DNA from: Paragyromitra xinjiangensis
Taxonomy: Eukaryota; Ascomycota; Pezizomycetes; Pezizales; Discinaceae
Assembly (NCBI GenBank): GCA_038503065.1
Contig: JBCAMK010000011.1
Location: forward strand, 1,922,001 to 1,986,000
Length of the DNA stretch: 64,000 bases
Direction of reading: 5' to 3'
Shown piece after piece: positions 1 to 64,000 of the stretch. Position numbers and translations under genes: made by a program. How positions within the stretch are numbered: the first letter of the stretch is position 1; the number at the start of each line of letters is the position of its first letter. The notes under the pieces are model-generated. The model was not told the DNA's origin and did not search any database. It saw only the letters and a program-made list of their open reading frames with translations.

Positions 1-22
1 AGCATGGCATAGCCATGGTAAG

Positions 23-137
23 AAAAAACTAAACTGGCGGGGATTTGAACAGCAAAACCAAACTTAATCTCCAGACGTCTCTGGGGGCCAACAGGGAAAA
101 GGGCGGGGCGTTAACCACTATACTACACCACTTTTTT
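23..137 (-). ncRNA. tRNA-related sequence with pol III A and B boxes (decayed tRNA or SINE head)
   Basis: On the minus strand an A-box match (TAGTATAGTGG, about 116-126) is followed by a B-box match (GTTCAAATCC, 41-50) and then a T6 run (23-28) that could stop RNA polymerase III. I could not fold it as a proper tRNA: the T-stem before TTCAAAT does not pair with CCCGC, and no 7-bp acceptor stem forms. The space between boxes is long and holds a small hairpin (CCAGA/TCTGG). A decayed intron-containing tRNA or the head of a tRNA-derived SINE both fit; the window edge hides the context. Confidence 0.4.
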
Positions 138-439
138 CGTGGTTTGTTTCTCAGTTTACCGCTCTTTGAATGGGACGGGAGAAGTCTGGTAAAATAAGGA
201 AAAGGGCAGAAACCTGGGGTTACCCTACTAAACTACGCTCATACATGTAATTGATTTTAAGTAATACATGTACATCACGGGACTCTTAACTAACTTAGCG
301 TGCCGAATAGATGAGTCATCATGAACCAATATACCTTTGCTGTCAAATCCACCCTCCTACTGCTTCCCCCTCCCAAAGCCCCTAGTAGGGTAGATATTTT
401 ATAGGAAATCACTGACGCATACAAAATAGCTAGGTCTGG

Positions 440-503
440 CTCACATATTCTTATAAGGCGAGTATTCTTATAACCTGAGTTCTTGTACGGCGATTGTGCT
501 GTA
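440..503 (-). repeat. Orphan terminus of the TACAGT/AATCGCC MITE family
   Basis: Read on the minus strand, this ends in TACAGCACAATCGCC followed by AGAAC and two TATAAGAATA-like blocks, matching the ends of the elements at 17001-17213 and 38454-38937. I could not find the matching left end, so it is a fragment. Confidence 0.55.
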
Positions 504-1050
504 ATATAGAAACTTTGGCTCTATGGTACCCAGGAGGTTCTGCAGAAAATTTAAAGTACATCATTGGTAGACACAGTTACTATCCCATGGCCTGTAACAC
601 GACTTATAGCAATATTGGAGCGAATTCGGCTGCAATACAACGGGGGGAAGAAAGAAAATACTAGAAATGCAAATTCAATCGGAATAGCCAGAGGAAACCT
701 GTCTCATGCCCAGACTTGTGCTCGGCGCCAAGGTTCGTACCTCACGTCTCTAAGTAAAATACAATAATTATGGAAAAATGGGCTGGGAACGAGACAGAGG
801 AAACAGCGTTTACACCTTATAGAACTTAGTAAGAAAGTGCGCACGAAACTCATGGTGGGAGTTCACGGGTAGAGCAGTGCCACTAAGTCTCTCGAGTTAG
901 TTGCTATATAGACAAATATCATAGCACGTAGAAACATACCCAAACAAATAGCAGAAAGGTATTTTAGTAACAGAGTCAGAGGTGTGGGACATCGGCTAAT
1001 AGCTGCAACATCCCCGCATTTTCATGCCATTCTATCTACCATTCATCCGC

Positions 1051-1126
1051 CTGTCTCATCCCAGCCCCACTGCGCAGCTTGCTGTGTGCCGTCAACCTAT
1101 GGTATGTGGGGATGGGAACGAGCCTA
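1051..1126. mobile_element. Small hairpin MITE (GTCTCGTTCCCA family), with 7-8 bp target duplication
   Basis: The ends are inverted copies of one motif: CTGTCTCATCCCAGCCCC on the left and the reverse complement of GGGGATGGGAACGAGCCTA on the right. The flanks repeat: TCATCCGC at 1043-1050 and TCATCCGT at 1127-1134. Related elements lie at 24609-24748 and 30334-30411. Duplications of 7-8 bp suggest mobilisation by a hAT-type transposase, which is an inference. Confidence 0.65.
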
Positions 1127-2180
1127 TCATCCGTTGTTGCTAGAATCCACTAGCACCCCTTACCGAACACATAAACACCAACTTCACATCCCTAACCCTA
1201 CCTTATACGTAATTATAACGTCAACTAAGCATCTCCATGATACAGATCACAGATCCCTTAACCTAAACTATGATCGATGGTTGGGGTAGTCTAGTCTATA
1301 TCCAAGATGGAGTATCTGGTTCTGCACGGCTTTGATAAAGATAGGGTGACATGGTAGGTCCGAAATGGATCAGGGTCTGTATTCCAGCGGTGAGTGATGT
1401 TATGAACAGTTCTAGTAACATAAATAGATCATGAACGTAACGACGGTGGGGTAACTGCTACTTGGTAACAGTATAGTTAGGAAGTAATCCATCGCGTTAT
1501 CAATTACTCCCTGAACAACCGGTACCCTTCACACTCGGACGGCCTCCTCCCCTTCCATCCACATATCCCGCAACGCTATCTCCGTCATATTCTGCGTCTC
1601 TAACGAGGCTCGAGGGATTGACAAGTGACATACCCCGTCACGATAACCGAGAAAAATGGGTGTTGGAATCCGTAAGATATGAGACCAAGAAAGGGTACTT
1701 GATCACGGAAATAATGATGACGGAAAGCCCAAACCCACTTCTCCGGGATTTCCAAATCGTCTGTTGAAAGGTGTACGTGAAGCATGACTAGAATATGAAG
1801 AGCTGATCCACTCCGCAGTGAGCCCAGCGGTGGGTTGGTATGGGAGTTATTTACTGCTAGTGTTTCTGGTTTCTAGAAACTACGTGTATCTACGAATGGA
1901 GTATAGGAATGGCGAATATAAAGCCAAAGACGGTTTTTAGACTACCTCCCCCCTCCATAACACAGAAGGTAATGCAGTAGCAAGATCACACTACGATAGT
2001 CTAGCACAGTAAACAAGGTCGTCCCGCAACGCAGACCGGGGCCTCCATGCACAGGAACAGCACTCATCTCTATTCCTTTTTTCCTCCTAGAGCCGACTAA
2101 ACAGCAGCTACCCCCAAACCCCCAATCTTCCATCCTCACTAATCCCACACATTTCATCCTCAAACCGTCCATACCACAAG

Positions 2181-3061
2181 ATGCCAAAACCCACCAAACC
2201 CCCCAACGTCGAGGACGTCAACACGACTACCACGTAAGTCCCCCCATCCCCGCACCTACCAAACCTAACAAACCCAGTCCACCCCGCACACGGCCCCGAG
2301 CCACAACCGTCGACCTCTCCCCAATCCCACACGCAACAACCTACCCAGCCGTAACCCTCTACGTAGGCCAGCACCGGCAAAAGCTCCTAATCCCAGCCAC
2401 AACACTAACCAAATCCTCCGCCTGGTTCGCCAAAGCCGTAACAAACTGCTGCACGATATTCCACCTCACAACCGAGGACTCGCAGGACATGAGACTGCTG
2501 ATTGATTTCCTGCAGGACGGACACTACAAGCTACCGAAAGAGGACTCTACGCCTTCGCGGGACTCCCATGGTGTGAGGATGGGCGGATCGTATATTGAGC
2601 TTGCGGCGAAGTTCCCGGAGTGTAGGTTCGGTGTGCATAGGAGACATGTTAAGATGTATCTCCTCGGTGAACGGTTCGATGTTCCCACGCTACGGGATTA
2701 TGCGTTTAGTGCGATTTACGGGTTGTTGGAGGGGGAGGATGTTACGGAGGTTTGGAAGTATGAGGAGTGTGAGGTTTTTGTTGAGGAGAGGTTGCGGATT
2801 GTTATGTTGATTTATAGGACGCCGAGGGCGGATGCGGTGGAGTTGAAGAAGCTGTTTGCGTTTAAGGCGGCGGAGACGTGGAGTGTGTATATGGAGTGTT
2901 TGGAGATTAATAAGGGGTATAAGAGGAGGGTTGGGCTGGTGGAGTTGATGGCTGCTGCGCCGGATTTTATTCATGATGTTTTGGTGCTCCTTGGGGATAG
3001 TCCTGCTACGCTGCGTAAGCTGGGGAAGAAGGGGTTTTTGGATACTGTTGAGCAGGGGTGA
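2181..3061 (+). CDS. BTB/POZ domain protein (one intron, 278 aa)
   Basis: Two exons (2181-2233 and 2278-3061) joined over a 44-nt intron with GTAAGT donor and a CTAAC branch site shortly before CAG; the splice keeps the frame and moves the start upstream of the internal Met at 2489. After a basic, Pro/Thr-rich N-terminus, residues about 43-145 read as a fungal BTB fold: VTLYVGQHRQKLLIPA (strand-helix start), the S-x-W-F helix, a charged loop, a helix 'DMRLLIDFLQDGHY', then 'HVKMYLLGERFDVPTLRDYA' typical of the BTB C-terminal helices. The remaining 130 residues are helical with no recognised domain, as in many fungal BTB proteins. Such proteins are usually substrate adaptors or protein-interaction modules; the partner is unknown. 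Codon use shifts from C/A-ending to G/T-ending codons around 2700. Confidence 0.8.
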
Positions 3062-3828
3062 GTCGAGCTCATGGTATCTTTTGGGGATTGGATCTTCGGG
3101 CTGGTGTGGTCTTGGGGTCTAGCTTGTAAAAACTATATTTTGAGGGTTTCGTATACAAGTTCTGTCCAAGCAGATTACAGTATATATCAGGTCTCCCGTT
3201 GCCAATCTATTTCTTCTAAATAAATATTCTTTATCTGTCACAGACCAACGCATTGAAGCTTGAGGAATCCACGTATTGCCAGCACACCAGACAGCTGGCG
3301 AGCCCGTAATCATAACCCATCACTCGCCACGCGCCACACAACAGAATAGACCATGTCCCCGCAGTCTAGATAACCACCTCACAGCTAACAGGACCATATC
3401 GCATCGAAAAGAATGGTAGGTATGCGATTCGCGATGAATCCTATGTTTGCTTGATCTCTGAATCCTATCTATGACCGCGCGTACGTGTCTACACTTTATA
3501 TCAGTAGATTTCGCTGTCAACCTACCCATGCAGGTACAGCACCCCGCACTCCCATTGGCTTCTGATGCTATATCGCTTTATATGAAACAATACCGCGTCA
3601 ATGTACCCCCTAGATGAGATGGCTCGCGCACAGCCATTAATACAAACCCATTGAACACCCCGCCGACCCCACATGCGGCTCTCGTCGCATCATCGCGCAG
3701 CGGACCAATCGGGGTGAAACGCGCAACAACCAAACGATTTCGATCACGACGGACACCCATCACACCATGATTCCGGTTCTGTACTTATATACCCTTCTAC
3801 CCCACCCCTCTACACCACAACTCGGAAA
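3062..3828. other. Intergenic region, no gene seen
   Basis: It holds a copy of the recurrent motif ATCATAACCCATCACTCG (about 3308-3325) also present at 5288-5305. The rest is C-rich upstream sequence of the small membrane-protein gene. No convincing open frame. Confidence 0.6.
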
Positions 3829-4199
3829 ATGTCGTCGTCGTCGTCTGCTCCTCCTCAGGTCTCGTTCGCAGTACATACTGCACAGTTGTAAGTACTCGCT
3901 CCCAGTCGCGATAAGCTCTGCTGATGGCTAGTAGCTTCAACGCCACTGCCACGGGTTTAGTCCCAGCGTGGCTTACCATCGTCATCCGGTTCATCCTCCT
4001 CACTGCTGCTCTACCGCTATTCACCCTGGTGCTATCCGTCTACATGGTGCACGCAGTGAACTCATGGAAAGACCACAGCTCCGGCGAGGTATACTCCCTC
4101 CCCCCCATCACGATGGTGCTAACATAGATAGATATCGGAGGCCCCGATCCGCTACAACCATATACGCTGGAGCACGCTCCCGCTTCTACCCAAGATTGA
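3829..4199 (+). CDS. Small single-pass membrane protein (predicted, three exons)
   Basis: I do not recognise the family. ATG at 3829 follows GGAAA and opens a Ser-rich start. Intron 1 is 3888-3931 (44 nt, GTAAGT...CTAG) and joins in frame to an exon with a clear hydrophobic helix (about 29 residues, LTIVIRFILL...SVYMV). A second intron begins at 4089 (GTATAC) with a CTAAC branch; two acceptors are possible. Using 4127 gives a 95-aa protein ending at 4199; using 4131 (intron 43 nt, better branch spacing) gives 110 aa ending at 4248 with a basic tail. In the first frame, an open acidic stretch continues after the TGA to a TAG at 4263-4265, so that TGA could be a nonsense mutation. The N-terminal and membrane parts are well supported; the C-terminus is not. 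Confidence 0.5.
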
Positions 4200-5745
4200 G
4201 GCGGTTATGACGTGGAATTGGTATCGCGCGCCGAAGCGGAGGAAATGACTTGCGTGTGCGTGTAGGTGTCATGGAGCTGTGTATGGGGAGTTTGGGAGGG
4301 GGGTTGTGTTTGTTGGGTTCCTTTTGTTGGTGGGGGTTGGGGTGAGGTGGGTGTAGGGTTGGACTGGACTTATTCTTTTTTCTTTTGTGGGTGTGGATGG
4401 GGGGTTATGGGATGGGTTGTACGCGAGGAGATACACAACGGAATGAATTATTATCTACCATCTGAATAGTGCTGAGACTATCCGTAATGCGTAATCCAGC
4501 CACAAGCACACGGCGAACCAACTGTCCGTGAGACAGGAAGCAACTAATCTCTGTGTCTATGCGAGAAAATACCTGTGATACGATCGGTTATTCAATATTA
4601 CAGGGATTAGAACAAGATATGGGCGGATATGGTGAGAAACAGCATCAACAGTTCGAAAACTCCCATAAATGGTTTGATCAACGAAGTGGCGGTGCTATAC
4701 ATCGCCGCCTTAAGTCTTGCTCACCCAATAGGGCATCTCCATTCATTAGAATCCCTGTATCATTGAATACCCGATTGTATCACGAGTAGGACCAAGCGAC
4801 CGTTGAAGCCTGCAGCGAAAAGACGAGCCGAATACAGGTTTGCATCAGACGGATGATCTTACCAGCCATAGAACACACCCGAAGTGTGACAGCCAGTAGT
4901 TCGGCAGATATCGCATTGCGATGTAATCGTTGCATGACAAACACGTGGAGCCATTGATCCATGCGTGAAACGAGCTCCTACTGGTCGGTTCATGATGTGT
5001 CACTCGGGTTTATCACGTCACGACGGAACTACCCGCGCCGTTGGCCAATCATGTTGGATCCGTTACCCGTATGATCTTGGTAGGGCTTCATGCATGGGGA
5101 GCGTTTTCACGCCTCATTATGGAGTCGGATGAACGCTTGGGTCGTAAATGGTGTTAGTGACCTCGGTTTATAGGCTTGAATAGAAGTGTCTTGGGCTGGT
5201 ATTTGTGCTTAATGTGGTAATAGTTATGCGAGGAGAGGAGGTTTCTTTGAAATTGAAAAGACCCTATGACGCTAGCGAGATCTTGGCAATCATAACCCAT
5301 CACTCGCATTAATAGTAGTAATAGTAGTATTTCACTTACGTACAGAAGTAACAGTAATCCACATATTTCCCTTATCCCAGGTTCCATACTCTTCCCTGCA
5401 CTTGCACAGACCCCCAAAACCCGTCGATCGCGAACCGAGGCCCAGCACCTTGGTGTGAATTCTGCACAGACGATCCCGCGGAGTCACCCGTCTGGGCTGA
5501 GTTTACCAACGCCGCATCCCTGCAGACCCGTCTTACTGGCTGAAAACGCAAGATGAAGACGTGTAAACTCGAGATTGAGTTACGGCTTGGCGGGGGGGGA
5601 AGTCCGATATTCGCACCCCATTTTTGATGATGAGATGAAACATGTGTGGGTGGGTGGGTGTATAGTAACCATGATTCCCCCTGGACGGGACATAAGAAGG
5701 GGAGTTATCCCGAGCAGTTGCTCCACCTGCCTAGCTCCCCACGAA
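4200..5745. other. Intergenic region; G/T-rich 3' flank and LINE-tail remnant
   Basis: Positions 4260-4430 are strikingly G/T-rich on the plus strand, mirroring the 3' ends of the neighbouring genes. A (TAC)n-type LINE tail lies at 5288-5345. From about 5400 the strand becomes C-rich again toward the F-box gene. No gene is supported; open frames at 4553-4789 and 5154-5417 show no domain. Confidence 0.55.
5288..5345 (-). repeat. Tad/MGL-like LINE 3' end with imperfect (TAC)n tail
   Basis: On the minus strand the sequence reads GTACGTAAGTGAAATAC, then TAC/ATT repeats, then CGAGTGATGGGTTATGAT. The ACGTAAATGAA-(TAC)n module is the same as at 17614-17716 and 52795-52856. No clear target duplication could be found. 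Confidence 0.5.
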
Positions 5746-7331
5746 ATGGATTCCGCAAACACCCTTCCGGTCGAGATCCTACTCTCGATATTCGAGAACC
5801 TGAGTAAACCCAGTCTGGCATCCATGTCACGGGTATGTACTCGTTGGAACGCCATCGCGCTGCCGATGCTCTACCACACGGTTGACGCTGGAGAGTATAG
5901 CCAGAGCACCGCGGAGCAGCAGGTGTTGGTTCAGAATATCACCTCTGTGACATTCCGGTAGGTACTAGGCACTCTACATTGTGGGACTACGACTAACGAG
6001 GTTAGGAACCTAGAGCTATGCGCGTTGGTCCGACACATCATCTACAGGACGTCCTCCCTCGTGCTGCCAGAGGCTGTCATGGGCCCGTCTACTTACCCGT
6101 GTCTGCGCTCCGTCACGGCGTTGAGTATTGATAGGAGCTGCGATATGGACTCGTATGCGCGGCTGATGCATGCTTGTCCGTTTCGATGGTTGAAGAGGAT
6201 ACACCTGGGATTGCGCTGCGCGGTCGCTGAGGCGGTGTTGCCGAGGGTTTTAGTAGATAGTGTGAAGGGGTGTGGGGATATAATGTTGGAGGAGATACGG
6301 TATAGTCGGTTGAGGACTGTGAGTGAGGTGGCGGCGATGGGTGGTGCGAGGGATGAGTGTGTGGTTGTGGAGGATCAGTTCGGGGGGGTTCCGGTGTCGT
6401 TGGAGTATGCGCATTTGAGAAGCTATTATCAACTCTTTGTATGTCCCCCCCAGTCACCTATTATCAGTTCTGATAGATCTAGACGGAGAACTACATCTTC
6501 TACCTCTCACCCATCACAACACTCAAGACCCTCGACCTCGATTTAGGGATCAGCCCAGACTCATTCATTGACCTCCGTCCCGTCCTCTCAGGGGTGTATT
6601 CCACCATCACCGAGTTCCTCCCCCTCGACGCGACTAAACCCCGCACTCGCGTTCGCGAGAAGATCCGTCGATTACCACATCCCCAGTTTGAAGAACTGGC
6701 AGTCGACGTCGCCGACGAGATCATCCGAAAAACCAGTCATCGAGAAACCGCATACCCGCGGTTCCTCCCGCCAGTGCCTCACTACCACCCGAAGCGGAAC
6801 CAAGCACGCGCGAAGCTGTCCACGCTGTCGACGACCCGGTTTCGTGAGCTGGCGGCGGACGTGCGGGCTGAGCTGGTGAGGTCGTTTCCGAGGATTTCGG
6901 GGAAGGTGGGGGGGGGTTTGTTTCCCCCGCAGGGGGAGTTTAGAACGGTGTATAGTGAGTTTCGGTGTGACGCGGGGTTGGTGGAGAAGGTTAGGGTGAT
7001 GCAGACGGAGCGGAGGAGGGATCGGAGGCTGGTGGGGTATTTGAGGGATGTGATGGTTTATGTGGTGCCGTTGGTTTATGAGAGGTTGGAGGAGGCGGGG
7101 TTGAGGGGGGTGAGGGTGGTTAGGGTGAGGTTGGGGATGGATGGGCCGTGCATTGAGGTTTGTGTGCAGAGGGGGGAGGGGAGGGTGGAGGTTGTGGCGT
7201 TGTTGCCGGATGTGTTGGTTGTGGAGGAGGGGTGGTGGGGGGTGTTTGCGCTTTATGAGGATGGTGAGAGAGTGGGTGCTGGGGTTGGGGAGGTGCGGTT
7301 GGTTGGTGGGAGGTGGGTGTTGGGGTCTTAG
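5746..7331 (+). CDS. F-box protein with two C-terminal Spa2-homology (SHD/GIT) repeats, 497 aa
   Basis: Three exons: 5746-5957, 6006-6438, 6483-7331. Intron 1 is 48 nt (GTAGGT...CTAAC...TTAG) and intron 2 is 44 nt (GTATGT...TCTAG); both joins keep frame, giving 1494 nt. The start is the ATG directly before the F-box, although the frame is open upstream. Residues 7-46 are a clear F-box (LPVEILLSIFENL, CTRWNAIALPMLYHTV). Residues about 80-260 look like irregular leucine-rich sequence (TLKTLDLDLGI). Residues about 270-300 and 322-352 match the Spa2 homology repeat of fungal polarity scaffolds and GIT proteins: REKIRRLPHPQFEELAVDV and ARAKLSTLSTTRFRELAADV. F-box proteins link substrates to the SCF ubiquitin ligase; SHD repeats bind MAPK-kinase and polarity partners in Spa2. 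The combination is unusual. A second gene starting in exon 3 is the main alternative, because base skew resets at that exon. Confidence 0.65.
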
Positions 7332-7583
7332 GGGGAGGGGAGGGGAGGGGGGAGGGGGTGTTATGGTGTTTGGGTTGGAGTTATTAGGGGTGGTCAATGC
7401 TCGATTTTAGATTTTAGAGGTGAGGTTTAAAAGTAGATGATTCAAGCGCAAGGTGAAGTTAGATAAAATCCTGGGGTTGTAGCATCCTATTATTTTAAGA
7501 CTTTAAAATAACTATGTCACCCTATCTACCTCAACTGTTTAGACAACGGTTAGTATATGTTACTAAATAGTGATAATGCCAGC

Positions 7584-7817
7584 AGTACTACGGATGTGGG
7601 GTAAGTCGATGACAGGTAGCGCTGCAAGTAAGAGTCCCCAATCCTCTTCCTTCCAACATCTCCCTGAGACCTGATAAAGATGTTCAGGATCAAGAATGCT
7701 ACGAGCTAAACACCAACCAAGTTAGTTAGTAAAAGTAAATCATAGCGAGCTTGAGTCCCTCGAGAAAAGCGCTTCACCGCTACCTGTCATCAGACTTACC
7801 CCTACACCCGTAGTACT
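7584..7817. mobile_element. MITE, AGTACTACGGGTGTAGGG family, copy 1
   Basis: The left end AGTACTACGGATGTGGGGTA and the reverse complement of the right end (AGTACTACGGGTGTAGGGGT) match over about 40 bp, extending through GATGACAGGTAGCG. Length is 234 bp. Related copies: 8727-8954, 20898-21391 and 30881-31124. Confidence 0.7.
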
Positions 7818-8025
7818 ATAGGTGTCAAAATGGAGCTCTGGTAAAGCGTCTCACTTAACTCGGGTTCTAGGGTTCCTTTTTTGTCTTAACTACATATATC
7901 ATTAGAATATGATAGCACTATGGTGGCAAGGAAGGCAGTATTTTCGCCAGAAGGATACTGATACCGTAGTCTAACAAGTCTCTGAAAAATTAAATATTGT
8001 GAGAAGTAGCGTAGGAATGCGATCG

Positions 8026-8145
8026 GACTATCATATCCTCGATAAAACGATGTTGCCGAGCCAATGGCATTGTAGTGATAGTCGTGTAGGACTATCGTAT
8101 TCTCAACAATGCAATATTGCTGAGTCAACCATAGTACAACGATGG
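8026..8145. repeat. Two-unit diverged tandem repeat (about 64 bp)
   Basis: The unit starts GGACTATCATATCCTC and recurs as GGACTATCGTATTCTC, each followed by a similar ACGATG...GCCAATGGCAT / ATATTGCTGAGTC stretch. It lies between two MITEs and has no coding potential. Confidence 0.4.
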
Positions 8146-8726
8146 TGATGAGAAATTGCTAACACTACCACATTAGGCGAAATTTGCATTAAGCAATGAA
8201 TACTAATTTTTTCAAATGCGGTATTTTTTGGAAGGTAGATTTAAGTCGGTCATGTGAGAACAATATTATATTTTGAACACGGCAGTAGGTCTATGGTAGG
8301 AATTCCACCCCCTTTTCTGGCACTGTACCTGCGTATGTTGAAGGCCCGCCACACCCGTGCCGGAGCTGAGGTTCTGGATCCTTGTGGCGGGCTCTGACTG
8401 CCCTTATTATTTAGTGCTGTGAGGTGGTTGGATTTACTTAACGAATTATCTATCTGCCTATCTATGTTGTAATATTTGGGCACGTAGGGAGGAATAGAAG
8501 GCTCGATTGCTTGCTTGCTAGGGGGCATATGGCCCTATCTAAATAGCTCCCTTGGGTGCCTGTCTCTCAATCGTTTCCGACTCCGAAGCCACGCCTGAGA
8601 GGTCACCCGTATTAGGAAGCATCTCCAACAATCTATTTAGTGCTGTGCTGGATGCGTGTATGAGGTGTCGATCAATCAATCAATATTTAGTACTGTGTAG
8701 TTGAGTGCGAGTGATGGCCCATGACC

Positions 8727-8954
8727 AGTATACTAGGGTGCAGGGTAAGTCTAGCGAATACGGTGGTGCGACAACATGTCAATTTTTCTGTGCCAGTTCA
8801 CATAAATTCTTTGAGGCCGGTGGAAATACCTAATCAATTTGGAATACTCTAGATAATGTGGACTTAAGTTGCTTGGTAAAACTAGGACAATTCAGAAAGC
8901 TGAGTCTCTCGAGCAGAGCGCTGCACCGCCACCTGTACCCTACACCCTAGTACT
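8727..8954. mobile_element. MITE, AGTACTACGGGTGTAGGG family, copy 2
   Basis: The left end AGTATACTAGGGTGCAGGGT matches the reverse complement of the right end (AGTACTAGGGTGTAGGGTAC). The right arm also shares GGTGCAGCGCTCTGCTCGAG with copy 1. Its right end abuts the ATTTAG target duplication of the 7.25-kb transposon. Confidence 0.65.
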
Positions 8955-8960
8955 ATTTAG
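8955..8960. repeat. Left target-site duplication ATTTAG
   Basis: ATTTAG directly precedes the TACGGC terminus and is repeated at 16212-16217 directly after the opposite terminus. Confidence 0.85.
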
Positions 8961-9027
8961 TACGGCAGCTCATAGCTACCAAAGTCCGATCTGGAGTTTT
9001 GGCTGTAGCGGCTCAGTGTAGTTCCGT
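8961..9027. repeat. Left terminal inverted repeat of the 7.25-kb transposon
   Basis: Begins TAC and matches the reverse complement of 16144-16211. Conserved blocks are GCTCATAGCTACCAAAGTCC, TTTGGCTGTAGCG and a terminal CCG. Confidence 0.85.
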
Positions 9028-9299
9028 AACCGAGGATACAAGAATATATTTTCGCTTTACTAGGTATTATATGGACTTAATCAATTGTATTCTAAAGAGA
9101 AATATTATTATGGGGTTCAAACATTTTACTGGTCATGCTGAAGACCTCCAGTAGCGAGGTGGAGATAGGACTTTTGCTGTTAGCGATGCCAAAACCTCGT
9201 CCCCGCAACCACTCACGCAACCACTTCCCCGCAACCACTCCCACTTCCCTCGCGCAACCACCACCTACACAACCACCACCTACCTACCTACTTACTATA

Positions 9300-10731
9300 A
9301 TGCCCGAAGGTATCACCTATTACGACATGCAACGCATGATAGCTGCTCAAGTCCCTGCAGGCATCTATACCCTAGATGTTCATGAACAATGGTTCTGAGC
9401 CAACACCAGCAAAATTCCAACCCTCCGAGATGGAGAAGTCCTGGAGGAATATGCCTATGACAAGAAGGAGTTTTTTTTCCAGGGTTCTAATGTTCAATAC
9501 TATGGTAAAGCAATGGGAATTCCTCTCATTGATGGGATCTGGTTGAGAGTACATTTCCTCCTGCACGGTCATGGTTTACCATGTACCAGATATGAGTACG
9601 ATACCATTATCAAAGCTTGGAAAGAAGAGGATGATTCTAGTAAGCATACATATATACTTGCTGCAATTGTAGGCCCTGAGATGTGTGTTATTTTGGTGGA
9701 TAGGTGCGTACTTCTTTTCCCTTGTGTCCCTTCTCTATTCTACTATATACTAACAAATTACTAGAAATAAACTCACAACCATTACTCCTATTTTTACTTG
9801 AACCAATGTCTGGTACGATACCTCTCTGGCACCATGCCCAATTCAACATCCCGATGCCTTTGAAAAGAACCTACTTTCCTCTTTACCCTCTCTTACCAAG
9901 CGTACTGGTGGGATATATAAAGAGATGACAGATTCTTCAAAAAATACACTGTGGAATGGCATCGGAACCAGCCATGCAGTGGAAATTCTCCATCGAGCCT
10001 TTATACACCCTGAGCATCATACCAAGGATGTTTTTGGTAATTCCCAGCTCAGAAAAAGCCTTCTTTCAGCCATTCGGTCCTTTTTTGAGATTGCAAAATC
10101 TTCAGAATACTGTCAAAGAGTTCCTGCTGGCTCTACCTCCAATCGAGCCTTTGATTTTTCAGAGGCAGTTACTCGTTACATCAACTCCCAGTTCACCAAA
10201 GCCTACCGAAAGCCTCATACATTACTTTCTCTTCCAGATTATAACAAACTCCAAAAAGCTGGCTTGTTGGCACCAGATATGGAGCCATTGGAGGAAGGAT
10301 GGGAGGAAGACATGATAACGAGTACTGGAAATATGAAGAGAAAAAAGGTCCCCATTTATACCATACAGTTAAGGAGCAAGAAAAGGGAAGAGATGGATCC
10401 AGACTTGGACAGCAATGACATTAAAAACAAAGGCAAAGCCAAGTATACTTATACTTGTATTTTTCCTCAGTTTGGAGCAAAAAATGGTAGGATTCTTTCA
10501 CAAGAAGAGGCTGAAAAGAAACAAGTTTTTTTGAACACGGATGGTAATAGGGCTGAGATTGGCATTGGAAGTTTCATGGATACGATTAAGGAAATTAAGT
10601 TAAGGAAGGAGTTAACTATAGCATCAAGTCATGTTGTGTCCATTCAAACAGGGAAACGGGGCAGGCCAAGGGTCAGAAAAGTAAGTAAGTTGGATGTAAG
10701 GGAGGAAAACAAACGAGCAAAGTCTAGTTAA
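9300..10731 (+). pseudogene. Transposon accessory gene A, broken by two in-frame TGA codons
   Basis: I do not recognise the product. The frame opens at ATG 9300 (MPEGITYYDMQRMIAAQV) and can be followed to 10731 through one intron, 9704-9764 (GTGCGT...CTAAC...CTAG, 61 nt), which joins in frame. Two in-frame TGA codons, at 9396-9398 and 9799-9801, interrupt it; flanking residues on both sides read as protein, so these look like single C-to-T or G-to-A changes rather than missed introns. Without them the product would have about 456 codons. The C-terminal 270 codons (9925-10731) are open, charged and lysine-rich, with a basic end (GKRGRPRVRK, an AT-hook-like core) that suggests DNA binding. It is read divergently from the transposase, and likely supports transposition. 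Confidence 0.65.
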
Positions 10732-12148
10732 AAATGAGATGTATATAGTGAGTGAGTGTTGTTACGAGCTGTTATACATAGTTAAAATTAGGAAATATAT
10801 ACAGTGTAAGCAAATATTGGAAGCTAGCATTGTGGGCAAGCACATAAGATTAGGCCCCGGGCATGCAATTGAGACTTTTTAACCTTTCTGCCCACATGTG
10901 ACTGCTCATAGCTTTCTTCCACCTTTGCTTGCGTCCAGCTACGTCCATACATTCATTTTATTACTTGCTTCAGTACATTCATATGCCTAGTACAACCATA
11001 TACTTGCTCTATTGCTCGCTCCAGCACTTTCATAAGCCCATGCACCCATATACTGTCTCCTGGCCGCAAATTCAGCTTGGCATTGTGTGTCCAATGCGTT
11101 GTGGGCGAGTGCGTAGGAGACTCTGCCAGTTTGACGCAGAGATCTGATATTCACTGCCTTCGCGCTGTGAAGAAGAGACTGCGTCGATGTGGACTTCGAT
11201 GTCCTATAGCGAGACACATATATGCAGATTATTAGGCGTGGAATCGAGCAAATAGGAGGGATATATTCAATACGAATAGGCAAGGCAAAAGCCCACCGCA
11301 AAGGAATACGATACAAAATAGATAGGTAGATAGATAAGAATAGAGTAGTGAATAGGAATAGAATCAACAGGAAATGTTGAACAGTAATAGAAATCCTCCA
11401 CTGTCATTACCCCTAACCCTTATACACATGACTTATCCATTGCTTCCTTCCACCCCCCGCGCGCCCCACCACAGCGTCCAATGCGCCCATAGAAAGCTGT
11501 TCATTCAGTTTGTCAGGCTAAGAGACCAAAGGGACCAATGTCCAACGTGCCTAACACAGTGCCTAAAAAAATCAAGCCCAGTAGCCCAGTGCGCGTCAAA
11601 CTGGCAGAGTCTCCTACGCACTTGCCCACATTGCCCACAGCGTCAACATACAAGACACAGGCATGGAGTCAAGCAAATTTGAAAGATATATTTGATATGA
11701 ATTAGGCAAGATAGAAATGGGGTGCCCTATCCCCACCTTGCCCTATCAGAGAGGGTGGTTTGTGCACACCTATAGCGGGACAAAGGCAGTCCTCCCTGAC
11801 CCAACCCACCCCAGACCATTAACATGCCTGCCGCAAAAGAATAGATAGAGGTAGATGAAAAAATAGATGGATAGGAAAGAATAGACTCGGAATAAGACTT
11901 GACAGGCAAAACTAAACAACAATAGCCCAGTAAGAAATTAAAAATCCTCCACTGCCAATATCACTAACCCTTTTACACACATGACTCCTCTAACCTCCAG
12001 CGCACCCCACCACATTGCCCAAAAGAATATAATAAATAAATAGATACAAGTAGAGAGATTGACAGAAACTAATAGTAGATCAGGCTGACAGGCAGTGCTG
12101 AAGGCAGATAACATAAGATATAAAGGTCTATTAACATATACAAGTGTT
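10732..12148. repeat. Internal non-coding part of the transposon with direct and inverted repeats
   Basis: No gene is seen. An inverted pair of about 40 bp (11101-11140 and 11586-11627) shares GTGCGTAGGAGACTCTGCCA. Direct repeats spaced about 555 bp include AAATCCTCCACTG (near 11389 and 11944) with following CTAACCC...TACACA...CATGACT and GCGC-CCCCACCACA. Another pair lies near 11225 and 11655 (TGGAATCGAGCAAAT / TGGAGTCAAGCAAAT). This suggests an old tandem duplication inside the element. Confidence 0.5.
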
Positions 12149-13978
12149 TTAATCCTCATCATTGTCACTACTATCTATTGAACTGTCTGTTACATCATCT
12201 TCCTCTTCACCTGAGAACTCTATCTCTCGTTCATCAGTTTTTAAACTTCTATGACCTCCTTGTAGCTTGTTTTTTAGGGGTTTAGGAAGTAATGAGAGCT
12301 GTGGGGCTTTATTTCCTTTCGCTACATGCCTTCTAAGATGAGTACGTAGAAAGCAGTACATGATCAAATGAGATCTTTGTCCATCAGGCATGGTATCTTC
12401 ATATTTGACCTGTAGTGGAAATCCTGCCTTGTGTAGTAAAGCATAACAGTATGCCATAGTAGCTTCCGGTAGATACTCATCATGGTCTTATGGGTTAGCA
12501 CATATGTTATAACTATATCTTAAAGAGCTTGGAGTTTAATACCATATAATGCATTCGTTTCTGTATTTCTTAATTTCTTGCTTCGGTGATTATCAATCCA
12601 CTCAAATGATGGGTAAGTCCCATAGTCTTGTACTCCATCTGGTGGAAAATAGTAATTGTAGTATGGTTCGCCAGTAGGAAGATTTGGCCTCTTGCTTTGT
12701 TTTCTTATTTTGTGATCATTCCACCGTTCGACAAATTGCTGCAACTTCTCTCGTAATAGAGGGAGATAAACATATATAAGAGATATGGTATCCTCCATAT
12801 TATCTTCATAGAATAAATGATCTTGTTGTAACTTTCTGAAGTGTCTCTATATATAAACAATTAATATTTGTTGTACTAGTATGTAAAAGAATGCTAATAA
12901 ATCATAGGCAAACTATACCTTCCACTCTGCAGTAGCACCTTTCGTAAGCTGCCCCCACCAACTTTCAATTCTAACATTTCGTGTAGATGTTCCATACCAA
13001 AACACTTCTGGAAACGTGACTCCAGGGTTCTCAACTTGATGCAATCCCCAAAATGCTTCTGCTGTCATCATAGTCTCTGTTCCCCTGTCTGCCCGTATAT
13101 GCAAAGGCATACAATTATGCTCTTCTATAACATTCAAAAACTGACTCAATATACTTATACCTGTTTTTCCTGAAACACCACAGTAGAACCAGGTAATGTA
13201 ACGAGAATATGAGTCAATAGCAGCATAAATCTCTATCCCGAACATTTGTAGTTTTAAATGTCCATCAATAGACCAACACCAATTAGGACCAGGACATGTA
13301 AACTGAGCATGATGCCTGTTTACCCCTTTCCAACGATTTTCTACACCAGTAGGATCTACTATCTTTAGAGCTCTTGCAATACGATGCCTATTATGAACTG
13401 TCAATACTCATAAAATATGGGTGCAATTGATGGACTAGAAACTCGTACTCAGAAGCTAATATTCCCATATTTCGTAAGTAGATCCAAACTGAGCGTCTAC
13501 CAGATAACGTAATATTTCCTTTCTCCAGCTCTTGTTCAATGACCTTTTGTAGTTTGTTATCAGCGTCAGGGTCTAAATTTTTGCCTGATAATTGACGAAA
13601 CATTCCCATTGATTTCCGAATAAGGATCAAACGACGATGCTCAATGGTATATCCGTTGATTTTGAGGATCTGATTACTTTAGCTTTATTTATAGGTAAGT
13701 TTATAAGGATATCATACTCTTAAGATCTTCTCATCACTTAAACACTTTTTCCAGAACAGGAAAGCTAACTCCACCTGTAAAGAAGCTGTATCTTCTGATT
13801 TGGAGTTTTTGGTAAAACCCCACTCTTTCATGCGAAGTGTTAAAGTAGATCGAGAGCATTTAACTCCTTCAGACTTTAGTGCTTCTAAGGTTTCCATGAT
13901 AGTTTTGTTGTGCTCGATATATAGATCATAAATAAAATACTTATATTGCATGAGAACAGGGGTAACGTGGAAAGACAT
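12149..13978 (-). CDS. DDE integrase-core transposase of the IS3EU-like element (five exons, 530 aa)
   Basis: Minus-strand exons 13978-13718, 13669-13449, 13387-12919, 12846-12543 and 12486-12149; introns of 48, 61, 72 and 56 nt all join in frame, giving 1593 nt. Residues about 12-60 form a helix-turn-helix region resembling the fungal Clr5 domain (FIYDLYIEHNKTI, STLTLRMKEWGFTK), followed by a second HTH-like stretch and GRRSVWIYLRNMGI. The catalytic core is CWSIDGHLKL (D201), ADRGTET (D260) and RIESWWGQL (E301), a DD40E arrangement with AAIDSYSRYI between. After the core come WNDHKIR and a long acidic tail rich in Asp/Glu/Ser. It would cut and join the element's termini in the nucleus. No nonsense or frameshift was found, so it may be functional. 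It runs head-to-head with gene C. Confidence 0.85.
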
Positions 13979-14552
13979 GAAATCGAGTGATATTTAATGA
14001 TGTAAAGATAAAGAGATGAGTAAATGTTATTAATACTCACGTGTCTGAGTTGAAAGAAAGGGAAATAGTTGATGTGGGGATAGTTGTAAAGAAAAGGATA
14101 GTTGGTCAGGTATATAGAATCAATACCCATATTTCCGTCAGTATCCAATATTAGACATCATAACTCAAATCTGGTAGAACCGAGAATAACCATGAGGCAA
14201 TAGATAACACGAGGCAATAGTAGATGTACCAGGCTAGTGCGTGTAGGCTAGTGTTATGTACTGTACTTTTGTATTATAACACCTTGTTGGTTATATGACA
14301 TCATGTAAACGCATGCATATACTTATTTGGTAAGTCGGATACAAATACCAATTTAGCCTTGCATAATCAGAACCCAACCATTTATTATCCGAAACTGGAA
14401 ACCCCATCCACCTTTCCACTTGCATTATATCCTCATACCCCCTAAATATAATCTAGTAACTGTCCCTTTAATTTTTGCATTCACCATACCTACTCCCGTC
14501 TACTATTTTACTACACTTCACCACTTTACCACATTTTATTTATTCTACAATT
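13979..14552. promoter_or_regulatory. Divergent promoter region between transposase and gene C
   Basis: A 574-bp AT-rich spacer separates the oppositely directed transposase and gene C. It must hold both promoters. I see no certain TATA or operator motif. Near 13983 lies a copy of the window-wide motif CGAGTGATATTTAATGAT. Confidence 0.4.
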
Positions 14553-16051
14553 ATGTCTTTTTCACAATTACCTCCTTCCGAATACTGTGGCCAAAGAGAA
14601 AATACTTTGCATGCCCAAACATCTGACAGAATTTTTCGTTGTTGTGGAGAACGAGTACCTGTACATTTATTTATTACTTCTGAGCCTGCTGTCTCTGCTC
14701 CAGCTCCTTCTTCATCCCGACGGGCTATAAGAACCAATATGAAGGGAAAAAATAAGAGTACCCTTCCACCACCACCGGAGACTATAATCATATCTAGTCC
14801 TGAAGTATCACCTACTAAACCAGTACATTTCAAAACAGGTCAGTTTTCCAATCGAGAAATTGTTGAATTATACAGAAAAGGGTCAATAACACGGAGTGCA
14901 TTAGAAAAAAAATCAAAAAAACAAGGCAATTCTAAGTATGGCTTGCTGCCAAGTTTAGTCATCCCTGGAGTAAAAGAGAGGGATACAAGAAAAATTATTC
15001 CTACAAGAGACTCTCGAAAGATTGTAGTTATCGTGGGTTCTAGTTCTGATAAATGGACCTTGTTTAAAAACCTTGGTAATATTTTATAAGCCTGTATTCA
15101 GAGAATTAAGTACTAATTAAAGTAGGAGTTTCTTCTAAAGTTTTTGAAGACCTTGCGGAAATCATATCGGATTTTGCGGAATTTGCTCGAATGCTTCTCA
15201 ATTCATCACCAAATTGGACTGATGCTGAAGCTGTCAATATTGATTATTTGGATATCCAACAAATCATTCCAGCAACATTTTTTAGTACAAAAGAAGGGCC
15301 TCATCGTTTGGAAGTGAGAAGGGATCCAATCACTGTTGGAGAATTTTTATTGGATTTTCCCGGAGGAGCCATGACTAAGATATTCTTAGTTGTGAAGTAT
15401 TGGACAGCAAAAGATAAACGTGACCACAGTCAGAAAGAAAAAAAAGTCTCTCAAGCTTTTATAAAGAATATTAAACAAGAATCGGGACTGGATGACGATG
15501 ATAGTAAGTTAGTTAAGGGAAAAGGAAATGCACTGCGTACAACTCTTTTTGTTGGCCGAGAGGTAAGTTAACAAACCTATTTACAACTAATAATAAGTTC
15601 ATTGGCTAATAATATAATATAGAGTCCGTTTATATCACCATCTCCTGCTCCGCTATCTCCACCCCTAATGAAAAGGACAGTATCCATGCGTAAAGTACAT
15701 GATCATGATGATGACTCTTCTTCCTCCTCACCCATCAATAAAAAAAATAAGCAAGTTGAACAAGAATCATCTCCTGTTCTTCCTATTCTTCCATTGTTAG
15801 AATATAGCGACCGGGAGAATGATCAGACACCACCGCTACTAGATATTGCCTCCTCTCCTCCTCAATTTGTTGGTTCCGAAAGCAATTTGGACTTGGATGT
15901 GTTAGCTGAAGATCATGTTGAAGAAGTTGAAGAATTACCTGTTATCGCTAAGAAAAGGGTCAAAAGTCGTTGTACAAAGGCTTCTCGTGAAGAAAGGGGT
16001 GTGGCTGAGGACTCAAATGTGATTTCTACAAGACTACGTGCCAGGAAGTAG
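14553..16051 (+). CDS. Transposon accessory gene C, intact (three exons, 462 aa)
   Basis: Unrecognised product. Exons 14553-15075, 15126-15562 and 15623-16051 are joined over introns of 50 and 60 nt (GTAATA...GTAG and GTAAGT...ATAG), both in frame. I chose ATG 14553 (MSFSQLPPSEYCGQREN) because the upstream part of the frame is low-complexity leader. Residues about 8-45 hold three cysteines and a histidine (EYCG, HAQTSD, FRCCGER), which could be a small metal-binding or structural motif. A Pro/Ser-rich linker and basic patches follow (KGKNKST, LEKKSKKQ). The middle exon has an ordered hydrophobic core (SKVFEDLAEIISDFAEFARM), and the last exon is Ser-, Pro- and acid-rich, ending in basic residues. 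It is probably a nuclear accessory protein of the transposon. Confidence 0.7.
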
Positions 16052-16143
16052 ACTTCTTAGTTTTAGTTATTTTTATATTTTTTCATTGATAATTGTAATA
16101 TATCTTCATTGTAGTACTTGAGGAAAAATTTCTGTGGAATTTT

Positions 16144-16211
16144 CGGTATGTAGCTCATGGTCGCTACAGCCAAATATTCAGATCGGACTTTGGTAGCTAT
16201 GAGCCGCCGTA
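16144..16211. repeat. Right terminal inverted repeat of the 7.25-kb transposon
   Basis: Ends GTA and is the inverted partner of 8961-9027; conserved GGACTTTGGTAGCTATGAGC core. The target duplication ATTTAG follows at 16212-16217. Confidence 0.85.
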
Positions 16212-16217
16212 ATTTAG
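16212..16217. repeat. Right target-site duplication ATTTAG
   Basis: Matches 8955-8960. It lies 80 bp before the cupin start codon, so the insertion is in the cupin promoter region. Confidence 0.85.
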
Positions 16218-16296
16218 GCTTAATACGGTCTTAACCAAACTCGGTAATTTGAACCTCATCCCATCCCATCCCAAATCCCCCCGTATCAAATCAACA

Positions 16297-16623
16297 ATGC
16301 CAACCCCCACTGAATACGAAGCACAAGTTCGATCCTGGGGTTTTAAACATGTCTTTACGTGGACTGATTCACCGTACGTCCCTTCTTCGCTTTGTAGAGT
16401 CTTCGAGTTGATGTTAGTAAGGGACTATCACTATCCACCGCATAAGCATGCTGCGCTTACTACTCATTTGATCGTGCGTGGAGAACTCACGATACGGTAT
16501 CCGGAGGAGACGCCGGATAGGAGGGAGACGTTTGGGCCTGGAGGGAGGATTGATGTGGCGGGGGGTTTGGTGCATGAGGTTTGGGTTGGGGGGGAGGGGT
16601 GTAGTTATGTTATTGGTGAGTGA
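16297..16623 (+). CDS. Small cupin-fold protein (one intron, 92 aa)
   Basis: ATG 16297 opens MPTPTEYEAQVRSWGF. A 48-nt intron (16374-16421, GTACGT...GTAAG) has a length divisible by three; removing it joins TDSP to DYHYPPHKHAALTTHL, restoring the family pattern Y-P-P-H-x-H, the cupin metal ligands. Then follow HLIVRGELTIRYPEE, a glycine-rich turn (FGPGGRIDV) and HEVWVGGEGCSYVIGE, ending with the VIGE terminus common in this family. Single-domain cupins of this type are common in fungi; metal binding is likely but the reaction is not known. The 3' half is extremely G-rich. The transposon end lies 86 bp upstream of the start, so the original promoter is probably separated from the gene. Confidence 0.75.
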   Translation: MPTPTEYEAQVRSWGFKHVFTWTDSPYVPSSLCRVFELMLVRDYHYPPHKHAALTTHLIVRGELTIRYPEETPDRRETFGPGGRIDVAGGLVHEVWVGGEGCSYVIGE

Positions 16624-17000
16624 TGGGGGGGGTGGCTGTGGTTTATGTCGGGGACTAGAGTTAGTAAGATTGTGTATCTACATAACCCAAGAGTTCGGGA
16701 ATATAACTTAGGGCGGTGGAGGGTCAGGAAATGCGGGACTAGGCGTGTCGTTAAGTCTTCGCTTCAATATTTTTAGTTGGAATGGTATATTTGGGGAAAT
16801 GACACGTCTTTAGGTTTAGCGGGGAAGTATCTGATATGTTTCAACTTATGAAACCAATAGGTTAATGGATATAACTATAGTAAAAATAATAATCCCATAT
16901 TCGAGTTGACCGGGTAGAGACAATCTCCCTTTGAAATACCTAGCTTAAGCGAATTCTTACTTAAACCTGCTAATAACCGCGATTCCAGTAAGGGTCTGAA
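16624..17000. other. 3' flank of cupin gene, no gene seen
   Basis: G/T-rich just after the stop, then AT-rich decayed sequence. No feature is supported before the MITE at 17001. Confidence 0.5.
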
Positions 17001-17213
17001 TATAGTACAATCGCTCTATAAGAATACTGTCGGAACCGAGAGTGTAGAAGAATATTCTTATAAGAAGAACGGTCTAACCCAATAAAGAAGGTTTATAGGG
17101 GAGGCTTTACCAAATACGGACTACCTAGGGAGGCCTAGGTAGTTTAAATTTCAGGGAGCGCTCCACTAAGAATATTCTTATAAAAAGTATTCTTATAGGG
17201 CGAGTGTACTGTA
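17001..17213. mobile_element. MITE, TACAGTACAATCGCC family (pogo-like ends)
   Basis: Left end TATAGTACAATCGCTCTATA and the reverse complement of the right end TACAGTACACTCGCCCTATA match and continue with AGAATAC. A CAGT end inside a TA dinucleotide is typical of Tc1/mariner-pogo elements. Length is 213 bp; no coding capacity. Confidence 0.65.
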
Positions 17214-17333
17214 GATATATAATTACAAATTTATAGACGGTAAAGGTATCCTTTAATCGCTTTGCACTACCTCAATGGCTTTCCACATTATATTCTTTGT
17301 CTGGCCATACTATGGTTACACTAGCACTGAGAC

Positions 17334-17828
17334 TACAGTCAAATCTTTCTATAAGGATAATGAAAATTCCGCGAGTGCATATCCTTATAGAAAAATCCGA
17401 GTGACTTCCCATGACCGCAATATTTATTCCCGTTACATGGGCTTTTCCCACTCACTACACATATCTACCACCAGCGCTATTGCTGCCCGGTGCGTCGTTA
17501 CTTCCATAGCAGCAGATTCTCTTGGACCTTGTTGAAAAACATCGTGATTTCTCTCTGTGCCTAGTTCATGTTTTTTTCCCTGTGAAGATAACCCTGACCC
17601 TACACTTCCTATAGTAGTAGTAGTAGTAGTAATTCATTTACGTATCCAACCCTATGGGTTATGACGATACACTTCCTATAGTAGTAGTAGTAGTAGTAGT
17701 ATTTTCATTTACGTATTACACTTCCTATAGCGATACTATTCTTTTTTTAGAACCTGTACGAAAAAGGCCTAGCCTAACTTAATATCCTTATAAGGCAAAT
17801 ATCCTTATAGCCCGAACAGTCGACTGTA
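17334..17828. mobile_element. MITE, TACAGTC...CTATAAGGATA family, hosting LINE-tail insertions
   Basis: Left end TACAGTCAAATCTTTCTATA and reverse complement of right end TACAGTCGACTGTTCGGGCT both run into CTATAAGGATA. Its interior shares ATCCGAGTGA...CATGACC with the element at 38454-38937. Two very short LINE 3' ends sit inside it (17601-17729). Confidence 0.6.
17601..17729 (-). mobile_element. Two serial ultra-short LINE 3'-end insertions sharing one target sequence
   Basis: The 13-mer TACACTTCCTATA occurs three times, at 17601-17613, 17668-17680 and 17717-17729. Between them, read on the minus strand, lie two fragments ending ACGTAAATGAA plus (TAC)n: one of about 54 bp starting TCGTCATAACCC, and one of about 36 bp. 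This is the outcome of two 5'-truncated target-primed insertions at one site, each duplicating the target. Confidence 0.8.
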
Positions 17829-18364
17829 ACGCCGCTAGCAAAAATAGTCGGTTGCTCAGAACTACCAAGCGCTGCTATTGTATAAACAAGAAGAGATACG
17901 GTAGTAACCCCTACTAAAGGTTAACATCATCGAGAGTAACCAGGCCCTCTATCTCGCTGGGCCGGATAGCTTGATGCAATCTTAATATATACATCCACAA
18001 CGTTCCACATCTCTTATTGACATAGATAAACGCCCCAACCCGCGTAAATACATATCTTACAGGATATCAACGGTACGCTAACGTCAAAACCCTATGCACC
18101 TCATGATACAAGAAACAAGCAAAAAATAAAACCACCAAACAAACATATGCCGCCATAAGACCGATCGCGAGAAATCCTCTAGGGTGATAAAAAAACTGAA
18201 TCTGGAGTCTATAGAGTAGTAGAGGGAAATATAGTAAACACAAGGTGTTTTTTGGATGCTTCGAAAACAAGGTCTTCATGACGTTTAGGCTTATGGAGGA
18301 ATTGGTAACTGTAGAGAAAACGATGAGATAAACAAAAAATAAATAATCCAGTCTCTCGTGTTGT
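17829..18364. other. 3' flank of HeLo copy 1, with detached membrane-anchor remnants
   Basis: On the minus strand, directly after the stop of HeLo copy 1, a shifted frame encodes RDWI followed by a hydrophobic run (about 18294-18350) that matches the juxtamembrane motif and anchor of the paralogues. Further on, a minus-strand frame at 18067-18279 encodes a 70-aa hydrophobic peptide (GFLAIGLMAAYVCLVVLFF). I regard both as debris, not as genes. Confidence 0.45.
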
Positions 18365-19006
18365 TCAAGGTTCGTGGTCTGAGCTGTGCCCTGGGAGGCT
18401 GCTTCCTGAAAGCTGGGGGCGGAGATGTGCTATCTCAATAGGACCGCCGTCGGTTCGGGTAAGCCGGCGCAAATCCTCACTGAAAATAGTGATTTCATTC
18501 ACTAGCTCTAGGAGTTTCGCACGATCGTGGAGAGCCCAGTAAATCTTCCTAGCCAATGAAGTCTTGTTTTGGGCGGGCCGTAACACCCCTGATTTTGCAA
18601 ATATAGCTCTAGAGGCTGAGTGGAGTCTATGGCTAGCGTGGATGTATACGACCTCGGCGATTGGTCGATACATATGCCGCGGGGCGTACTTCATGAGAAG
18701 ATTGGTGGCGTCCTCAAAGTTCTCATTAAGATAAATCAAAATCTCAGCGGCGGAATCCGAGACGGCTCTGCCCTTGAAACGTCTTTCGCAGAATTGCTGA
18801 ACAAGCATTGGGTTTAGGCTCTGAAGCAAGGCAAGTTCCTCTACCCATTTCAAGTATAGGACATATTCAACCTCAAGTCTACAAGCTAGGCGCTGGTAAT
18901 CTCTCTTATACGTTTTGGTCTTGGAGATGGTATCAAGGAGGTCGAGATAGGTTGTGAAAAGACCGGTGAGGCTGACAATAGCCAGAACCAATCCGACAGG
19001 CTCCAT
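18365..19006 (-). pseudogene. HeLo-domain family, copy 1 (truncated: linker and anchor lost)
   Basis: Opens MEPVGLVLAIVSLTGLFTTY and carries the whole HeLo-like region (about residues 1-195), including LKWVEELALL in place of the usual LKWGEA-GLL, KYAPRH, and TSLARKIYWALHDRAKLLELV. It then ends after 213 residues at HSSDHEP. In the paralogues this last motif (HSSGHDS) lies just before the membrane anchor, so roughly 100 residues of linker are missing. After the stop, the conserved RDW motif and hydrophobic segment continue in another frame. HeLo is the N-terminal cell-death domain of HET-S. This copy may make a soluble HeLo-only protein or be dead. A 260-bp MITE starts 22 bp upstream of its start codon. 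Confidence 0.7.
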
Positions 19007-19028
19007 TCTCTAATATGTAGTTCTTGGT

Positions 19029-19288
19029 ACTTGCTGAAAAATAAAGTTAGTGACGTGGGTAAATCTCGGCAGCAACCACCTCATTTTAGGCTTCAGGAAT
19101 TGACAACATGACTTGAGCCCCAAAACGCTCCAGAAACCACTGCTACCTTAATTACCATCAGAAATAACTTGGAGCATACTAACAAAGATAAGTCTGTAGT
19201 TCGGAGTCCGCTGTGTTTGGATTCGGGGGGAGGTGGGTTGGTTGTGGCCAAGGCCTACCGCCGTCACTAACTTTATTTTTTAGCAAGT
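19029..19288. mobile_element. MITE, CTTGCTGAAAAATAAAG family, copy 1
   Basis: Left end ACTTGCTGAAAAATAAAGTT and the reverse complement of the right end ACTTGCTAAAAAATAAAGTT extend into AGTGACG; TA flanks both ends, fitting a TA target duplication. A second, end-damaged copy is nested at 20995-21258. It lies immediately 5' of HeLo copy 1 (divergent reading). Confidence 0.7.
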
Positions 19289-20554
19289 AAACTTTCGGTA
19301 GAATAGTCATGAAGATCACTTACCCTAAGTAATTTATAGAATTGACTAAGTCTTAGCAGCAAGTTGGTGCGATCCCTTCGTTCGTTTTCAGGCACGGGAG
19401 CCGCAACCAGAAGAGTGTCGAAAATGCGGGATCACGCTGTGACAATTGTTCTGTTGGGAGAACCCTCAAAGACAAGGTCGTTACGATACCCCCTCTGGCT
19501 AGTTACTGCTGTTAATAAGCGCACTAAAAGTGTGTGAAAAACGGGACTGACTAAGGGATTGATTGTATCTCTTGACGTAGGATTATAATCTTTCTGGTGC
19601 TCAGTGTTCGAGTCCTGGCACGATCGCGGCGCTTGAATACCCCCCGAGTCGTCAGGAAGAGCTTTGGCGGTGGAGACCCGTGGAGTTGAGTGAAAGATTC
19701 TAACGCAGAGGGAGTGGGATCATGCTATGACAATTGTTCTGTTAGAAGAGACTGACGTCTGATGTTTAGGTGAAGAGAGAGGGAGGGACTTATCTCTTAC
19801 GCTGGTGGTAAAAAGCTGGCACTTAGCTACCAAACTCGTTGGCAGCTTTACCAACTTAAGAATAGAACGGGAGAAACGGCAGCCTTAACAGCACATTCAG
19901 AAACAAGTACAATCACCGGGTGACGGCGAATCCTGTCTGATGGCGAACAGGGGTTATGCGCAGTACAGGGGTTATGCGCAGTACCATAGCATTTCGTGAA
20001 ATTCGTTCCAGCGCTAGGGGGTAGAACATATATGTAGGTAAAAAGCAAACGAGGCAAAGCTTGATTCGCCGTCGCTTGCTTTTCATCGCCAAAACCCTTG
20101 GCGCCCCGTCACGAGGAAAACTGGATAGGCCCGGGCCTTCACCCGCGGGGTTATGCGCTGGAGCAGAGCTTCTCGGGTAGCTAGATGACACGAGCGATGA
20201 GATGAGATGAATATGACAACGCACGCGAACGAGCGGGAATCGCGATTTTGAAACAACAACACAGGTTGAAAGGAAACGATTATCTGCCTCGTTTTCTATT
20301 ATTTTCCTTTTCAATTTACTGTAAGGGCTCTTGAGATTGCGAACTGTGACGTTGGTAGCGCAGCACTTGTCAAATAGTGATCGTATTATCTCGGTCATGG
20401 AAAACTGTCCTGGACTACCGTATAGTTTCGGGCGATACCCCCGAGGGGATCTCGCGCAACCAGGGAGGTGGTGGCGCCTATAAACGAGGCTGAAGGTCCT
20501 TCCCACCAATCAAAAGTTTCTATCCCTCTTGGTTCTGCAGGATCTCCCCGGGGG
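19289..20554. repeat. Decayed dispersed repeat, related to 21.8-23.2 kb
   Basis: Shared blocks with other parts of the window include GAACGGGAGAAACGGC-GCC (near 19866 and 22978) and the stretch around 20180-20410 with 21850-22090 (GATGAGATGGA, GATTGCGAA / GATCGCAAA). Near 19575-19622 there is a tRNA-like piece (TGTTCGAGTCC B-box match). An open minus-strand frame at 19913-20509 has no recognisable domain. No gene is called. Confidence 0.45.
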
Positions 20555-20666
20555 TACTCATGTCGCCAGAATTAATGTCAGTCACGGGCTGACGAACAAG
20601 CGGAGAATTCGGTTTTGATTGGTCAAATCCATCACGTGACTCACATTAATTCTGGCGACATGAGTA
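20555..20666. mobile_element. Hairpin MITE, TACTCATGTCGCC family
   Basis: TACTCATGTCGCCAGAATTA and its reverse complement form near-perfect 31-bp arms, continuing with ATGTCAGTCACG versus ATGTGAGTCACG. Total 112 bp, ending in TA on each side. Confidence 0.8.
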
Positions 20667-20897
20667 GGCTCAACTTAAATACTTTAATTGAAACTACTCT
20701 ATTAGGAAGGTGGGCGCTTGATTGAGATCGAAATTTTTGATGCTTTACGGCCGTTTCCGACACTTCTTGAGGTTTTCCGAAGGCCAATTTAGAACTGCCC
20801 AGTCCAGGCCAGTTCTTTATGGTCGAGATAATACGGTATGCAATTGATCCAGCAAATGTTGAAATGTAGCGAAGATTGTGTTAGGCAGTGCATACCC

Positions 20898-21391
20898 GTA
20901 CTCTACTTCGGGGGTGGGGGGAAGTCTTTCACCAGGTGGCAGTGCGAGTTGAGTTGGCGGTCAAGCTTCAAGACTGAAGAAGCTCTTGAAATTTTACTTG
21001 CTGAAAAATAAAGTCTATGACGTGAGTAAAACCAACACCACACACATCATGTTATAAGGCCCCAGCCGAATTTAATGTCTTCTAAAGTCCTAGAACCACT
21101 GACAATAAGATAAGACTCGGTTCTTTACTAGAAACCAGAAGCAGAGCATAACCTGCCCTCAATAAGAGGCCTCAAACCTGGGTTCGGTTGTAGGGGAAGT
21201 ATTTGCATTGAGCTGGGGCGTGGTTTTGGTTGCTACCCAGGTTTACCACGTCACAGACTACCCTTACAGAGATAGAAAAAATTAAAGGCTACTTAACGAA
21301 AGGAGAGCACCAGAGTGTTGAGCGTGAAGAGAAGCACCACCGCCACCACCGCCACCTGGCGGCAGACTTTCATCACCGTGTCCGGAAGTCC
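20898..21391. mobile_element. MITE, AGTACTACGGGTGTAGGG family, copy 3 (diverged, carries a nested MITE)
   Basis: Left arm TACTTCGGGGGTGGGG...AAGTCTTTCACCAGGTGGCA, right arm GCCACCTGGCGGCAGACTTT. The interior parallels copy 4 at 30881-31124 (TTAACGAAAG-AGAGC-C-AGAGTGTTGA) except for an inserted block at 20995-21258. Confidence 0.6.
20995..21258. mobile_element. MITE, CTTGCTGAAAAATAAAG family, copy 2, nested and missing its right tip
   Basis: Begins TACTTGCTGAAAAATAAAGT inside copy 3 of the other family, after ATTTTAC, and ends ACCACGTCACAGAC, where the last 16 or so bases of the terminus are missing. Compared with copy 4 of the host element the insertion point is clear. Confidence 0.6.
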
Positions 21392-21429
21392 TTTGTGCCC
21401 TACAACTAGAGAGGAGGGTGCCGAGATTT

Positions 21430-21760
21430 TGCGATCACTCGCTTTCATCAGAGCCTAGCCGACTCTCAAGGCGCTGAGGGTCGGCCAACGTGAGAGCAAC
21501 GTAGCGATCGGCTTCCAAATGGTGATGGATAATGTCGACGATAACCCCTATTAGAGTTATCCTCTGCTTGGCTCCACCCGTACCTATTCCATTAGCGCTT
21601 GTAAAACGCCTATTTCGCAAACGCCACTGGCATACGAGTATATACTCCTACCTTAAGGCTTATGTATAACCAGACGTACGGACAAGGTGGTTGTAGTTCG
21701 AGCTTCGCTCTTATACTGCCACATGTCTTCTGATGACATCATCCTTCAGCCCTAACCCCC
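21430..21760. repeat. Dispersed repeat unit a (uninterrupted copy of 22255-22720)
   Basis: Shares GGTCGGCCAACGTG, AGAGCAACGTAGC, TTCCAAA-G-TGATG, CCTATTAGAG and a 3' block TTCTGATGACATCATC with the second copy downstream. It provides the empty site for the hairpin element at 22299-22464. No coding content recognised. Confidence 0.6.
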
Positions 21761-22254
21761 TTATCTGTGATAGGGAATCAAGCTCCCAGCACGGCCAGGC
21801 GGCATAAGAGCCCACACCGTTCTACGATCGGCAGTACTCTAGAGTAGACGATACAAGCGATGGGATGAGATGGACGTCTAACAAATGACACGACTTTGGA
21901 GCGGCGACACGAGTTGAAAGGCAGCAATTCGCACTATCAATCATGATTTTAGTCCTCTAGACACGCGTCCTGGGTCTAGCTATTATAATTATTTGCCTTA
22001 TTTTCCATTGTTTAATTTTTCTACCTGAGATCGCAAACCATTGATGTTGGTGGTTTGCGGTGAAACGCTTATTAAATAGCTAGTTGACTTAACTATGTAA
22101 CTAATCTAACAAGTGTTGAATACGAAACGCAGCAAAGGCCGGGTGTTAGGCAGTGAATATCTATGCAGTCACATTCGGAAAGCCCTCGCACCCTCCGACC
22201 TATTGATAGCAACTAGATAGCTTTCACAAACGGGGCTGTGTGGGTCACCTTTTG
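21761..22254. repeat. Decayed repeat between the two copies
   Basis: Parts of 21850-22090 resemble 20180-20370 (see the 19289-20554 entry). AT-rich, no gene. Confidence 0.4.
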
Positions 22255-22720
22255 CTAGAGCTGACTGTCAAGACGCTGATGGTCGGCCAACGTGGTACCG
22301 TAGGGACGCGAGAGAGCAGCCTGGGCGGATATTCGAATGCTGGTTGATTTTTGACTAGTTTTGGCCAATCAGGAGTTTGGTACAAATAGGAACGGGCAAT
22401 TTTTGCTGGCGCCACTCTGACCAGCATTCGAACATCCGCCCGGGCTGTTCTCGCGTCCCTACGGAGCATTAAGAGCAACGTAGCAATAAGTTTCCAAACG
22501 CTGATGAATAGTGTTGACGATGATTCCTATTAGAGCTGCTCTCTGGTTAGCTCCATCTGCATTAAAGCAAGCCTGTTGTTTTTTATCGGAAAGGATTTAT
22601 GTATATCTATACCTAGACGTACCGACGACGAAGAGAGGAGGTTGTGGCTCGAGCTTCACTCTTATTAGTAGTCTTCCGATGACATCATCATTCAACTTTA
22701 ACCCTCTTATCTAATCTAGC
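22255..22720. repeat. Dispersed repeat unit b (copy of 21430-21760, carrying a MITE)
   Basis: The same order of blocks as 21430-21760: GGTCGGCCAACGTG, AGAGCAACGTAGC, CCTATTAGAG, GACGTACCGACGA, TTCCGATGACATCATC. The hairpin at 22299-22464 splits the first two blocks. Confidence 0.6.
22299..22464. mobile_element. Hairpin MITE, CCGTAGGGACGCGAG family
   Basis: Arms CCGTAGGGACGCGAGAGAGC and the reverse complement CCGTAGGGACGCGAGAACAG extend about 45 bp through GGGCGGAT-TTCGAATGCTGGT. The related empty site at 21488-21505 reads CCAACGTGAGAGCAACG. I could not settle the exact target duplication. Confidence 0.75.
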
Positions 22721-24600
22721 TCCTTGTAGTTTTGATCCTATGTAGACGAACGCCGGTTTCGGAAGTTTAAGCGAGATTTAAGGTTGAGGGAAGAATCACA
22801 AAGCACGCTCGCGGGTCTCGGTAAAATGTAAATCCGATTCGCGAACCCTCGTTCTCGAGCCCTAGATGTGAGCGCGCCTTGAGCGTTTAATATTGAAGAG
22901 TGTGAACAATAAGGAAGATGATCAAAAGGTTCCAGGTAAGAAAAAGTAGGAGTAGGAGGGAGTGGGCCAAAGGAATAGAACGGGAGAAACGGCGGCCTTA
23001 ACAGCACATTCGAAAGCAAATAGAAGGCGAGCTCACAACAATCACCCCACAGACTTGTTTTTATCGAAGCGTCAACCATGTGGATGGAAATTCAGCTCCT
23101 TTCCATTCTTTCATATTTTTTCTTGCATCGAATGGTGCAGCCCCCAAACGAACAAGCTCCTATGTGAGACAAAGCTTCAATCGCCAAGACTCCGCCTAGG
23201 CGTCCGTCATGAGAAAAACTGGTTCACGGCAAGAGGTAATACTCGTATTCTTCAAACGTTACCGAAATCTAGTAACGGGGAACGCCATGTCTCTGCTGCT
23301 GGCTCGCCTTGTGAGTTGCTATTCACTACACCGCAAACAAAATCAAGCAATTTATTCGGATAAGCCTTCAACTGCATGAAAGTCAATAAATAATAGGGAG
23401 CGTCTGGTAGAGTATCTGCCAGTTAAATGATACAGGATGCGGACGAGTGGGTTGCATGCTGGCGACAGTCTATACCAGTATCCAGTAACGTTTGAAGGAT
23501 AGCAACGGGTGCAGTTGCGGGCCAATAACAATACTGGGCCAGTGATGAACAGGGGTCTAGAGGGGTCGATCGGTCATCCCAGTTTCCCTCGCGACGGGAC
23601 ATCAAGGGTCTTGGCGATAGGACCTACAGACCGCAGTTGTGTCAAATTCTCACCCATAGCATCTCCGAGAGATTGAGCAGGCACATTGTACCTACTATAG
23701 AAACTTAGTTTATTCGGACGGATACTGTAATATTTCGTGAAATTCGTTCCGGCGCTAGTATGAAGGGAGTAAATGCTAGCACTAATTATAAGGTAGTTTA
23801 GACTGGCCGTTTTTCTTGCTTTTTACCTACCGCGTAAGATTCCCAGATATTTCCCTCTCAGTGACAGTGCCCCCCTTTCTCGAGCTAGGGCCTCTTTGAG
23901 ACAAGACACCCAGTGCTAGGCTCACTCTTTTCTGCTAAGCCCTCACTCCCTATAAACTAAGACTAACATCACATTTCACCTTTCGTCTCAAGCCAAAAGC
24001 CAGCAACACAGCAAACTTGTATTCAACCCGTTCTGTCGGACCTACCAACACAGCGGGCTCACTCAATTGTCTATAGAACCAACATCACACTCACCCAGAT
24101 CGCCTCAGTACTAGCCCCGCTTTGCCAGGCCGTAGGGCACAGTTTGTCATATACTCCATCGCAACCTTAAGCCCTAATACACTCAACTACCTTCAATTTG
24201 ACCTGCATCCCACCACAAGGCTCCCGTTTTTTTAGTAAGCCACGCTTAGTAAGTCATATTTAAAACTGCTGGAAGGCAAGAAAGTCCGAGTTTTTGGGTG
24301 ACTTCGGCACATATCGGGGCTGATTCTTTACTTAGGAATTATTTGTACCTTCAGGGGTTGAAACTCTCTTGGGGTAATAATCACTCCCGAGGCCCTGGCA
24401 GACTTCGAATCTTTGTTTCAAAACCACAATCCTGCACTCTGTTACGCACCCTCGGTAGGTGGAGTTAGAAGCGAGATCGGGGGTAACCTTAGATCTGCAA
24501 CCCTCGATTAGGACAAACATTCTAAAAGGGGGACCCGACATCACATCATCTTCCTGGGACACAGATATCATATATTGCTTTTTTTGTAAGTGATTTTCAG
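22721..24600. other. Intergenic, decayed repeats; no gene seen
   Basis: Includes GAACGGGAGAAACGGCGGCC (22978) and CGAACAAGCTCCTATGTG (23149), both shared with 19.9, 27.3 and 33.5 kb, and one arm of the CTACAGTCGCTCC MITE (CTGGGCCAGTGATGAACAGG, 23534-23553). From 23820 to 24590 I see nothing recognisable. A 79-aa minus frame at 24332-24571 has no domain. Confidence 0.5.
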
Positions 24601-24608
24601 GGTTGACC

Positions 24609-24748
24609 CTAGTCTCGATTCCGGACCTTTTGGGAAAATCGCTATTTATTTTGGGTGGTTGACGCGATTTTTCGTGTAGGGAGAATCCAGATTTTAAACA
24701 CCAAATATTGAAAAAATCTGGGCGACTGCAACGTGGGCACGAGACTAG
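24609..24748. mobile_element. Small MITE of the CTAGTCTCG family with 7-bp target duplication, next to HeLo copy 2
   Basis: Left terminus CTAGTCTCGATTCC, right terminus GGGCACGAGACTAG. The flanks are perfect 7-bp repeats GTTGACC (24602-24608 and 24749-24755). The element ends 37 bp before the start codon of HeLo copy 2, so it forms part of that gene's 5' region. Related to 1051-1126 and 30334-30411. Confidence 0.75.
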
Positions 24749-24785
24749 GTTGACCCTATCAGAAGCTTACTAAGAAGTGCAGGTA

Positions 24786-25895
24786 ATGGAACCAATCGGA
24801 TTACTCCTAGGCGCCGTTAGCCTTGTTGGGCTTTTCACAACCTGTCTCGACCTTCTCGATGTCATCTCCAGATTTAACGCCCATGATACAGACTTCGAGT
24901 ATCTGATTTGCAGACTTGAGGCTGAGAAATTTTTGCTCTTAAAATGGGGAGAGGCGGTTGGTTTGATTCAGAGCCCAAACTCAACGTTCACTCAAAAACG
25001 CTATTACAAGAATCTAGTAGACAAAGGCATCTTGAATTCTGTCGAGGAGACTCTGAATTGTCTCAAGGGGAGATTCAAGAAGGTCGACGATATTCTCATG
25101 AAATACACCCCGCATCGACTAAAGGGCGAGATCGTATCCACCCGTCCTAGGCACGATCTCCGTTCAACCTTTAAGGTCACGAAGGCAAGAAATGAGAAGA
25201 AGTCGAAAAGTGTGCAAAGCGAGATCTCGGTGGCTATGAAACTTCGCTGGGCTCTCCATGATCGTAAAAAGCTCTCAGAGCTGGTTACTGAGATCACAGA
25301 GCTCAGTGAAAGTTTGCGCCAGCTTGTTCCTACAGACGGATCTACTGGGGCGGATCTCGTTCTATCCGAAGTGACTCCCGATCCTAACCCTGGAAGGTTC
25401 GTGGCATTTACTAGAGTACCGAATCCCTATTTCGTCTTCGATACAGTCAACTTTCAATCTTCGGACCTTATTGAGCATGGCGCTTGGATCATTCCTCGGG
25501 TGCATGATGGACTACAACTAATAGCCCCAAGGCATGCAATGGATCGGAACAATTACCAGGAAATCTTGTCGGCGGAGGAGTCAACTAGATCCAATAATAC
25601 CTGTACCTGGCAAGAACCTACTCCAGCAGAAACATCAGCTACAATAGATAGTTCGGACGAGATAACGGACTCCTTAAGTTACCCGGAAGCCCGAGACTTA
25701 CCGGTAACAACTCGGTCTGAGAGTGATCTCCTGGAGCATAGCCCAAGCCACAAATCTCCCGAACAACGCAGGCGAGGTTGGATGGGTGATAGGTTCTTTG
25801 CTTTGCTTGCTTATGCGGTTTTTTCCTTTGTGGCTATCATTCCCATCACAATTATCTATCTGAAGGTCTTTTTGCCTAAACTTAAGCTTATGTAA
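24786..25895 (+). CDS. HeLo-domain protein with C-terminal membrane anchor, copy 2 (369 aa)
   Basis: Intronless. I start at ATG 24786 (MEPIGLLLGAVSLVGLF), the position conserved in paralogues. The N-terminal HeLo-like domain (about residues 1-205) shows the hydrophobic first helix, FTTCLDLLDVIS, LEAEKFLLLKWGEAVGLI and, at its end, SVAMKLRWALHDRKKLSELV and LRQLVPTDG. This matches the family of the HET-S cell-death domain, where the N-terminal helix inserts into membrane on activation. Residues about 206-330 are a variable, Ser/Thr-rich linker. RRRGWMGD then leads into a strongly hydrophobic segment (about 336-360) and a short Lys-rich tail, a tail-anchor-like end. No NLR, lipase or prion motif is fused. 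Likely role: self/non-self or death effector at a membrane; that is inference. Confidence 0.75.
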   Translation: MEPIGLLLGAVSLVGLFTTCLDLLDVISRFNAHDTDFEYLICRLEAEKFLLLKWGEAVGLIQSPNSTFTQKRYYKNLVDKGILNSVEETLNCLKGRFKKVDDILMKYTPHRLKGEIVSTRPRHDLRSTFKVTKARNEKKSKSVQSEISVAMKLRWALHDRKKLSELVTEITELSESLRQLVPTDGSTGADLVLSEVTPDPNPGRFVAFTRVPNPYFVFDTVNFQSSDLIEHGAWIIPRVHDGLQLIAPRHAMDRNNYQEILSAEESTRSNNTCTWQEPTPAETSATIDSSDEITDSLSYPEARDLPVTTRSESDLLEHSPSHKSPEQRRRGWMGDRFFALLAYAVFSFVAIIPITIIYLKVFLPKLKLM

Positions 25896-27162
25896 TCATT
25901 TCTTTTGTTTCCTATCTCACTGCATGAGATCTAACCAGCTTCAGCGGGCAGATATGGCCCTTTCCCTATGTCACTATATGCTATTATTTTTCGCATTAGT
26001 TTCGTTTCTTTCCGATCACTGATTTTATGGCGTTAAGGGGTCTCGTGCCTAGGTTTATGTAAACCATCCTTCTGTTTTTTATTTCATTGTATGGAAAAGG
26101 TTTTAACGGTATGGGGGCGTTTCTGGTTTACTTTTTTCACCGTTATCACTGTGGGTTTTTACGAATTTCCTTGCTTCAGCATTGGGCGTCTGGTATTCTT
26201 TTGTCAACTTCGGGGGCACATCGACGTTACTAGTGCCATGAATCTGCTGGTCTTTTTCTTATTTAATTCCATTGGGTGCCTGTAGCTCTCTCGCTTTATA
26301 AAAGTTTCATAAATATTGTCTTAATGTCATTCATTTTAGTCATCAGTTAATTTCGGAAAAATTTACCAAGTGGCCTAAGTTAACCACCTCAGCTGGAAAT
26401 ATATTCGCCTGTAAAGCCCATACTCGCCAACATTCATCAATCGTAGGGAAAGAAGTAGGATGGTGGTGTAGGCAGGATACTTGAGGCAACATGGTAGGCC
26501 TAGAGAGGTCAATCGCTAGTACCAAGGTTCTAGTGACAGGACTGTCGCCTGGATAGGGAGATATATCCTTATAGATATTAGTCCAGCCAAAGTGCATCTA
26601 TTTTCTTATCCTAGGTGGTTGGATGCACTTAGTGAGTTCATCATCAGAATCAGCATCTATTCCCTAAGAATTTAATATTCATAAAATATCACTCGAACAG
26701 TCTAGCAGTCCTAAAACTCGTGGGATCGCGACGAGGCTGGCCTTAGTCTTGACGCCGACTTATCTAATTGGCATGCCTGGGGGCAATTCATTAAAAGGGG
26801 GGAAGCCCCCAGAGACAATTGTGGGTACTAAACCAAAGCATGATGCAGCGGTGCTTTATTTAGTGAGTAGCTTTTAGGGTTTAATGCCAAGGCTTGTGGC
26901 TTACTCTATATTTCCAGTAGGGCAACATCACTAATTTCCAGCTATAGGGATAGAGGGATACACCCATAGGATTGAAATGTACCTTGTGGACAAAAATGGA
27001 AAGAGTGTCGATCGTGTTAGTGCATGTTGGCTAAAATAAAGTGCTAGCATAAAGCGCTAGCTCATGTCTGTTTTACCTGTTACCCTGACGATGGACCTTG
27101 CCCTTCCCCACAACGTCAACCCCAAAGTTTTTGGCGGAGGATCACTAAAGCACCCACGTGAT
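25896..27162. other. Intergenic, no gene seen
   Basis: AT-rich 3' flank with long T-runs (26040-26330), then decayed repeat. ATTCATAAAATATCACTCGA (26677-26696) is identical to 59739-59758. Around 27060-27130 the block TGTTACCCTGACGATGGA and CGTCAACCCCAAAGT is shared with 34030-34090. Confidence 0.5.
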
Positions 27163-27290
27163 AGTACTAGCACTCGTGCTGCTGAAAAGTCTTCATGTCA
27201 CGTGATAGATAACATGCAGTTAAACTCTAGTAACTGGCAGTTATTCTGCACGTGACACGAAGACTTTTCGGCAGCACGAGTATTCGCGCT
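27163..27290. mobile_element. Hairpin MITE, CTCGTGCTGCTGAAAAGTC family
   Basis: Arms CTCGTGCTGCTGAAAAGTCT and reverse complement CTCGTGCTGCCGAAAAGTCT, both ending in TGTCACGTG. About 125 bp in all. Downstream lies CGAACAAGCTCTTATGTG, part of a dispersed repeat. Confidence 0.7.
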
Positions 27291-27772
27291 TGTGCCGCCC
27301 TCAAACGAACAAGCTCTTATGTGTGGCGGGGTTTGATTTGCCTGCCGCTTGGTTCTCATCGCCAAGACCCTGTAAAATACCTAGTATTAGTAGGGGACAT
27401 ATTTACCACTTTGGGTAAAAATTAGTAGTAGCTGTATGCCAAGACATCAAAGACTATACCAGATCTTTAGATGTATTACTAATCTATAAATGTGAATATC
27501 CAGCTACAGGCGTTCCTAACTATAGTACTAGTCACTCTCCCTCGTAGTGAACTCATTTCGACTCCATCGATAAGACAAGCCGACATCAAAATCAATGAAG
27601 GGTTGTCTTATCTTGCCCCGCTTCTGATCCCATGGGTTTTGAGACTGCTACCCAGCTCGAGTGATATTCCGTGAATATTCTATCTGCCAAGATCGCCGAA
27701 AGCTGAGCCCTCTTTTATCTCAGATAATCCTTCCTAGCCAATACATATTTTTCACTATTAGAAATCTAAGTA
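27291..27772. other. Decayed repeat between two MITEs, no gene seen
   Basis: The first 80 bases belong to the CGAACAAGCTC repeat also seen at 23.1 and 33.5 kb. A 60-aa frame at 27492-27674 has no motif. Confidence 0.4.
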
Positions 27773-28075
27773 TACCGTATTTACTGGGTTATAAGCAAGT
27801 CCCATTTTAGGGTCAAAATAGAGTTTGAGACAAAGTCCGTGCTCGGTGGATATAGAAGCACAGGCTTTTCCACTAATTCTTGCCCAAAGGGATCTCTTGA
27901 GGGGGCCAAAGTCCCAAAATGAACCCCTCAAGCCCGAGAGAGGGTCCGCGAGTCTCTGATTTCGGCTCTAATATTCATTCAAACGTGCTCCCGGGCCCCC
28001 AAGGAAAGGTGGCTGAAACAAAAACCTTATTTGGACTCTAAAATCCGAGTTGCTTATAACCCAGTAAATACAGTA
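27773..28075. mobile_element. MITE, TACTGTATTTACTGGGTTATAAGC family (303 bp)
   Basis: Left arm TACCGTATTTACTGGGTTAT and reverse complement of right arm TACTGTATTTACTGGGTTAT continue as AAGCAA-TC---ATTTTAG. Arms are about 45 bp. TA ends fit a Tc1/mariner-type target. No coding capacity. Confidence 0.8.
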
Positions 28076-28424
28076 CCATATAATCTTTTCATGACATCAT
28101 AAATAAGCCACGTAAAACACTAAAAAAACCCCTATTCTATCGCCAAACATATAAATGGTGATCCCCAAAACGCCTGAGAATGATAACAAGACAAAGTAAA
28201 TCCCCTGATAACAATAAAATCCTAGCTATACAATATAATACAAACACACAAAAATCAAAATAGAAGGAGAAAGTCGTATATATATACGTTGGTGGAGTCC
28301 CCCATGCGAAATGAAATTCTTTTACCTTAGAAATAAAGAAAGTATGATTGGATGAAAAAAACTCCCCGTACAAAATGAAATAAGGAAATGATCCAGAGAA
28401 AAGATTCGGAAAAAATAAAAAACG
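28076..28424. other. 3' flank of HeLo copy 3
   Basis: AT-rich. A minus-strand 78-aa frame (28137-28373) is hydrophobic but has no parallel near the other copies. Nothing else is seen. Confidence 0.4.
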
Positions 28425-29501
28425 CTAGGAGCGCACTAGACCAATCATTTTAGGCAATAATTCCTTCATGAAGCTAGTGATGAGGGGGATCATAACTATT
28501 AAGGAAATGATCACATAAAAAAACAAAATGCAGGGCATGATGTACACCCAGTCTTGTCTGGGCTGTTGTTTAGGGGCGTTAGAGCTTTGAATACGTTCTG
28601 TGGGGCTGTTGGCGCGAGTTGTTACGAGCATGCTGTCCGAGATGTTGACCCCAGCTGACGTTACTCCTGGAATAGGCTCTCGGTGGCTAAGTGGGTTGTT
28701 GACTCTAGTTGATTCTTCTGCCGGCAGAAGTTCTCTGTCGCTATGTCGATCCGCCGCACTTCCAGCAGCAATTTGTTGTTGCCCATCGGGTACCCTAGAA
28801 ATCCTCCCAGTATCGTGCTCGATAGGGCCCAAATATCGACTATCGACCGTGCCCAGGATAAAGGAGGGGCCCAGTTCCCTAAAGAGGTTGAACACAAGTC
28901 TTCCAAAATCGATACCGCCAAGAATTTCAGACAGGGTGCGACCCACTTCAGCTGCAACGGGTCCGTCAGTGGGGACAAGTCGGTGCAAATCCTTGCTGAG
29001 CTCAGCGATCTGGTCCACCAAGCCTGAAAACTTTTCGCGGTCATGGAAAGTCCAAGAAACTTTCATAGTGAACGAAGTCCTGCTCAGCGCACGTTCCGGC
29101 ACCCTTTCCTGCCCTAAATTCGCACAGGGATTGTAGCCAGGGCAGGTGTACGTGACTTGTTCCGTTGGTTTATGCCGTGGGCCGTACTTCTTGACGAGAT
29201 CGTAGGCAGTTTGAAACCGTCCTGCGAGACAAGCCAAGGTCTGATTGACGGCGTTGAAGGTGTTTTTGTCTTCTAAGAATGTGCTGTAGCCTTGTTGATC
29301 GAGCGTCCCATCTGGGTTCGGACAAAGACCGACAGCCTCTCCCCATTTCCAGAGTAGGACTCTTTCAGTCTCAAGTCTGCAAACCAAGTACTCGAAATCC
29401 TTATCGCGGGCTTTGAAGCGAGAGATGGCATCGATTAGGTCGATACAGGTTGTAAATAGTCCGATGAGGCCTATGATTAATCCGATGGGCTCTACAGGCA
29501 T
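28425..29501 (-). CDS. HeLo-domain protein with C-terminal membrane anchor, copy 3 (358 aa)
   Basis: Intronless. The frame is open 81 codons further upstream, but alignment with paralogues sets the start at 29501 (MPVEPIGLIIGLIGLFTTC). The HeLo-like domain has LETERVLLWKWGEAVGL, YDLVKKYGPRH and TSFTMKVSWTFHDREKFSGL, with LHRLVPTDGP closing it. The linker is longer in the HeLo-proximal part and rich in polar residues. PRQDWVYIMPC opens a hydrophobic segment (about residues 320-345), followed by KELLPKM and a short basic end. The 5' region lacks the MITEs found before copies 1 and 2. It reads toward copy 2, tail to tail, 2.5 kb apart. No frame damage was found. Confidence 0.75.
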   Translation of the reverse strand: MPVEPIGLIIGLIGLFTTCIDLIDAISRFKARDKDFEYLVCRLETERVLLWKWGEAVGLCPNPDGTLDQQGYSTFLEDKNTFNAVNQTLACLAGRFQTAYDLVKKYGPRHKPTEQVTYTCPGYNPCANLGQERVPERALSRTSFTMKVSWTFHDREKFSGLVDQIAELSKDLHRLVPTDGPVAAEVGRTLSEILGGIDFGRLVFNLFRELGPSFILGTVDSRYLGPIEHDTGRISRVPDGQQQIAAGSAADRHSDRELLPAEESTRVNNPLSHREPIPGVTSAGVNISDSMLVTTRANSPTERIQSSNAPKQQPRQDWVYIMPCILFFYVIISLIVMIPLITSFMKELLPKMIGLVRS

Positions 29502-30189
29502 CGTGGACCCTGTGATCCTTGTTAGCCTTCCAGTGGTATACAGATACGGAGGTAACCGTAACGAACCCTTATTGTAATGGATACTGGGGGTAGTACGACG
29601 TGATAATTTCGAGTCTGTCTTTAGGAATGGTCGATCTGAGAATCTAGGGTAAGAAGTCAGGCTGTAAATCCTAATGCGAACTCTGTACGAAGTTGGCGCC
29701 AACCTGGAAGATTGCGGAGCGTTGTGTGGGGAAGAGACGACCACAGGAGACTCTCGGATTGTCTATACCTCCTGTTACTATGCGAATGCGAGATTGGTAG
29801 GTCTATGCGTACCAGCGATAGTAGGCTCCAGCGATAGTGTCGTTTTTGGGGCTGTACGGGGTGGGAAAGAAGCATGGGGAGACCAAAGCCCTTATAACCG
29901 GAGATCGCACGCTAAAGGCATCTAGGCAGAAATGCCAGAGACAAAGATGAGATAAGGGCCTATTGCAGAAGCTCTCCCGAACGTCCCGACTTCGAGAAAT
30001 GCGAACCAAACAAAGAGGGGAGGAAAACGGTCAAAAAAAAAAGGTTAGGAAAGGTGGGCATTAGAAGCGGCTGTTCGCCACTTCATGTATACGTAGTTCA
30101 GCCTAAAGTCAGTCCACATCACCGAGCCTGAACCACTTGTTCCTCCCTTATGTGATCTTTGGTCGAGTTTGTCTTCGTGGCTATTGAGG
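29502..30189. other. 5' flank of HeLo copy 3, no gene seen
   Basis: Open frames here are extensions or antisense shadows of copy 3. An A-run at 30031-30040 is the only notable feature. Confidence 0.4.
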
Positions 30190-30332
30190 TACAGTCGCTC
30201 CTGGGTCAGCGGTGAGACTGGGCCAGTGATGGACAGGGGTTTAGAGAGAAGTAAAGTAACGAATATTATGGCTTAGGACTAACTTTTCCTGCTGTTCAGG
30301 CCCTGTTTGTCGTTGGCCCAGAAGCGACTGCA
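30190..30332. mobile_element. MITE, CTACAGTCGCTCCTGGGTCA family, copy 2
   Basis: TACAGTCGCTCCTGGGTCAG on the left; right end GTTGGCCCAGAAGCGACTGCA. The interior is the reverse complement of the copy at 40461-40621 (TAAAGTAACG-A-ATTATGGCTTAG). One arm of a third copy is at 23534-23565. Confidence 0.7.
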
Positions 30333-30333
30333 T

Positions 30334-30411
30334 CTAGGCTCGTTCCCATCCCCTAATGCCTATAGCTAGGTGCGCAGCAAGCTGCGCAGTATGGGCTGGG
30401 CACGAGACTAG
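30334..30411. mobile_element. Small MITE of the CTAGTCTCG family, copy 3 (78 bp)
   Basis: CTAGGCTCGTTCCCATCCCC on the left, GGGCTGGGCACGAGACTAG on the right. Flanks ACTGCAT (30327-30333) and ACTGCAC (30412-30418) are a near-perfect 7-bp duplication that falls on the end of the preceding MITE. Confidence 0.7.
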
Positions 30412-30772
30412 ACTGCACCATATGCCAGCGATGCCAGCGATGCCTTTAAACCCCCCACATACGTCAGCAATCACATCTCTTCGATATTAGATGCTCCAAT
30501 CAGATCAGTCAACCTTGGGAACTCACGTGACATCTCCCGCAAAGCACCCACACAGTCGCTCCCGAGGAACAGATCCTTGTTCGTGGCTCCCAGAAGCGGC
30601 TGTATAGATTTGGTTGTTGTGTTTACATTTTTCCTCACATTATGTCAATTAGATATTCTCCAGCTCCTAGAGCGGCCGTCGAAAATTGTCATCGCAACTG
30701 CAAACAAGCCTCCGCCGGAGTTTGTATCTGTGGTCACCTACCTGCTGTGGCAGTGCTGTCCCCCAAGCCCTA
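30412..30772. other. Intergenic, no gene seen
   Basis: ATGCCAGCG is repeated in tandem at 30422-30439. No other structure recognised; the plus frame at 30577-30882 has no domain. Confidence 0.4.
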
Positions 30773-30882
30773 GTACTCGGGTCAGGGTAGTGGAGATGGA
30801 ATACCGGAATTCATTTTCCGTTCTGCGAGGTCACCATACAAAAAGTGTGAGACCTGTTCCATCTCCATATGCCTGGCCCTAG
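30773..30882. mobile_element. Hairpin MITE, AGTACTCGGGTCAGG family
   Basis: AGTACTCGGGTCAGGGTAGT and the reverse complement AGTACTAGGGCCAGGCATAT flank a 110-bp hairpin; both run into GGAGATGGAA. Related direct copies lie at 31174-31370. Confidence 0.6.
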
Positions 30883-31124
30883 TACTTCGGGGGTGGGGAA
30901 AAGTCTGTCACGAGGTAGCTGTGCTGGCAGTGCGAAACTTGGCCGCCAACTCAACTCTGGGCTTGGAGTTTTACAGCGACCTTACAGAAAGTAGAGAGGC
31001 TTCAGAGATAGAGAAAATCAAAGGTTACTTAACGAAAGAAGAGCCCTAGAGTGTTGATGATGAAGGGAAGAGCCGCCGCTAGCACCGCCACCTGGTGACA
31101 GACTTTTCTCTACACCCGTAGTGC
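30881..31124. mobile_element. MITE, AGTACTACGGGTGTAGGG family, copy 4
   Basis: Left AGTACTTCGGGGGTGGGGAA; reverse complement of right GCACTACGGGTGTAGAGAAA; both continue AAGTCTGTCACSAGGT. 244 bp. It overlaps the end of the preceding hairpin by the shared AGTACT. Confidence 0.7.
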
Positions 31125-31173
31125 ATGTAAACCAATTTTCGGCCGATTAGGAGAAGGATCGGATATTCCTGCA

Positions 31174-31370
31174 TGTACTCAAGTATATGAGGATGGAAAA
31201 GGTTCCACAATTTTTCTGTGGTGGTCCCACAGAACGGGAGATGCCGATGCATATGTTCCGCATGATGCTAACAGGGTATATGCATGTCTCGCTTATGTAC
31301 TCGGGTCAAGCATATGGGAATGGAACAGGTCTCACAATTTTTCTATGGTGCCACACCCATGATCCGAGTA
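31174..31370. repeat. Direct repeat pair related to the AGTACTCGGGTCAGG hairpin
   Basis: ATGTACTCAAGTATATGAGG (31174) and ATGTACTCGGGTCAAGCATA (31296) are both followed by GGAA-AGGTYYCACAATTTTT. They are same-strand copies about 122 bp apart. Confidence 0.55.
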
Positions 31371-31585
31371 CCAGCACCGGAACGGATTTCAGCGGAGACC
31401 GCCCCGCTAGCCAGCTCTAGGTAAGGCGCTATGCAGCGCGGAGCATCTTCCGGCCGTCTCCCACCGGCAATTGGCTTGGCTGGAGGGCTGGAGGCCAATC
31501 AAGAGACGTATATAACCTGCTTGCCCATCCATGATAGGGCCATTACCAATCTAGAGTACAATCGCATCTTGATGCTCCAACACTG

Positions 31586-31925
31586 GATACCTACCGTTGT
31601 ATTCCGCTGTTAAATCTCAAGGCGTAATGCAGTGTGCGGGGAGTTCGCCCAGGTTGCCTCTATCCGATAATTTGGTAGAAAATGCTGACCCCCCAAAGTG
31701 GCGGTGGCTCAACGCATAGCTAATTGAAAAATGGCTGATGAAGGGTAAGTGAATATTGGCCCCGGATTATGGGATAACGCTTCCAGTGCAAACAGACTAT
31801 AGGTGACAGCCCTTAACCCTACTTTAGTTTGGTTCGTTCTATTAAGGTCTGAGACATTTTCTGCGGGATTTTTCCTCTCCATTCTGCATTACGCCTCGAG
31901 GCTAACAGCGAAATACGACGGTATC
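31586..31925. mobile_element. MITE with 50-bp arms, AGGCGTAATGCAG family (340 bp)
   Basis: Left arm GATACCTACCGTTGTATTCC and reverse complement of right arm GATACCGTCGTATTTCGCTG, both continuing CGCTGTTA...AAGGCGTAATGCAG or GAGGCGTAATGCAG. The interior has no coding capacity. Confidence 0.65.
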
Positions 31926-34900
31926 TAGTCTCACGAAAAGCTCAGCCGAATTCACACATTCAGTGCCTTTAGACCCTTTTCTCACAGATATCTGCCTGCC
32001 TTGTTGTGGTAGAGATGTAGACATATGCTGACCACACAAAACAGAGTATACCGTAAAAACTCTGAGGAAAAAAATTCGGCATCGCCGTTGCCCAGCACCA
32101 CCTTGGTCTACCTTAGGTTGGTTTAAATACTTCCTAGAATAAGCTTAGACAGCTCTCGCTAACACCCCTAGATCAAGCCTCGGGAATTTCCCTTACGAGT
32201 TGGCGACGAGCTTAAAACCCCCTGCACGGAGATGCCCAATTTTTCGAGTTTCTACGGTACTCACTATAGCCTCATGAAAAGGGACATTGGCCCTACCCCT
32301 ACGGGCCATCGGCCCCCTGTATCCGGATGCAAAGGTGCTACTAACAAGCCAGATTCTGCGACCGGTAACTTGGTGGCGACCTTCCAACTAATAGGGATTG
32401 AAACACCCTATTCGGATATCAAAGGCTTCTACTCGCATTCCCACGACGTCCTTAAAACGGGCCAGGCCCACGTACCATATAAACTGTCCTGAATCTACCT
32501 ATTTCATATGGGATGCAGAGGCAGCCCGTTTCAAATACCACGAGCATACGAGTAGACCATCATTGAAGCACCTCTCAAGATGTTACAGCACAGCGATATG
32601 AGGCCTAGGCTGCCAGCGTTTTGCCTGGTGCCGAGGAAGGCGCGACAGATCCAGGCAGAGCGCCAGGCTCTGAGAGATCGTATGACTTTGGATATAGACT
32701 CATGGATTGGGTTATATCCTCTGGAATTTTCAGCTATCCGTCTCATCACCGGGAATGGAATGGTGATGGGTCCGATGCTAAAAAGGGAATTAGAATAATT
32801 CGACCCTCGAGCTAGAATTGGCTCAACGGAACATGCTTTCTCTCGAAATATTTGACAAGTACTCCACTAAGAAACCACGTTTTGAGGTGCTGCTTCGGGG
32901 CGAACCGGTGGTTGTTGCCACCTTGTTTCACATACCTTTAAAACATGCGCACCATCCTTCTTTGGTCTGATTGGTTTTTGCACCATCGGCTTGTGGCAAG
33001 GGAAAAAAAAGAAATCACTCAGGCAGCAAATAAGAACTCGCGGGTTAAGTTGGAACTGTGTCCGCCTGATACATCTCAACACACGATCGCAAAAACGAGC
33101 TCACCAGAAAAAATCAATCATAACAAAAGGGTTCAAGCAAAAAAATTGCCTAACTATGAAATTTATTTCTTCCTTTTTGCTTGGAGAAGTTTCTCAATTT
33201 GCGCTGAATACCTATCCTCATGGTTGGGTTGAGCGATCCGCGAGTTCTCAATTAGTCATGTACAAATATTCCGCCATACAAATTCACCACTCACGCCCTC
33301 AAGTTCATACCCTGGCTCATGAGTATCTGCTGTGGAGTGAGTAGGCATAGGAACTGCTGCGAAAACTGGTCAATGATAGAAAGGGTTAATTTGATACCCG
33401 TTGCTTCTATTCCTCTTTGTTGTACGTGGACGGTTTTTCTTATGACGGTAGCCTAATGTCTTGGCGATGGAAATCATCTGGTACAGGCGAATCAAGCTTT
33501 ATCCCGCATAGGAGCTTGTTCGTTTGAGGGTACTAGGTAGCACAAGGAACCTGGGAATCGACGCGGCCAAGAGCGAGGCTTGGACAAATACTATACCGAC
33601 TCTGGCAATTTCTTGCATCTTTAAATTTGGCCGTGAGCCGAGACCTTCTTTACCTCCTGATCCCGAAGCAGGTATAAACCGACAAGTTTCTCTTGGCAAT
33701 GGTCTGTATCCCACGAGTTCCTACGGCAGTGCATGGAAGGGACATCCGTTGGCTCTCACCAATAAAAGAAAACAAACACGAGTTTTCGGGAATCATCTAC
33801 TCCACCACCGCAAAAGAGAAAAATAATTAGGCCCTTTAGAGCCCTAGAGCGAAATCAAATGAAGCGTTCGATAAAGAGAAAAATAATTTAGGTGTTGTGG
33901 TTGAGGGGCAGTTTGCGCCAGAAGCTAGGGCTAAATCCACTCTAGGTATAGGTGTCCCCAACTATAGGACGGGAATAGAGAGAGTGTTGGTCATGTGACC
34001 GCGTGTTCTAGCTCGCGTCCCTTTTAGCTGTTACCCTGATGATGGATCTTGTACGTTTACCCTTCTCTACGACGTCAACCCCAAAGTCTCTGGCAGCGAA
34101 TTCCCAACCGAATACAACCGAATACCGTTCTTCAACCCTTTGCTTAGGTGTTTCATCAAACTCCAAGATTTGATGCCTTTGAGGTTAATTCCTTGACCGT
34201 CAATCTTCGACAAAAACTGGCTACCCTGCCACCAGGCACATCTTTTCCTCAGAAAACATCAGCGAAGGTTCCCTCAATGTCTAAATGGGATTATGAGTAA
34301 CTCCAATTTCTTCAAGTCCTCCATATCCCTATAACGAGGATAAACCCCTTGGGTCCCACCGGCCTGTGGAGCTCTCTACGACACTATCTACCGAGCTTAA
34401 TGTCTTTCCAGGAGTCTTCTGTTGCCATAAAAAGGCTAGTGGTTAATGAGGATGGGATGTGACAGGCGAAAAAATCAACTCCCATCAATTCCGGCATAAC
34501 CTAAACGTATGAATGGGAATTTATGATACTAACGACAAAAGCCAGTCTGAAAGAATGAAGCGAGGCAGACACAAAAGGTGATTTCTGTGGACCGAGATAT
34601 AAACTTCGGCAAAAGACTTCCATGGCTTAACTATTCCTTACTGCTGCTCTAGGGAGGCTTTTTGGTCTCCTTCCTCTTTAGCTCCCTCCTCTAACTTCTA
34701 CAACTCGCATACACTCCGCTGCAGCCGCCAAAGCCGGATTTGTTACCGGTTCTGATCTAGGACTTTATTCTTCCGCCACATCTAGCTCAGAATCCCAACA
34801 CAGCCCGGTCAGCGACGGAGGCATAGGAGCCGCCATTCGAAGTAAAGACGAAAGAGTTACCGGCGCAATGGCCAGTTGCTGCCTCGAGAATATTCTTAAC

Positions 34901-35489
34901 CTTAGTAGATGCACTTGGGAGGGTGGTTCGGGGGAGAAAAGGAGCGGTTCCTCGAATTCACCCCAAAACTTCCCGAATCTCAGGCTGTCGGGAAAAAATC
35001 TCGATGCGTGCCGGGGGGTGGTGGTATCGTGGAAAGGAAGTGGAATAGTGGCGCGTGGATCTCTGACGCGCCCAACTTTAGCATCGAATGTAAAAGCTGC
35101 CTAACTGGGATAGGGAAAGGATATGGCGCCCATAAATCAAGCGTCATTACCCAACATGCAGCAGAGATGCTTGCCAGTATCTCTATTATTACCAATAGCG
35201 GAGTAAACTTTGAAATTAGGATGACAAATTAGTGGAGGAACTGGATCGCTTCATCGTGTTATTCTCATTCTCTCAAAACTTTACGCTTAAATCGACTACA
35301 TTCGCCACGAGTTTTTTTAGGAGTGTTTTTTACACGGGGTCAATCATCAAATCATCACCATAACCTGAGGTAAGGTAGAATATTGAAAGGGGGAGACGGT
35401 GGCAAGGAGGAAGAAGTTGGGGAGGGCTCTGAGGGCACTGGCGAAGATGTGGAAGAAAATCGTGGGAAGGATGAGATGGGGCCATCATA
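31926..35489. repeat. Decayed repeat region, no intact gene
   Basis: The stretch 33460-34110 shares CGAACAAGCTC, ATTAGTCTTGGCGATG-like and TGTTACCCTGATGATGGA...CGTCAACCCCAAAGT blocks with 23.1 and 27.0-27.4 kb, marking one dispersed family. Frames at 32580-32798, 33524-33826 and 34909-35232 look partly coding but show no domain I know and have no supportable splice partners. They may be fragments of old transposon proteins. Confidence 0.4.
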
Positions 35490-37600
35490 TCTGAGAAATA
35501 CTATATCTTATGAAAGAAATATATTCTCGCAATATACTAAACTTCGGTCACCTGCTAGCCTGACGGATACAAGAATTCCCGCCCAGGTATCTTCACGCTG
35601 CCCAGGCATTTTCTTTCTCTACGGAGCGGTACAGTAGTCGGCGTTTCACGAAATATACTCTGAGCCTAGTTGCTGACCTTTGATGCTGGGGTATTCCGTG
35701 AAGGGGGAACTTCTGATGGGTCTGTTGATGAAGGTGAGTAGTTTTGGTGATCGTGATGGGAGATTGGCTAGAATCTCTGGGGCCACTCGTCCTAGGTTTA
35801 TATGCCCTCGTTGTTGTATACGGTTCGATCGTGGTGGCATTTTTGAATAGACTTTAGAATAGTTTCTGCAGGGCATCAGATTTCAGTTTCACGTGGGCAT
35901 TGAGGTGACCTTATGCACGGAGTATCACTCGCTCTTTTATGCGTTTATCATTTTCCCTTTGATTGATTGATATTTCGTCACGCATCCAGCCCTTGGGCTA
36001 TGGCAGCATCATTTCCCTTTTGCTTGCTTGTAATAATACATATGACTGCTTGAGTTATTGCGCTTTTATATTGTTTAGGGGTCAATTGTAGCTAATGCCT
36101 TTCCTCATGCAAAACACTTTTTGGAGGGTCGTCGAATCTCCTACCTCGATTTTAGAGGTCTGAATATATTGCTAACACCCACCCGTAATCTGAATCAACT
36201 TGCTGGGAAAGGAAGCAAGGAAGTAGATAGGTATCTCGCTCAAGACCGAAAACTCCGCTAACAAGTTATGGAGGTACCCAATAGCAAGAACGGATTTTGA
36301 GGCATGTGCAAGGCGGGACTTTGTTGGCTATGAAAGCTTGTTAGGCTGTCTACGACCATTCACGTGGTGCTCTGTCCTAGCATTTAAGGTTTGGCACTAG
36401 GCCTTTGCACCTTACATGTTTCATTTGATGAGAAATTATTGGGTACATGTAGTTCTAGAGAGCTAGGAGACAGGGATGTAATACGCCTACACCGCTAGAA
36501 ATAATGCCTGTCTTAATGTTTTGGCATGGCTCTGCATATCTAAAGGGTAGACCAAGCCAATGCAACATGCAACACTCTTAGCGTAAGGGCTAGGGGGGTT
36601 TCTGGGGAAGGTATTGACATAGAATTGAAAACTGCCCGCACACAGCTTTGGAGGAAATAGACCTTTTACCTTTAATATCGAAGCGGCTTCCCACACTCTT
36701 TTTTGCCCGGAACCTTTACCCCAGGAGTGTTGCATGTTGCATTAGTTCGGTCCACCTTTTAGATGTGCGGAACTATACTTAGTGGGATAGAAGAAGCGTC
36801 ATTGCATAGCTATAGCGTGTTAGCCAGGGCTAGGCGCTAGTCCCTACCCACGGAATATTGTGTGGTTTACCGTATGCATTCTACAACTTCTCGTCATCAA
36901 ATTCCTCCGTTTCATACGGCTGATTGCTACTCCCCGCCCCTTTGCTTGGGTGTCTTGTCGAATCCTACGACCTGTAATCTTTCAGATCAATTCTTCGATC
37001 ACTTTAGGGCCTCATTTACTTCTAAATTATAATTCCCTAACGGAGTTTAGTAACTAGGTACACCTTCTAGCAGATTTTAGCGTGAAGGCGCTAGCGACGG
37101 TTTGAGTGGAGGCTTTAAAATTGATATATAATGATCCTAATAGCTATATAAATGTATATGAGGACAATACCTTATGCCTAAGGGTTCAGGCTATGAGAAC
37201 TCGAGTGAAATTTTGTGAGACCCTAGGGTAAGATGCTTCTGTAGCAGCTGCAGCGTGCTTTTTGCCTATGTGAGAACTTGCCCAGGGCACACGAAGGCCA
37301 GAAATTTCTCTGAGCTTCCCGAAATAGTTTTACTACCGTGGCGGTATCAATGAAAAAGCCTTAAAGCGCCACAACAAGTTCTTTAAGACGGGATTAGGTC
37401 AATGAAACATAGAATCACCAAGTTTATGCCCGAAAACAATGATGCCAATAGGAGACTGTGTAATGATTATAACTTGTTCGTAGGGCAGCGTTATTGGTGT
37501 TGTGGCAATGGTAAAACCTAGAAATAGTCGAATGATGGCGTGCGCCCTAAGATAGTACCATGGATACGAAACGCTGGTAGTTAAAAACTGTCCAAAATGT
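35490..37600. repeat. Segmental duplication, copy 1 (partner 43800-46060)
   Basis: A series of blocks recurs in the same order in the partner: CTGACGGATACA / TGCCGGATACA, GTCGGCGTTTCACGAAATAT / GTTGGCGTCTCACAAAATAT, GGTGAGTAGTTTTGGTGATC, TTCTGCAGGG-AT-AGATT, GCGCTTTTATATTGTTTAGG, CCTCATGCAAAAC, CTATATAAATGTATATGAGG. The copies are diverged and have no gene in common, so this is an old duplication or two copies of a large degraded element. Confidence 0.65.
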
Positions 37601-38040
37601 AAACTTAGGTGGTTTGATAGGATACCGCCGTTATGGCACCTGATGACACACTCTGCCGTTCATCATCTTCCATCGTCCTTGGCTTGCCCTTCTCCGCTAT
37701 TTCTGCTGTCACTCGCCACTATTTTTGTTGCAGTCCCACACCAGTAAGTTCACCAAGTCATTTAACCAGCTAGAGTTGTGCTTATACAGGTAGAATGTCC
37801 TACAGCTCTACTCTTCTACTATCTTCTATACGATAGATATTCTTGGACGAAATTAGGTATTGTCAGCTGTTTCGCTCGTTGCTATGCCCCCCCCCCCCCC
37901 AACCAGGCTGAGGCGAAGATCTGACACAAATAACAGAGCAATTAAGATACACTAAGTATACAAATGAATATTAAATGTATCCTGGCACGTTTGCCAGGAA
38001 TGCCACTTTACAACTTGAATCGGCCGACATACTCCGAAAA
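37601..38040. other. C14 homopolymer and short palindrome
   Basis: A run of 14 C lies at 37887-37900. TCCTGGCACGTTTGCCAGGA (37981-38000) is a hairpin. No gene is seen. Confidence 0.6.
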
Positions 38041-38215
38041 TACCGTATCAACTCGAGAGAGGGGACTTCACGCTAAGACGTTGAAGTTCCCACGATAGGT
38101 AAGGCGCTATAGCTAGCTAAAGGGCCCAAATCTGAGCAGAAATTGTTAGAGCCTTACCTCTATAGGCAATTCAAACGTCTTAGCATCAAGTCCCCTCTCT
38201 CGAGCTAATACGGTA
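38041..38215. mobile_element. MITE, TACCGTATCAACTCGAGAG family (175 bp)
   Basis: TACCGTATCAACTCGAGAGA and the reverse complement TACCGTATTAGCTCGAGAGA run into GGGGACTT-A-GCTAAGACGTT. Arms extend inward with AGGTAAGGC-CTATA. Long near-identical arms suggest recent activity. Confidence 0.8.
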
Positions 38216-38453
38216 GGCTAGCTAATCCACAAATAGAACAACCCTATAGCTATAGATGGGCTAGCCTATCTATAAAGTCTCGCCTGGATCTAACCTATTT
38301 TCAAAGTAAACTAGCTTCCATAGAGCTTATCTACAATTCTCTAGGCGGTGCAAAGTGTTTCTTCCGTTTTGTACATGTGACATCGAATGATAATATAATC
38401 GCTCAGGGTCTTTGGCAACGCTTCCTAGTCTAGACTCAAGTCAAGGAACTGGA

Positions 38454-38937
38454 TACAGTACAATCGCCCTATAAGAATATGATTTTGCAGCGACACCATA
38501 TTCTTATAAGGGGGGTATTCTTACAGAGAACCCGAGTGATTTTTCATGACCCTGCGTTGCGGCTCCTTCAAGTTTTCTTGATCGATTGTATTATTAATGT
38601 CTCTCTATCTACCTACGTATATATATATACCTTATATAACTATGCAGACCGATCTTTAAACCCCATAGTGATCTTTTTCTGCTCCTGGCCCGTCATCTCT
38701 GCCACAGTGTAACTTAAACAGGAGCAAGAAGCTAGGGATGATCTATCTGAATCAGAGGTCTCCCCTAACCCTGACTGCCATATAAGAATATACTAACAAA
38801 AAACAGCAGGCTGCTAAGAATATTCTTTTATAACAATATTCTTACTTTTGCATACAAAATTCTCTGGTTCTGCTGGCCATATTCTTATAGGCTGTTTATT
38901 CCTATAAACAGAATTCTTATAGGGCGATTCTACTGTA
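38454..38937. mobile_element. MITE, TACAGTACAATCGCC family (484 bp)
   Basis: Left TACAGTACAATCGCCCTATA, reverse complement of right TACAGTAGAATCGCCCTATA, then AGAATA/AGAATT. Subterminal repeats of ATTCTTATA. Interior includes CCCGAGTGATTTTTCATGAC, shared with 17334-17828. Confidence 0.75.
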
Positions 38938-39949
38938 TCTGCTAGTTAAGTTCGTTCTCTGAATCCTTGAAATGAATATTGCCATCAGGATCCTGACTGA
39001 TGTTGGTGGGGCCATCCGGGGGACAGTCTAATTGTAAGAAATCCTTCCTCAGCATGTACTAATCATAAGCTACTTGTTAGTGTGGCTTTTCAGATGGGCT
39101 AGCCAGCCCTAAAAGCTACGCCGTTTGTGAATTGGCTTTAATAGTCGAAACACGTATGTAGGGTCGTTCCTGGTGTGTAGCGAAACTAAGGTGAAAAATC
39201 CTCTAAGAAACCGAAGGTAGGGGTCAATAAAAACAAAATTTCTAGCTCCTTTCGGCTATTGAGAAGCTTTTTCATACTATTCATAGACTCAATCCGTATT
39301 TCTTAAGTTTTTTTCCTACCCTATCTCCTACCTTGGGCCAAATTTGTCGTACTCTCAGGAATAGCTATATAGATGACGGAGCTGCGGCTACGCAGGGCCC
39401 ATGGCACAGGGTTAGGGTTTCCTGCCGCTAATACCCCTGTTACCATCACAATTGAGCGGAGTATAGAGTGCTTGCTGTACCTTGATGGGTTATTGGAGAT
39501 CCTGTTGCCGTGTGAGTTGTTCAACGTGTTACATATGAGATGTGTTCGTTATCTGATTCCACTCTTGTACCCAGCCTATCCGGTAATATCTGAGTTTTCG
39601 ATTTTAGATGTAATATGCGAAGTGATAAATATGGTACGAATTGTCGCTATATCACACTAGGCATTTGAGAGGTGGATCTTCCGGACATCATGCGATATTC
39701 TTATGCCTAGAAAGAATAAATATATAAGAAAAAAACAAAAAAACCCTCAAAGGAAAAGTGCACTATGCCGTATCGGTGAATTTGAGGTTGAGGAAAGAAA
39801 AGATCGGAGATGACAGTGATAGGGTTAGCGGAAGAGGGTGATAGTTAGGGGGAAGAGACCAATAAAGTGGAGGTTCGAAAAAAGAAAAAAAGGTTGAAGA
39901 ACTCAGAAAAGCGAAAGACGGCTATGGCTTTGGAAAAAGATGGGGTAAG
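38938..39949. other. Intergenic, no gene seen
   Basis: A plus frame at 39373-39660 (95 aa) is open but has no domain. AT-rich sequence grades into the purine-rich minisatellite. Confidence 0.4.
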
Positions 39950-40737
39950 TGAAACACCAGCGACGATGGTTTGAAAAAGCAATGAAAGACGGAAAAAAAG
40001 GAAGCACCAGCGAGCGACGATGGGTTGAAAAAGCAAAGGAAGGAAGGAAGGGAGGAGCATGCAAAACAATGAGTTTGAAAAAGCAAAGAAAGGCAAAAAG
40101 CCGGCGACGATGGATTGAAAAAGCAAAGGAAGGGAAGAAACACCAGCGACGGCGGTTTTTAAAAAGCAATGAAAAACGGAAAGAAAGGAAGACCAGCAAG
40201 CGACAATGAGTTGAAAAAGCAAAGAAAGGAAGGGCTAAAAAGCAAAGAAAGGCAAAACGCCGGCGACGATGGATTGAAAAAGCAAAGGAAGGGAAGAAAC
40301 ACCAGCGACGGCGGTTTTTAAAAAGCAATGAAAAACGGAAAGAAAGGAAGACCAGCAAGCGACGATGAGTTGAAAAGCAAAGAAAGGAAGGGTTAAAAAG
40401 CAAAGAAAGGCAAAACGCCGGCGACGATGGAATGAAAAAGCAAAGGAAGGGAAGAAACACTACAGTCGCTCCTGGGTCAACGACGAAACTGGGCCAGCGA
40501 CGAACAGCGCTTGAACAGCAGGAAAAACTGGCCCTAAGCCATTAATGCTCATTGCTTTACTCCTATCTAGGCCCCTGTTCGTCACTGGCCCGGTCTCGTC
40601 GCTGACCCGGGGGCGACTGTAGCGACGACGGTTTTAAAAAAGCAATGAAAAACGGAAAGAAAGGAAGACCAGTAAGCGACGATGGGTTGGAAAAGCAAAG
40701 AAAGACAGGAAGCGGCGATTGTCCTTGCCAAGCTCTG
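39950..40737. repeat. Purine-rich minisatellite with 158-159 bp higher-order unit
   Basis: Short units of about 40-60 bp built on CGACGATGG-TTGAAAAAGCAAAG are organised in a higher-order period: CCGGCGACGATGGA starts at 40101, 40260 and 40418. The plus strand is A/G-rich; the long minus-strand open frames are artefacts of this bias. The third unit is split by a MITE at 40461-40621 and resumes at 40622. Confidence 0.8.
40461..40621. mobile_element. Hairpin MITE, CTACAGTCGCTCCTGGGTCA family, inserted in the minisatellite
   Basis: Arms of 47 bp: TACAGTCGCTCCTGGGTCAA and the reverse complement TACAGTCGCCCCCGGGTCAG, continuing through GACTGGGCCAG-GACGAACAG. It begins and ends with TA. The neighbouring repeat unit shows the empty site GAAACACCAGCGACG. 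CAGTCG ends within TA are typical of pogo/Tigger-type elements. Confidence 0.85.
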
Positions 40738-41832
40738 ACCCCTGTCCGCCGTCTGGCCGTATCCGCCGTGCGCACTGTAGAGTAGGAAAGCGGGCTGAGA
40801 TACTCCAGACAACTGGTTTAACAACTTCACGATCTGATCTTGAAGCGTTTTAGATCCTTGGAAAGGAAAGGATATGTCACGGCAGCCATAAACCACGCCA
40901 GAAGGGAAGCCACTTATGCTAGCTCTACGGTCTCAATTTCACAAATAATGAGAAGAAGCTAGGTTTTTTTGTAGTCCTTATGGCTTTGTATACTAGAAGA
41001 CATTAATATTTACCAATTTTCACGGTGTTCCTATAAAAAGGTCTTATAAAGCATATATTAATAATAGGTATCTCAATTCAACGACGCCTGTAGCGGAAAT
41101 TTTCGTACATGCACCTTGAGGTTAACGATTCAAGCTTTGGGATTAGCTTGTCTGGGGTGCTCTGCATTTTACGGAAAGGCATCCGATGGGAAGAGGAAAG
41201 AAAGTGACTACCAACTCGTTGGGTTATTCTTGCATTGAGCGGGACGCTGTCAGGACTGAGAACTATGAAGGGCTAAGAAGAACAAAGTACGCTAGACCCT
41301 ATATATACACCTGTAGATAGTTTAGATCAGAATCCATCCCCTCTTTCTGACAACCAGATTCAGTGTTTAGTTTGCATTTCCTCAGTCAGAAAAGTGAACA
41401 CAAGCACAACGCATGTGCTTGGTCCCAGGATATCCTTGGCAGAGACTGATTTGGGACCTGCACAGCCTGTTGTTGAGATGAATGGAGACGACCGACAAGT
41501 TATGAGATTTTCTAGTGGTCTCCCCGCGCGGCCGAGGCTGTGCTGATTGATAAATCGATAATTCATACACGCTTCCCGAGGCTGTAGCTAGCTCATAAAA
41601 TACACAGCTCATAAAAGCCTCCGAATTGCCCACTGCTCTTATAAACCCGCATTTTCCTCTTCCTTCTTATGCTGTCTACTCTTGAATTCTGAAATCACTT
41701 CAAAAAAGTAGGCTCGACACAATCACGTGGTGTTGCTCTCTGAAACTCGCATTACAATACAATAAGTAGGCTTGAATTGCTTTGATTTACTATCATTTCA
41801 GCCGGTAACTAACTAAGAACTACAGTATCACA
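40738..41832. other. 5' flank of HeLo copy 4, no gene seen
   Basis: Minus frames at 41360-41633 show no domain. The last 100 bases are the likely promoter; no clear core motif. Confidence 0.4.
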
Positions 41833-42852
41833 ATGCCGGTAGAGCCTGTCGGATTAGTTTTGGCTATTGCCAGCCTTTTCACAACCTGTCTCGATTTGCT
41901 CGATATCATTTCCAATACTAGGGCCTATGGCGCAGCCTACCTAGACCTGGTATGCGTGCTTGAGGTCGAAAGACTTCTACTCGTGAGGTGGGGGGAGGCA
42001 GTTGGTCTACTTCATCGCCCAAATATAAACCCAGCAATCGCCCAACCCTACAGCAAGCAACTAGAAGACGAAGAAATCTTACCCATCGTCGCAGAGATTC
42101 TGAGCCGTCTCAAGAGAAAGTTCGAAGACGCAAATGCTCTTGTCGCAAAGTACACCCCACGGCAACCAGCCGACAAGGACTTGTACCACCCCGACAGCAA
42201 TCCCCATTCAATCTTTAAGGTTGTGCATGCAAGACAGGGGAGAATGTTAGAGCGCATGCAAAGCGAAACTTCCTTGGTTATGAAAACTCTCTGGGCAATC
42301 TCTGGTCGTGCTAAGTCCTTAGATTTGATGAACGAAATCACTAAGCTCAATCGTTATTTGCGTCGGCTCGTCCCTATTGCTAGGTCTGTGGAGGCGAAAC
42401 ATCATGTCCAATCCGTTCCCGGAGAGTGCGTGGTCCTCAGCAGGGTGCCAAACCATAGCCTAGCCCTGAACGTAGCTAACGCTCATCACGATACGCGCGG
42501 CGAGCTGGGGCATATAGAGAACCGATATAGCTATCGAGAACACATGTCAGCGGAAGCGTCAGGTCACATTGACAGTCCAGACGGTGCAATCGGCCCTACT
42601 GGTCTCAAGGAAACTCAAAGCATATCCGCAATACTACGGGCTAGAGGTGACCTGTCAACACACAGCTCGGGTCATGATTCCATTAAACGATCAAGGCAGG
42701 ACTGGATGGTTAGCTTGTTCTTTATTTTATTTGTTTACGTGGGCATTCCATTCGCCATCATCATCTCTTTCGTGATCGCCATCATGAAGATTTTGTTATC
42801 TTTTCTGTTCTCTTTAGTTTGTGATTTCATTATGCGGGGGAGGTCTAGCTAG
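41833..42852 (+). CDS. HeLo-domain protein with C-terminal membrane anchor, copy 4 (339 aa)
   Basis: Intronless, starting MPVEPVGLVLAIASLFTTC; four residues shorter in the first helix than the paralogues. Domain landmarks: LEVERLLLVRWGEAVGLL, FEDANALVAKYTPRQ, HARQGRMLERMQSETSLVMK, RYLRRLVPIA. The block HARQGRMLxRxQSE is shared with copies 5 and 6 but not 1-3, so copies 4-6 form a subgroup. The linker (about 205-285) is polar. RSRQDWMVSL leads to a hydrophobic segment at about residues 293-318 with a second hydrophobic stretch after it, so the end could be a hairpin rather than a single anchor. No frame damage. No NLR or prion motif is visible nearby. Confidence 0.78.
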   Translation: MPVEPVGLVLAIASLFTTCLDLLDIISNTRAYGAAYLDLVCVLEVERLLLVRWGEAVGLLHRPNINPAIAQPYSKQLEDEEILPIVAEILSRLKRKFEDANALVAKYTPRQPADKDLYHPDSNPHSIFKVVHARQGRMLERMQSETSLVMKTLWAISGRAKSLDLMNEITKLNRYLRRLVPIARSVEAKHHVQSVPGECVVLSRVPNHSLALNVANAHHDTRGELGHIENRYSYREHMSAEASGHIDSPDGAIGPTGLKETQSISAILRARGDLSTHSSGHDSIKRSRQDWMVSLFFILFVYVGIPFAIIISFVIAIMKILLSFLFSLVCDFIMRGRSS

Positions 42853-43799
42853 CTTTCACTGGTAGGTTTCTTGTTTCCATTTCCGTACCGTTTTATGACC
42901 ATAGAGTTTTTTTCTTCGTCTATTTTACTGGGTGCTTAAGATAGAATTATACGAATATTCCACAGAGGGGTGTATTTTGGATCGCTACACATATCTGGGA
43001 AGATTCAAAGTGCAATTGTTTCTAAACGCGCAAAAAAAAATACTAGTCTAGGCGAATGATCCTAGAGTCATTCTAATTAGAAACGGATCGGGGGGGGGAG
43101 CAGCAATGGAGAATCTAACGTGTCCCATGGCTTGTATGTTAGCCCTAGCGAATGAAGTTCCGCACTTAGCTCGTATCTCATATTCAAGTTATGAATAACC
43201 ACTCGCGCAAAGCCACGAGACCTGTGTTGAAAAATAGGGATCGAGACTTGATTTATTTGAAGCCGCACTCCATACAGGTCCGAATTTATAGCCAGAGCAC
43301 GCATGCTAGTACATTAAAATTCTTCAACCTTCGGAACTTCCAATGTCCTCCCCACTAGGGTCTTCTAGTGGGTCTACTATCGATACCCGATTAATAAGCC
43401 CATCCACAACAACCTATGTTGTAAGGATAGAGATCAAAATTTGATTAACTCCCGACTGTGATACAGGCCCGAATTTGAGGGCTGTAATAAGCTCTTAAGT
43501 ACACAAATAATATTGGCTAAGGCGGATAGGTCTAGGGGCATAGGAAAGTGGTTGGTGAGATGGAGAATCTACATATGTAACAGTCATCTTAATCACGTGT
43601 TGTTCCTATATATTTATAAGTCCACGAGCTCGTACGCCAATCTCACTACTCACTACCACTTATCAGAACTATATCCTCTCTCACGTATAATTCTCCCTTC
43701 TTCAGAAGGTCTGAATGAACTTTTGGATGGCTTGTATCGCATTTTGGTCACTCATTATCACTCGTGCCAAGCTACTGAGACGAAGCTACATTAGCTAAG
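42853..43799. repeat. Decayed repeat with a 200-bp tandem duplication
   Basis: 43200-43310 and 43405-43505 align: CCTGTGTTGAAAAATAGGGA / CCTATGTTGTAAGGATAGAG, then GATTTATTTG / GATTAACTCC and ATACAGG-CCGAATTT. No gene. Confidence 0.5.
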
Positions 43800-46060
43800 G
43801 AATACCGTATCTTGCGAAAGGGAGCCATTCTTATAAGGGTTGCTCGTTATACTGGGCTTAGGCCATCTGCCGATTTGCCGGATACAGAGGTTTTCATTTA
43901 TGTATTTTGATCTTTCCTAGGTACTCAACGAAAATCAAAGTCTCGGGTGGCCTAGGAACCCTAACCCATGCCTAGGCCTAACTCAATCACGTGTGAAGGG
44001 CCAAATGAGTGTTAGTGAGCTAGAGGATATGACCTGAGCTGGGGGATAGGGTTTTTGGCATCTGGATACTACAATAATCGTCGAGTATGTTCGCTACAGT
44101 GTGGTATGGTAGTTGGCGTCTCACAAAATATCTTGAAATATCCTGAGGATAGTAGCTCACCAAAGAAGCATTTTGTAGGGAGAGAATTTCTAATAAGCCT
44201 GTTAATAGAGGTGAGGAGTCTCGGCGATCGTGGTCGATGGGAGATTAGCAACGGTCTCTGGGACTGCCCACTCCTAGATCCATACATTCTCGTGGCCGTA
44301 TGTGGTCAGATCGTAGTGACGGTGCTTATGAATAGATCTTGGACTAACTGCTGCAGGGTATAAGATTCTGGTTTCAGATAGTTTGTAGCTTGGGTGACAT
44401 TATGCACAGAAAATCACTCGCTTCCTGCGTTCCCATTTTATATATGGCCGCCCGGGTTATTGCGCTCTTATATTATTTGGGGATAAATTGTAATTAGTGC
44501 CTCCCCTCATGCAAAACTCGCATTTTCTTGAGGGCATGGGATCCCCTACCTCAACGTTAAACGCCATCTGAATCTATTGGTAACACTTACCTATAATCCA
44601 AACGAATTTATCGGGAAGGGAAGCGGGAAGTTATCTTACTAAAGACTAAAAGCCGAGCGAATAAGTCATGGAGGCACTGATAGTACTTTCAGAACTTTCT
44701 ATAGAGCAATATATAACAGAGGACTTACTAGAAAACAGTATCTCTAACAGCGCGTTCCCAGATATTTCGAGTGATGGATTGTGATTATATTCAGTATAGA
44801 TGGGTGAAGTGTGAGATGTCAATCCTCTATCCAGGCCGGTAGTTTTTGAAACTTGATTAGTAGTCCAAAAGACTCAATATGTGTTTGTAGTCTAATTGGA
44901 ATAAGATGGCGAAATAGGAAAAGGCGGAAAAAGCTTAAGTTCTTTAGATAAGGAGCTAATAATACATCACATCGATCGCCAAGAATGTGATTACGTGAGA
45001 GTTAGAACCGAGTGCTAGCCCGTGCTCTACTAGTGTTGCTATCCTAGAAACGAACCCCTGCTGGATTTCCTTTGTCTCTCCTGGCTGCTTATTAGCGGTT
45101 ACCCCTATTTCGTACTAGGTGCTGCCTTTAAGTTTTTTATCCGGGTATCTTGCTGACTCGTGATTTTCGGCGCCCAGCATATTTTTTCGAAATTATTATT
45201 TAAAAATGTGCAATTCCGCCCGGATAAAGGCCCGTTAGGTACGAACATGGGCGCCAAGCATCAAAGGCTGGGCACGGGGCAGCTCAACAGCTACTCAGAA
45301 GCCTTTAGATTAATTCTTGCAATTGAACAAATTAACTGCTTCACTTCACTCCTCCGGCTGCATTTGTGGCGAGTTGACCCTTTCCGGAAGTATGTGAGGA
45401 GGTTGGTTACAAAATGAATGGAACTTCAGTATTACATGTAGTCATGGATATATCAAGTTATATAAATGTATATGAGAATAAAATATTATTCGTACCAGTA
45501 CAAGGATATTTAGGCTATGATAACACGAGTGATATCTTGTGAACTCCGGAAGCGAGATACTACTGTAGGACGTCACGCTTTCCACCACCTTGCTTTTCAC
45601 CACCTCGCTTATAAGCGAACGTTCCTGTGCTCGAAGACTATAAACCCCTCCAACCCCCGCTGCCGCTTGTATGCGGCTATCGAGAAATAGAGGTATCAAT
45701 TTGTCTCGTTCCCAGCCTATCTTCCGTTATCTGTAATTTATCTAGAGACGCGCGAGGTACGAATCCTGGTGTTAAGCATCTAGGTACGAGACGGTATTAG
45801 CAATAGAGTTACGGTTAATAGTTCCGAGCCCGCTTAAAGCGCTATGGCGAGCCTTTAAGACAATATGGTGGTGGGGAATAGTTCGATCGCCGTGTTCGTG
45901 TTTGAAGCGATGGTATTAGTGAGACCGTGTAACGATCATAGTTTATCCCCGAAGTGGTAGTGTTGATAGGGAATAGTAGCAGTACCCCTTATGCTGGCAA
46001 TTCTGGGAACATCAGACATGGTTGTGTCTTGGAGGTGTGGCTTGAGTGTAAAACTAATTC
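43800..46060. repeat. Segmental duplication, copy 2 (partner 35490-37600)
   Basis: Same ordered blocks as the partner, including CATTATGCACAGAAAATCACTCG versus CTTATGCACGGAGTATCACTCG and TATATAAATGTATATGAGA. Frames at 44055-44363 and 45160-45417 have no domain. Confidence 0.65.
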
Positions 46061-49000
46061 TTTCCGCTGATTATCTGGTTTAGCGACTAGAAAAAGTGGG
46101 TAGCATTTAAGTACTAGCTTAAGGAATAAACCACCCTCGAAAAAGTACTAGGGCTTCCTGCCATCATAGGCGTGATTTAGGACAATCTAGAGATAGCCGT
46201 TTTGCTTGTGTGAGATTGCAAGAAAAACAGCGAGCGACGGCGAGGTAGCGGAGGTATGAGGGGCTAAAGCAAGCACATCTAGCGAGGGTGAGGGGAATGA
46301 AGGCTAGTTGTGGTAAGGGAACGGCAATATCTATGGGTATCTGCAGGAGCAGATAGGAATTGTGAGCGGAAGGGGCAAGATTAGACAAGAACTGATGAGA
46401 CCTACAAGTAACAAGAGGGATAGCAACCCTAAATCGGCAGAGATGGTGGCTACGGTAGATGAGAGCTGCTAGGGCCATTTTGTGGGAATTATCTACTCGC
46501 CAATCATGGTGGGGTGATAAGAAGCCTAAAAGCCAAGGTGGTAGGAAGGACGGTAGATAGGAAGGGAAGAAGGGAGGAAGGGAGAGAAGATAATAGGTAT
46601 ACGTGCCAAAGGATTGGGTATCAAGGGTTTTTAGGGCTTGGCAACCCTCCCCAGGTTGGGTGGTCTTCTATTATTAGAATTCTTGTCTTGCCGAGACTTG
46701 TAAGCCCGATTTATGCACTTTATGCTTTTACTAGCGACAACCTGACATGATCATGAAGGATTACGGCCAAAGGTTAGGTCGATCGTGCTAGTTGGGTGAA
46801 TCTTTGGGAGACGAGTTTTCTGGGGGCTTGGAGCTAGACACGGATTCCCGGACCGTCCCCCTCCGCCTCATGTTAAGGAGGAAGCATGCTTCTTGCTATT
46901 GCTGCTAGGATCCAACCTGCAGTGACGTGTTTGATATGACATGCAAGCGTATGGGGAGACGATGTTCAAATGGTCAAGATGTTCAGTTATAGTGATTAAG
47001 CCACAAAACCAATTTTTCAGTATCCTTGCCATTCCAACTTCACCACCAATACGCTTGTACCTCCCACTCTTGCCATCTCCGGGGTAGGTACTTCTCGCCG
47101 AGTGTCTCAACTCTACTCGTCACCAGCATACGAACCAACGAATCAAGGGATACAAGTCCTCCTAGGTAAGAACAAGTAGGTCGTTTGCGGGGCTGTTCAT
47201 TTCTCCTGACGATTCTCGACCTACGGCTTGACTCGTTTTTATCGTGCATCCCTTCATCAACCCGGTCGTCTGTCGGGTATTCTTTTGGGTTTGGTGCTGC
47301 CCACCGGGAACCGTACAGGAATCGTTCCTCCGATTACCAACCTACTGCAATCGCAAAGATTTAATTCATCGTCGCCATACACCCCGACCATCTGTCGAGC
47401 ACCGCTCGTCGGCCCGCATGAATAGCTCCTTCAGCCTTCTATCACGTAACGCTTGTAAGGACTACTCCTTACCTCACGTCTGCCGAGCGTCGCTTGTTAT
47501 CTAGTCGTTCCCAAGTAATTTATTTGATTCGTTACCACCGTGCAGCCCGGCTTCCCATTGAGCACGCTCGCTGGATACCCTAACCTTAGGCAATTTGCAC
47601 GAATAGTCATTTTCAAACAGTCTACTGTACTGTCTGGCCTTTTTGAGACTTGACGGTCCCGGACACCGCGTGCTGAATTGCACTTTGGGATGGCTTGCAG
47701 GCCGCCAGAATCTCACAGGAATCGTAGAGATCGTGGGCGGCCATCCACCATTATCCAGGCGGCCGAAATCCAAATTGACCCCCCGAATTTTTTTCCCTCG
47801 AAACCAATGGCGGAGCTAGAGTAAGCTTCAGACCCAGATCTTGGTAGCCCAGAGCACCTGTACTTTGCTTAAATATGACCGTATTTCAAGAGAAACCCTA
47901 ACCCTGCGTACCCAGCGAAAATTTTAGGAGCTACACATCGGGTAGTAGAACAACCTGGAGAGTAGGGTATAGCTAAGGGAATATGGTAGAAGGTAGTCTG
48001 GCCTGTAGGAATAAGAAGTTACTAGTGCGATAGAAGATACACTTCTTTTCTAGCTGATATACAGCTAAGCGAGCTGAAGAATTCACAGAGGAATATTAAG
48101 GATTGAAAAGGTATGGGGGAAATCAAGCACATGCTTTCCCCTCCTCCATAACCATCTAGCTGCCATATCCTATAGCTAAGCTTGAAACTCGTTTCAGGTT
48201 CATGTTATCTCTAGAAAGCGTGACAGAAAAAAACAGAGAACCATCTCTTTATTGGGTATTGTCTTGTATGCAGGGGGAATCCGCATCGGAGTACTACTGG
48301 GTGCTAAGCACCTGCTTCGATACTTATTCGCAAGCTTGAATATATACCCACATATGCATACTAATTGGAACAAGTGTCCCGGATTTGTGCACTCGGCGGC
48401 TTAGCTGCCATAACGGCTAAGCAGTTGAATTTTCAAGGCACCAGACAGCACACATGCGTGGGCACTAGATGACATGTCCCGGGCCGGGTCCCAACAAAGC
48501 CTTCGTAGCTTGTTGTCATTGACCAGTCAAAGCCGGTTGTGCTTGGGAATTGATTTTTTCGATCGACTGTGCATGAAATTGTACAATTGTGGGTGACGAT
48601 GATCAGCTGCAATCTTGGGATGATTCTGATAGGCGGAGAGCCGCTCCAAGAGTGGGAAATTTCTTCTCCGAGTTAGTTTCTCCTACATATTCCTCCTCTC
48701 TAACATGAAGGCAGTGAAATGAGTGGTCGGGAAAGTTGTTGTGCACTCACGTAAGTGGCTGGTCTGTGTACCTGGTACCGAAAACATATGAGATTTAGAG
48801 TATTGGTGAGTGGCGCATGGCTTCCTCATATCTGCTTTTTGCACTCCTAGATGGTTAGTGGGTATTATTTGCGCCATCGCAGCCCCCCGCCTACAAGGCC
48901 TAACAGACCATTTTTTGTTTAATAGCTTCCAAAATATCGAGCTATAAGATCCCTTTACATCCTGCCCCTTCAGTTGTGGTTTTTGGGGTATTGCAACAAG

Positions 49001-49234
49001 CGCAAAAGCCGGTAGTATACATAAACTATCTTAGCGCACCTACGAATACACGGTTGAGCGCTGACGCCCAAATCTCTACGTTTGTCTATTTCCATTCCGA
49101 AACCCCACGATATTCTGAATCAGCATCGATCCTGTTCATGCATAGGGCATTTAGGATCGACAGCCCAGCCACTTTAGTGTTTTCAATCTCTTGCTATCTT
49201 CCACCATTATCGTACTAGGATCAAACAATCTACA
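46061..49234. other. Intergenic, no gene supported
   Basis: Purine-rich stretches occur at 46200-46330 and 46540-46590 (GGAAGGGAAGAAGGGAGGAA). Positions 47250-47490 hold loosely repeated CGTCTGTCGGG / CATCTGTCGAGC / CGTCTGCCGAGC blocks. Short frames (47228-47504 plus, 47501-47773 minus) show no domain. The final 300 bases are the 5' flank of HeLo copy 5. Confidence 0.4.
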
Positions 49235-50347
49235 ATGCCAGTAGAGCCTGTCGGATTAATTTTAGGTGTTGTTAGCCTCATTGGGCTTTTCACGACCTGT
49301 CTCGACATGCTTGATACCATCTCTAGTCTCAAAACCCATGGTGCGGCTTACTTGGACTTAGTATGTGCGCTTGAGGTCGAAAGAGTCTTACTCTTGAAGC
49401 GGGGAGAGGCGGCCGGCTTGCTTCATAACCCGGGCCCGGCGGCCACTCGGCAGTCGGCTATCCAGCAGCGCTGCAGTGAGCATTTGGAGGACGAACGCGT
49501 CTTGCTTGCCGTTGCTGAAACCTTGGGTCGCCTCAAGATAAGGTTCGAAGATGCCAACGACCTCGTCAGAAAGTATACCCCACGGCATCGACCAACCGAT
49601 GATATCGTTTATATCCACCCTGTCCGCAACCCCCCTTCGGTTTTTGAGGCCGTGCATGCACGACAGGGGAGGATGTTGAAGCGTGTGCAAAGCGAGAATT
49701 CATTTACTATGAAAGCTCGCTGGGCTATCCACGGTCGTACCAAGTCCTTAGAATTGGTAAACAAGATCACTAAACTCAATGAGAATTTGCATCGACTTGT
49801 CCCTATCGCTAGGTTTACTGAGACCGAACATCTTCAAGCTGCTAGGCTACCTGGCCACCGCCTAGATCCAGCCACGGGCCCCACCGAGTACATCTCTCCC
49901 AACCTTCCTCAGATGCACAACGGGCTAGGACAAGTTACCCTAGCACATACAACAGACCACTGCGGTTGTCGAGAGATCGTGTTACTAGAAACATCAACTG
50001 AGACCCACGATTCGCATAGCTGCCGAGAGTTAACGTTAGTGGGAACTTCAATTGAAACCGACAGCTTGGACGGCACAACGGACTCCTCTAGCCACCGACA
50101 GACTCGAAGTATCTTGGCAGAGGCACGAGTCAGGAGCAGCATCTTAAAGGACAACCCAAACCGTGGTCAGCGTCCCGTTAAGCACCAGCGTAAGCAAGGC
50201 TGGGTGTATAGTACATTCTTTGTTCTCTCCGTTTACATGGTTGTTTCCTTCATAATCATCATTCTACTCATTGTCGCCATCATAAGCGTTATATTGCCCA
50301 AAATATTCTCTCCATTTGTTATTTTATTGCATAGTAGAGATCTATAA
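49235..50347 (+). CDS. HeLo-domain protein with C-terminal membrane anchor, copy 5 (370 aa)
   Basis: Intronless, MPVEPVGLILGVVSLIGLF. HeLo-like domain about residues 1-205: FTTCLDMLDTIS, LEVERVLLLKRGEAAGLL (Arg replaces the usual Trp of the KWGEA motif), FEDANDLVRKYTPRH, HARQGRMLKRVQSE, TMKARWAIHGRTKSLELVNK, LHRLVP. It has a small insertion after LHNPG (TRQSAIQQRC). The linker holds two similar Ser/Cys-containing blocks, GCREIVLLETSTETHDS and SCRELTLVGTSIETDS, an internal repeat. KQGWVYST then starts a long hydrophobic segment (about 327-354) followed by LPK and a second hydrophobic patch. Frame intact. Confidence 0.78.
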   Translation: MPVEPVGLILGVVSLIGLFTTCLDMLDTISSLKTHGAAYLDLVCALEVERVLLLKRGEAAGLLHNPGPAATRQSAIQQRCSEHLEDERVLLAVAETLGRLKIRFEDANDLVRKYTPRHRPTDDIVYIHPVRNPPSVFEAVHARQGRMLKRVQSENSFTMKARWAIHGRTKSLELVNKITKLNENLHRLVPIARFTETEHLQAARLPGHRLDPATGPTEYISPNLPQMHNGLGQVTLAHTTDHCGCREIVLLETSTETHDSHSCRELTLVGTSIETDSLDGTTDSSSHRQTRSILAEARVRSSILKDNPNRGQRPVKHQRKQGWVYSTFFVLSVYMVVSFIIIILLIVAIISVILPKIFSPFVILLHSRDL

Positions 50348-52780
50348 CTAAATCTCGATCCTTTTACCCTTACCACTGTTATTTTCTTGCTTTTTCAAGT
50401 CTAATCAATTCACACTTTTCTTATGTATCTAGTTTCTTGCGCTACTTTCAAGGTTTTGTCCTTGTAAGGAGTAGTAAGCGTGCCTTTTTCTTGTCGATCC
50501 TTTCCTTCTTTGTTATACTACTAGATGCATGAGATTGTGTGCAACTGCTCCATACATGTATCTAGGTCTCTCCACACTTTCCAAATCGTGCGAGGCATGA
50601 AGAGCCATGAAATCTACAAAGCATATCAATTACGAAGGGTTAGTAGTCTAGGACTATCAGACCCTCCTCTTTGACATGACTATTCTGAGGATACGGTTAG
50701 AGCGTATTTTGATGTGAATCGGGGTATCTAATGTGCCGCTTTTTTTGTGCTCAGTGCACTGCACTCCATTCATATATCCCAAATAATCTCAGGGCCTAGC
50801 TTATACTTTAATATCTTTAATTATCAGTCATAAATTATCACTCGTGCTAAGATACCAAGCTACTTGTTGGATATTGCTTCCTAATAGGTACGGGCTCCGT
50901 GACTCGGTCGGAGGTCTCGGAGGGGAGCTCGGGCAGAGGCTCAGGCACCCGTGGTCGAGCGCTCGGTGGAGCCTCGGGAATGGGAATAGTACGTGGACCT
51001 TTGTGGGTACGAAGTCATAGTATATAGAGAGCAAGAAGGCAATCAATCGAGTTTTTACAACACTACTGGAGGAATAACCTTGTGCGTATGTATTGTAAAT
51101 ATCGCTCGCTTGTTTCCTAGAGGCGAGATCTCTATATATACTGTGTTGTGGTGTTTGTGAATGCTTATGGGCTATTTATTGGAGTGATGCGCAATCTCGA
51201 TTTCAAATAGCCTATGAACCACATTCACCGCAAATCGCTCGATTTTACCGTTCTTAGTTGCTTCCTTCCGTACCGCACATAGCTATATTCCCTACTATTT
51301 GGCCCTATCCTTTACCCCACCTACGTAGGGCTTCCTATGTCTCGGCGTGCCACACGACTTATGAGTGATGCCCTGTGGTTCCAGCCGGCCCCCTCACGAT
51401 CGGTAATGCCAAATATATAGCTGGGAAGTACTTGAAGACAACTATCCATGCTAGTTCGTTGGGGGATTTGTGATTGTGGTCCTATCTTTAGCTATAGAGT
51501 CTCTCCCATCACCTTCAAGCATACACCAATATGTTGAGGTGTTTAGTAAAATTGTCGAAGGAAAGCTAGAGCTGTTGATCTAGATCCGGCCTCGGGCCTT
51601 TCCGCAAACTTAATTAGTTCGTAATTCATAAACCTGTCTACCGGAGGGGCGGCTGCAGCTGCTCCTGTAGAACCCCCTAAAATCCAAATCCTTTCGAGAG
51701 AATAGGTATGCAAGAATCTGGGCTGCTAATACAGGAGAGTAATCACTAGAACTGTTCCTGTTTGGGCTTACGGCTAGCGCCGGGCTGAATTGTAAGATAT
51801 CCTACTATATTAGATCTTGTTACTTCTCTACAGCTGCGTTATTTGCGGTGGACTGATCGTAAGGTAGAAATATCTTGAAGGGTTGGAGTGGGGTAGAATG
51901 TGATTCGAGAAGCCAAAGTCTTCCCGTACTCCAGGGCTTGCAGCTCGATGTATGCTGCCGATGACCAGCTTTTACAATTGCAATTACTCAACCAATACCC
52001 ATCTCCAACCCACAACTGACAGCCCCTGACCCTGGAAGGTTTGTGAAAAACCCATTATCTCCGAAATCCATGTGGTAGAAGTAAGCGAGAGCGGTTCTAC
52101 GATTTTTGAGGCTGCAATTGGAATAGCTACACGTTGTTCTATAGAGGTAACCAAAGCATCAACCAAAATGACCGGTAGGGCCATCTACTCACCTTACCAC
52201 GTGGATTCTAGAGATAATGAATTTTTCGAGTTTTTATGGTAGATTACCGACGTTGTACCGTTGCAGTAACTACTATAGATATCTCCACCTGAAAATCATA
52301 CTATTAGGACTGAGGTTTGTATTATTGGTATTTTAGGCCAACCTTCGCAATTTTAATAGGAAGACATTGATGTAAGATAATCAATTCTCACTACATAAAA
52401 CTACTATCGCCCTCGAGGATCTTCCGCTTAAAGGGTTATCGGCCTGATGCGTGACCTGGTAATGAGCCCAAGTTACGCCACATTCTGCATTGCCAAACTG
52501 TATCTCTCCGGGGACCTGTAGATCTTGGGTCGGGTATATGTATAGTGGGATATAGAGTAGTACAACCTTGGGGTTTTGTGGAGCGACAATTGTACTATAG
52601 TTTTAGGGTGTGGATAGATTGATGAACTATTCGATCTCTACTAAACCATGTAGTGCAACATACCTGAAAAACTATCATTTGCCCGTACGTTTGCATCCAG
52701 AGCGAATTCTTTATCGTGTATGCGATGACACCATATCATACTCTGGTCTGCCACGAAGATGTGTGGGTTTGGCTGAAAAT
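50348..52780. other. Intergenic, decayed sequence, no gene supported
   Basis: Copies of the recurrent TATCACTCG motif lie near 50829-50846 and 51222-51237. A minus frame at 51984-52184 has no domain. Otherwise nothing is recognised. Confidence 0.4.
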
Positions 52781-52794
52781 CTATTGGCAAAATC

Positions 52795-52856
52795 TCGTCA
52801 TAACCTATAGGGTTGGATACGTAAATGAATTACTACTACTACTACTACTACTACTA
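52795..52856 (+). mobile_element. Ultra-short LINE 3' end with (TAC)n tail and perfect 14-bp target duplication
   Basis: The insert reads TCGTCATAACCTATAGGGTT, then GGATACGTAAATGAAT and (TAC)n. CTATTGGCAAAATC flanks it at 52781-52794 and 52857-52870 without a mismatch. It starts at the same base (TCGTCATAACC) as the longer fragment near 17667 and includes a small hairpin (AACCTATAGGGTT). Confidence 0.85.
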
Positions 52857-52870
52857 CTATTGGCAAAATC

Positions 52871-54638
52871 ATTTCTATTTAGTTGATTCGGAACTGCGCA
52901 AAGCTGTGATCTTCGGGAGGGGGGGTCTCGGATCGTGATTCGGGATTCGTTGAACCAATTACCCACCGTTCCGAAGCGTCACGCGACGATCATTGAAACG
53001 CGCCGATCGACCTTTTCCGCTCAAGAGCCATGGCCGGACCTTGACAAAACTTTGCCGAAACATGAGTGAAAAGGCTTGGCGTATGTGGAGACTGGACTTT
53101 TGAGGTGGTGGGGGTGACGCAGGAAAACGCCTTACCTAGCTAGGTAGGTATGCTAAGCCCCACCCGTGGAAGTGAGACATAGAAACGGCTCCTCATTGAA
53201 TGAACAAATTTTACGTGACTGGTCCACGAATTCAGAAGCAAACTCGAATATCTTCATTCTAAAGACAGCCTTTCATCAGTTTTAGTTGTTACAATTCACT
53301 TTGTGTACTAGGAGCCTCATTCCGGCCTCTAGAGGAAGTAGTCGTGCTCCAGGGCACTGTAAGGCCTACGAGTACAAATATATGTATGCTATGTGAATAG
53401 CTCTTTAGCCGCGCTCGTGATATCTGTTGTGTAAACTATACATAAGACCGCCCAGCAGCTCAAGACCTAGTCATATCGCGAAAGTCCATTGTGTGGTATC
53501 GAGAATTGATGAGAAAGAGATGTAGTGATATTGTATTGTGGTTTTCATGTAGTGTACCCCACGAGCTGAACTGACTCGTGGGCTTGAGCCCGAATTGTAG
53601 ACTCGAATTTTTCTTTTTTTATAATGAATTTTATTATAGAGGGGAGCCACTACTATAATAGGATTGGCCCTTTATGGGTATTCATCCTACGGCATGGAAA
53701 TTCCAGCTAAATTTCAAACATCTTATGTCCAGCTTGAGACCGTTAAATCTCAAGGTAGCTTAGGAGCCGAGAAAAGGAGAAGAATGAAACTGGTCTGGAC
53801 TCCCGGAGGTGGAGTCCTAGAAACTAGAAGAGGGGATGACGATGGTTGGGCTCTAGTTTTCAATAGCAATTAGGTAATGATCTCTTTGAAATTATTTTCC
53901 AACGAATCCTAAAGTTAACCGTTATGGGTAAGCCAGGTTCGAGCCCAAGCCTGTATCGACTCGAGCAGGCGAGTGGGAAAACTATTTTCATGCTCTAATC
54001 TATCTGTCAAATGACCTAGTGATTTGGCTTCTTGCTGATTCTCGCTAGAAGGCCGGCCGGGGTTTAAGTTTTTTTTTACCTGTGGTTCTCCCCTTTTCCC
54101 TTTTCCATTACCCTCTGCGGGCTTTAATTTAGTACATGGGATGTTTCAACTACACAATTTTGACTGATTACGCAGCGCTATCTGGATGCAGGAACAGGTC
54201 TATTCGTACTTTTTGAACGTTATCGGCCGTGGATACTGGTCTGTTGCTAGCATATGGTACTGTATGCTCTAGCATATTGTAAGACGTGAGTAGCAGAGGG
54301 TGAACTTGATGTTTCGCTGCCCAAAGTAAGGCAATTTCTATAATTTGTCGCCTTTTTTTTAGGATTACGGGCTTAGCTGTGCAAGTCGGTGAGTTTGGGT
54401 CGCGGTGTGGTGATATAGCAACAGCAAGCTTTATGTAATTGATGCATCGTCTATACACCGCTAATACATAGGTTAACGGCTTTATCGTATCTCCCAATAG
54501 CATCGACGGGCTGGGCTTTGCGTGCTTTTTTTGTGCTACCCTACTCCCGCCAAAAATTTCGTCTGTTTTCCTGCCCACTCAATGTCAAAATCTCCACCAT
54601 CCGACGGACCACCATGAGAGATGTGGTTACCGATACTG
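52871..54638. other. Intergenic, no gene supported
   Basis: A 69-aa plus frame (53664-53873) looks partly coding but shows no domain and no splice partner. A minus frame at 54168-54578 has no domain either. T-rich stretch near 53610-53640. Confidence 0.4.
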
Positions 54639-54773
54639 TACTCGGGGCAATGAAGAACCCGAAAAGGCAAGCGGGAGTTGGCCAATTAGCCCCGATAATG
54701 TGGCTAGGGAGAGCGAATCAAAAAATCTTACCAGCAAAAGGCGTTTTCCGGTTCCTCACGCCTGCCCCGAGTA
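54639..54773. mobile_element. MITE, TACTCGGGGCA family (135 bp)
   Basis: TACTCGGGGCAATGAAGAAC on the left and the reverse complement TACTCGGGGCAGGCGTGAGG on the right, both continuing to GGAAAA/CGAAAA-GC. TA ends fit a TA target. Confidence 0.65.
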
Positions 54774-56509
54774 TACGTACCTTAGAATGCGCCTGAAATA
54801 AACCTGATTGGACATGACCTTCCGTAGCAAATGGAGTGGCAATAGAAATCGGTAAATATATGTATGCGAAAGGATCGCAGCAATTGTTTTTAGTAGTTGT
54901 GGGTCAAGTTGACTTGGCTTACCCCCCTCCGTGCATACGGTAAGCTTATGCGAACGCCTGAGTGCTAATTCCACCAACCTAACCCTGGTTTAATATGCTG
55001 GCCGGTTTATGCAGCGCCAAGCGAGCAGTTGGCAATGCGCAGCCACTCAAACCTACGCTCACATTTCGCGCCCTTCTTCGCGCCCCTCTTCGATGCTGTT
55101 TCTCCATCGGAGAAAGAGGTCTCGCTCTAAATAATAGAGACCATTCGTAGGAGAGTTTTACACGAAGAGGAGCTCACATCTGTATATCGGAGCGGGATCG
55201 AATAAATTTTACCGATGGTGTACCTACTTGATTTGACTGCCTGTAGGACGGGTAGTTTTATGCAAACTATTACTAACTTTACAGAATTTTGAACTTTGGA
55301 ACACATGCCGTCACTAGCAAGAGAAAAAAAGTGACTGCTCTGCTCAAGGCAGTTCTGGTTGAGCCCCGTTTGTTACTTCTGAAAGTTTACGGTATCTTAA
55401 TACTTCGAGGCCACAGAGTAGTGTTGGCTACGTTGTGGATTTCCTGCCATTCCTGCAATAGATCTAAGAGTAGGGCTTTGTGGTCAATCCTACTACGAGA
55501 ATCTTCCCTCATACATAGCCCTGTTCGTTGTAAAGACTGGGTGTGCTAGTAATATGTAAATCGTGTCATTAATTTTTATCGCACACAATCTAGCAGTGCT
55601 ATGGTCGAGACCTTTTCTAGCCAACGACGATGAAAACCCTGACTTTATCTTTCAGCCTTCTTTTATTTCTGATTTTTGTCCTGATTGACTTCCTGCTGTT
55701 GGGTCACGTGATTTGGTCGACGTGTTTATCGCTTGCTCGCTATTCATTTACAGCTGTGTCCCAAAAGTCTTCGTGCCGCCTTGTTAGTGCTTCCCACACA
55801 CAACTTAACTTGAGGTACGATCGTAATCGAGAAACAACAGTTCTAGTTGATTTTAGCTTCGAGCGCTTAATAAAGTGTTTAAATCAATTAACTGTTCACT
55901 TTGTAATCAGGAGCTACAAAGTGCAGGGCCACGCTCACAAGGAGTAGCCATAGTAAGTAGTAGTAAATTATTTATCATGTTAATTCTCGTAGATTTTCTT
56001 CATAATTTGGGCACTGCCATATAGTCCTGAGGGCGGGACACGGCTATACTTACTCAAACTTATTGTTGAATGAGCTTTCAAACTGGCCTAAGCCTACCTA
56101 AAGGTGCAGTAAGCGGTGAGAAGGCTTTTGTTTATTGGAGGGCCACGCACGGTCAAAATCTGGCCGACTGGCTGATTAGGACGGCTTGGATGCAGCCCAC
56201 CTCTGGTTGAACCTGACGCGGAACTTGCTTCTCACTGCTTAGAACATATTCAATCACGAGTAAATACACATATAGGCAACATAAGCATCTTGTGATCTAC
56301 CTTCACCTAAATAATCGACATTCCTGTTTCTTTCTTGATGTTGATCTAAACCCTAAGCCCTTCACTAACTCCGCGAGACAATCAGTGCCTAACCCATAGC
56401 CTCTATCAGATCTTCTACAGCAATAGTTCGGAATGGTTTGGGAATAGGCAAGGCGGGCGAAGAGGTAATTTCAGTGATAAAATATTGGCAGTGATCAGAT
56501 CAGCGAGTT
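54774..56509. other. Intergenic, no gene supported
   Basis: A plus frame at 55630-55947 begins with a hydrophobic stretch (SLLLFLIFVLIDFLLLGHVI) that resembles a signal anchor, but it overlaps repeat-like sequence (AAAAGTCTTCGTGCCGCC, compare 27250-27280) and has no known family. I leave it uncalled. Confidence 0.35.
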
Positions 56510-57010
56510 ACAATGGTTCTTACCATCCCTATATTCTCTCCAGAGCCTCCACTCCATTCCCCATCCATTTCTCCCTGCTCCCGACTGTCCCATTTCTCCC
56601 CCATCTCTCCTTTATCTCTCTCCATCTATCTTTCATCTCTTTCTCCCTCGTTTTCGTTCATCTTTCTCCTGCTATTGATTATCTACATGTATCCGTTTCC
56701 CTTAACCCTGTCTAGGTATTTCTCTCTACTCACTTCTTTTCGCTGTCAACGACCATAATCACCTCACTGGCTTCCTCTGTGCTGCTAAGTCATTCTTTCT
56801 CCTATTATTCCTCGATTTCCTCCCCATTTCTCCCCTTCTTCCTTGCTATCAACCGTCCGTCAGTTTTCTTCAGTGCCATCCAATTACTTCTTCCTCCAGT
56901 TATTCTCCTTTGTTATCGATTACCACCACCACTTGCCCATCTCCCTCCATCCACCCAACCACCTCTCTACTGTTCATGAGCACCACCCATTTCCCTCCAC
57001 GCTGCCCAGC
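56510..57010. repeat. Pyrimidine-rich low-complexity tract
   Basis: About 500 bp of the plus strand is dominated by C and T (CTCC, TTTCTCC, ATCTCT), with loosely repeated TGCTATTGATTA / TGCTATCAACC / TGTTATCGATTACC blocks. The overlapping open frames encode only low-complexity Ser/Pro/Leu and are not called. Confidence 0.6.
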
Positions 57011-57960
57011 CATCCCCTCTCTATGCTTACATGTGGTGCCAAGAATGGATTGATGACGAGCAAGGTTCACCACAGCAAAAATTTACAACTTGAGCCCAAC
57101 ATTCGATACCCTGTTGTTGGCCAAACTCGGTTGTTGGCCAACAAGCGACTATGGCAGCGGCCCTGACGGATACCCCTCTCCTTACAGGGGCCACCTCCTC
57201 GCCTCGCCCCGTCTCATCAACATCTCCATCTCACTCTTCTTCCCCTCTTGGCCGCCAGGTGCTGCCCAACTGCATTTGGGATACGTAGGCATAAGATATC
57301 CAATGCTGAAAAGACTGCCAAAGCGAGTTATGCTCTACGAATTGACACCAGAGGTGACGCATTGGTAACTCGACTCCGGAAAATACATGTTTATTCCCGC
57401 CGGTAATCGTGCGTGGTGAACGTATTCATTCTTAGGTTGCTTAACTGGTGGATATCATTCCACGACACCCATCTCCATCAGCTAGGGTTCACCACGGGCT
57501 ATCGCTAGTCTGATGGCATTGGGAGGGCATCGAGGTATAAAATTACTTTCTCATCCCCCCACATATGCCACGACTCCAATTCCCACGGTAGACTTAAGGC
57601 TAAACAACATACATAACCTTCAACACATTCGATCACGGAAATAAACTCTCCCGAATACAAGCATCCAAACCCTGCTACCATTATCTTTCTTCTGGTTATC
57701 ACACATCATAAATCGAATATTGATCTCGTTCTCTACTTCACACATTACGAGCCGACATTAATCCTACAATCTGCTACACATTTAATATTAGCAGCCTAGT
57801 CACTCTAAAATCAACCTCTCGTAGAGGAAAACTTGATACTGTCACGCCACCTCACCCCTGGAATTCGCACCACCGTACTGTATGTTGACTCAATTACTCT
57901 GGTGTTTGATCTCTACAATTATTCTCCATCAATATCTTACCAGAAACCACAGGATTCACA
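57011..57960. other. 5' flank of HeLo copy 6, no gene seen
   Basis: GTTGTTGGCCAA is repeated at 57112-57123 and 57131-57142. No other feature. Confidence 0.4.
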
Positions 57961-58950
57961 ATGCCAGTCGAGCCCGTCGGGCTAGTTTTGAGTGTTGTGA
58001 GCCTTATCGGACTTTTCACGTCCTGTCTCGAACTCCTTGATACTGTCTCCAGCCTCAAGTCTCATGGCGCAGTATACCAGGACCTAGTATGCATGTTTGA
58101 GGTCGAAAAAATTCTCCTCCTAAAGTGGGGAGAAGCGGCGGGTTTACTCCATAACCCAAACTCAAACACCGCGCAGCAACACTATAGCGAGCATCTCAAA
58201 GACGAACGCATTCTACTCGCTGTCGCCCAGACCCTAAGTTGCCTCAAAAGGAAGTTCGAAAACGCTAACGATCTTATCAAAAAATATGGCCTACGACGCC
58301 TACCAATGGACGATGCTTTGCACACCTACCTCGACACCAACACACACCCAAGCTTCGAGACCGTACACGCAAGGCAGGAGCAGATGTTGAACCGGGTACA
58401 AAGCGAGGCTTCATTAGCCACGAAGGCGCGTTGGGCTATCCATGACCGTACCAAGTTCTCAGGATTGATGAGCGAGATCACCAAGTTCAATGAGAATTTG
58501 CGCCGGCTTGTACCCATGGATAGAATTTTTGAGGTGGAACACCTCGTTCAGGTCGAAATCACCAATGGCACTACTGTCAACAAGCGCATAATTCTTACAA
58601 GGATACCAAGTCACCATCTAGTTTCAGACGCCACCAACACTCAATATCTGGATCTCAACGGGAGCGCCGGTGAGGGTAGTATCGGGGGTATTCAAGTACG
58701 AGATTGGTTGGAGCAAATAAACTCGGAATATACAGCGGATCAACATAGCTGTCGAGAATTCCTCTCGGTAAAAGCGTCAACTGGAACTAACTATTCGGCA
58801 GATTTCTCCAGTCGGCTGGAAGCCCAAAGCATATCTGTAAAAACGCGGATTGGAAGCAGCCTCTCCAGACATAGCCTAGGCCACAACCCTATTGAACAGC
58901 ATATACGAGACAGGATGGACAAGATGTTTTTTGTTTTTTTGCCTATGTGA
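57961..58950 (+). pseudogene. HeLo-domain family, copy 6 (frameshift inside the membrane anchor)
   Basis: Intronless, MPVEPVGLVLSVVSLIGLF. The HeLo-like domain is complete: FTSCLELLDTVS, FEVEKILLLKWGEAAGLL, FENANDLIKKYGLRR, HARQEQMLNRVQSEASLATK, RWAIHDRTKFSGL, LRRLVPMD. The linker is open. At the anchor, IRDRMDKMFFVFLPM ends at a TGA (58948-58950) just after a T7 run (58934-58940). In another frame the hydrophobic sequence continues for about 20 residues to a Lys-containing end, as in the paralogues. The run length therefore decides whether the protein has an anchor. It may be a genuine loss, a slippage site, or an assembly error in a homopolymer. As given, the product of 329 aa ends with only a few anchor residues. 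Confidence 0.75.
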
Positions 58951-61380
58951 CTATTTCCTTCTTAATTACCATTATGAATGTCTTTTTGCTTAAATCGGCG
59001 CGCTAAGTCTATTCTTCTCTTTTTCGATATTTTGTTATACAACACATCACCCGGCATTCGCCAGCTGAAAGTTTTAACCTCATGTTTTCCTTTTTATTCT
59101 GTACCATTGTTTTCATTATTATCATTGCTCTCAAACTTTGTTTTCCCCCTTGCTTCGTTATCAGTCTCCTTAACTTTTATCATTACCTTAGGATAATCCA
59201 GTAGTTGAATTTGCCTATCGAAGTGCATGCACTAATGAAAAACCAACAGTGCCCCGGATTTAGTCAGATTCAGACGCAATACCGTCCTTAATGGATGAAT
59301 GTACCTAATGAATTAAAAAAAATTAAAAAAACCATATTTATTCGGAGGCGCCATGCGCATGAAATTTCAAATTGCTGCAAATATGCAAGTTAAATCAATC
59401 AGAAACAAAGTCCCAGAGTCATCCACGTCATTGATAGGGACCAGCAAGGCTATAAGCCTCCCCGCCAATTGCAAGTCAGCCCTTGAAGATCTTCCTTTGA
59501 TCTATGTATCGGACAGCATCTCTGCCTATGTAATTGCATTCCCTGGATCGTTGATTATTTCCGTTTCCGGCGGTAACAGTGTCCATGCTATAACTGGATA
59601 TCAAGAAAATGCAGATGGCTATTTAAAGAAAGTAACACAAACCAGTGTTCACGGCCCTGCCACAAAAAACTTTCAGGCTATCCACTGAAGGGTGTCTAAC
59701 GCCACTGCCGAGTAGTTTGTGACCTCGAGAGCAGTATTATTCATAAAATATCACTCGATTTATTTTTTAACTTGTCCCGTAACAACCCATGGCCATGCGC
59801 GCGGTTAGAATCCTAGCATGAAGATTAAATATTTGAAAGATATATGGATTTCCTATGATCTTTGAGAATCTAGGTTTTTTAGGATCTGTAGTTACCGTCC
59901 GCCTTTCCCTTAAATAGTCGCCAGACAAATACCCTAGGAATAACCTTACCAAAACTCACCAAACCGGCTTCAAAGCCACACCAAAAGTTGTATAAAGACA
60001 AGCAGTGCCCCCCTCAATAGAACGTGGTGTCGATATGTCGATATCCCTAACGATAGCTATCCACTCCATCAGGGTAGGGATGATGTCAAAGGTACTTTTT
60101 CGACTATTCTTTCTACGAGAAAAAGTAGGAATGAGTAAGTAGCACTCAAGATTGCCCGCACATGAGACTTCTTGATGTAATGTTGAGGGGGTCGATTTTT
60201 GGTATACTTGGCCGATTAGGATAGCGAATTCTTTCTTGAGATGTGAGTAATTAGGCCGGGGTTAAATCATGTCAAATCTGTTTAAACCATCCTACACAGC
60301 GCACGAATTACTAAACGAGAGGATATTTGATGAAGATTCAAACTAGTCGTGAGACCCTGTATATTATGTAGCCGGACGAATCAAAGCTTAGATCACCCAC
60401 CAAGGAAACATAGAAAGTCCCAAATCACTTCCTTAGTCTATATCCGGTAAAACTTACTTATAGCCTCCATTAGGTTAGACTGCTCTTATTGTAAGAACAT
60501 TCTCATAAATTCTCAGTCCCGGCCGTACTATAGAGAACGTGCTGTAATAAGCTTAGAGATTTCCCAATATTAATATTTATAGCACCTCCCATTGAACCTA
60601 CGAACGCGTACTACCTAACAATATTTGCGCTCGTACCAACCAAAGCATACCCAGTTCCATGACTCGCTCCAGGTCAAAGCCTATACCTCTATAGTACATA
60701 GATACCCGTATAAATGGGAGTGTGGCGCCAAGAACATACTGATAGAGCGACCATCCTTATAAGGCGAGCTATTGAGCTGCTATGTTTACGAATTAATTAA
60801 CCATCCTATAGCTATTTACAAAGTGCGCTAGCTGATTTCCAAAGCGGCATCCTTAGTAAATGAGTCAAAATTTATGTGCCTAATGAACGATGAGCGAAAT
60901 CGAAACGGGAAAAAGTGTATAAATCGACAGTTTTTTAGCGATATCCAACTCCATGGCCTAAAAACAATACGGAGCCCTACGAAACCGCCCATCCAAACCC
61001 TAGTCTTCGCCGGTATCCGGAAAGGGAATAATGCGAACTAAAAGAATAACCCTAACCCTATGCTCTAACCCGCGATGTGTACTAGTACGCCCTAACATCT
61101 TACTACAAAAGAAAGGATATTTTAACGAAAGTATCGCACGTATAATGTCATGTATATGCATAATCAGCACGCCAACAAAGAAACTACTACCAAACAAAGA
61201 TTGTACTTGAAAGATACCCAAACGCCCGAAACCCCCATCGTAAAAGTCGTAATTATGACGAAATGCAGCAACAGTAAACTTTTCCAGTCTTCTAGCACCA
61301 AAAACATATTTATGCCCTTCGGCGACCAACAGACTAGTAATCCAGCTTCTTAGTACCCCGCAATCCCGACGGAAACAAGT
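58951..61380. other. Intergenic, decayed sequence; one unassigned 111-aa frame
   Basis: A plus frame at 59353-59688 is open with normal-looking composition (CKSALEDLPLIYVSDSISAY) but matches nothing I know; at most a hypothetical gene. ATTCATAAAATATCACTCGA recurs at 59739-59758. AACCCTAACCCTA lies at 61050-61062, two telomere-like units only. A minus frame at 61000-61329 has no domain. Confidence 0.4.
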
Positions 61381-61632
61381 TTAGGGTAACAGATTATTCC
61401 TTACCCGCATCGAAGGTGTATTCTGTCTAGCGCAGTCTGTGATTCCAAAACTAAGGCTTTCGCCCTCCTGAATTATGTGCATCAAGCAGTCGTTGAACTT
61501 CTTATCGAGTTCTGCCCAATCGATTCTTATTTGGGTGTTTTTGAGCGCCCTCGAAGACGGTATTGGGGCCGACAAGACTTGGTGTGTAGTAGAGAGCAAT
61601 ACGGCCAGCGTGAGAAAGTTCGAGAAATGCAT
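61381..61632 (-). CDS. Small secreted protein (83 aa, candidate effector or cell-surface peptide)
   Basis: Single exon. The N-terminus MHFSNFLTLAVLLSTTHQVL followed by SAP is a good signal peptide, with likely cleavage after VLSA (about residue 22). The mature part (about 61 aa) has two cysteines (NDCLMH, ITDCARQ), enough for one disulfide, and mixed charge. No known family is recognised. It is secreted by inference. The neighbour downstream of the next spacer is an MFS transporter on the same strand, with nearly 1 kb between, so no operon-like link. Small secreted proteins beside repeat-rich blocks are typical of accessory regions. Confidence 0.55.
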   Translation of the reverse strand: MHFSNFLTLAVLLSTTHQVLSAPIPSSRALKNTQIRIDWAELDKKFNDCLMHIIQEGESLSFGITDCARQNTPSMRVRNNLLP

Positions 61633-62597
61633 TTCGCAAACTTGAAGGGATAGTTGTAGAAGTTGTAGAATGACGTACGGGATGTCAGGGAATAAACGAA
61701 TAGACTGCTTCCTAGCTATGAGAGTTGAACGATAATAGATACCAAGAAGTGAAAGTCGATAGTCTAGTGAAACGGATATTCAACGGATGAAAATTTTTGC
61801 CCAAACTCGCAAAAAGCTTCTTCCAGACGGGAACTCCGGGTATTTATGAATCCCGGTGTGCTGTTCGACTAAGAATGATCATCCCGCGGGATGTAAGCCC
61901 AGTCTTGGTATCTATTCCTTTTTCGTGACTGAAAAACTGCGACCTTCCAATGATTCGCGACAAAAGCGGTTGTCAAAGCTCTGATTGCACATTTTTACTA
62001 AGAATGCATATGCGGTTACAAGGAAAAACTGACCTCAAGCGCTTGCCTGAGCGACATCAGGAGCTGCATCGAAACTTCAAACAGGATTGATTTCTGAGGA
62101 GCATCATCAATGGGGATTTGCGGACGAAAGCGACCATACATTATCGAGTCTCTAATCCGTACAACGAGGACCTTAGGATTTCAACATGGGTAACCATAGC
62201 AGCTACCTACTTACTTCGTCGTATTTAACCCCTTGATTGAATCGGATTTCGGGCCCGAGGACGAGTTTCTGGAAGCTCGGTTAGCTTCAGATTGAACGCC
62301 TCGTTCCAGGTTTGTAATCTCTAACGTATAGGCGTCATGCATGTCAGCGTTGCGACGTTTCTCTTCCCGCATCTGCCTCAGTCGTTGTTTCGAAACGTGT
62401 CTTGTTTTGGTGTAGCGCCCACGCCTTATCGTGGCGCCCTGTGGCTTGGCATGTCACTATAAACCCCCAGTTCCCAGGAAAAGATCTTGAGATCCGAAAA
62501 ATAACTAATTAGAGATCTAGATACAGTCGATATCATGCAATCGAGGACATAATCATTAGAATCCTAAACTACGCATCATAAAACATCGCATCCTCTA
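61633..62597. other. Spacer between secreted-protein and transporter genes
   Basis: Contains the upstream region of the secreted-protein gene and the 3' flank of the transporter. No further gene or repeat recognised. Confidence 0.5.
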
Positions 62598-64000
62598 TTA
62601 AGCCATCTTATGCTCATCGTCAACAAAATCCACCGGCTTCTCCAAACCATTGCCAAGCACGAATCCATAACGGATCGCATAATCCTCTACCTCGTCTGGC
62701 GATAACAGCGGTAGCTCCTTCGCTGCCTTGACGTATGAAATCTTCTCCTCGAAGCCCTTGGCGAAGATGAAGTCAATCTCTTCGAGTGAGCGGCGGCGGG
62801 TTTCAGGGTAGAAAAAGTAGCTGGAGATGTTAGTAACAGAGACTTGAGTGGGAGATGGGTTCATACATGAATGGGAGGAAGCAAGCGTTGACGGCAGCGA
62901 AGAAAACATAGGTTCCCCATCCGATGCGGTCGATCATAATAGGCGTGATCATAACAACCATGAAGTTGAAGAGCCAGTTAGTGATCGTTGAGACAGCGTT
63001 AGCCTTTCCTCTTGTCCGAAGGGGGTTTATTTCCGCCGGATACAACTAGAACTCGAATTAGCATCCAGATGTGTCAGATGAAGGAACACAACTACCCAAG
63101 GCAAAGGAAGCCAGGTAGCTCCAAATGAAGCGATATAAAGGAACAACCCCGCAGCTGCTCCCTTAGCGGCGCTTTGGGTTCCGGGGATCAAACAGCAGAA
63201 GGTGATGGCCATTGCGGTCATCTGACCTACTGTACCAATTAAGAACAGTTTGCGACGTCCAGCTCGCTCGATAATGAACCATGAGGTTGTAGCGAAGATA
63301 GAGTAGACTATCATGTTCACACCGCCCATAATAAGACTCATGTGACGGGTCTGCCCGATGGATTCCTGGAAAAGAATGGGGAAATAGTAAATAACGGCAT
63401 TGCAACTATTCACCCATCAGCTATCATTTCCGAGATCACCAGCGCAAAATAGAGGGAGAGCCCATACCCTCCAATTTGCTGCATAAGCTGCGAAGAAGCG
63501 CCAATAATCATACGACGGAAATGTTGAGTCTTTCCATTCGTGAAAAGATCTCTATAGCTAGCTTTATTCCCAATCTCACCGGTTGCCGCCATTGAGTCGA
63601 GGATAACACGCTTCTCGACCTGAACAATGTGGGAGTCGATCGGCTCGCCATTGAGCGCTGCGATAACCGCGGTTCCTTCTTCGTCGAGATCTTTAGATAG
63701 TAGCCTGTGGGGATTTAGCATAACTCCTTGGTAGTTTTCCTGGCAGACTGGACGTACCAACGGGGAGATTCGGGGAGAAACGTCATGAAGACGATCATGA
63801 TGATTGCGAAAACTATCTGGAAAGCGATTGGGAATCGCCAGACTGCATCGCTTTTCGTGTAGGATACGCCTGGTTCAAGTTAGAATTGGCCGGTAATGTA
63901 AGAATGATCAAAAATACCATAGTTAAGCCAGTAACTTATTACTACACGAGAAGATATCAGTATGTGCTCTCATTGTTTCCTGTTTAAAGCGCAACTTACA
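62598..64000 (-). CDS. MFS sugar transporter, C-terminal part (5' end outside window)
   Basis: Minus-strand exons: 64000, 63941-63918, 63869-63758, 63704-63468, 63405-63096, 63045-62867 and 62820-62598. Six introns of 46-62 nt all have GT-AG ends, and the joined exons stay in frame (1086 nt, 361 codons plus stop). Landmarks in order: SYWLNYG, DAVWRFPIAFQ, PESPRW joined to LLSKD (the conserved PESPRWL), QQIGG joined to CNAVIYYFPILF (substrate-binding helix 7), ERAGRRKLFL, FGATWLPLPW joined to LYPAEINPLRTRGKA, and PETRRRSLEEID after the last helix. This is the sugar porter family, closest in style to fungal lactose/hexose permeases. It moves a sugar across the plasma membrane with protons; the substrate is not decided by sequence. 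About two thirds of the usual length (about 530 aa) is present. Confidence 0.88.

Follow-up and report, generated by a model that had tools for sequence, protein, structure and literature searches.

The HeLo domain kills fungal cells through attack on membranes. In the portions of the literature available to us, stand-alone fungal HeLo proteins are described as soluble, becoming membrane-bound after a prion-like switch, or else the domain forms part of an NLR. A 64,000-nucleotide stretch of the Paragyromitra xinjiangensis genome, hereafter the window, raises the question of how HeLo proteins would be controlled if they ended in a membrane anchor and had no partner encoded beside them, which is how the original prediction described a family of six copies in this DNA.

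Six HeLo genes, four with a hydrophobic C terminus

The six ORFs were borne out in coordinates, strand and length. A profile search with PF14479, which had been proposed as a check, detected HeLo in all six copies at 83.9 to 137.1 bits (Pfam cut-off 23.2; E 1.8e-23 to 9e-40), with matches beginning at residues 5 to 9 and no other Pfam match in any of them. HeLo, a variable linker and a C-terminal hydrophobic segment are encoded by copy 2 (24786..25895, + strand, 369 aa, E 9.8e-35), copy 3 (28425..29501, - strand, 358 aa, E 1.9e-29), copy 4 (41833..42852, + strand, 339 aa, E 5.4e-30), in which the linker is short, and copy 5 (49235..50347, + strand, 370 aa, E 2.9e-30), confirming the four long open frames of 339, 358, 369 and 370 codons. 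Copy 1 (18365..19006, - strand, 213 aa, E 1.8e-23) is HeLo only and likely a pseudogene; its linker is mostly gone and the frame shifts ahead of anchor-like sequence, which continues in another frame. Copy 6 (57961..58950, + strand, 329 aa, E 9e-40) comprises HeLo and linker, its frame being broken at a T-run within the anchor; this break may be real, polymorphic or an assembly error at the homopolymer. An anchor had been predicted for all six; copies 2 to 5 have it, but copies 1 and 6 have none in frame. The basic Trp motif was likewise found in copies 2 to 5 but not in copy 6, and it is also missing in the relatives P0003, P0005 and P0006 described below.

Between 17 and 60.5 kb, the only ATG-initiated ORFs of at least 200 aa were the six HeLo ORFs. 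Across 40 local shuffles the longest ORF was 232 aa (median 153), hence copy 1 is unremarkable by length alone and it is the HeLo match that sets it apart. A local duplication (35615-36277 vs 44090-44677) hinted that a seventh copy might lie undetected near 33-36 kb. This candidate was rejected, as no tblastn match outside the six, with ten family proteins as queries, was stronger than E 0.57.

Profile comparison matched the domain to the solved HET-s/HET-S HeLo chains (2WVN, E 1e-17; 2WVO, E 1.5e-15). A hydrophobic N-terminal helix was present in all 12 sequences (the copies and P0001-P0006; best 19-residue Kyte-Doolittle value 1.89-2.27). Two AlphaFold2 models had mean pLDDT of 37 and 34, too low for use, and a fold search with the first of these low-pLDDT models returned no match at E 0.001. 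The available portion of one study assigns the first HeLo helix of HET-S a role in membrane insertion and places HeLo in many proteins with uncharacterised domains (PMC3531502).

The hydrophobic end recurs in relatives from other samples

Six intact full-length relatives (P0001-P0006), all from other samples, were identified; an alignment search returned the same four proteins as the first search, and a query with the copy 6 HeLo domain added two. P0004 is the counterpart of copy 3 (5 of 358 residues differ), P0002 that of copy 4 (6 of 339 differ) and P0001 that of copy 5 (72%), and in the tree copies 3, 4 and 5 each paired with their counterpart from elsewhere. The nearest relatives of copy 6 are P0003, P0005 and P0006, its pairing with P0003 being less firm (88/90 in one tree, unresolved in another). 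No counterpart of copies 1 and 2 was found among the relatives from other samples.

Hydropathy was measured as the best 19-residue Kyte-Doolittle window (KD19). Terminal KD19 of copies 2 to 5 was 2.47, 2.76, 2.75 and 3.54, respectively, followed by 12-24 further residues (12 in copy 2). Across the ten anchored sequences (copies 2-5 and P0001-P0006), C-terminal KD19 was 1.91-3.54 in every case with a tail of 5-24 residues. In the 12 sequences, no interior window between residue 61 and a point 60 residues short of the C terminus exceeded 1.11; the first HeLo helix was the only other strong hydrophobic segment in the parts scanned. By hydropathy, all ten have the layout of a tail-anchored protein, with one segment near the C terminus behind a soluble domain. 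The anchor is kept in 6/6 relatives, three of them closely related to copy 6, and P0005 aligns to the copy 6 anchor region across two stops. Under a neutral null, the chance of four anchors staying open and equally hydrophobic was 0 to 0.011, depending on the ancestor chosen, and 0.07 when at least four of six anchors had to be kept and that of copy 5 served as ancestor. These values provide moderate evidence that anchor hydrophobicity was retained more often than the neutral null gives. At none of the 15 other HeLo loci in the genome, read without modelling introns, did the HeLo ORF show a hydrophobic segment at its C terminus.

Purifying selection on HeLo and a looser linker

Across copies 2 to 6, HeLo omega was 0.42 and below 1 (2dlnL 61.8; 0.41 on the other topology). 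Linker omega was 0.64 and likewise below 1 (2dlnL 8.6; 0.65 on the other topology), and anchor omega was 0.71-0.72 over 48 codons and not distinguishable from 1. Over all six copies, HeLo omega was 0.50-0.51 (2dlnL 46-48 vs 1). On three topologies, branch omega was significantly below 1 for copy 4 (0.44-0.46), copy 5 (0.21) and copy 6 (0.21-0.22); it was not significantly below 1 for copy 2 (0.62-0.65) and copy 3 (0.66-0.69), and that of copy 1 (1.25) did not differ from 1. The initial omega tests joined copies 5 and 6 and later trees join copies 4 and 5; the conclusions held when the HeLo domain was retested on three topologies and the regions on the second. The HeLo domain is under purifying selection, the linker is looser and copy 1 looks to evolve as neutral. 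The dN/dS comparison suggested in the original prediction was divided in outcome, with HeLo overall and copies 4, 5 and 6 below 1, but copy 1 close to 1 and copies 2 and 3 and the anchor not distinct from it.

Silent differences between copies are near saturation, and the divergences among the copies are old. HeLo differences at codon positions 1, 2 and 3 were 0.33, 0.30 and 0.43, and almost flat in most pairs with copy 1. In codon-blind alignments of the 15 pairs, 47 gaps were multiples of three and 38 of 85 were not; because many of the latter fall in cancelling groups, usual for codon-blind alignment, they were counted neither way, and the gap counts of these pairs give no support for frame conservation.

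Repeats around the copies

The mutated surroundings had been attributed to a decayed transposon region. A MITE-like repeat of about 265 bp with terminal inverted repeats (19028..19292) sits immediately 5' of copy 1, 22 bp from the ATG; its own ends match inverted and, among the matches listed (best 40 of 262 candidates), six had 81-91% genomic identity. A second (30882..31125; 244 bp, terminal inverted repeats of about 47 bp) had at least 39 genomic matches at 80-96% (best 40 of 257 candidates). Of four intergenic stretches searched against the genome, three contained repeats some 140-265 bp long that recur many times in the genome, in one family at 99%, and several of these repeats have terminal inverted repeats. 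Genomic matches of the remaining stretch were shorter and more diverged (66-88%). ORFs were picked by eye, 94 of the 131 of at least 85 aa; besides the six HeLo ORFs, this omitted 31, most of which overlap included ORFs. None of the 55 of these non-HeLo ORFs at 17-60 kb had a Pfam domain, and nothing there supports a large autonomous transposon enclosing the genes. ORF 4532-4786, outside the main scan, gave no match when scanned apart. GIT_SHD was a single unplaced match. RIP as the general cause of the mutated surroundings was rejected, the composite RIP index exceeding 0 in just 6 of 32 two-kilobase blocks; it was negative in all six HeLo genes. In the surroundings sampled, what survives of the transposon region is its MITE-like repeats, but not recognisable transposon genes or general RIP.

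No NLR partner or canonical amyloid motif beside the copies

As predicted, the neighbourhood of the copies yielded neither an NLR nor a lipase nor a canonical amyloid motif, and Pfam detected no NOD domain within the six HeLo proteins. The nearest NACHT/NB-ARC match on the same contig (C11) is at 1069030, more than 850 kb away. The lack of a partner NLR holds locally, given the 55 ORFs without a Pfam domain, but elsewhere in the genome a HeLo gene on contig C16 is followed by an ORF with NACHT and ankyrin repeats (domain scan of the 15 other HeLo loci, ten ORFs taken), and a HeLo ORF on contig C4 by an NB-ARC match. The C16 HeLo (C16:1580897) was the best match outside the window for copy 5 (30% identity), P0001 (29%) and P0005 (29%). 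It was not resolved as sister to the family in a HeLo tree that included P0001, P0003 and 12 of the other loci, three of the 15 (one a fragment, two containing stops) being excluded; P0002 and P0004 were omitted because they barely differ from window copies, and P0005 and P0006, identified later, were not included.

The G-x-Q-x-G core of the PP/RHIM motif, as given in the portion available of PMC7885112, was found in 0 of 13 sequences (the six copies, P0001-P0006 and the C16 HeLo); other amyloid motifs may exist. Three linkers, those of copies 2 and 6 and of P0003, contain a four-residue G-hydrophobic-Q-hydrophobic stretch. Upstream of 20 of 33 NACHT matches, scanned in three forward frames, there was one motif match, with a stop soon after. 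PF11558 had no match in the genome, which says little because control genomes were silent too.

Discussion

The original prediction set a HeLo family with an anchor apart from HET-S/NWD2 pairs and HeLo-NLRs, and the HeLo matches, selection, relatives and lack of a local partner support this distinction. HET-S/HET-s of Podospora anserina (HeLo-PFD, NWD2-controlled) share the N-terminal HeLo, alignable along its length and with a hydrophobic first helix, and are likewise stand-alone effectors without a NOD domain; unlike these, the cluster has a transmembrane-like hydrophobic C terminus instead of a prion-forming domain, six copies and no adjacent NLR found. In all-in-one HeLo-NLRs (HeLo-NACHT/NB-ARC with repeats) HeLo is also the first domain, whereas the cluster proteins are without a nucleotide-binding or repeat domain and have the anchor in their place. 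HELLP and HELLF, HeLo-like proteins with a PP or HET-s-related amyloid motif (PMC7885112, available portion), are also small stand-alone membrane-attacking effectors, as the cluster proteins may be; in contrast, the cluster HeLo is by Pfam not HeLo-like, lacks G-x-Q-x-G and is joined to a C-terminal anchor. No HeLo protein with a C-terminal anchor was described in the literature searched, mostly open-access and partly covered. The nearest organisational analogue, likened in organisation and not in homology, is the plant RPW8/HR family, which the accessible part of PMC6684095 presents as clustered proteins that have diverged and stand alone, with a helical domain at the N terminus, a variable C terminus, copy-number turnover and partnership with NLRs encoded elsewhere. 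It differs as a plant family with C-terminal repeats of 14 or 21 residues and an N-terminal potential membrane segment.

Could the cluster instead be a decaying graveyard of HeLo gene copies scattered by duplication, their frames open by chance or recency? Copy 1, with its neutral branch, broken frame and MITE-like repeat at the 5' side, fits this description, as do the broken anchor frame of copy 6, the branch values of copies 2 and 3 (0.62-0.69) and the uninformative gap counts. Against it stand HeLo omega across the six, the branch values of copies 5 and 6 (about 0.21), the six intact full-length relatives in other samples and old divergences through which 339-370 codons have nonetheless stayed open in copies 2 to 5, and we consider a graveyard improbable. 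We give the same low probability to the anchored proteins being downstream partners of a HeLo-NLR encoded elsewhere, acting through HeLo-HeLo contacts with no amyloid templating. The C16 HeLo, with its NACHT-ankyrin neighbour and best outside-window matches to copy 5, P0001 and P0005, would be a candidate, but the tree does not place it as sister to the family, it lies on a different contig and the interaction is putative.

Slightly less probable again is a non-lethal membrane role, such as tethering or trafficking, for anchored HeLo-fold proteins. The C-terminal segment in 10/10 full-length sequences would suit it, and the proteins have no known executor partner, killing being only presumed. 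The hydrophobic first helix, however, is retained in 12/12, the position of H33P, a switch position in HET-S according to the portion available of PMC10197012, is not proline in any copy (alignment read by eye), and a fast linker with copy turnover would be unusual for housekeeping. We regard as the least likely a diverged RHIM/PP-like amyloid motif hidden in the linker, making this a HET-S or HELLP-type system with a secondary hydrophobic end; the G-hydrophobic-Q-hydrophobic stretches would favour it, but G-x-Q-x-G was absent from all 13 sequences, the aligned linker stretch is absent from copy 4 and the NACHT upstream scan yielded a single match near a stop.

The reading we prefer, with even confidence, is a cluster of tail-anchored HeLo cell-death effectors, triggered at the membrane by clustering or a linker change and turning over. 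The data support the architecture and the selection; insertion into the membrane, the killing and its trigger are what we infer. The C-terminal segment would insert as a tail anchor, and therefore the cytosolic HeLo bundle would already be tethered to the membrane. Tethered copies could then be brought together, or their linker altered, by a partner allele that does not match, by a receptor carrying HeLo, or through cleavage or binding, upon which the first helix would insert and the membrane be breached. The control step would accordingly be oligomerisation or release at the membrane, and not recruitment out of the cytosol. Linker release or allelic pairing, the control modes originally suggested, would be compatible with the fast-changing linker. 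Copies would be duplicated locally, diverge and be lost, as in the birth-and-death of non-self recognition clusters. More speculatively, and with low confidence, the cluster may be a non-self locus in which the linker holds tethered executors safe, linker differences between copies or alleles set their meetings, and anchor-less members (copy 6 now) act as soluble triggers or brakes, a counterpart of RPW8/HR with no amyloid step.

If a conserved permanently anchored form is real, HeLo killing could be controlled after membrane docking, and fungi would have a counterpart to plant RPW8/HR, with diverged stand-alone executors in one cluster, that is open to allorecognition tests.

HeLo Domains and C-Terminal Anchors in the Window

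As originally predicted, all six ORFs, starting at 18365 (-), 24786 (+), 28425 (-), 41833 (+), 49235 (+), and 57961 (+) (copies 1 to 6, respectively), encode a HeLo domain scoring over the Pfam cut-off. They were the sole ATG ORFs of at least 200 aa at 17 to 60.5 kb. The longest ORF in 40 shuffles reached 232 aa, exceeding copy 1 (213 aa), for which the evidence is the HeLo match rather than the length. Across the 48.2-Mb genome (22 contigs), 22 HeLo matches were found at 21 loci, two of them falling in one ORF, and six of these loci lie within the window (C11:1922001-1986000). The presence of HeLo-NLR genes suggests that the genome is from a filamentous fungus.

Copies 2 to 5 share the same order: a HeLo domain of ~190 residues, a linker of ~95 to 130, and a C-terminal hydrophobic segment (the anchor) whose core is followed by a tail of 12 to 24 residues. 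This segment was retained in all six full-length relatives from other samples (P0001 to P0004, then P0005 and P0006). Each of the ten anchored proteins had two strong hydropathy segments, the HeLo first helix and the C-terminal segment, with best 19-residue Kyte-Doolittle means of 2.07 to 2.27 and 1.91 to 3.54, respectively; from residue 61 to 60 residues before the end, the maximum was 1.11. The tryptophan proposed to mark entry to the anchor was present in copies 2 to 5, P0001, P0002, and P0004 and absent from copy 6, P0003, P0005, and P0006, which have another basic entry.

Of the six proposed anchored members, copies 2 to 5 keep an in-frame anchor, and copies 1 and 6 are broken by frame changes. 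Copy 1 has lost most of its linker, with a frame change ahead of its anchor-like sequence. Copy 6 shifts frame within the anchor, at a T-run, and anchor-like sequence resumes in another frame; P0005 aligns with this region across two stops, and the closest relatives of copy 6 from other samples are intact. The frame change may be a homopolymer assembly error.

Selection on HeLo Domains and Anchors

A purpose-written codon model, fitted with a single dN/dS (ω) to the six HeLo parts together, gave 0.50 to 0.51 (2ΔlnL against 1 of 46 to 48, three topologies). Branch ω for the HeLo part was significantly below 1 in copies 4 (0.44 to 0.46; 2ΔlnL 7 to 8), 5 (0.21; 22 to 23), and 6 (0.21 to 0.22; 35 to 36), not significantly so in copies 2 (0.62 to 0.65) and 3 (0.66 to 0.69; 2ΔlnL 1.6 to 2.0 for both), and 1.25 in copy 1. 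Given the strong constraint on copy 6, its broken anchor is therefore recent, an error, or tolerated. Silent distances between copy pairs were near saturation.

Regional ω for copies 2 to 6 was 0.41 to 0.42 in HeLo, 0.64 to 0.65 in the linker, and 0.71 to 0.72 in the anchor, the last not distinguishable from 1. Anchor residues vary freely and hydrophobicity is kept. Under a neutral star model (substitutions only, 4000 draws per ancestor), the chance of all four anchors staying open and as hydrophobic as observed was 0, 0, 0.0003, or 0.011 depending on the ancestor anchor chosen, and 0.0003 to 0.07 when relaxed to at least four of six. These results are moderate evidence that anchor hydrophobicity was retained beyond neutral expectation.

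Relatives and Age of the Copies

In a tree of 12 HeLo domains (the six copies and P0001 to P0006), window copies formed no clade. Copies 3, 4, and 5 paired with P0004 (branch supports 100/99), P0002 (100/100), and P0001 (95/92), respectively, so at least these three had already diverged from one another when their lineage separated from the sources of the relatives. Copy 6 sat beside P0003 and the P0005-P0006 pair with branching order not resolved, and paired with P0003 at 88/90 in a smaller sequence set. Counterparts of copies 1 and 2 were not found among P0001 to P0006. P0002 differed from copy 4 at 6 of 339 residues and P0004 from copy 3 at 5 of 358. Identity between P0001 and copy 5, its closest place in the genome (72%), was 87% in HeLo, 53% in the linker, and 51% in the anchor; for P0003 and copy 6 the values were 69%, 50%, and 67% (the anchor being 18 residues only).

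Beyond the window, copy 5 retrieved solely a weak HeLo match on contig C16, the top-scoring such match also for P0001 and P0005. The window family, P0001, and P0003 formed one group (100/99), with the position of the C16 HeLo not resolved. P0005 retrieved an additional fragment on contig C3, a decayed HeLo sequence (L029, G000:C3:1947288-1947563; 33% over 75 residues) that is possibly a stray relic of the family outside the cluster.

NLR Genes and Other HeLo Loci

The genome had 33 NACHT and 20 NB-ARC matches; those on the window's contig, C11, were at 487155 and 1069030, >850 kb from the window. A NACHT-ankyrin ORF lies downstream of the C16 HeLo. At the 15 other HeLo loci, read without intron models, no HeLo ORF had a hydrophobic segment at its own C-terminus; at two of them, both on C17, a subsequent ORF of the stretch ended in such a segment. 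Among ten ORFs scanned from these 15 loci, DUF7580 (PF24476) occurred in four, C-terminally in the HeLo proteins at L024, L026, L028, and L031, and ankyrin repeats in two.

Genomic Surroundings

None of 55 other ORFs of at least 85 aa at 17 to 60 kb had a Pfam match at E 0.01 in an ORF scan that short-exon spliced genes may escape, and the window had no tRNA or Rfam matches. Outside 17 to 60 kb, the window has an F-box ORF (5557) and sugar-transporter ORFs (63030 and 63413). Two integrase-core (PF24764; 12523 and 12916) ORFs and a Clr5-domain ORF (13715), grouped at 12523-13993 (-), are probably remnants of a single mobile element.

The sequence between the HeLo genes holds repeats of ~140 to 265 bp that are also spread over the genome; several carry terminal inverted repeats. 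A 142-bp repeat at 20415-20556 shows inverted-repeat matches at one of its ends, and at least five copies elsewhere are 99% identical, suggesting recent MITE activity. One of four intergenic stretches searched gave matches that were shorter and older in appearance. A MITE-like repeat begins 22 bp 5' of the copy 1 ATG. A repeat array with unit spacing of ~159 to 186 bp lies between copies 3 and 4 (39892-40709). A local duplication (35615-36277 and 44090-44677; 66 to 71% identity) had no further match in the genome, and no HeLo gene lies beside 35615-36277. Fungal telomere repeats are usually TTAGGG. The C11 start (L034, G000:C11:1-2000) carries 24 units of the seven-base telomere repeat CCCTAAA; CCCTAA or TTAGGG was absent from the two other contig ends sampled (C11 right and C16 right).

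Implications for HeLo Control

The putatively anchored HeLo architecture is real and under selection, and the effector domain itself is known. No earlier description of HeLo with a C-terminal anchor was found in the portions of the literature searched. HeLo is elsewhere reported as an N-terminal domain of NLRs (PMC4986451), and amyloid templating in HET-S is described as freeing the HeLo first helix for membrane insertion (PMC3531502, PMC10197012, PMC12881547). The closest organizational parallel is the plant RPW8/HR cluster, in which differences at the C-terminus decide compatibility with an NLR from another locus (PMC6684095). For the window proteins, membrane insertion, killing, and a trigger are putative. 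A fixed anchor would make recruitment to the membrane needless, hence control would be expected in oligomerization, linker state, or partner matching.
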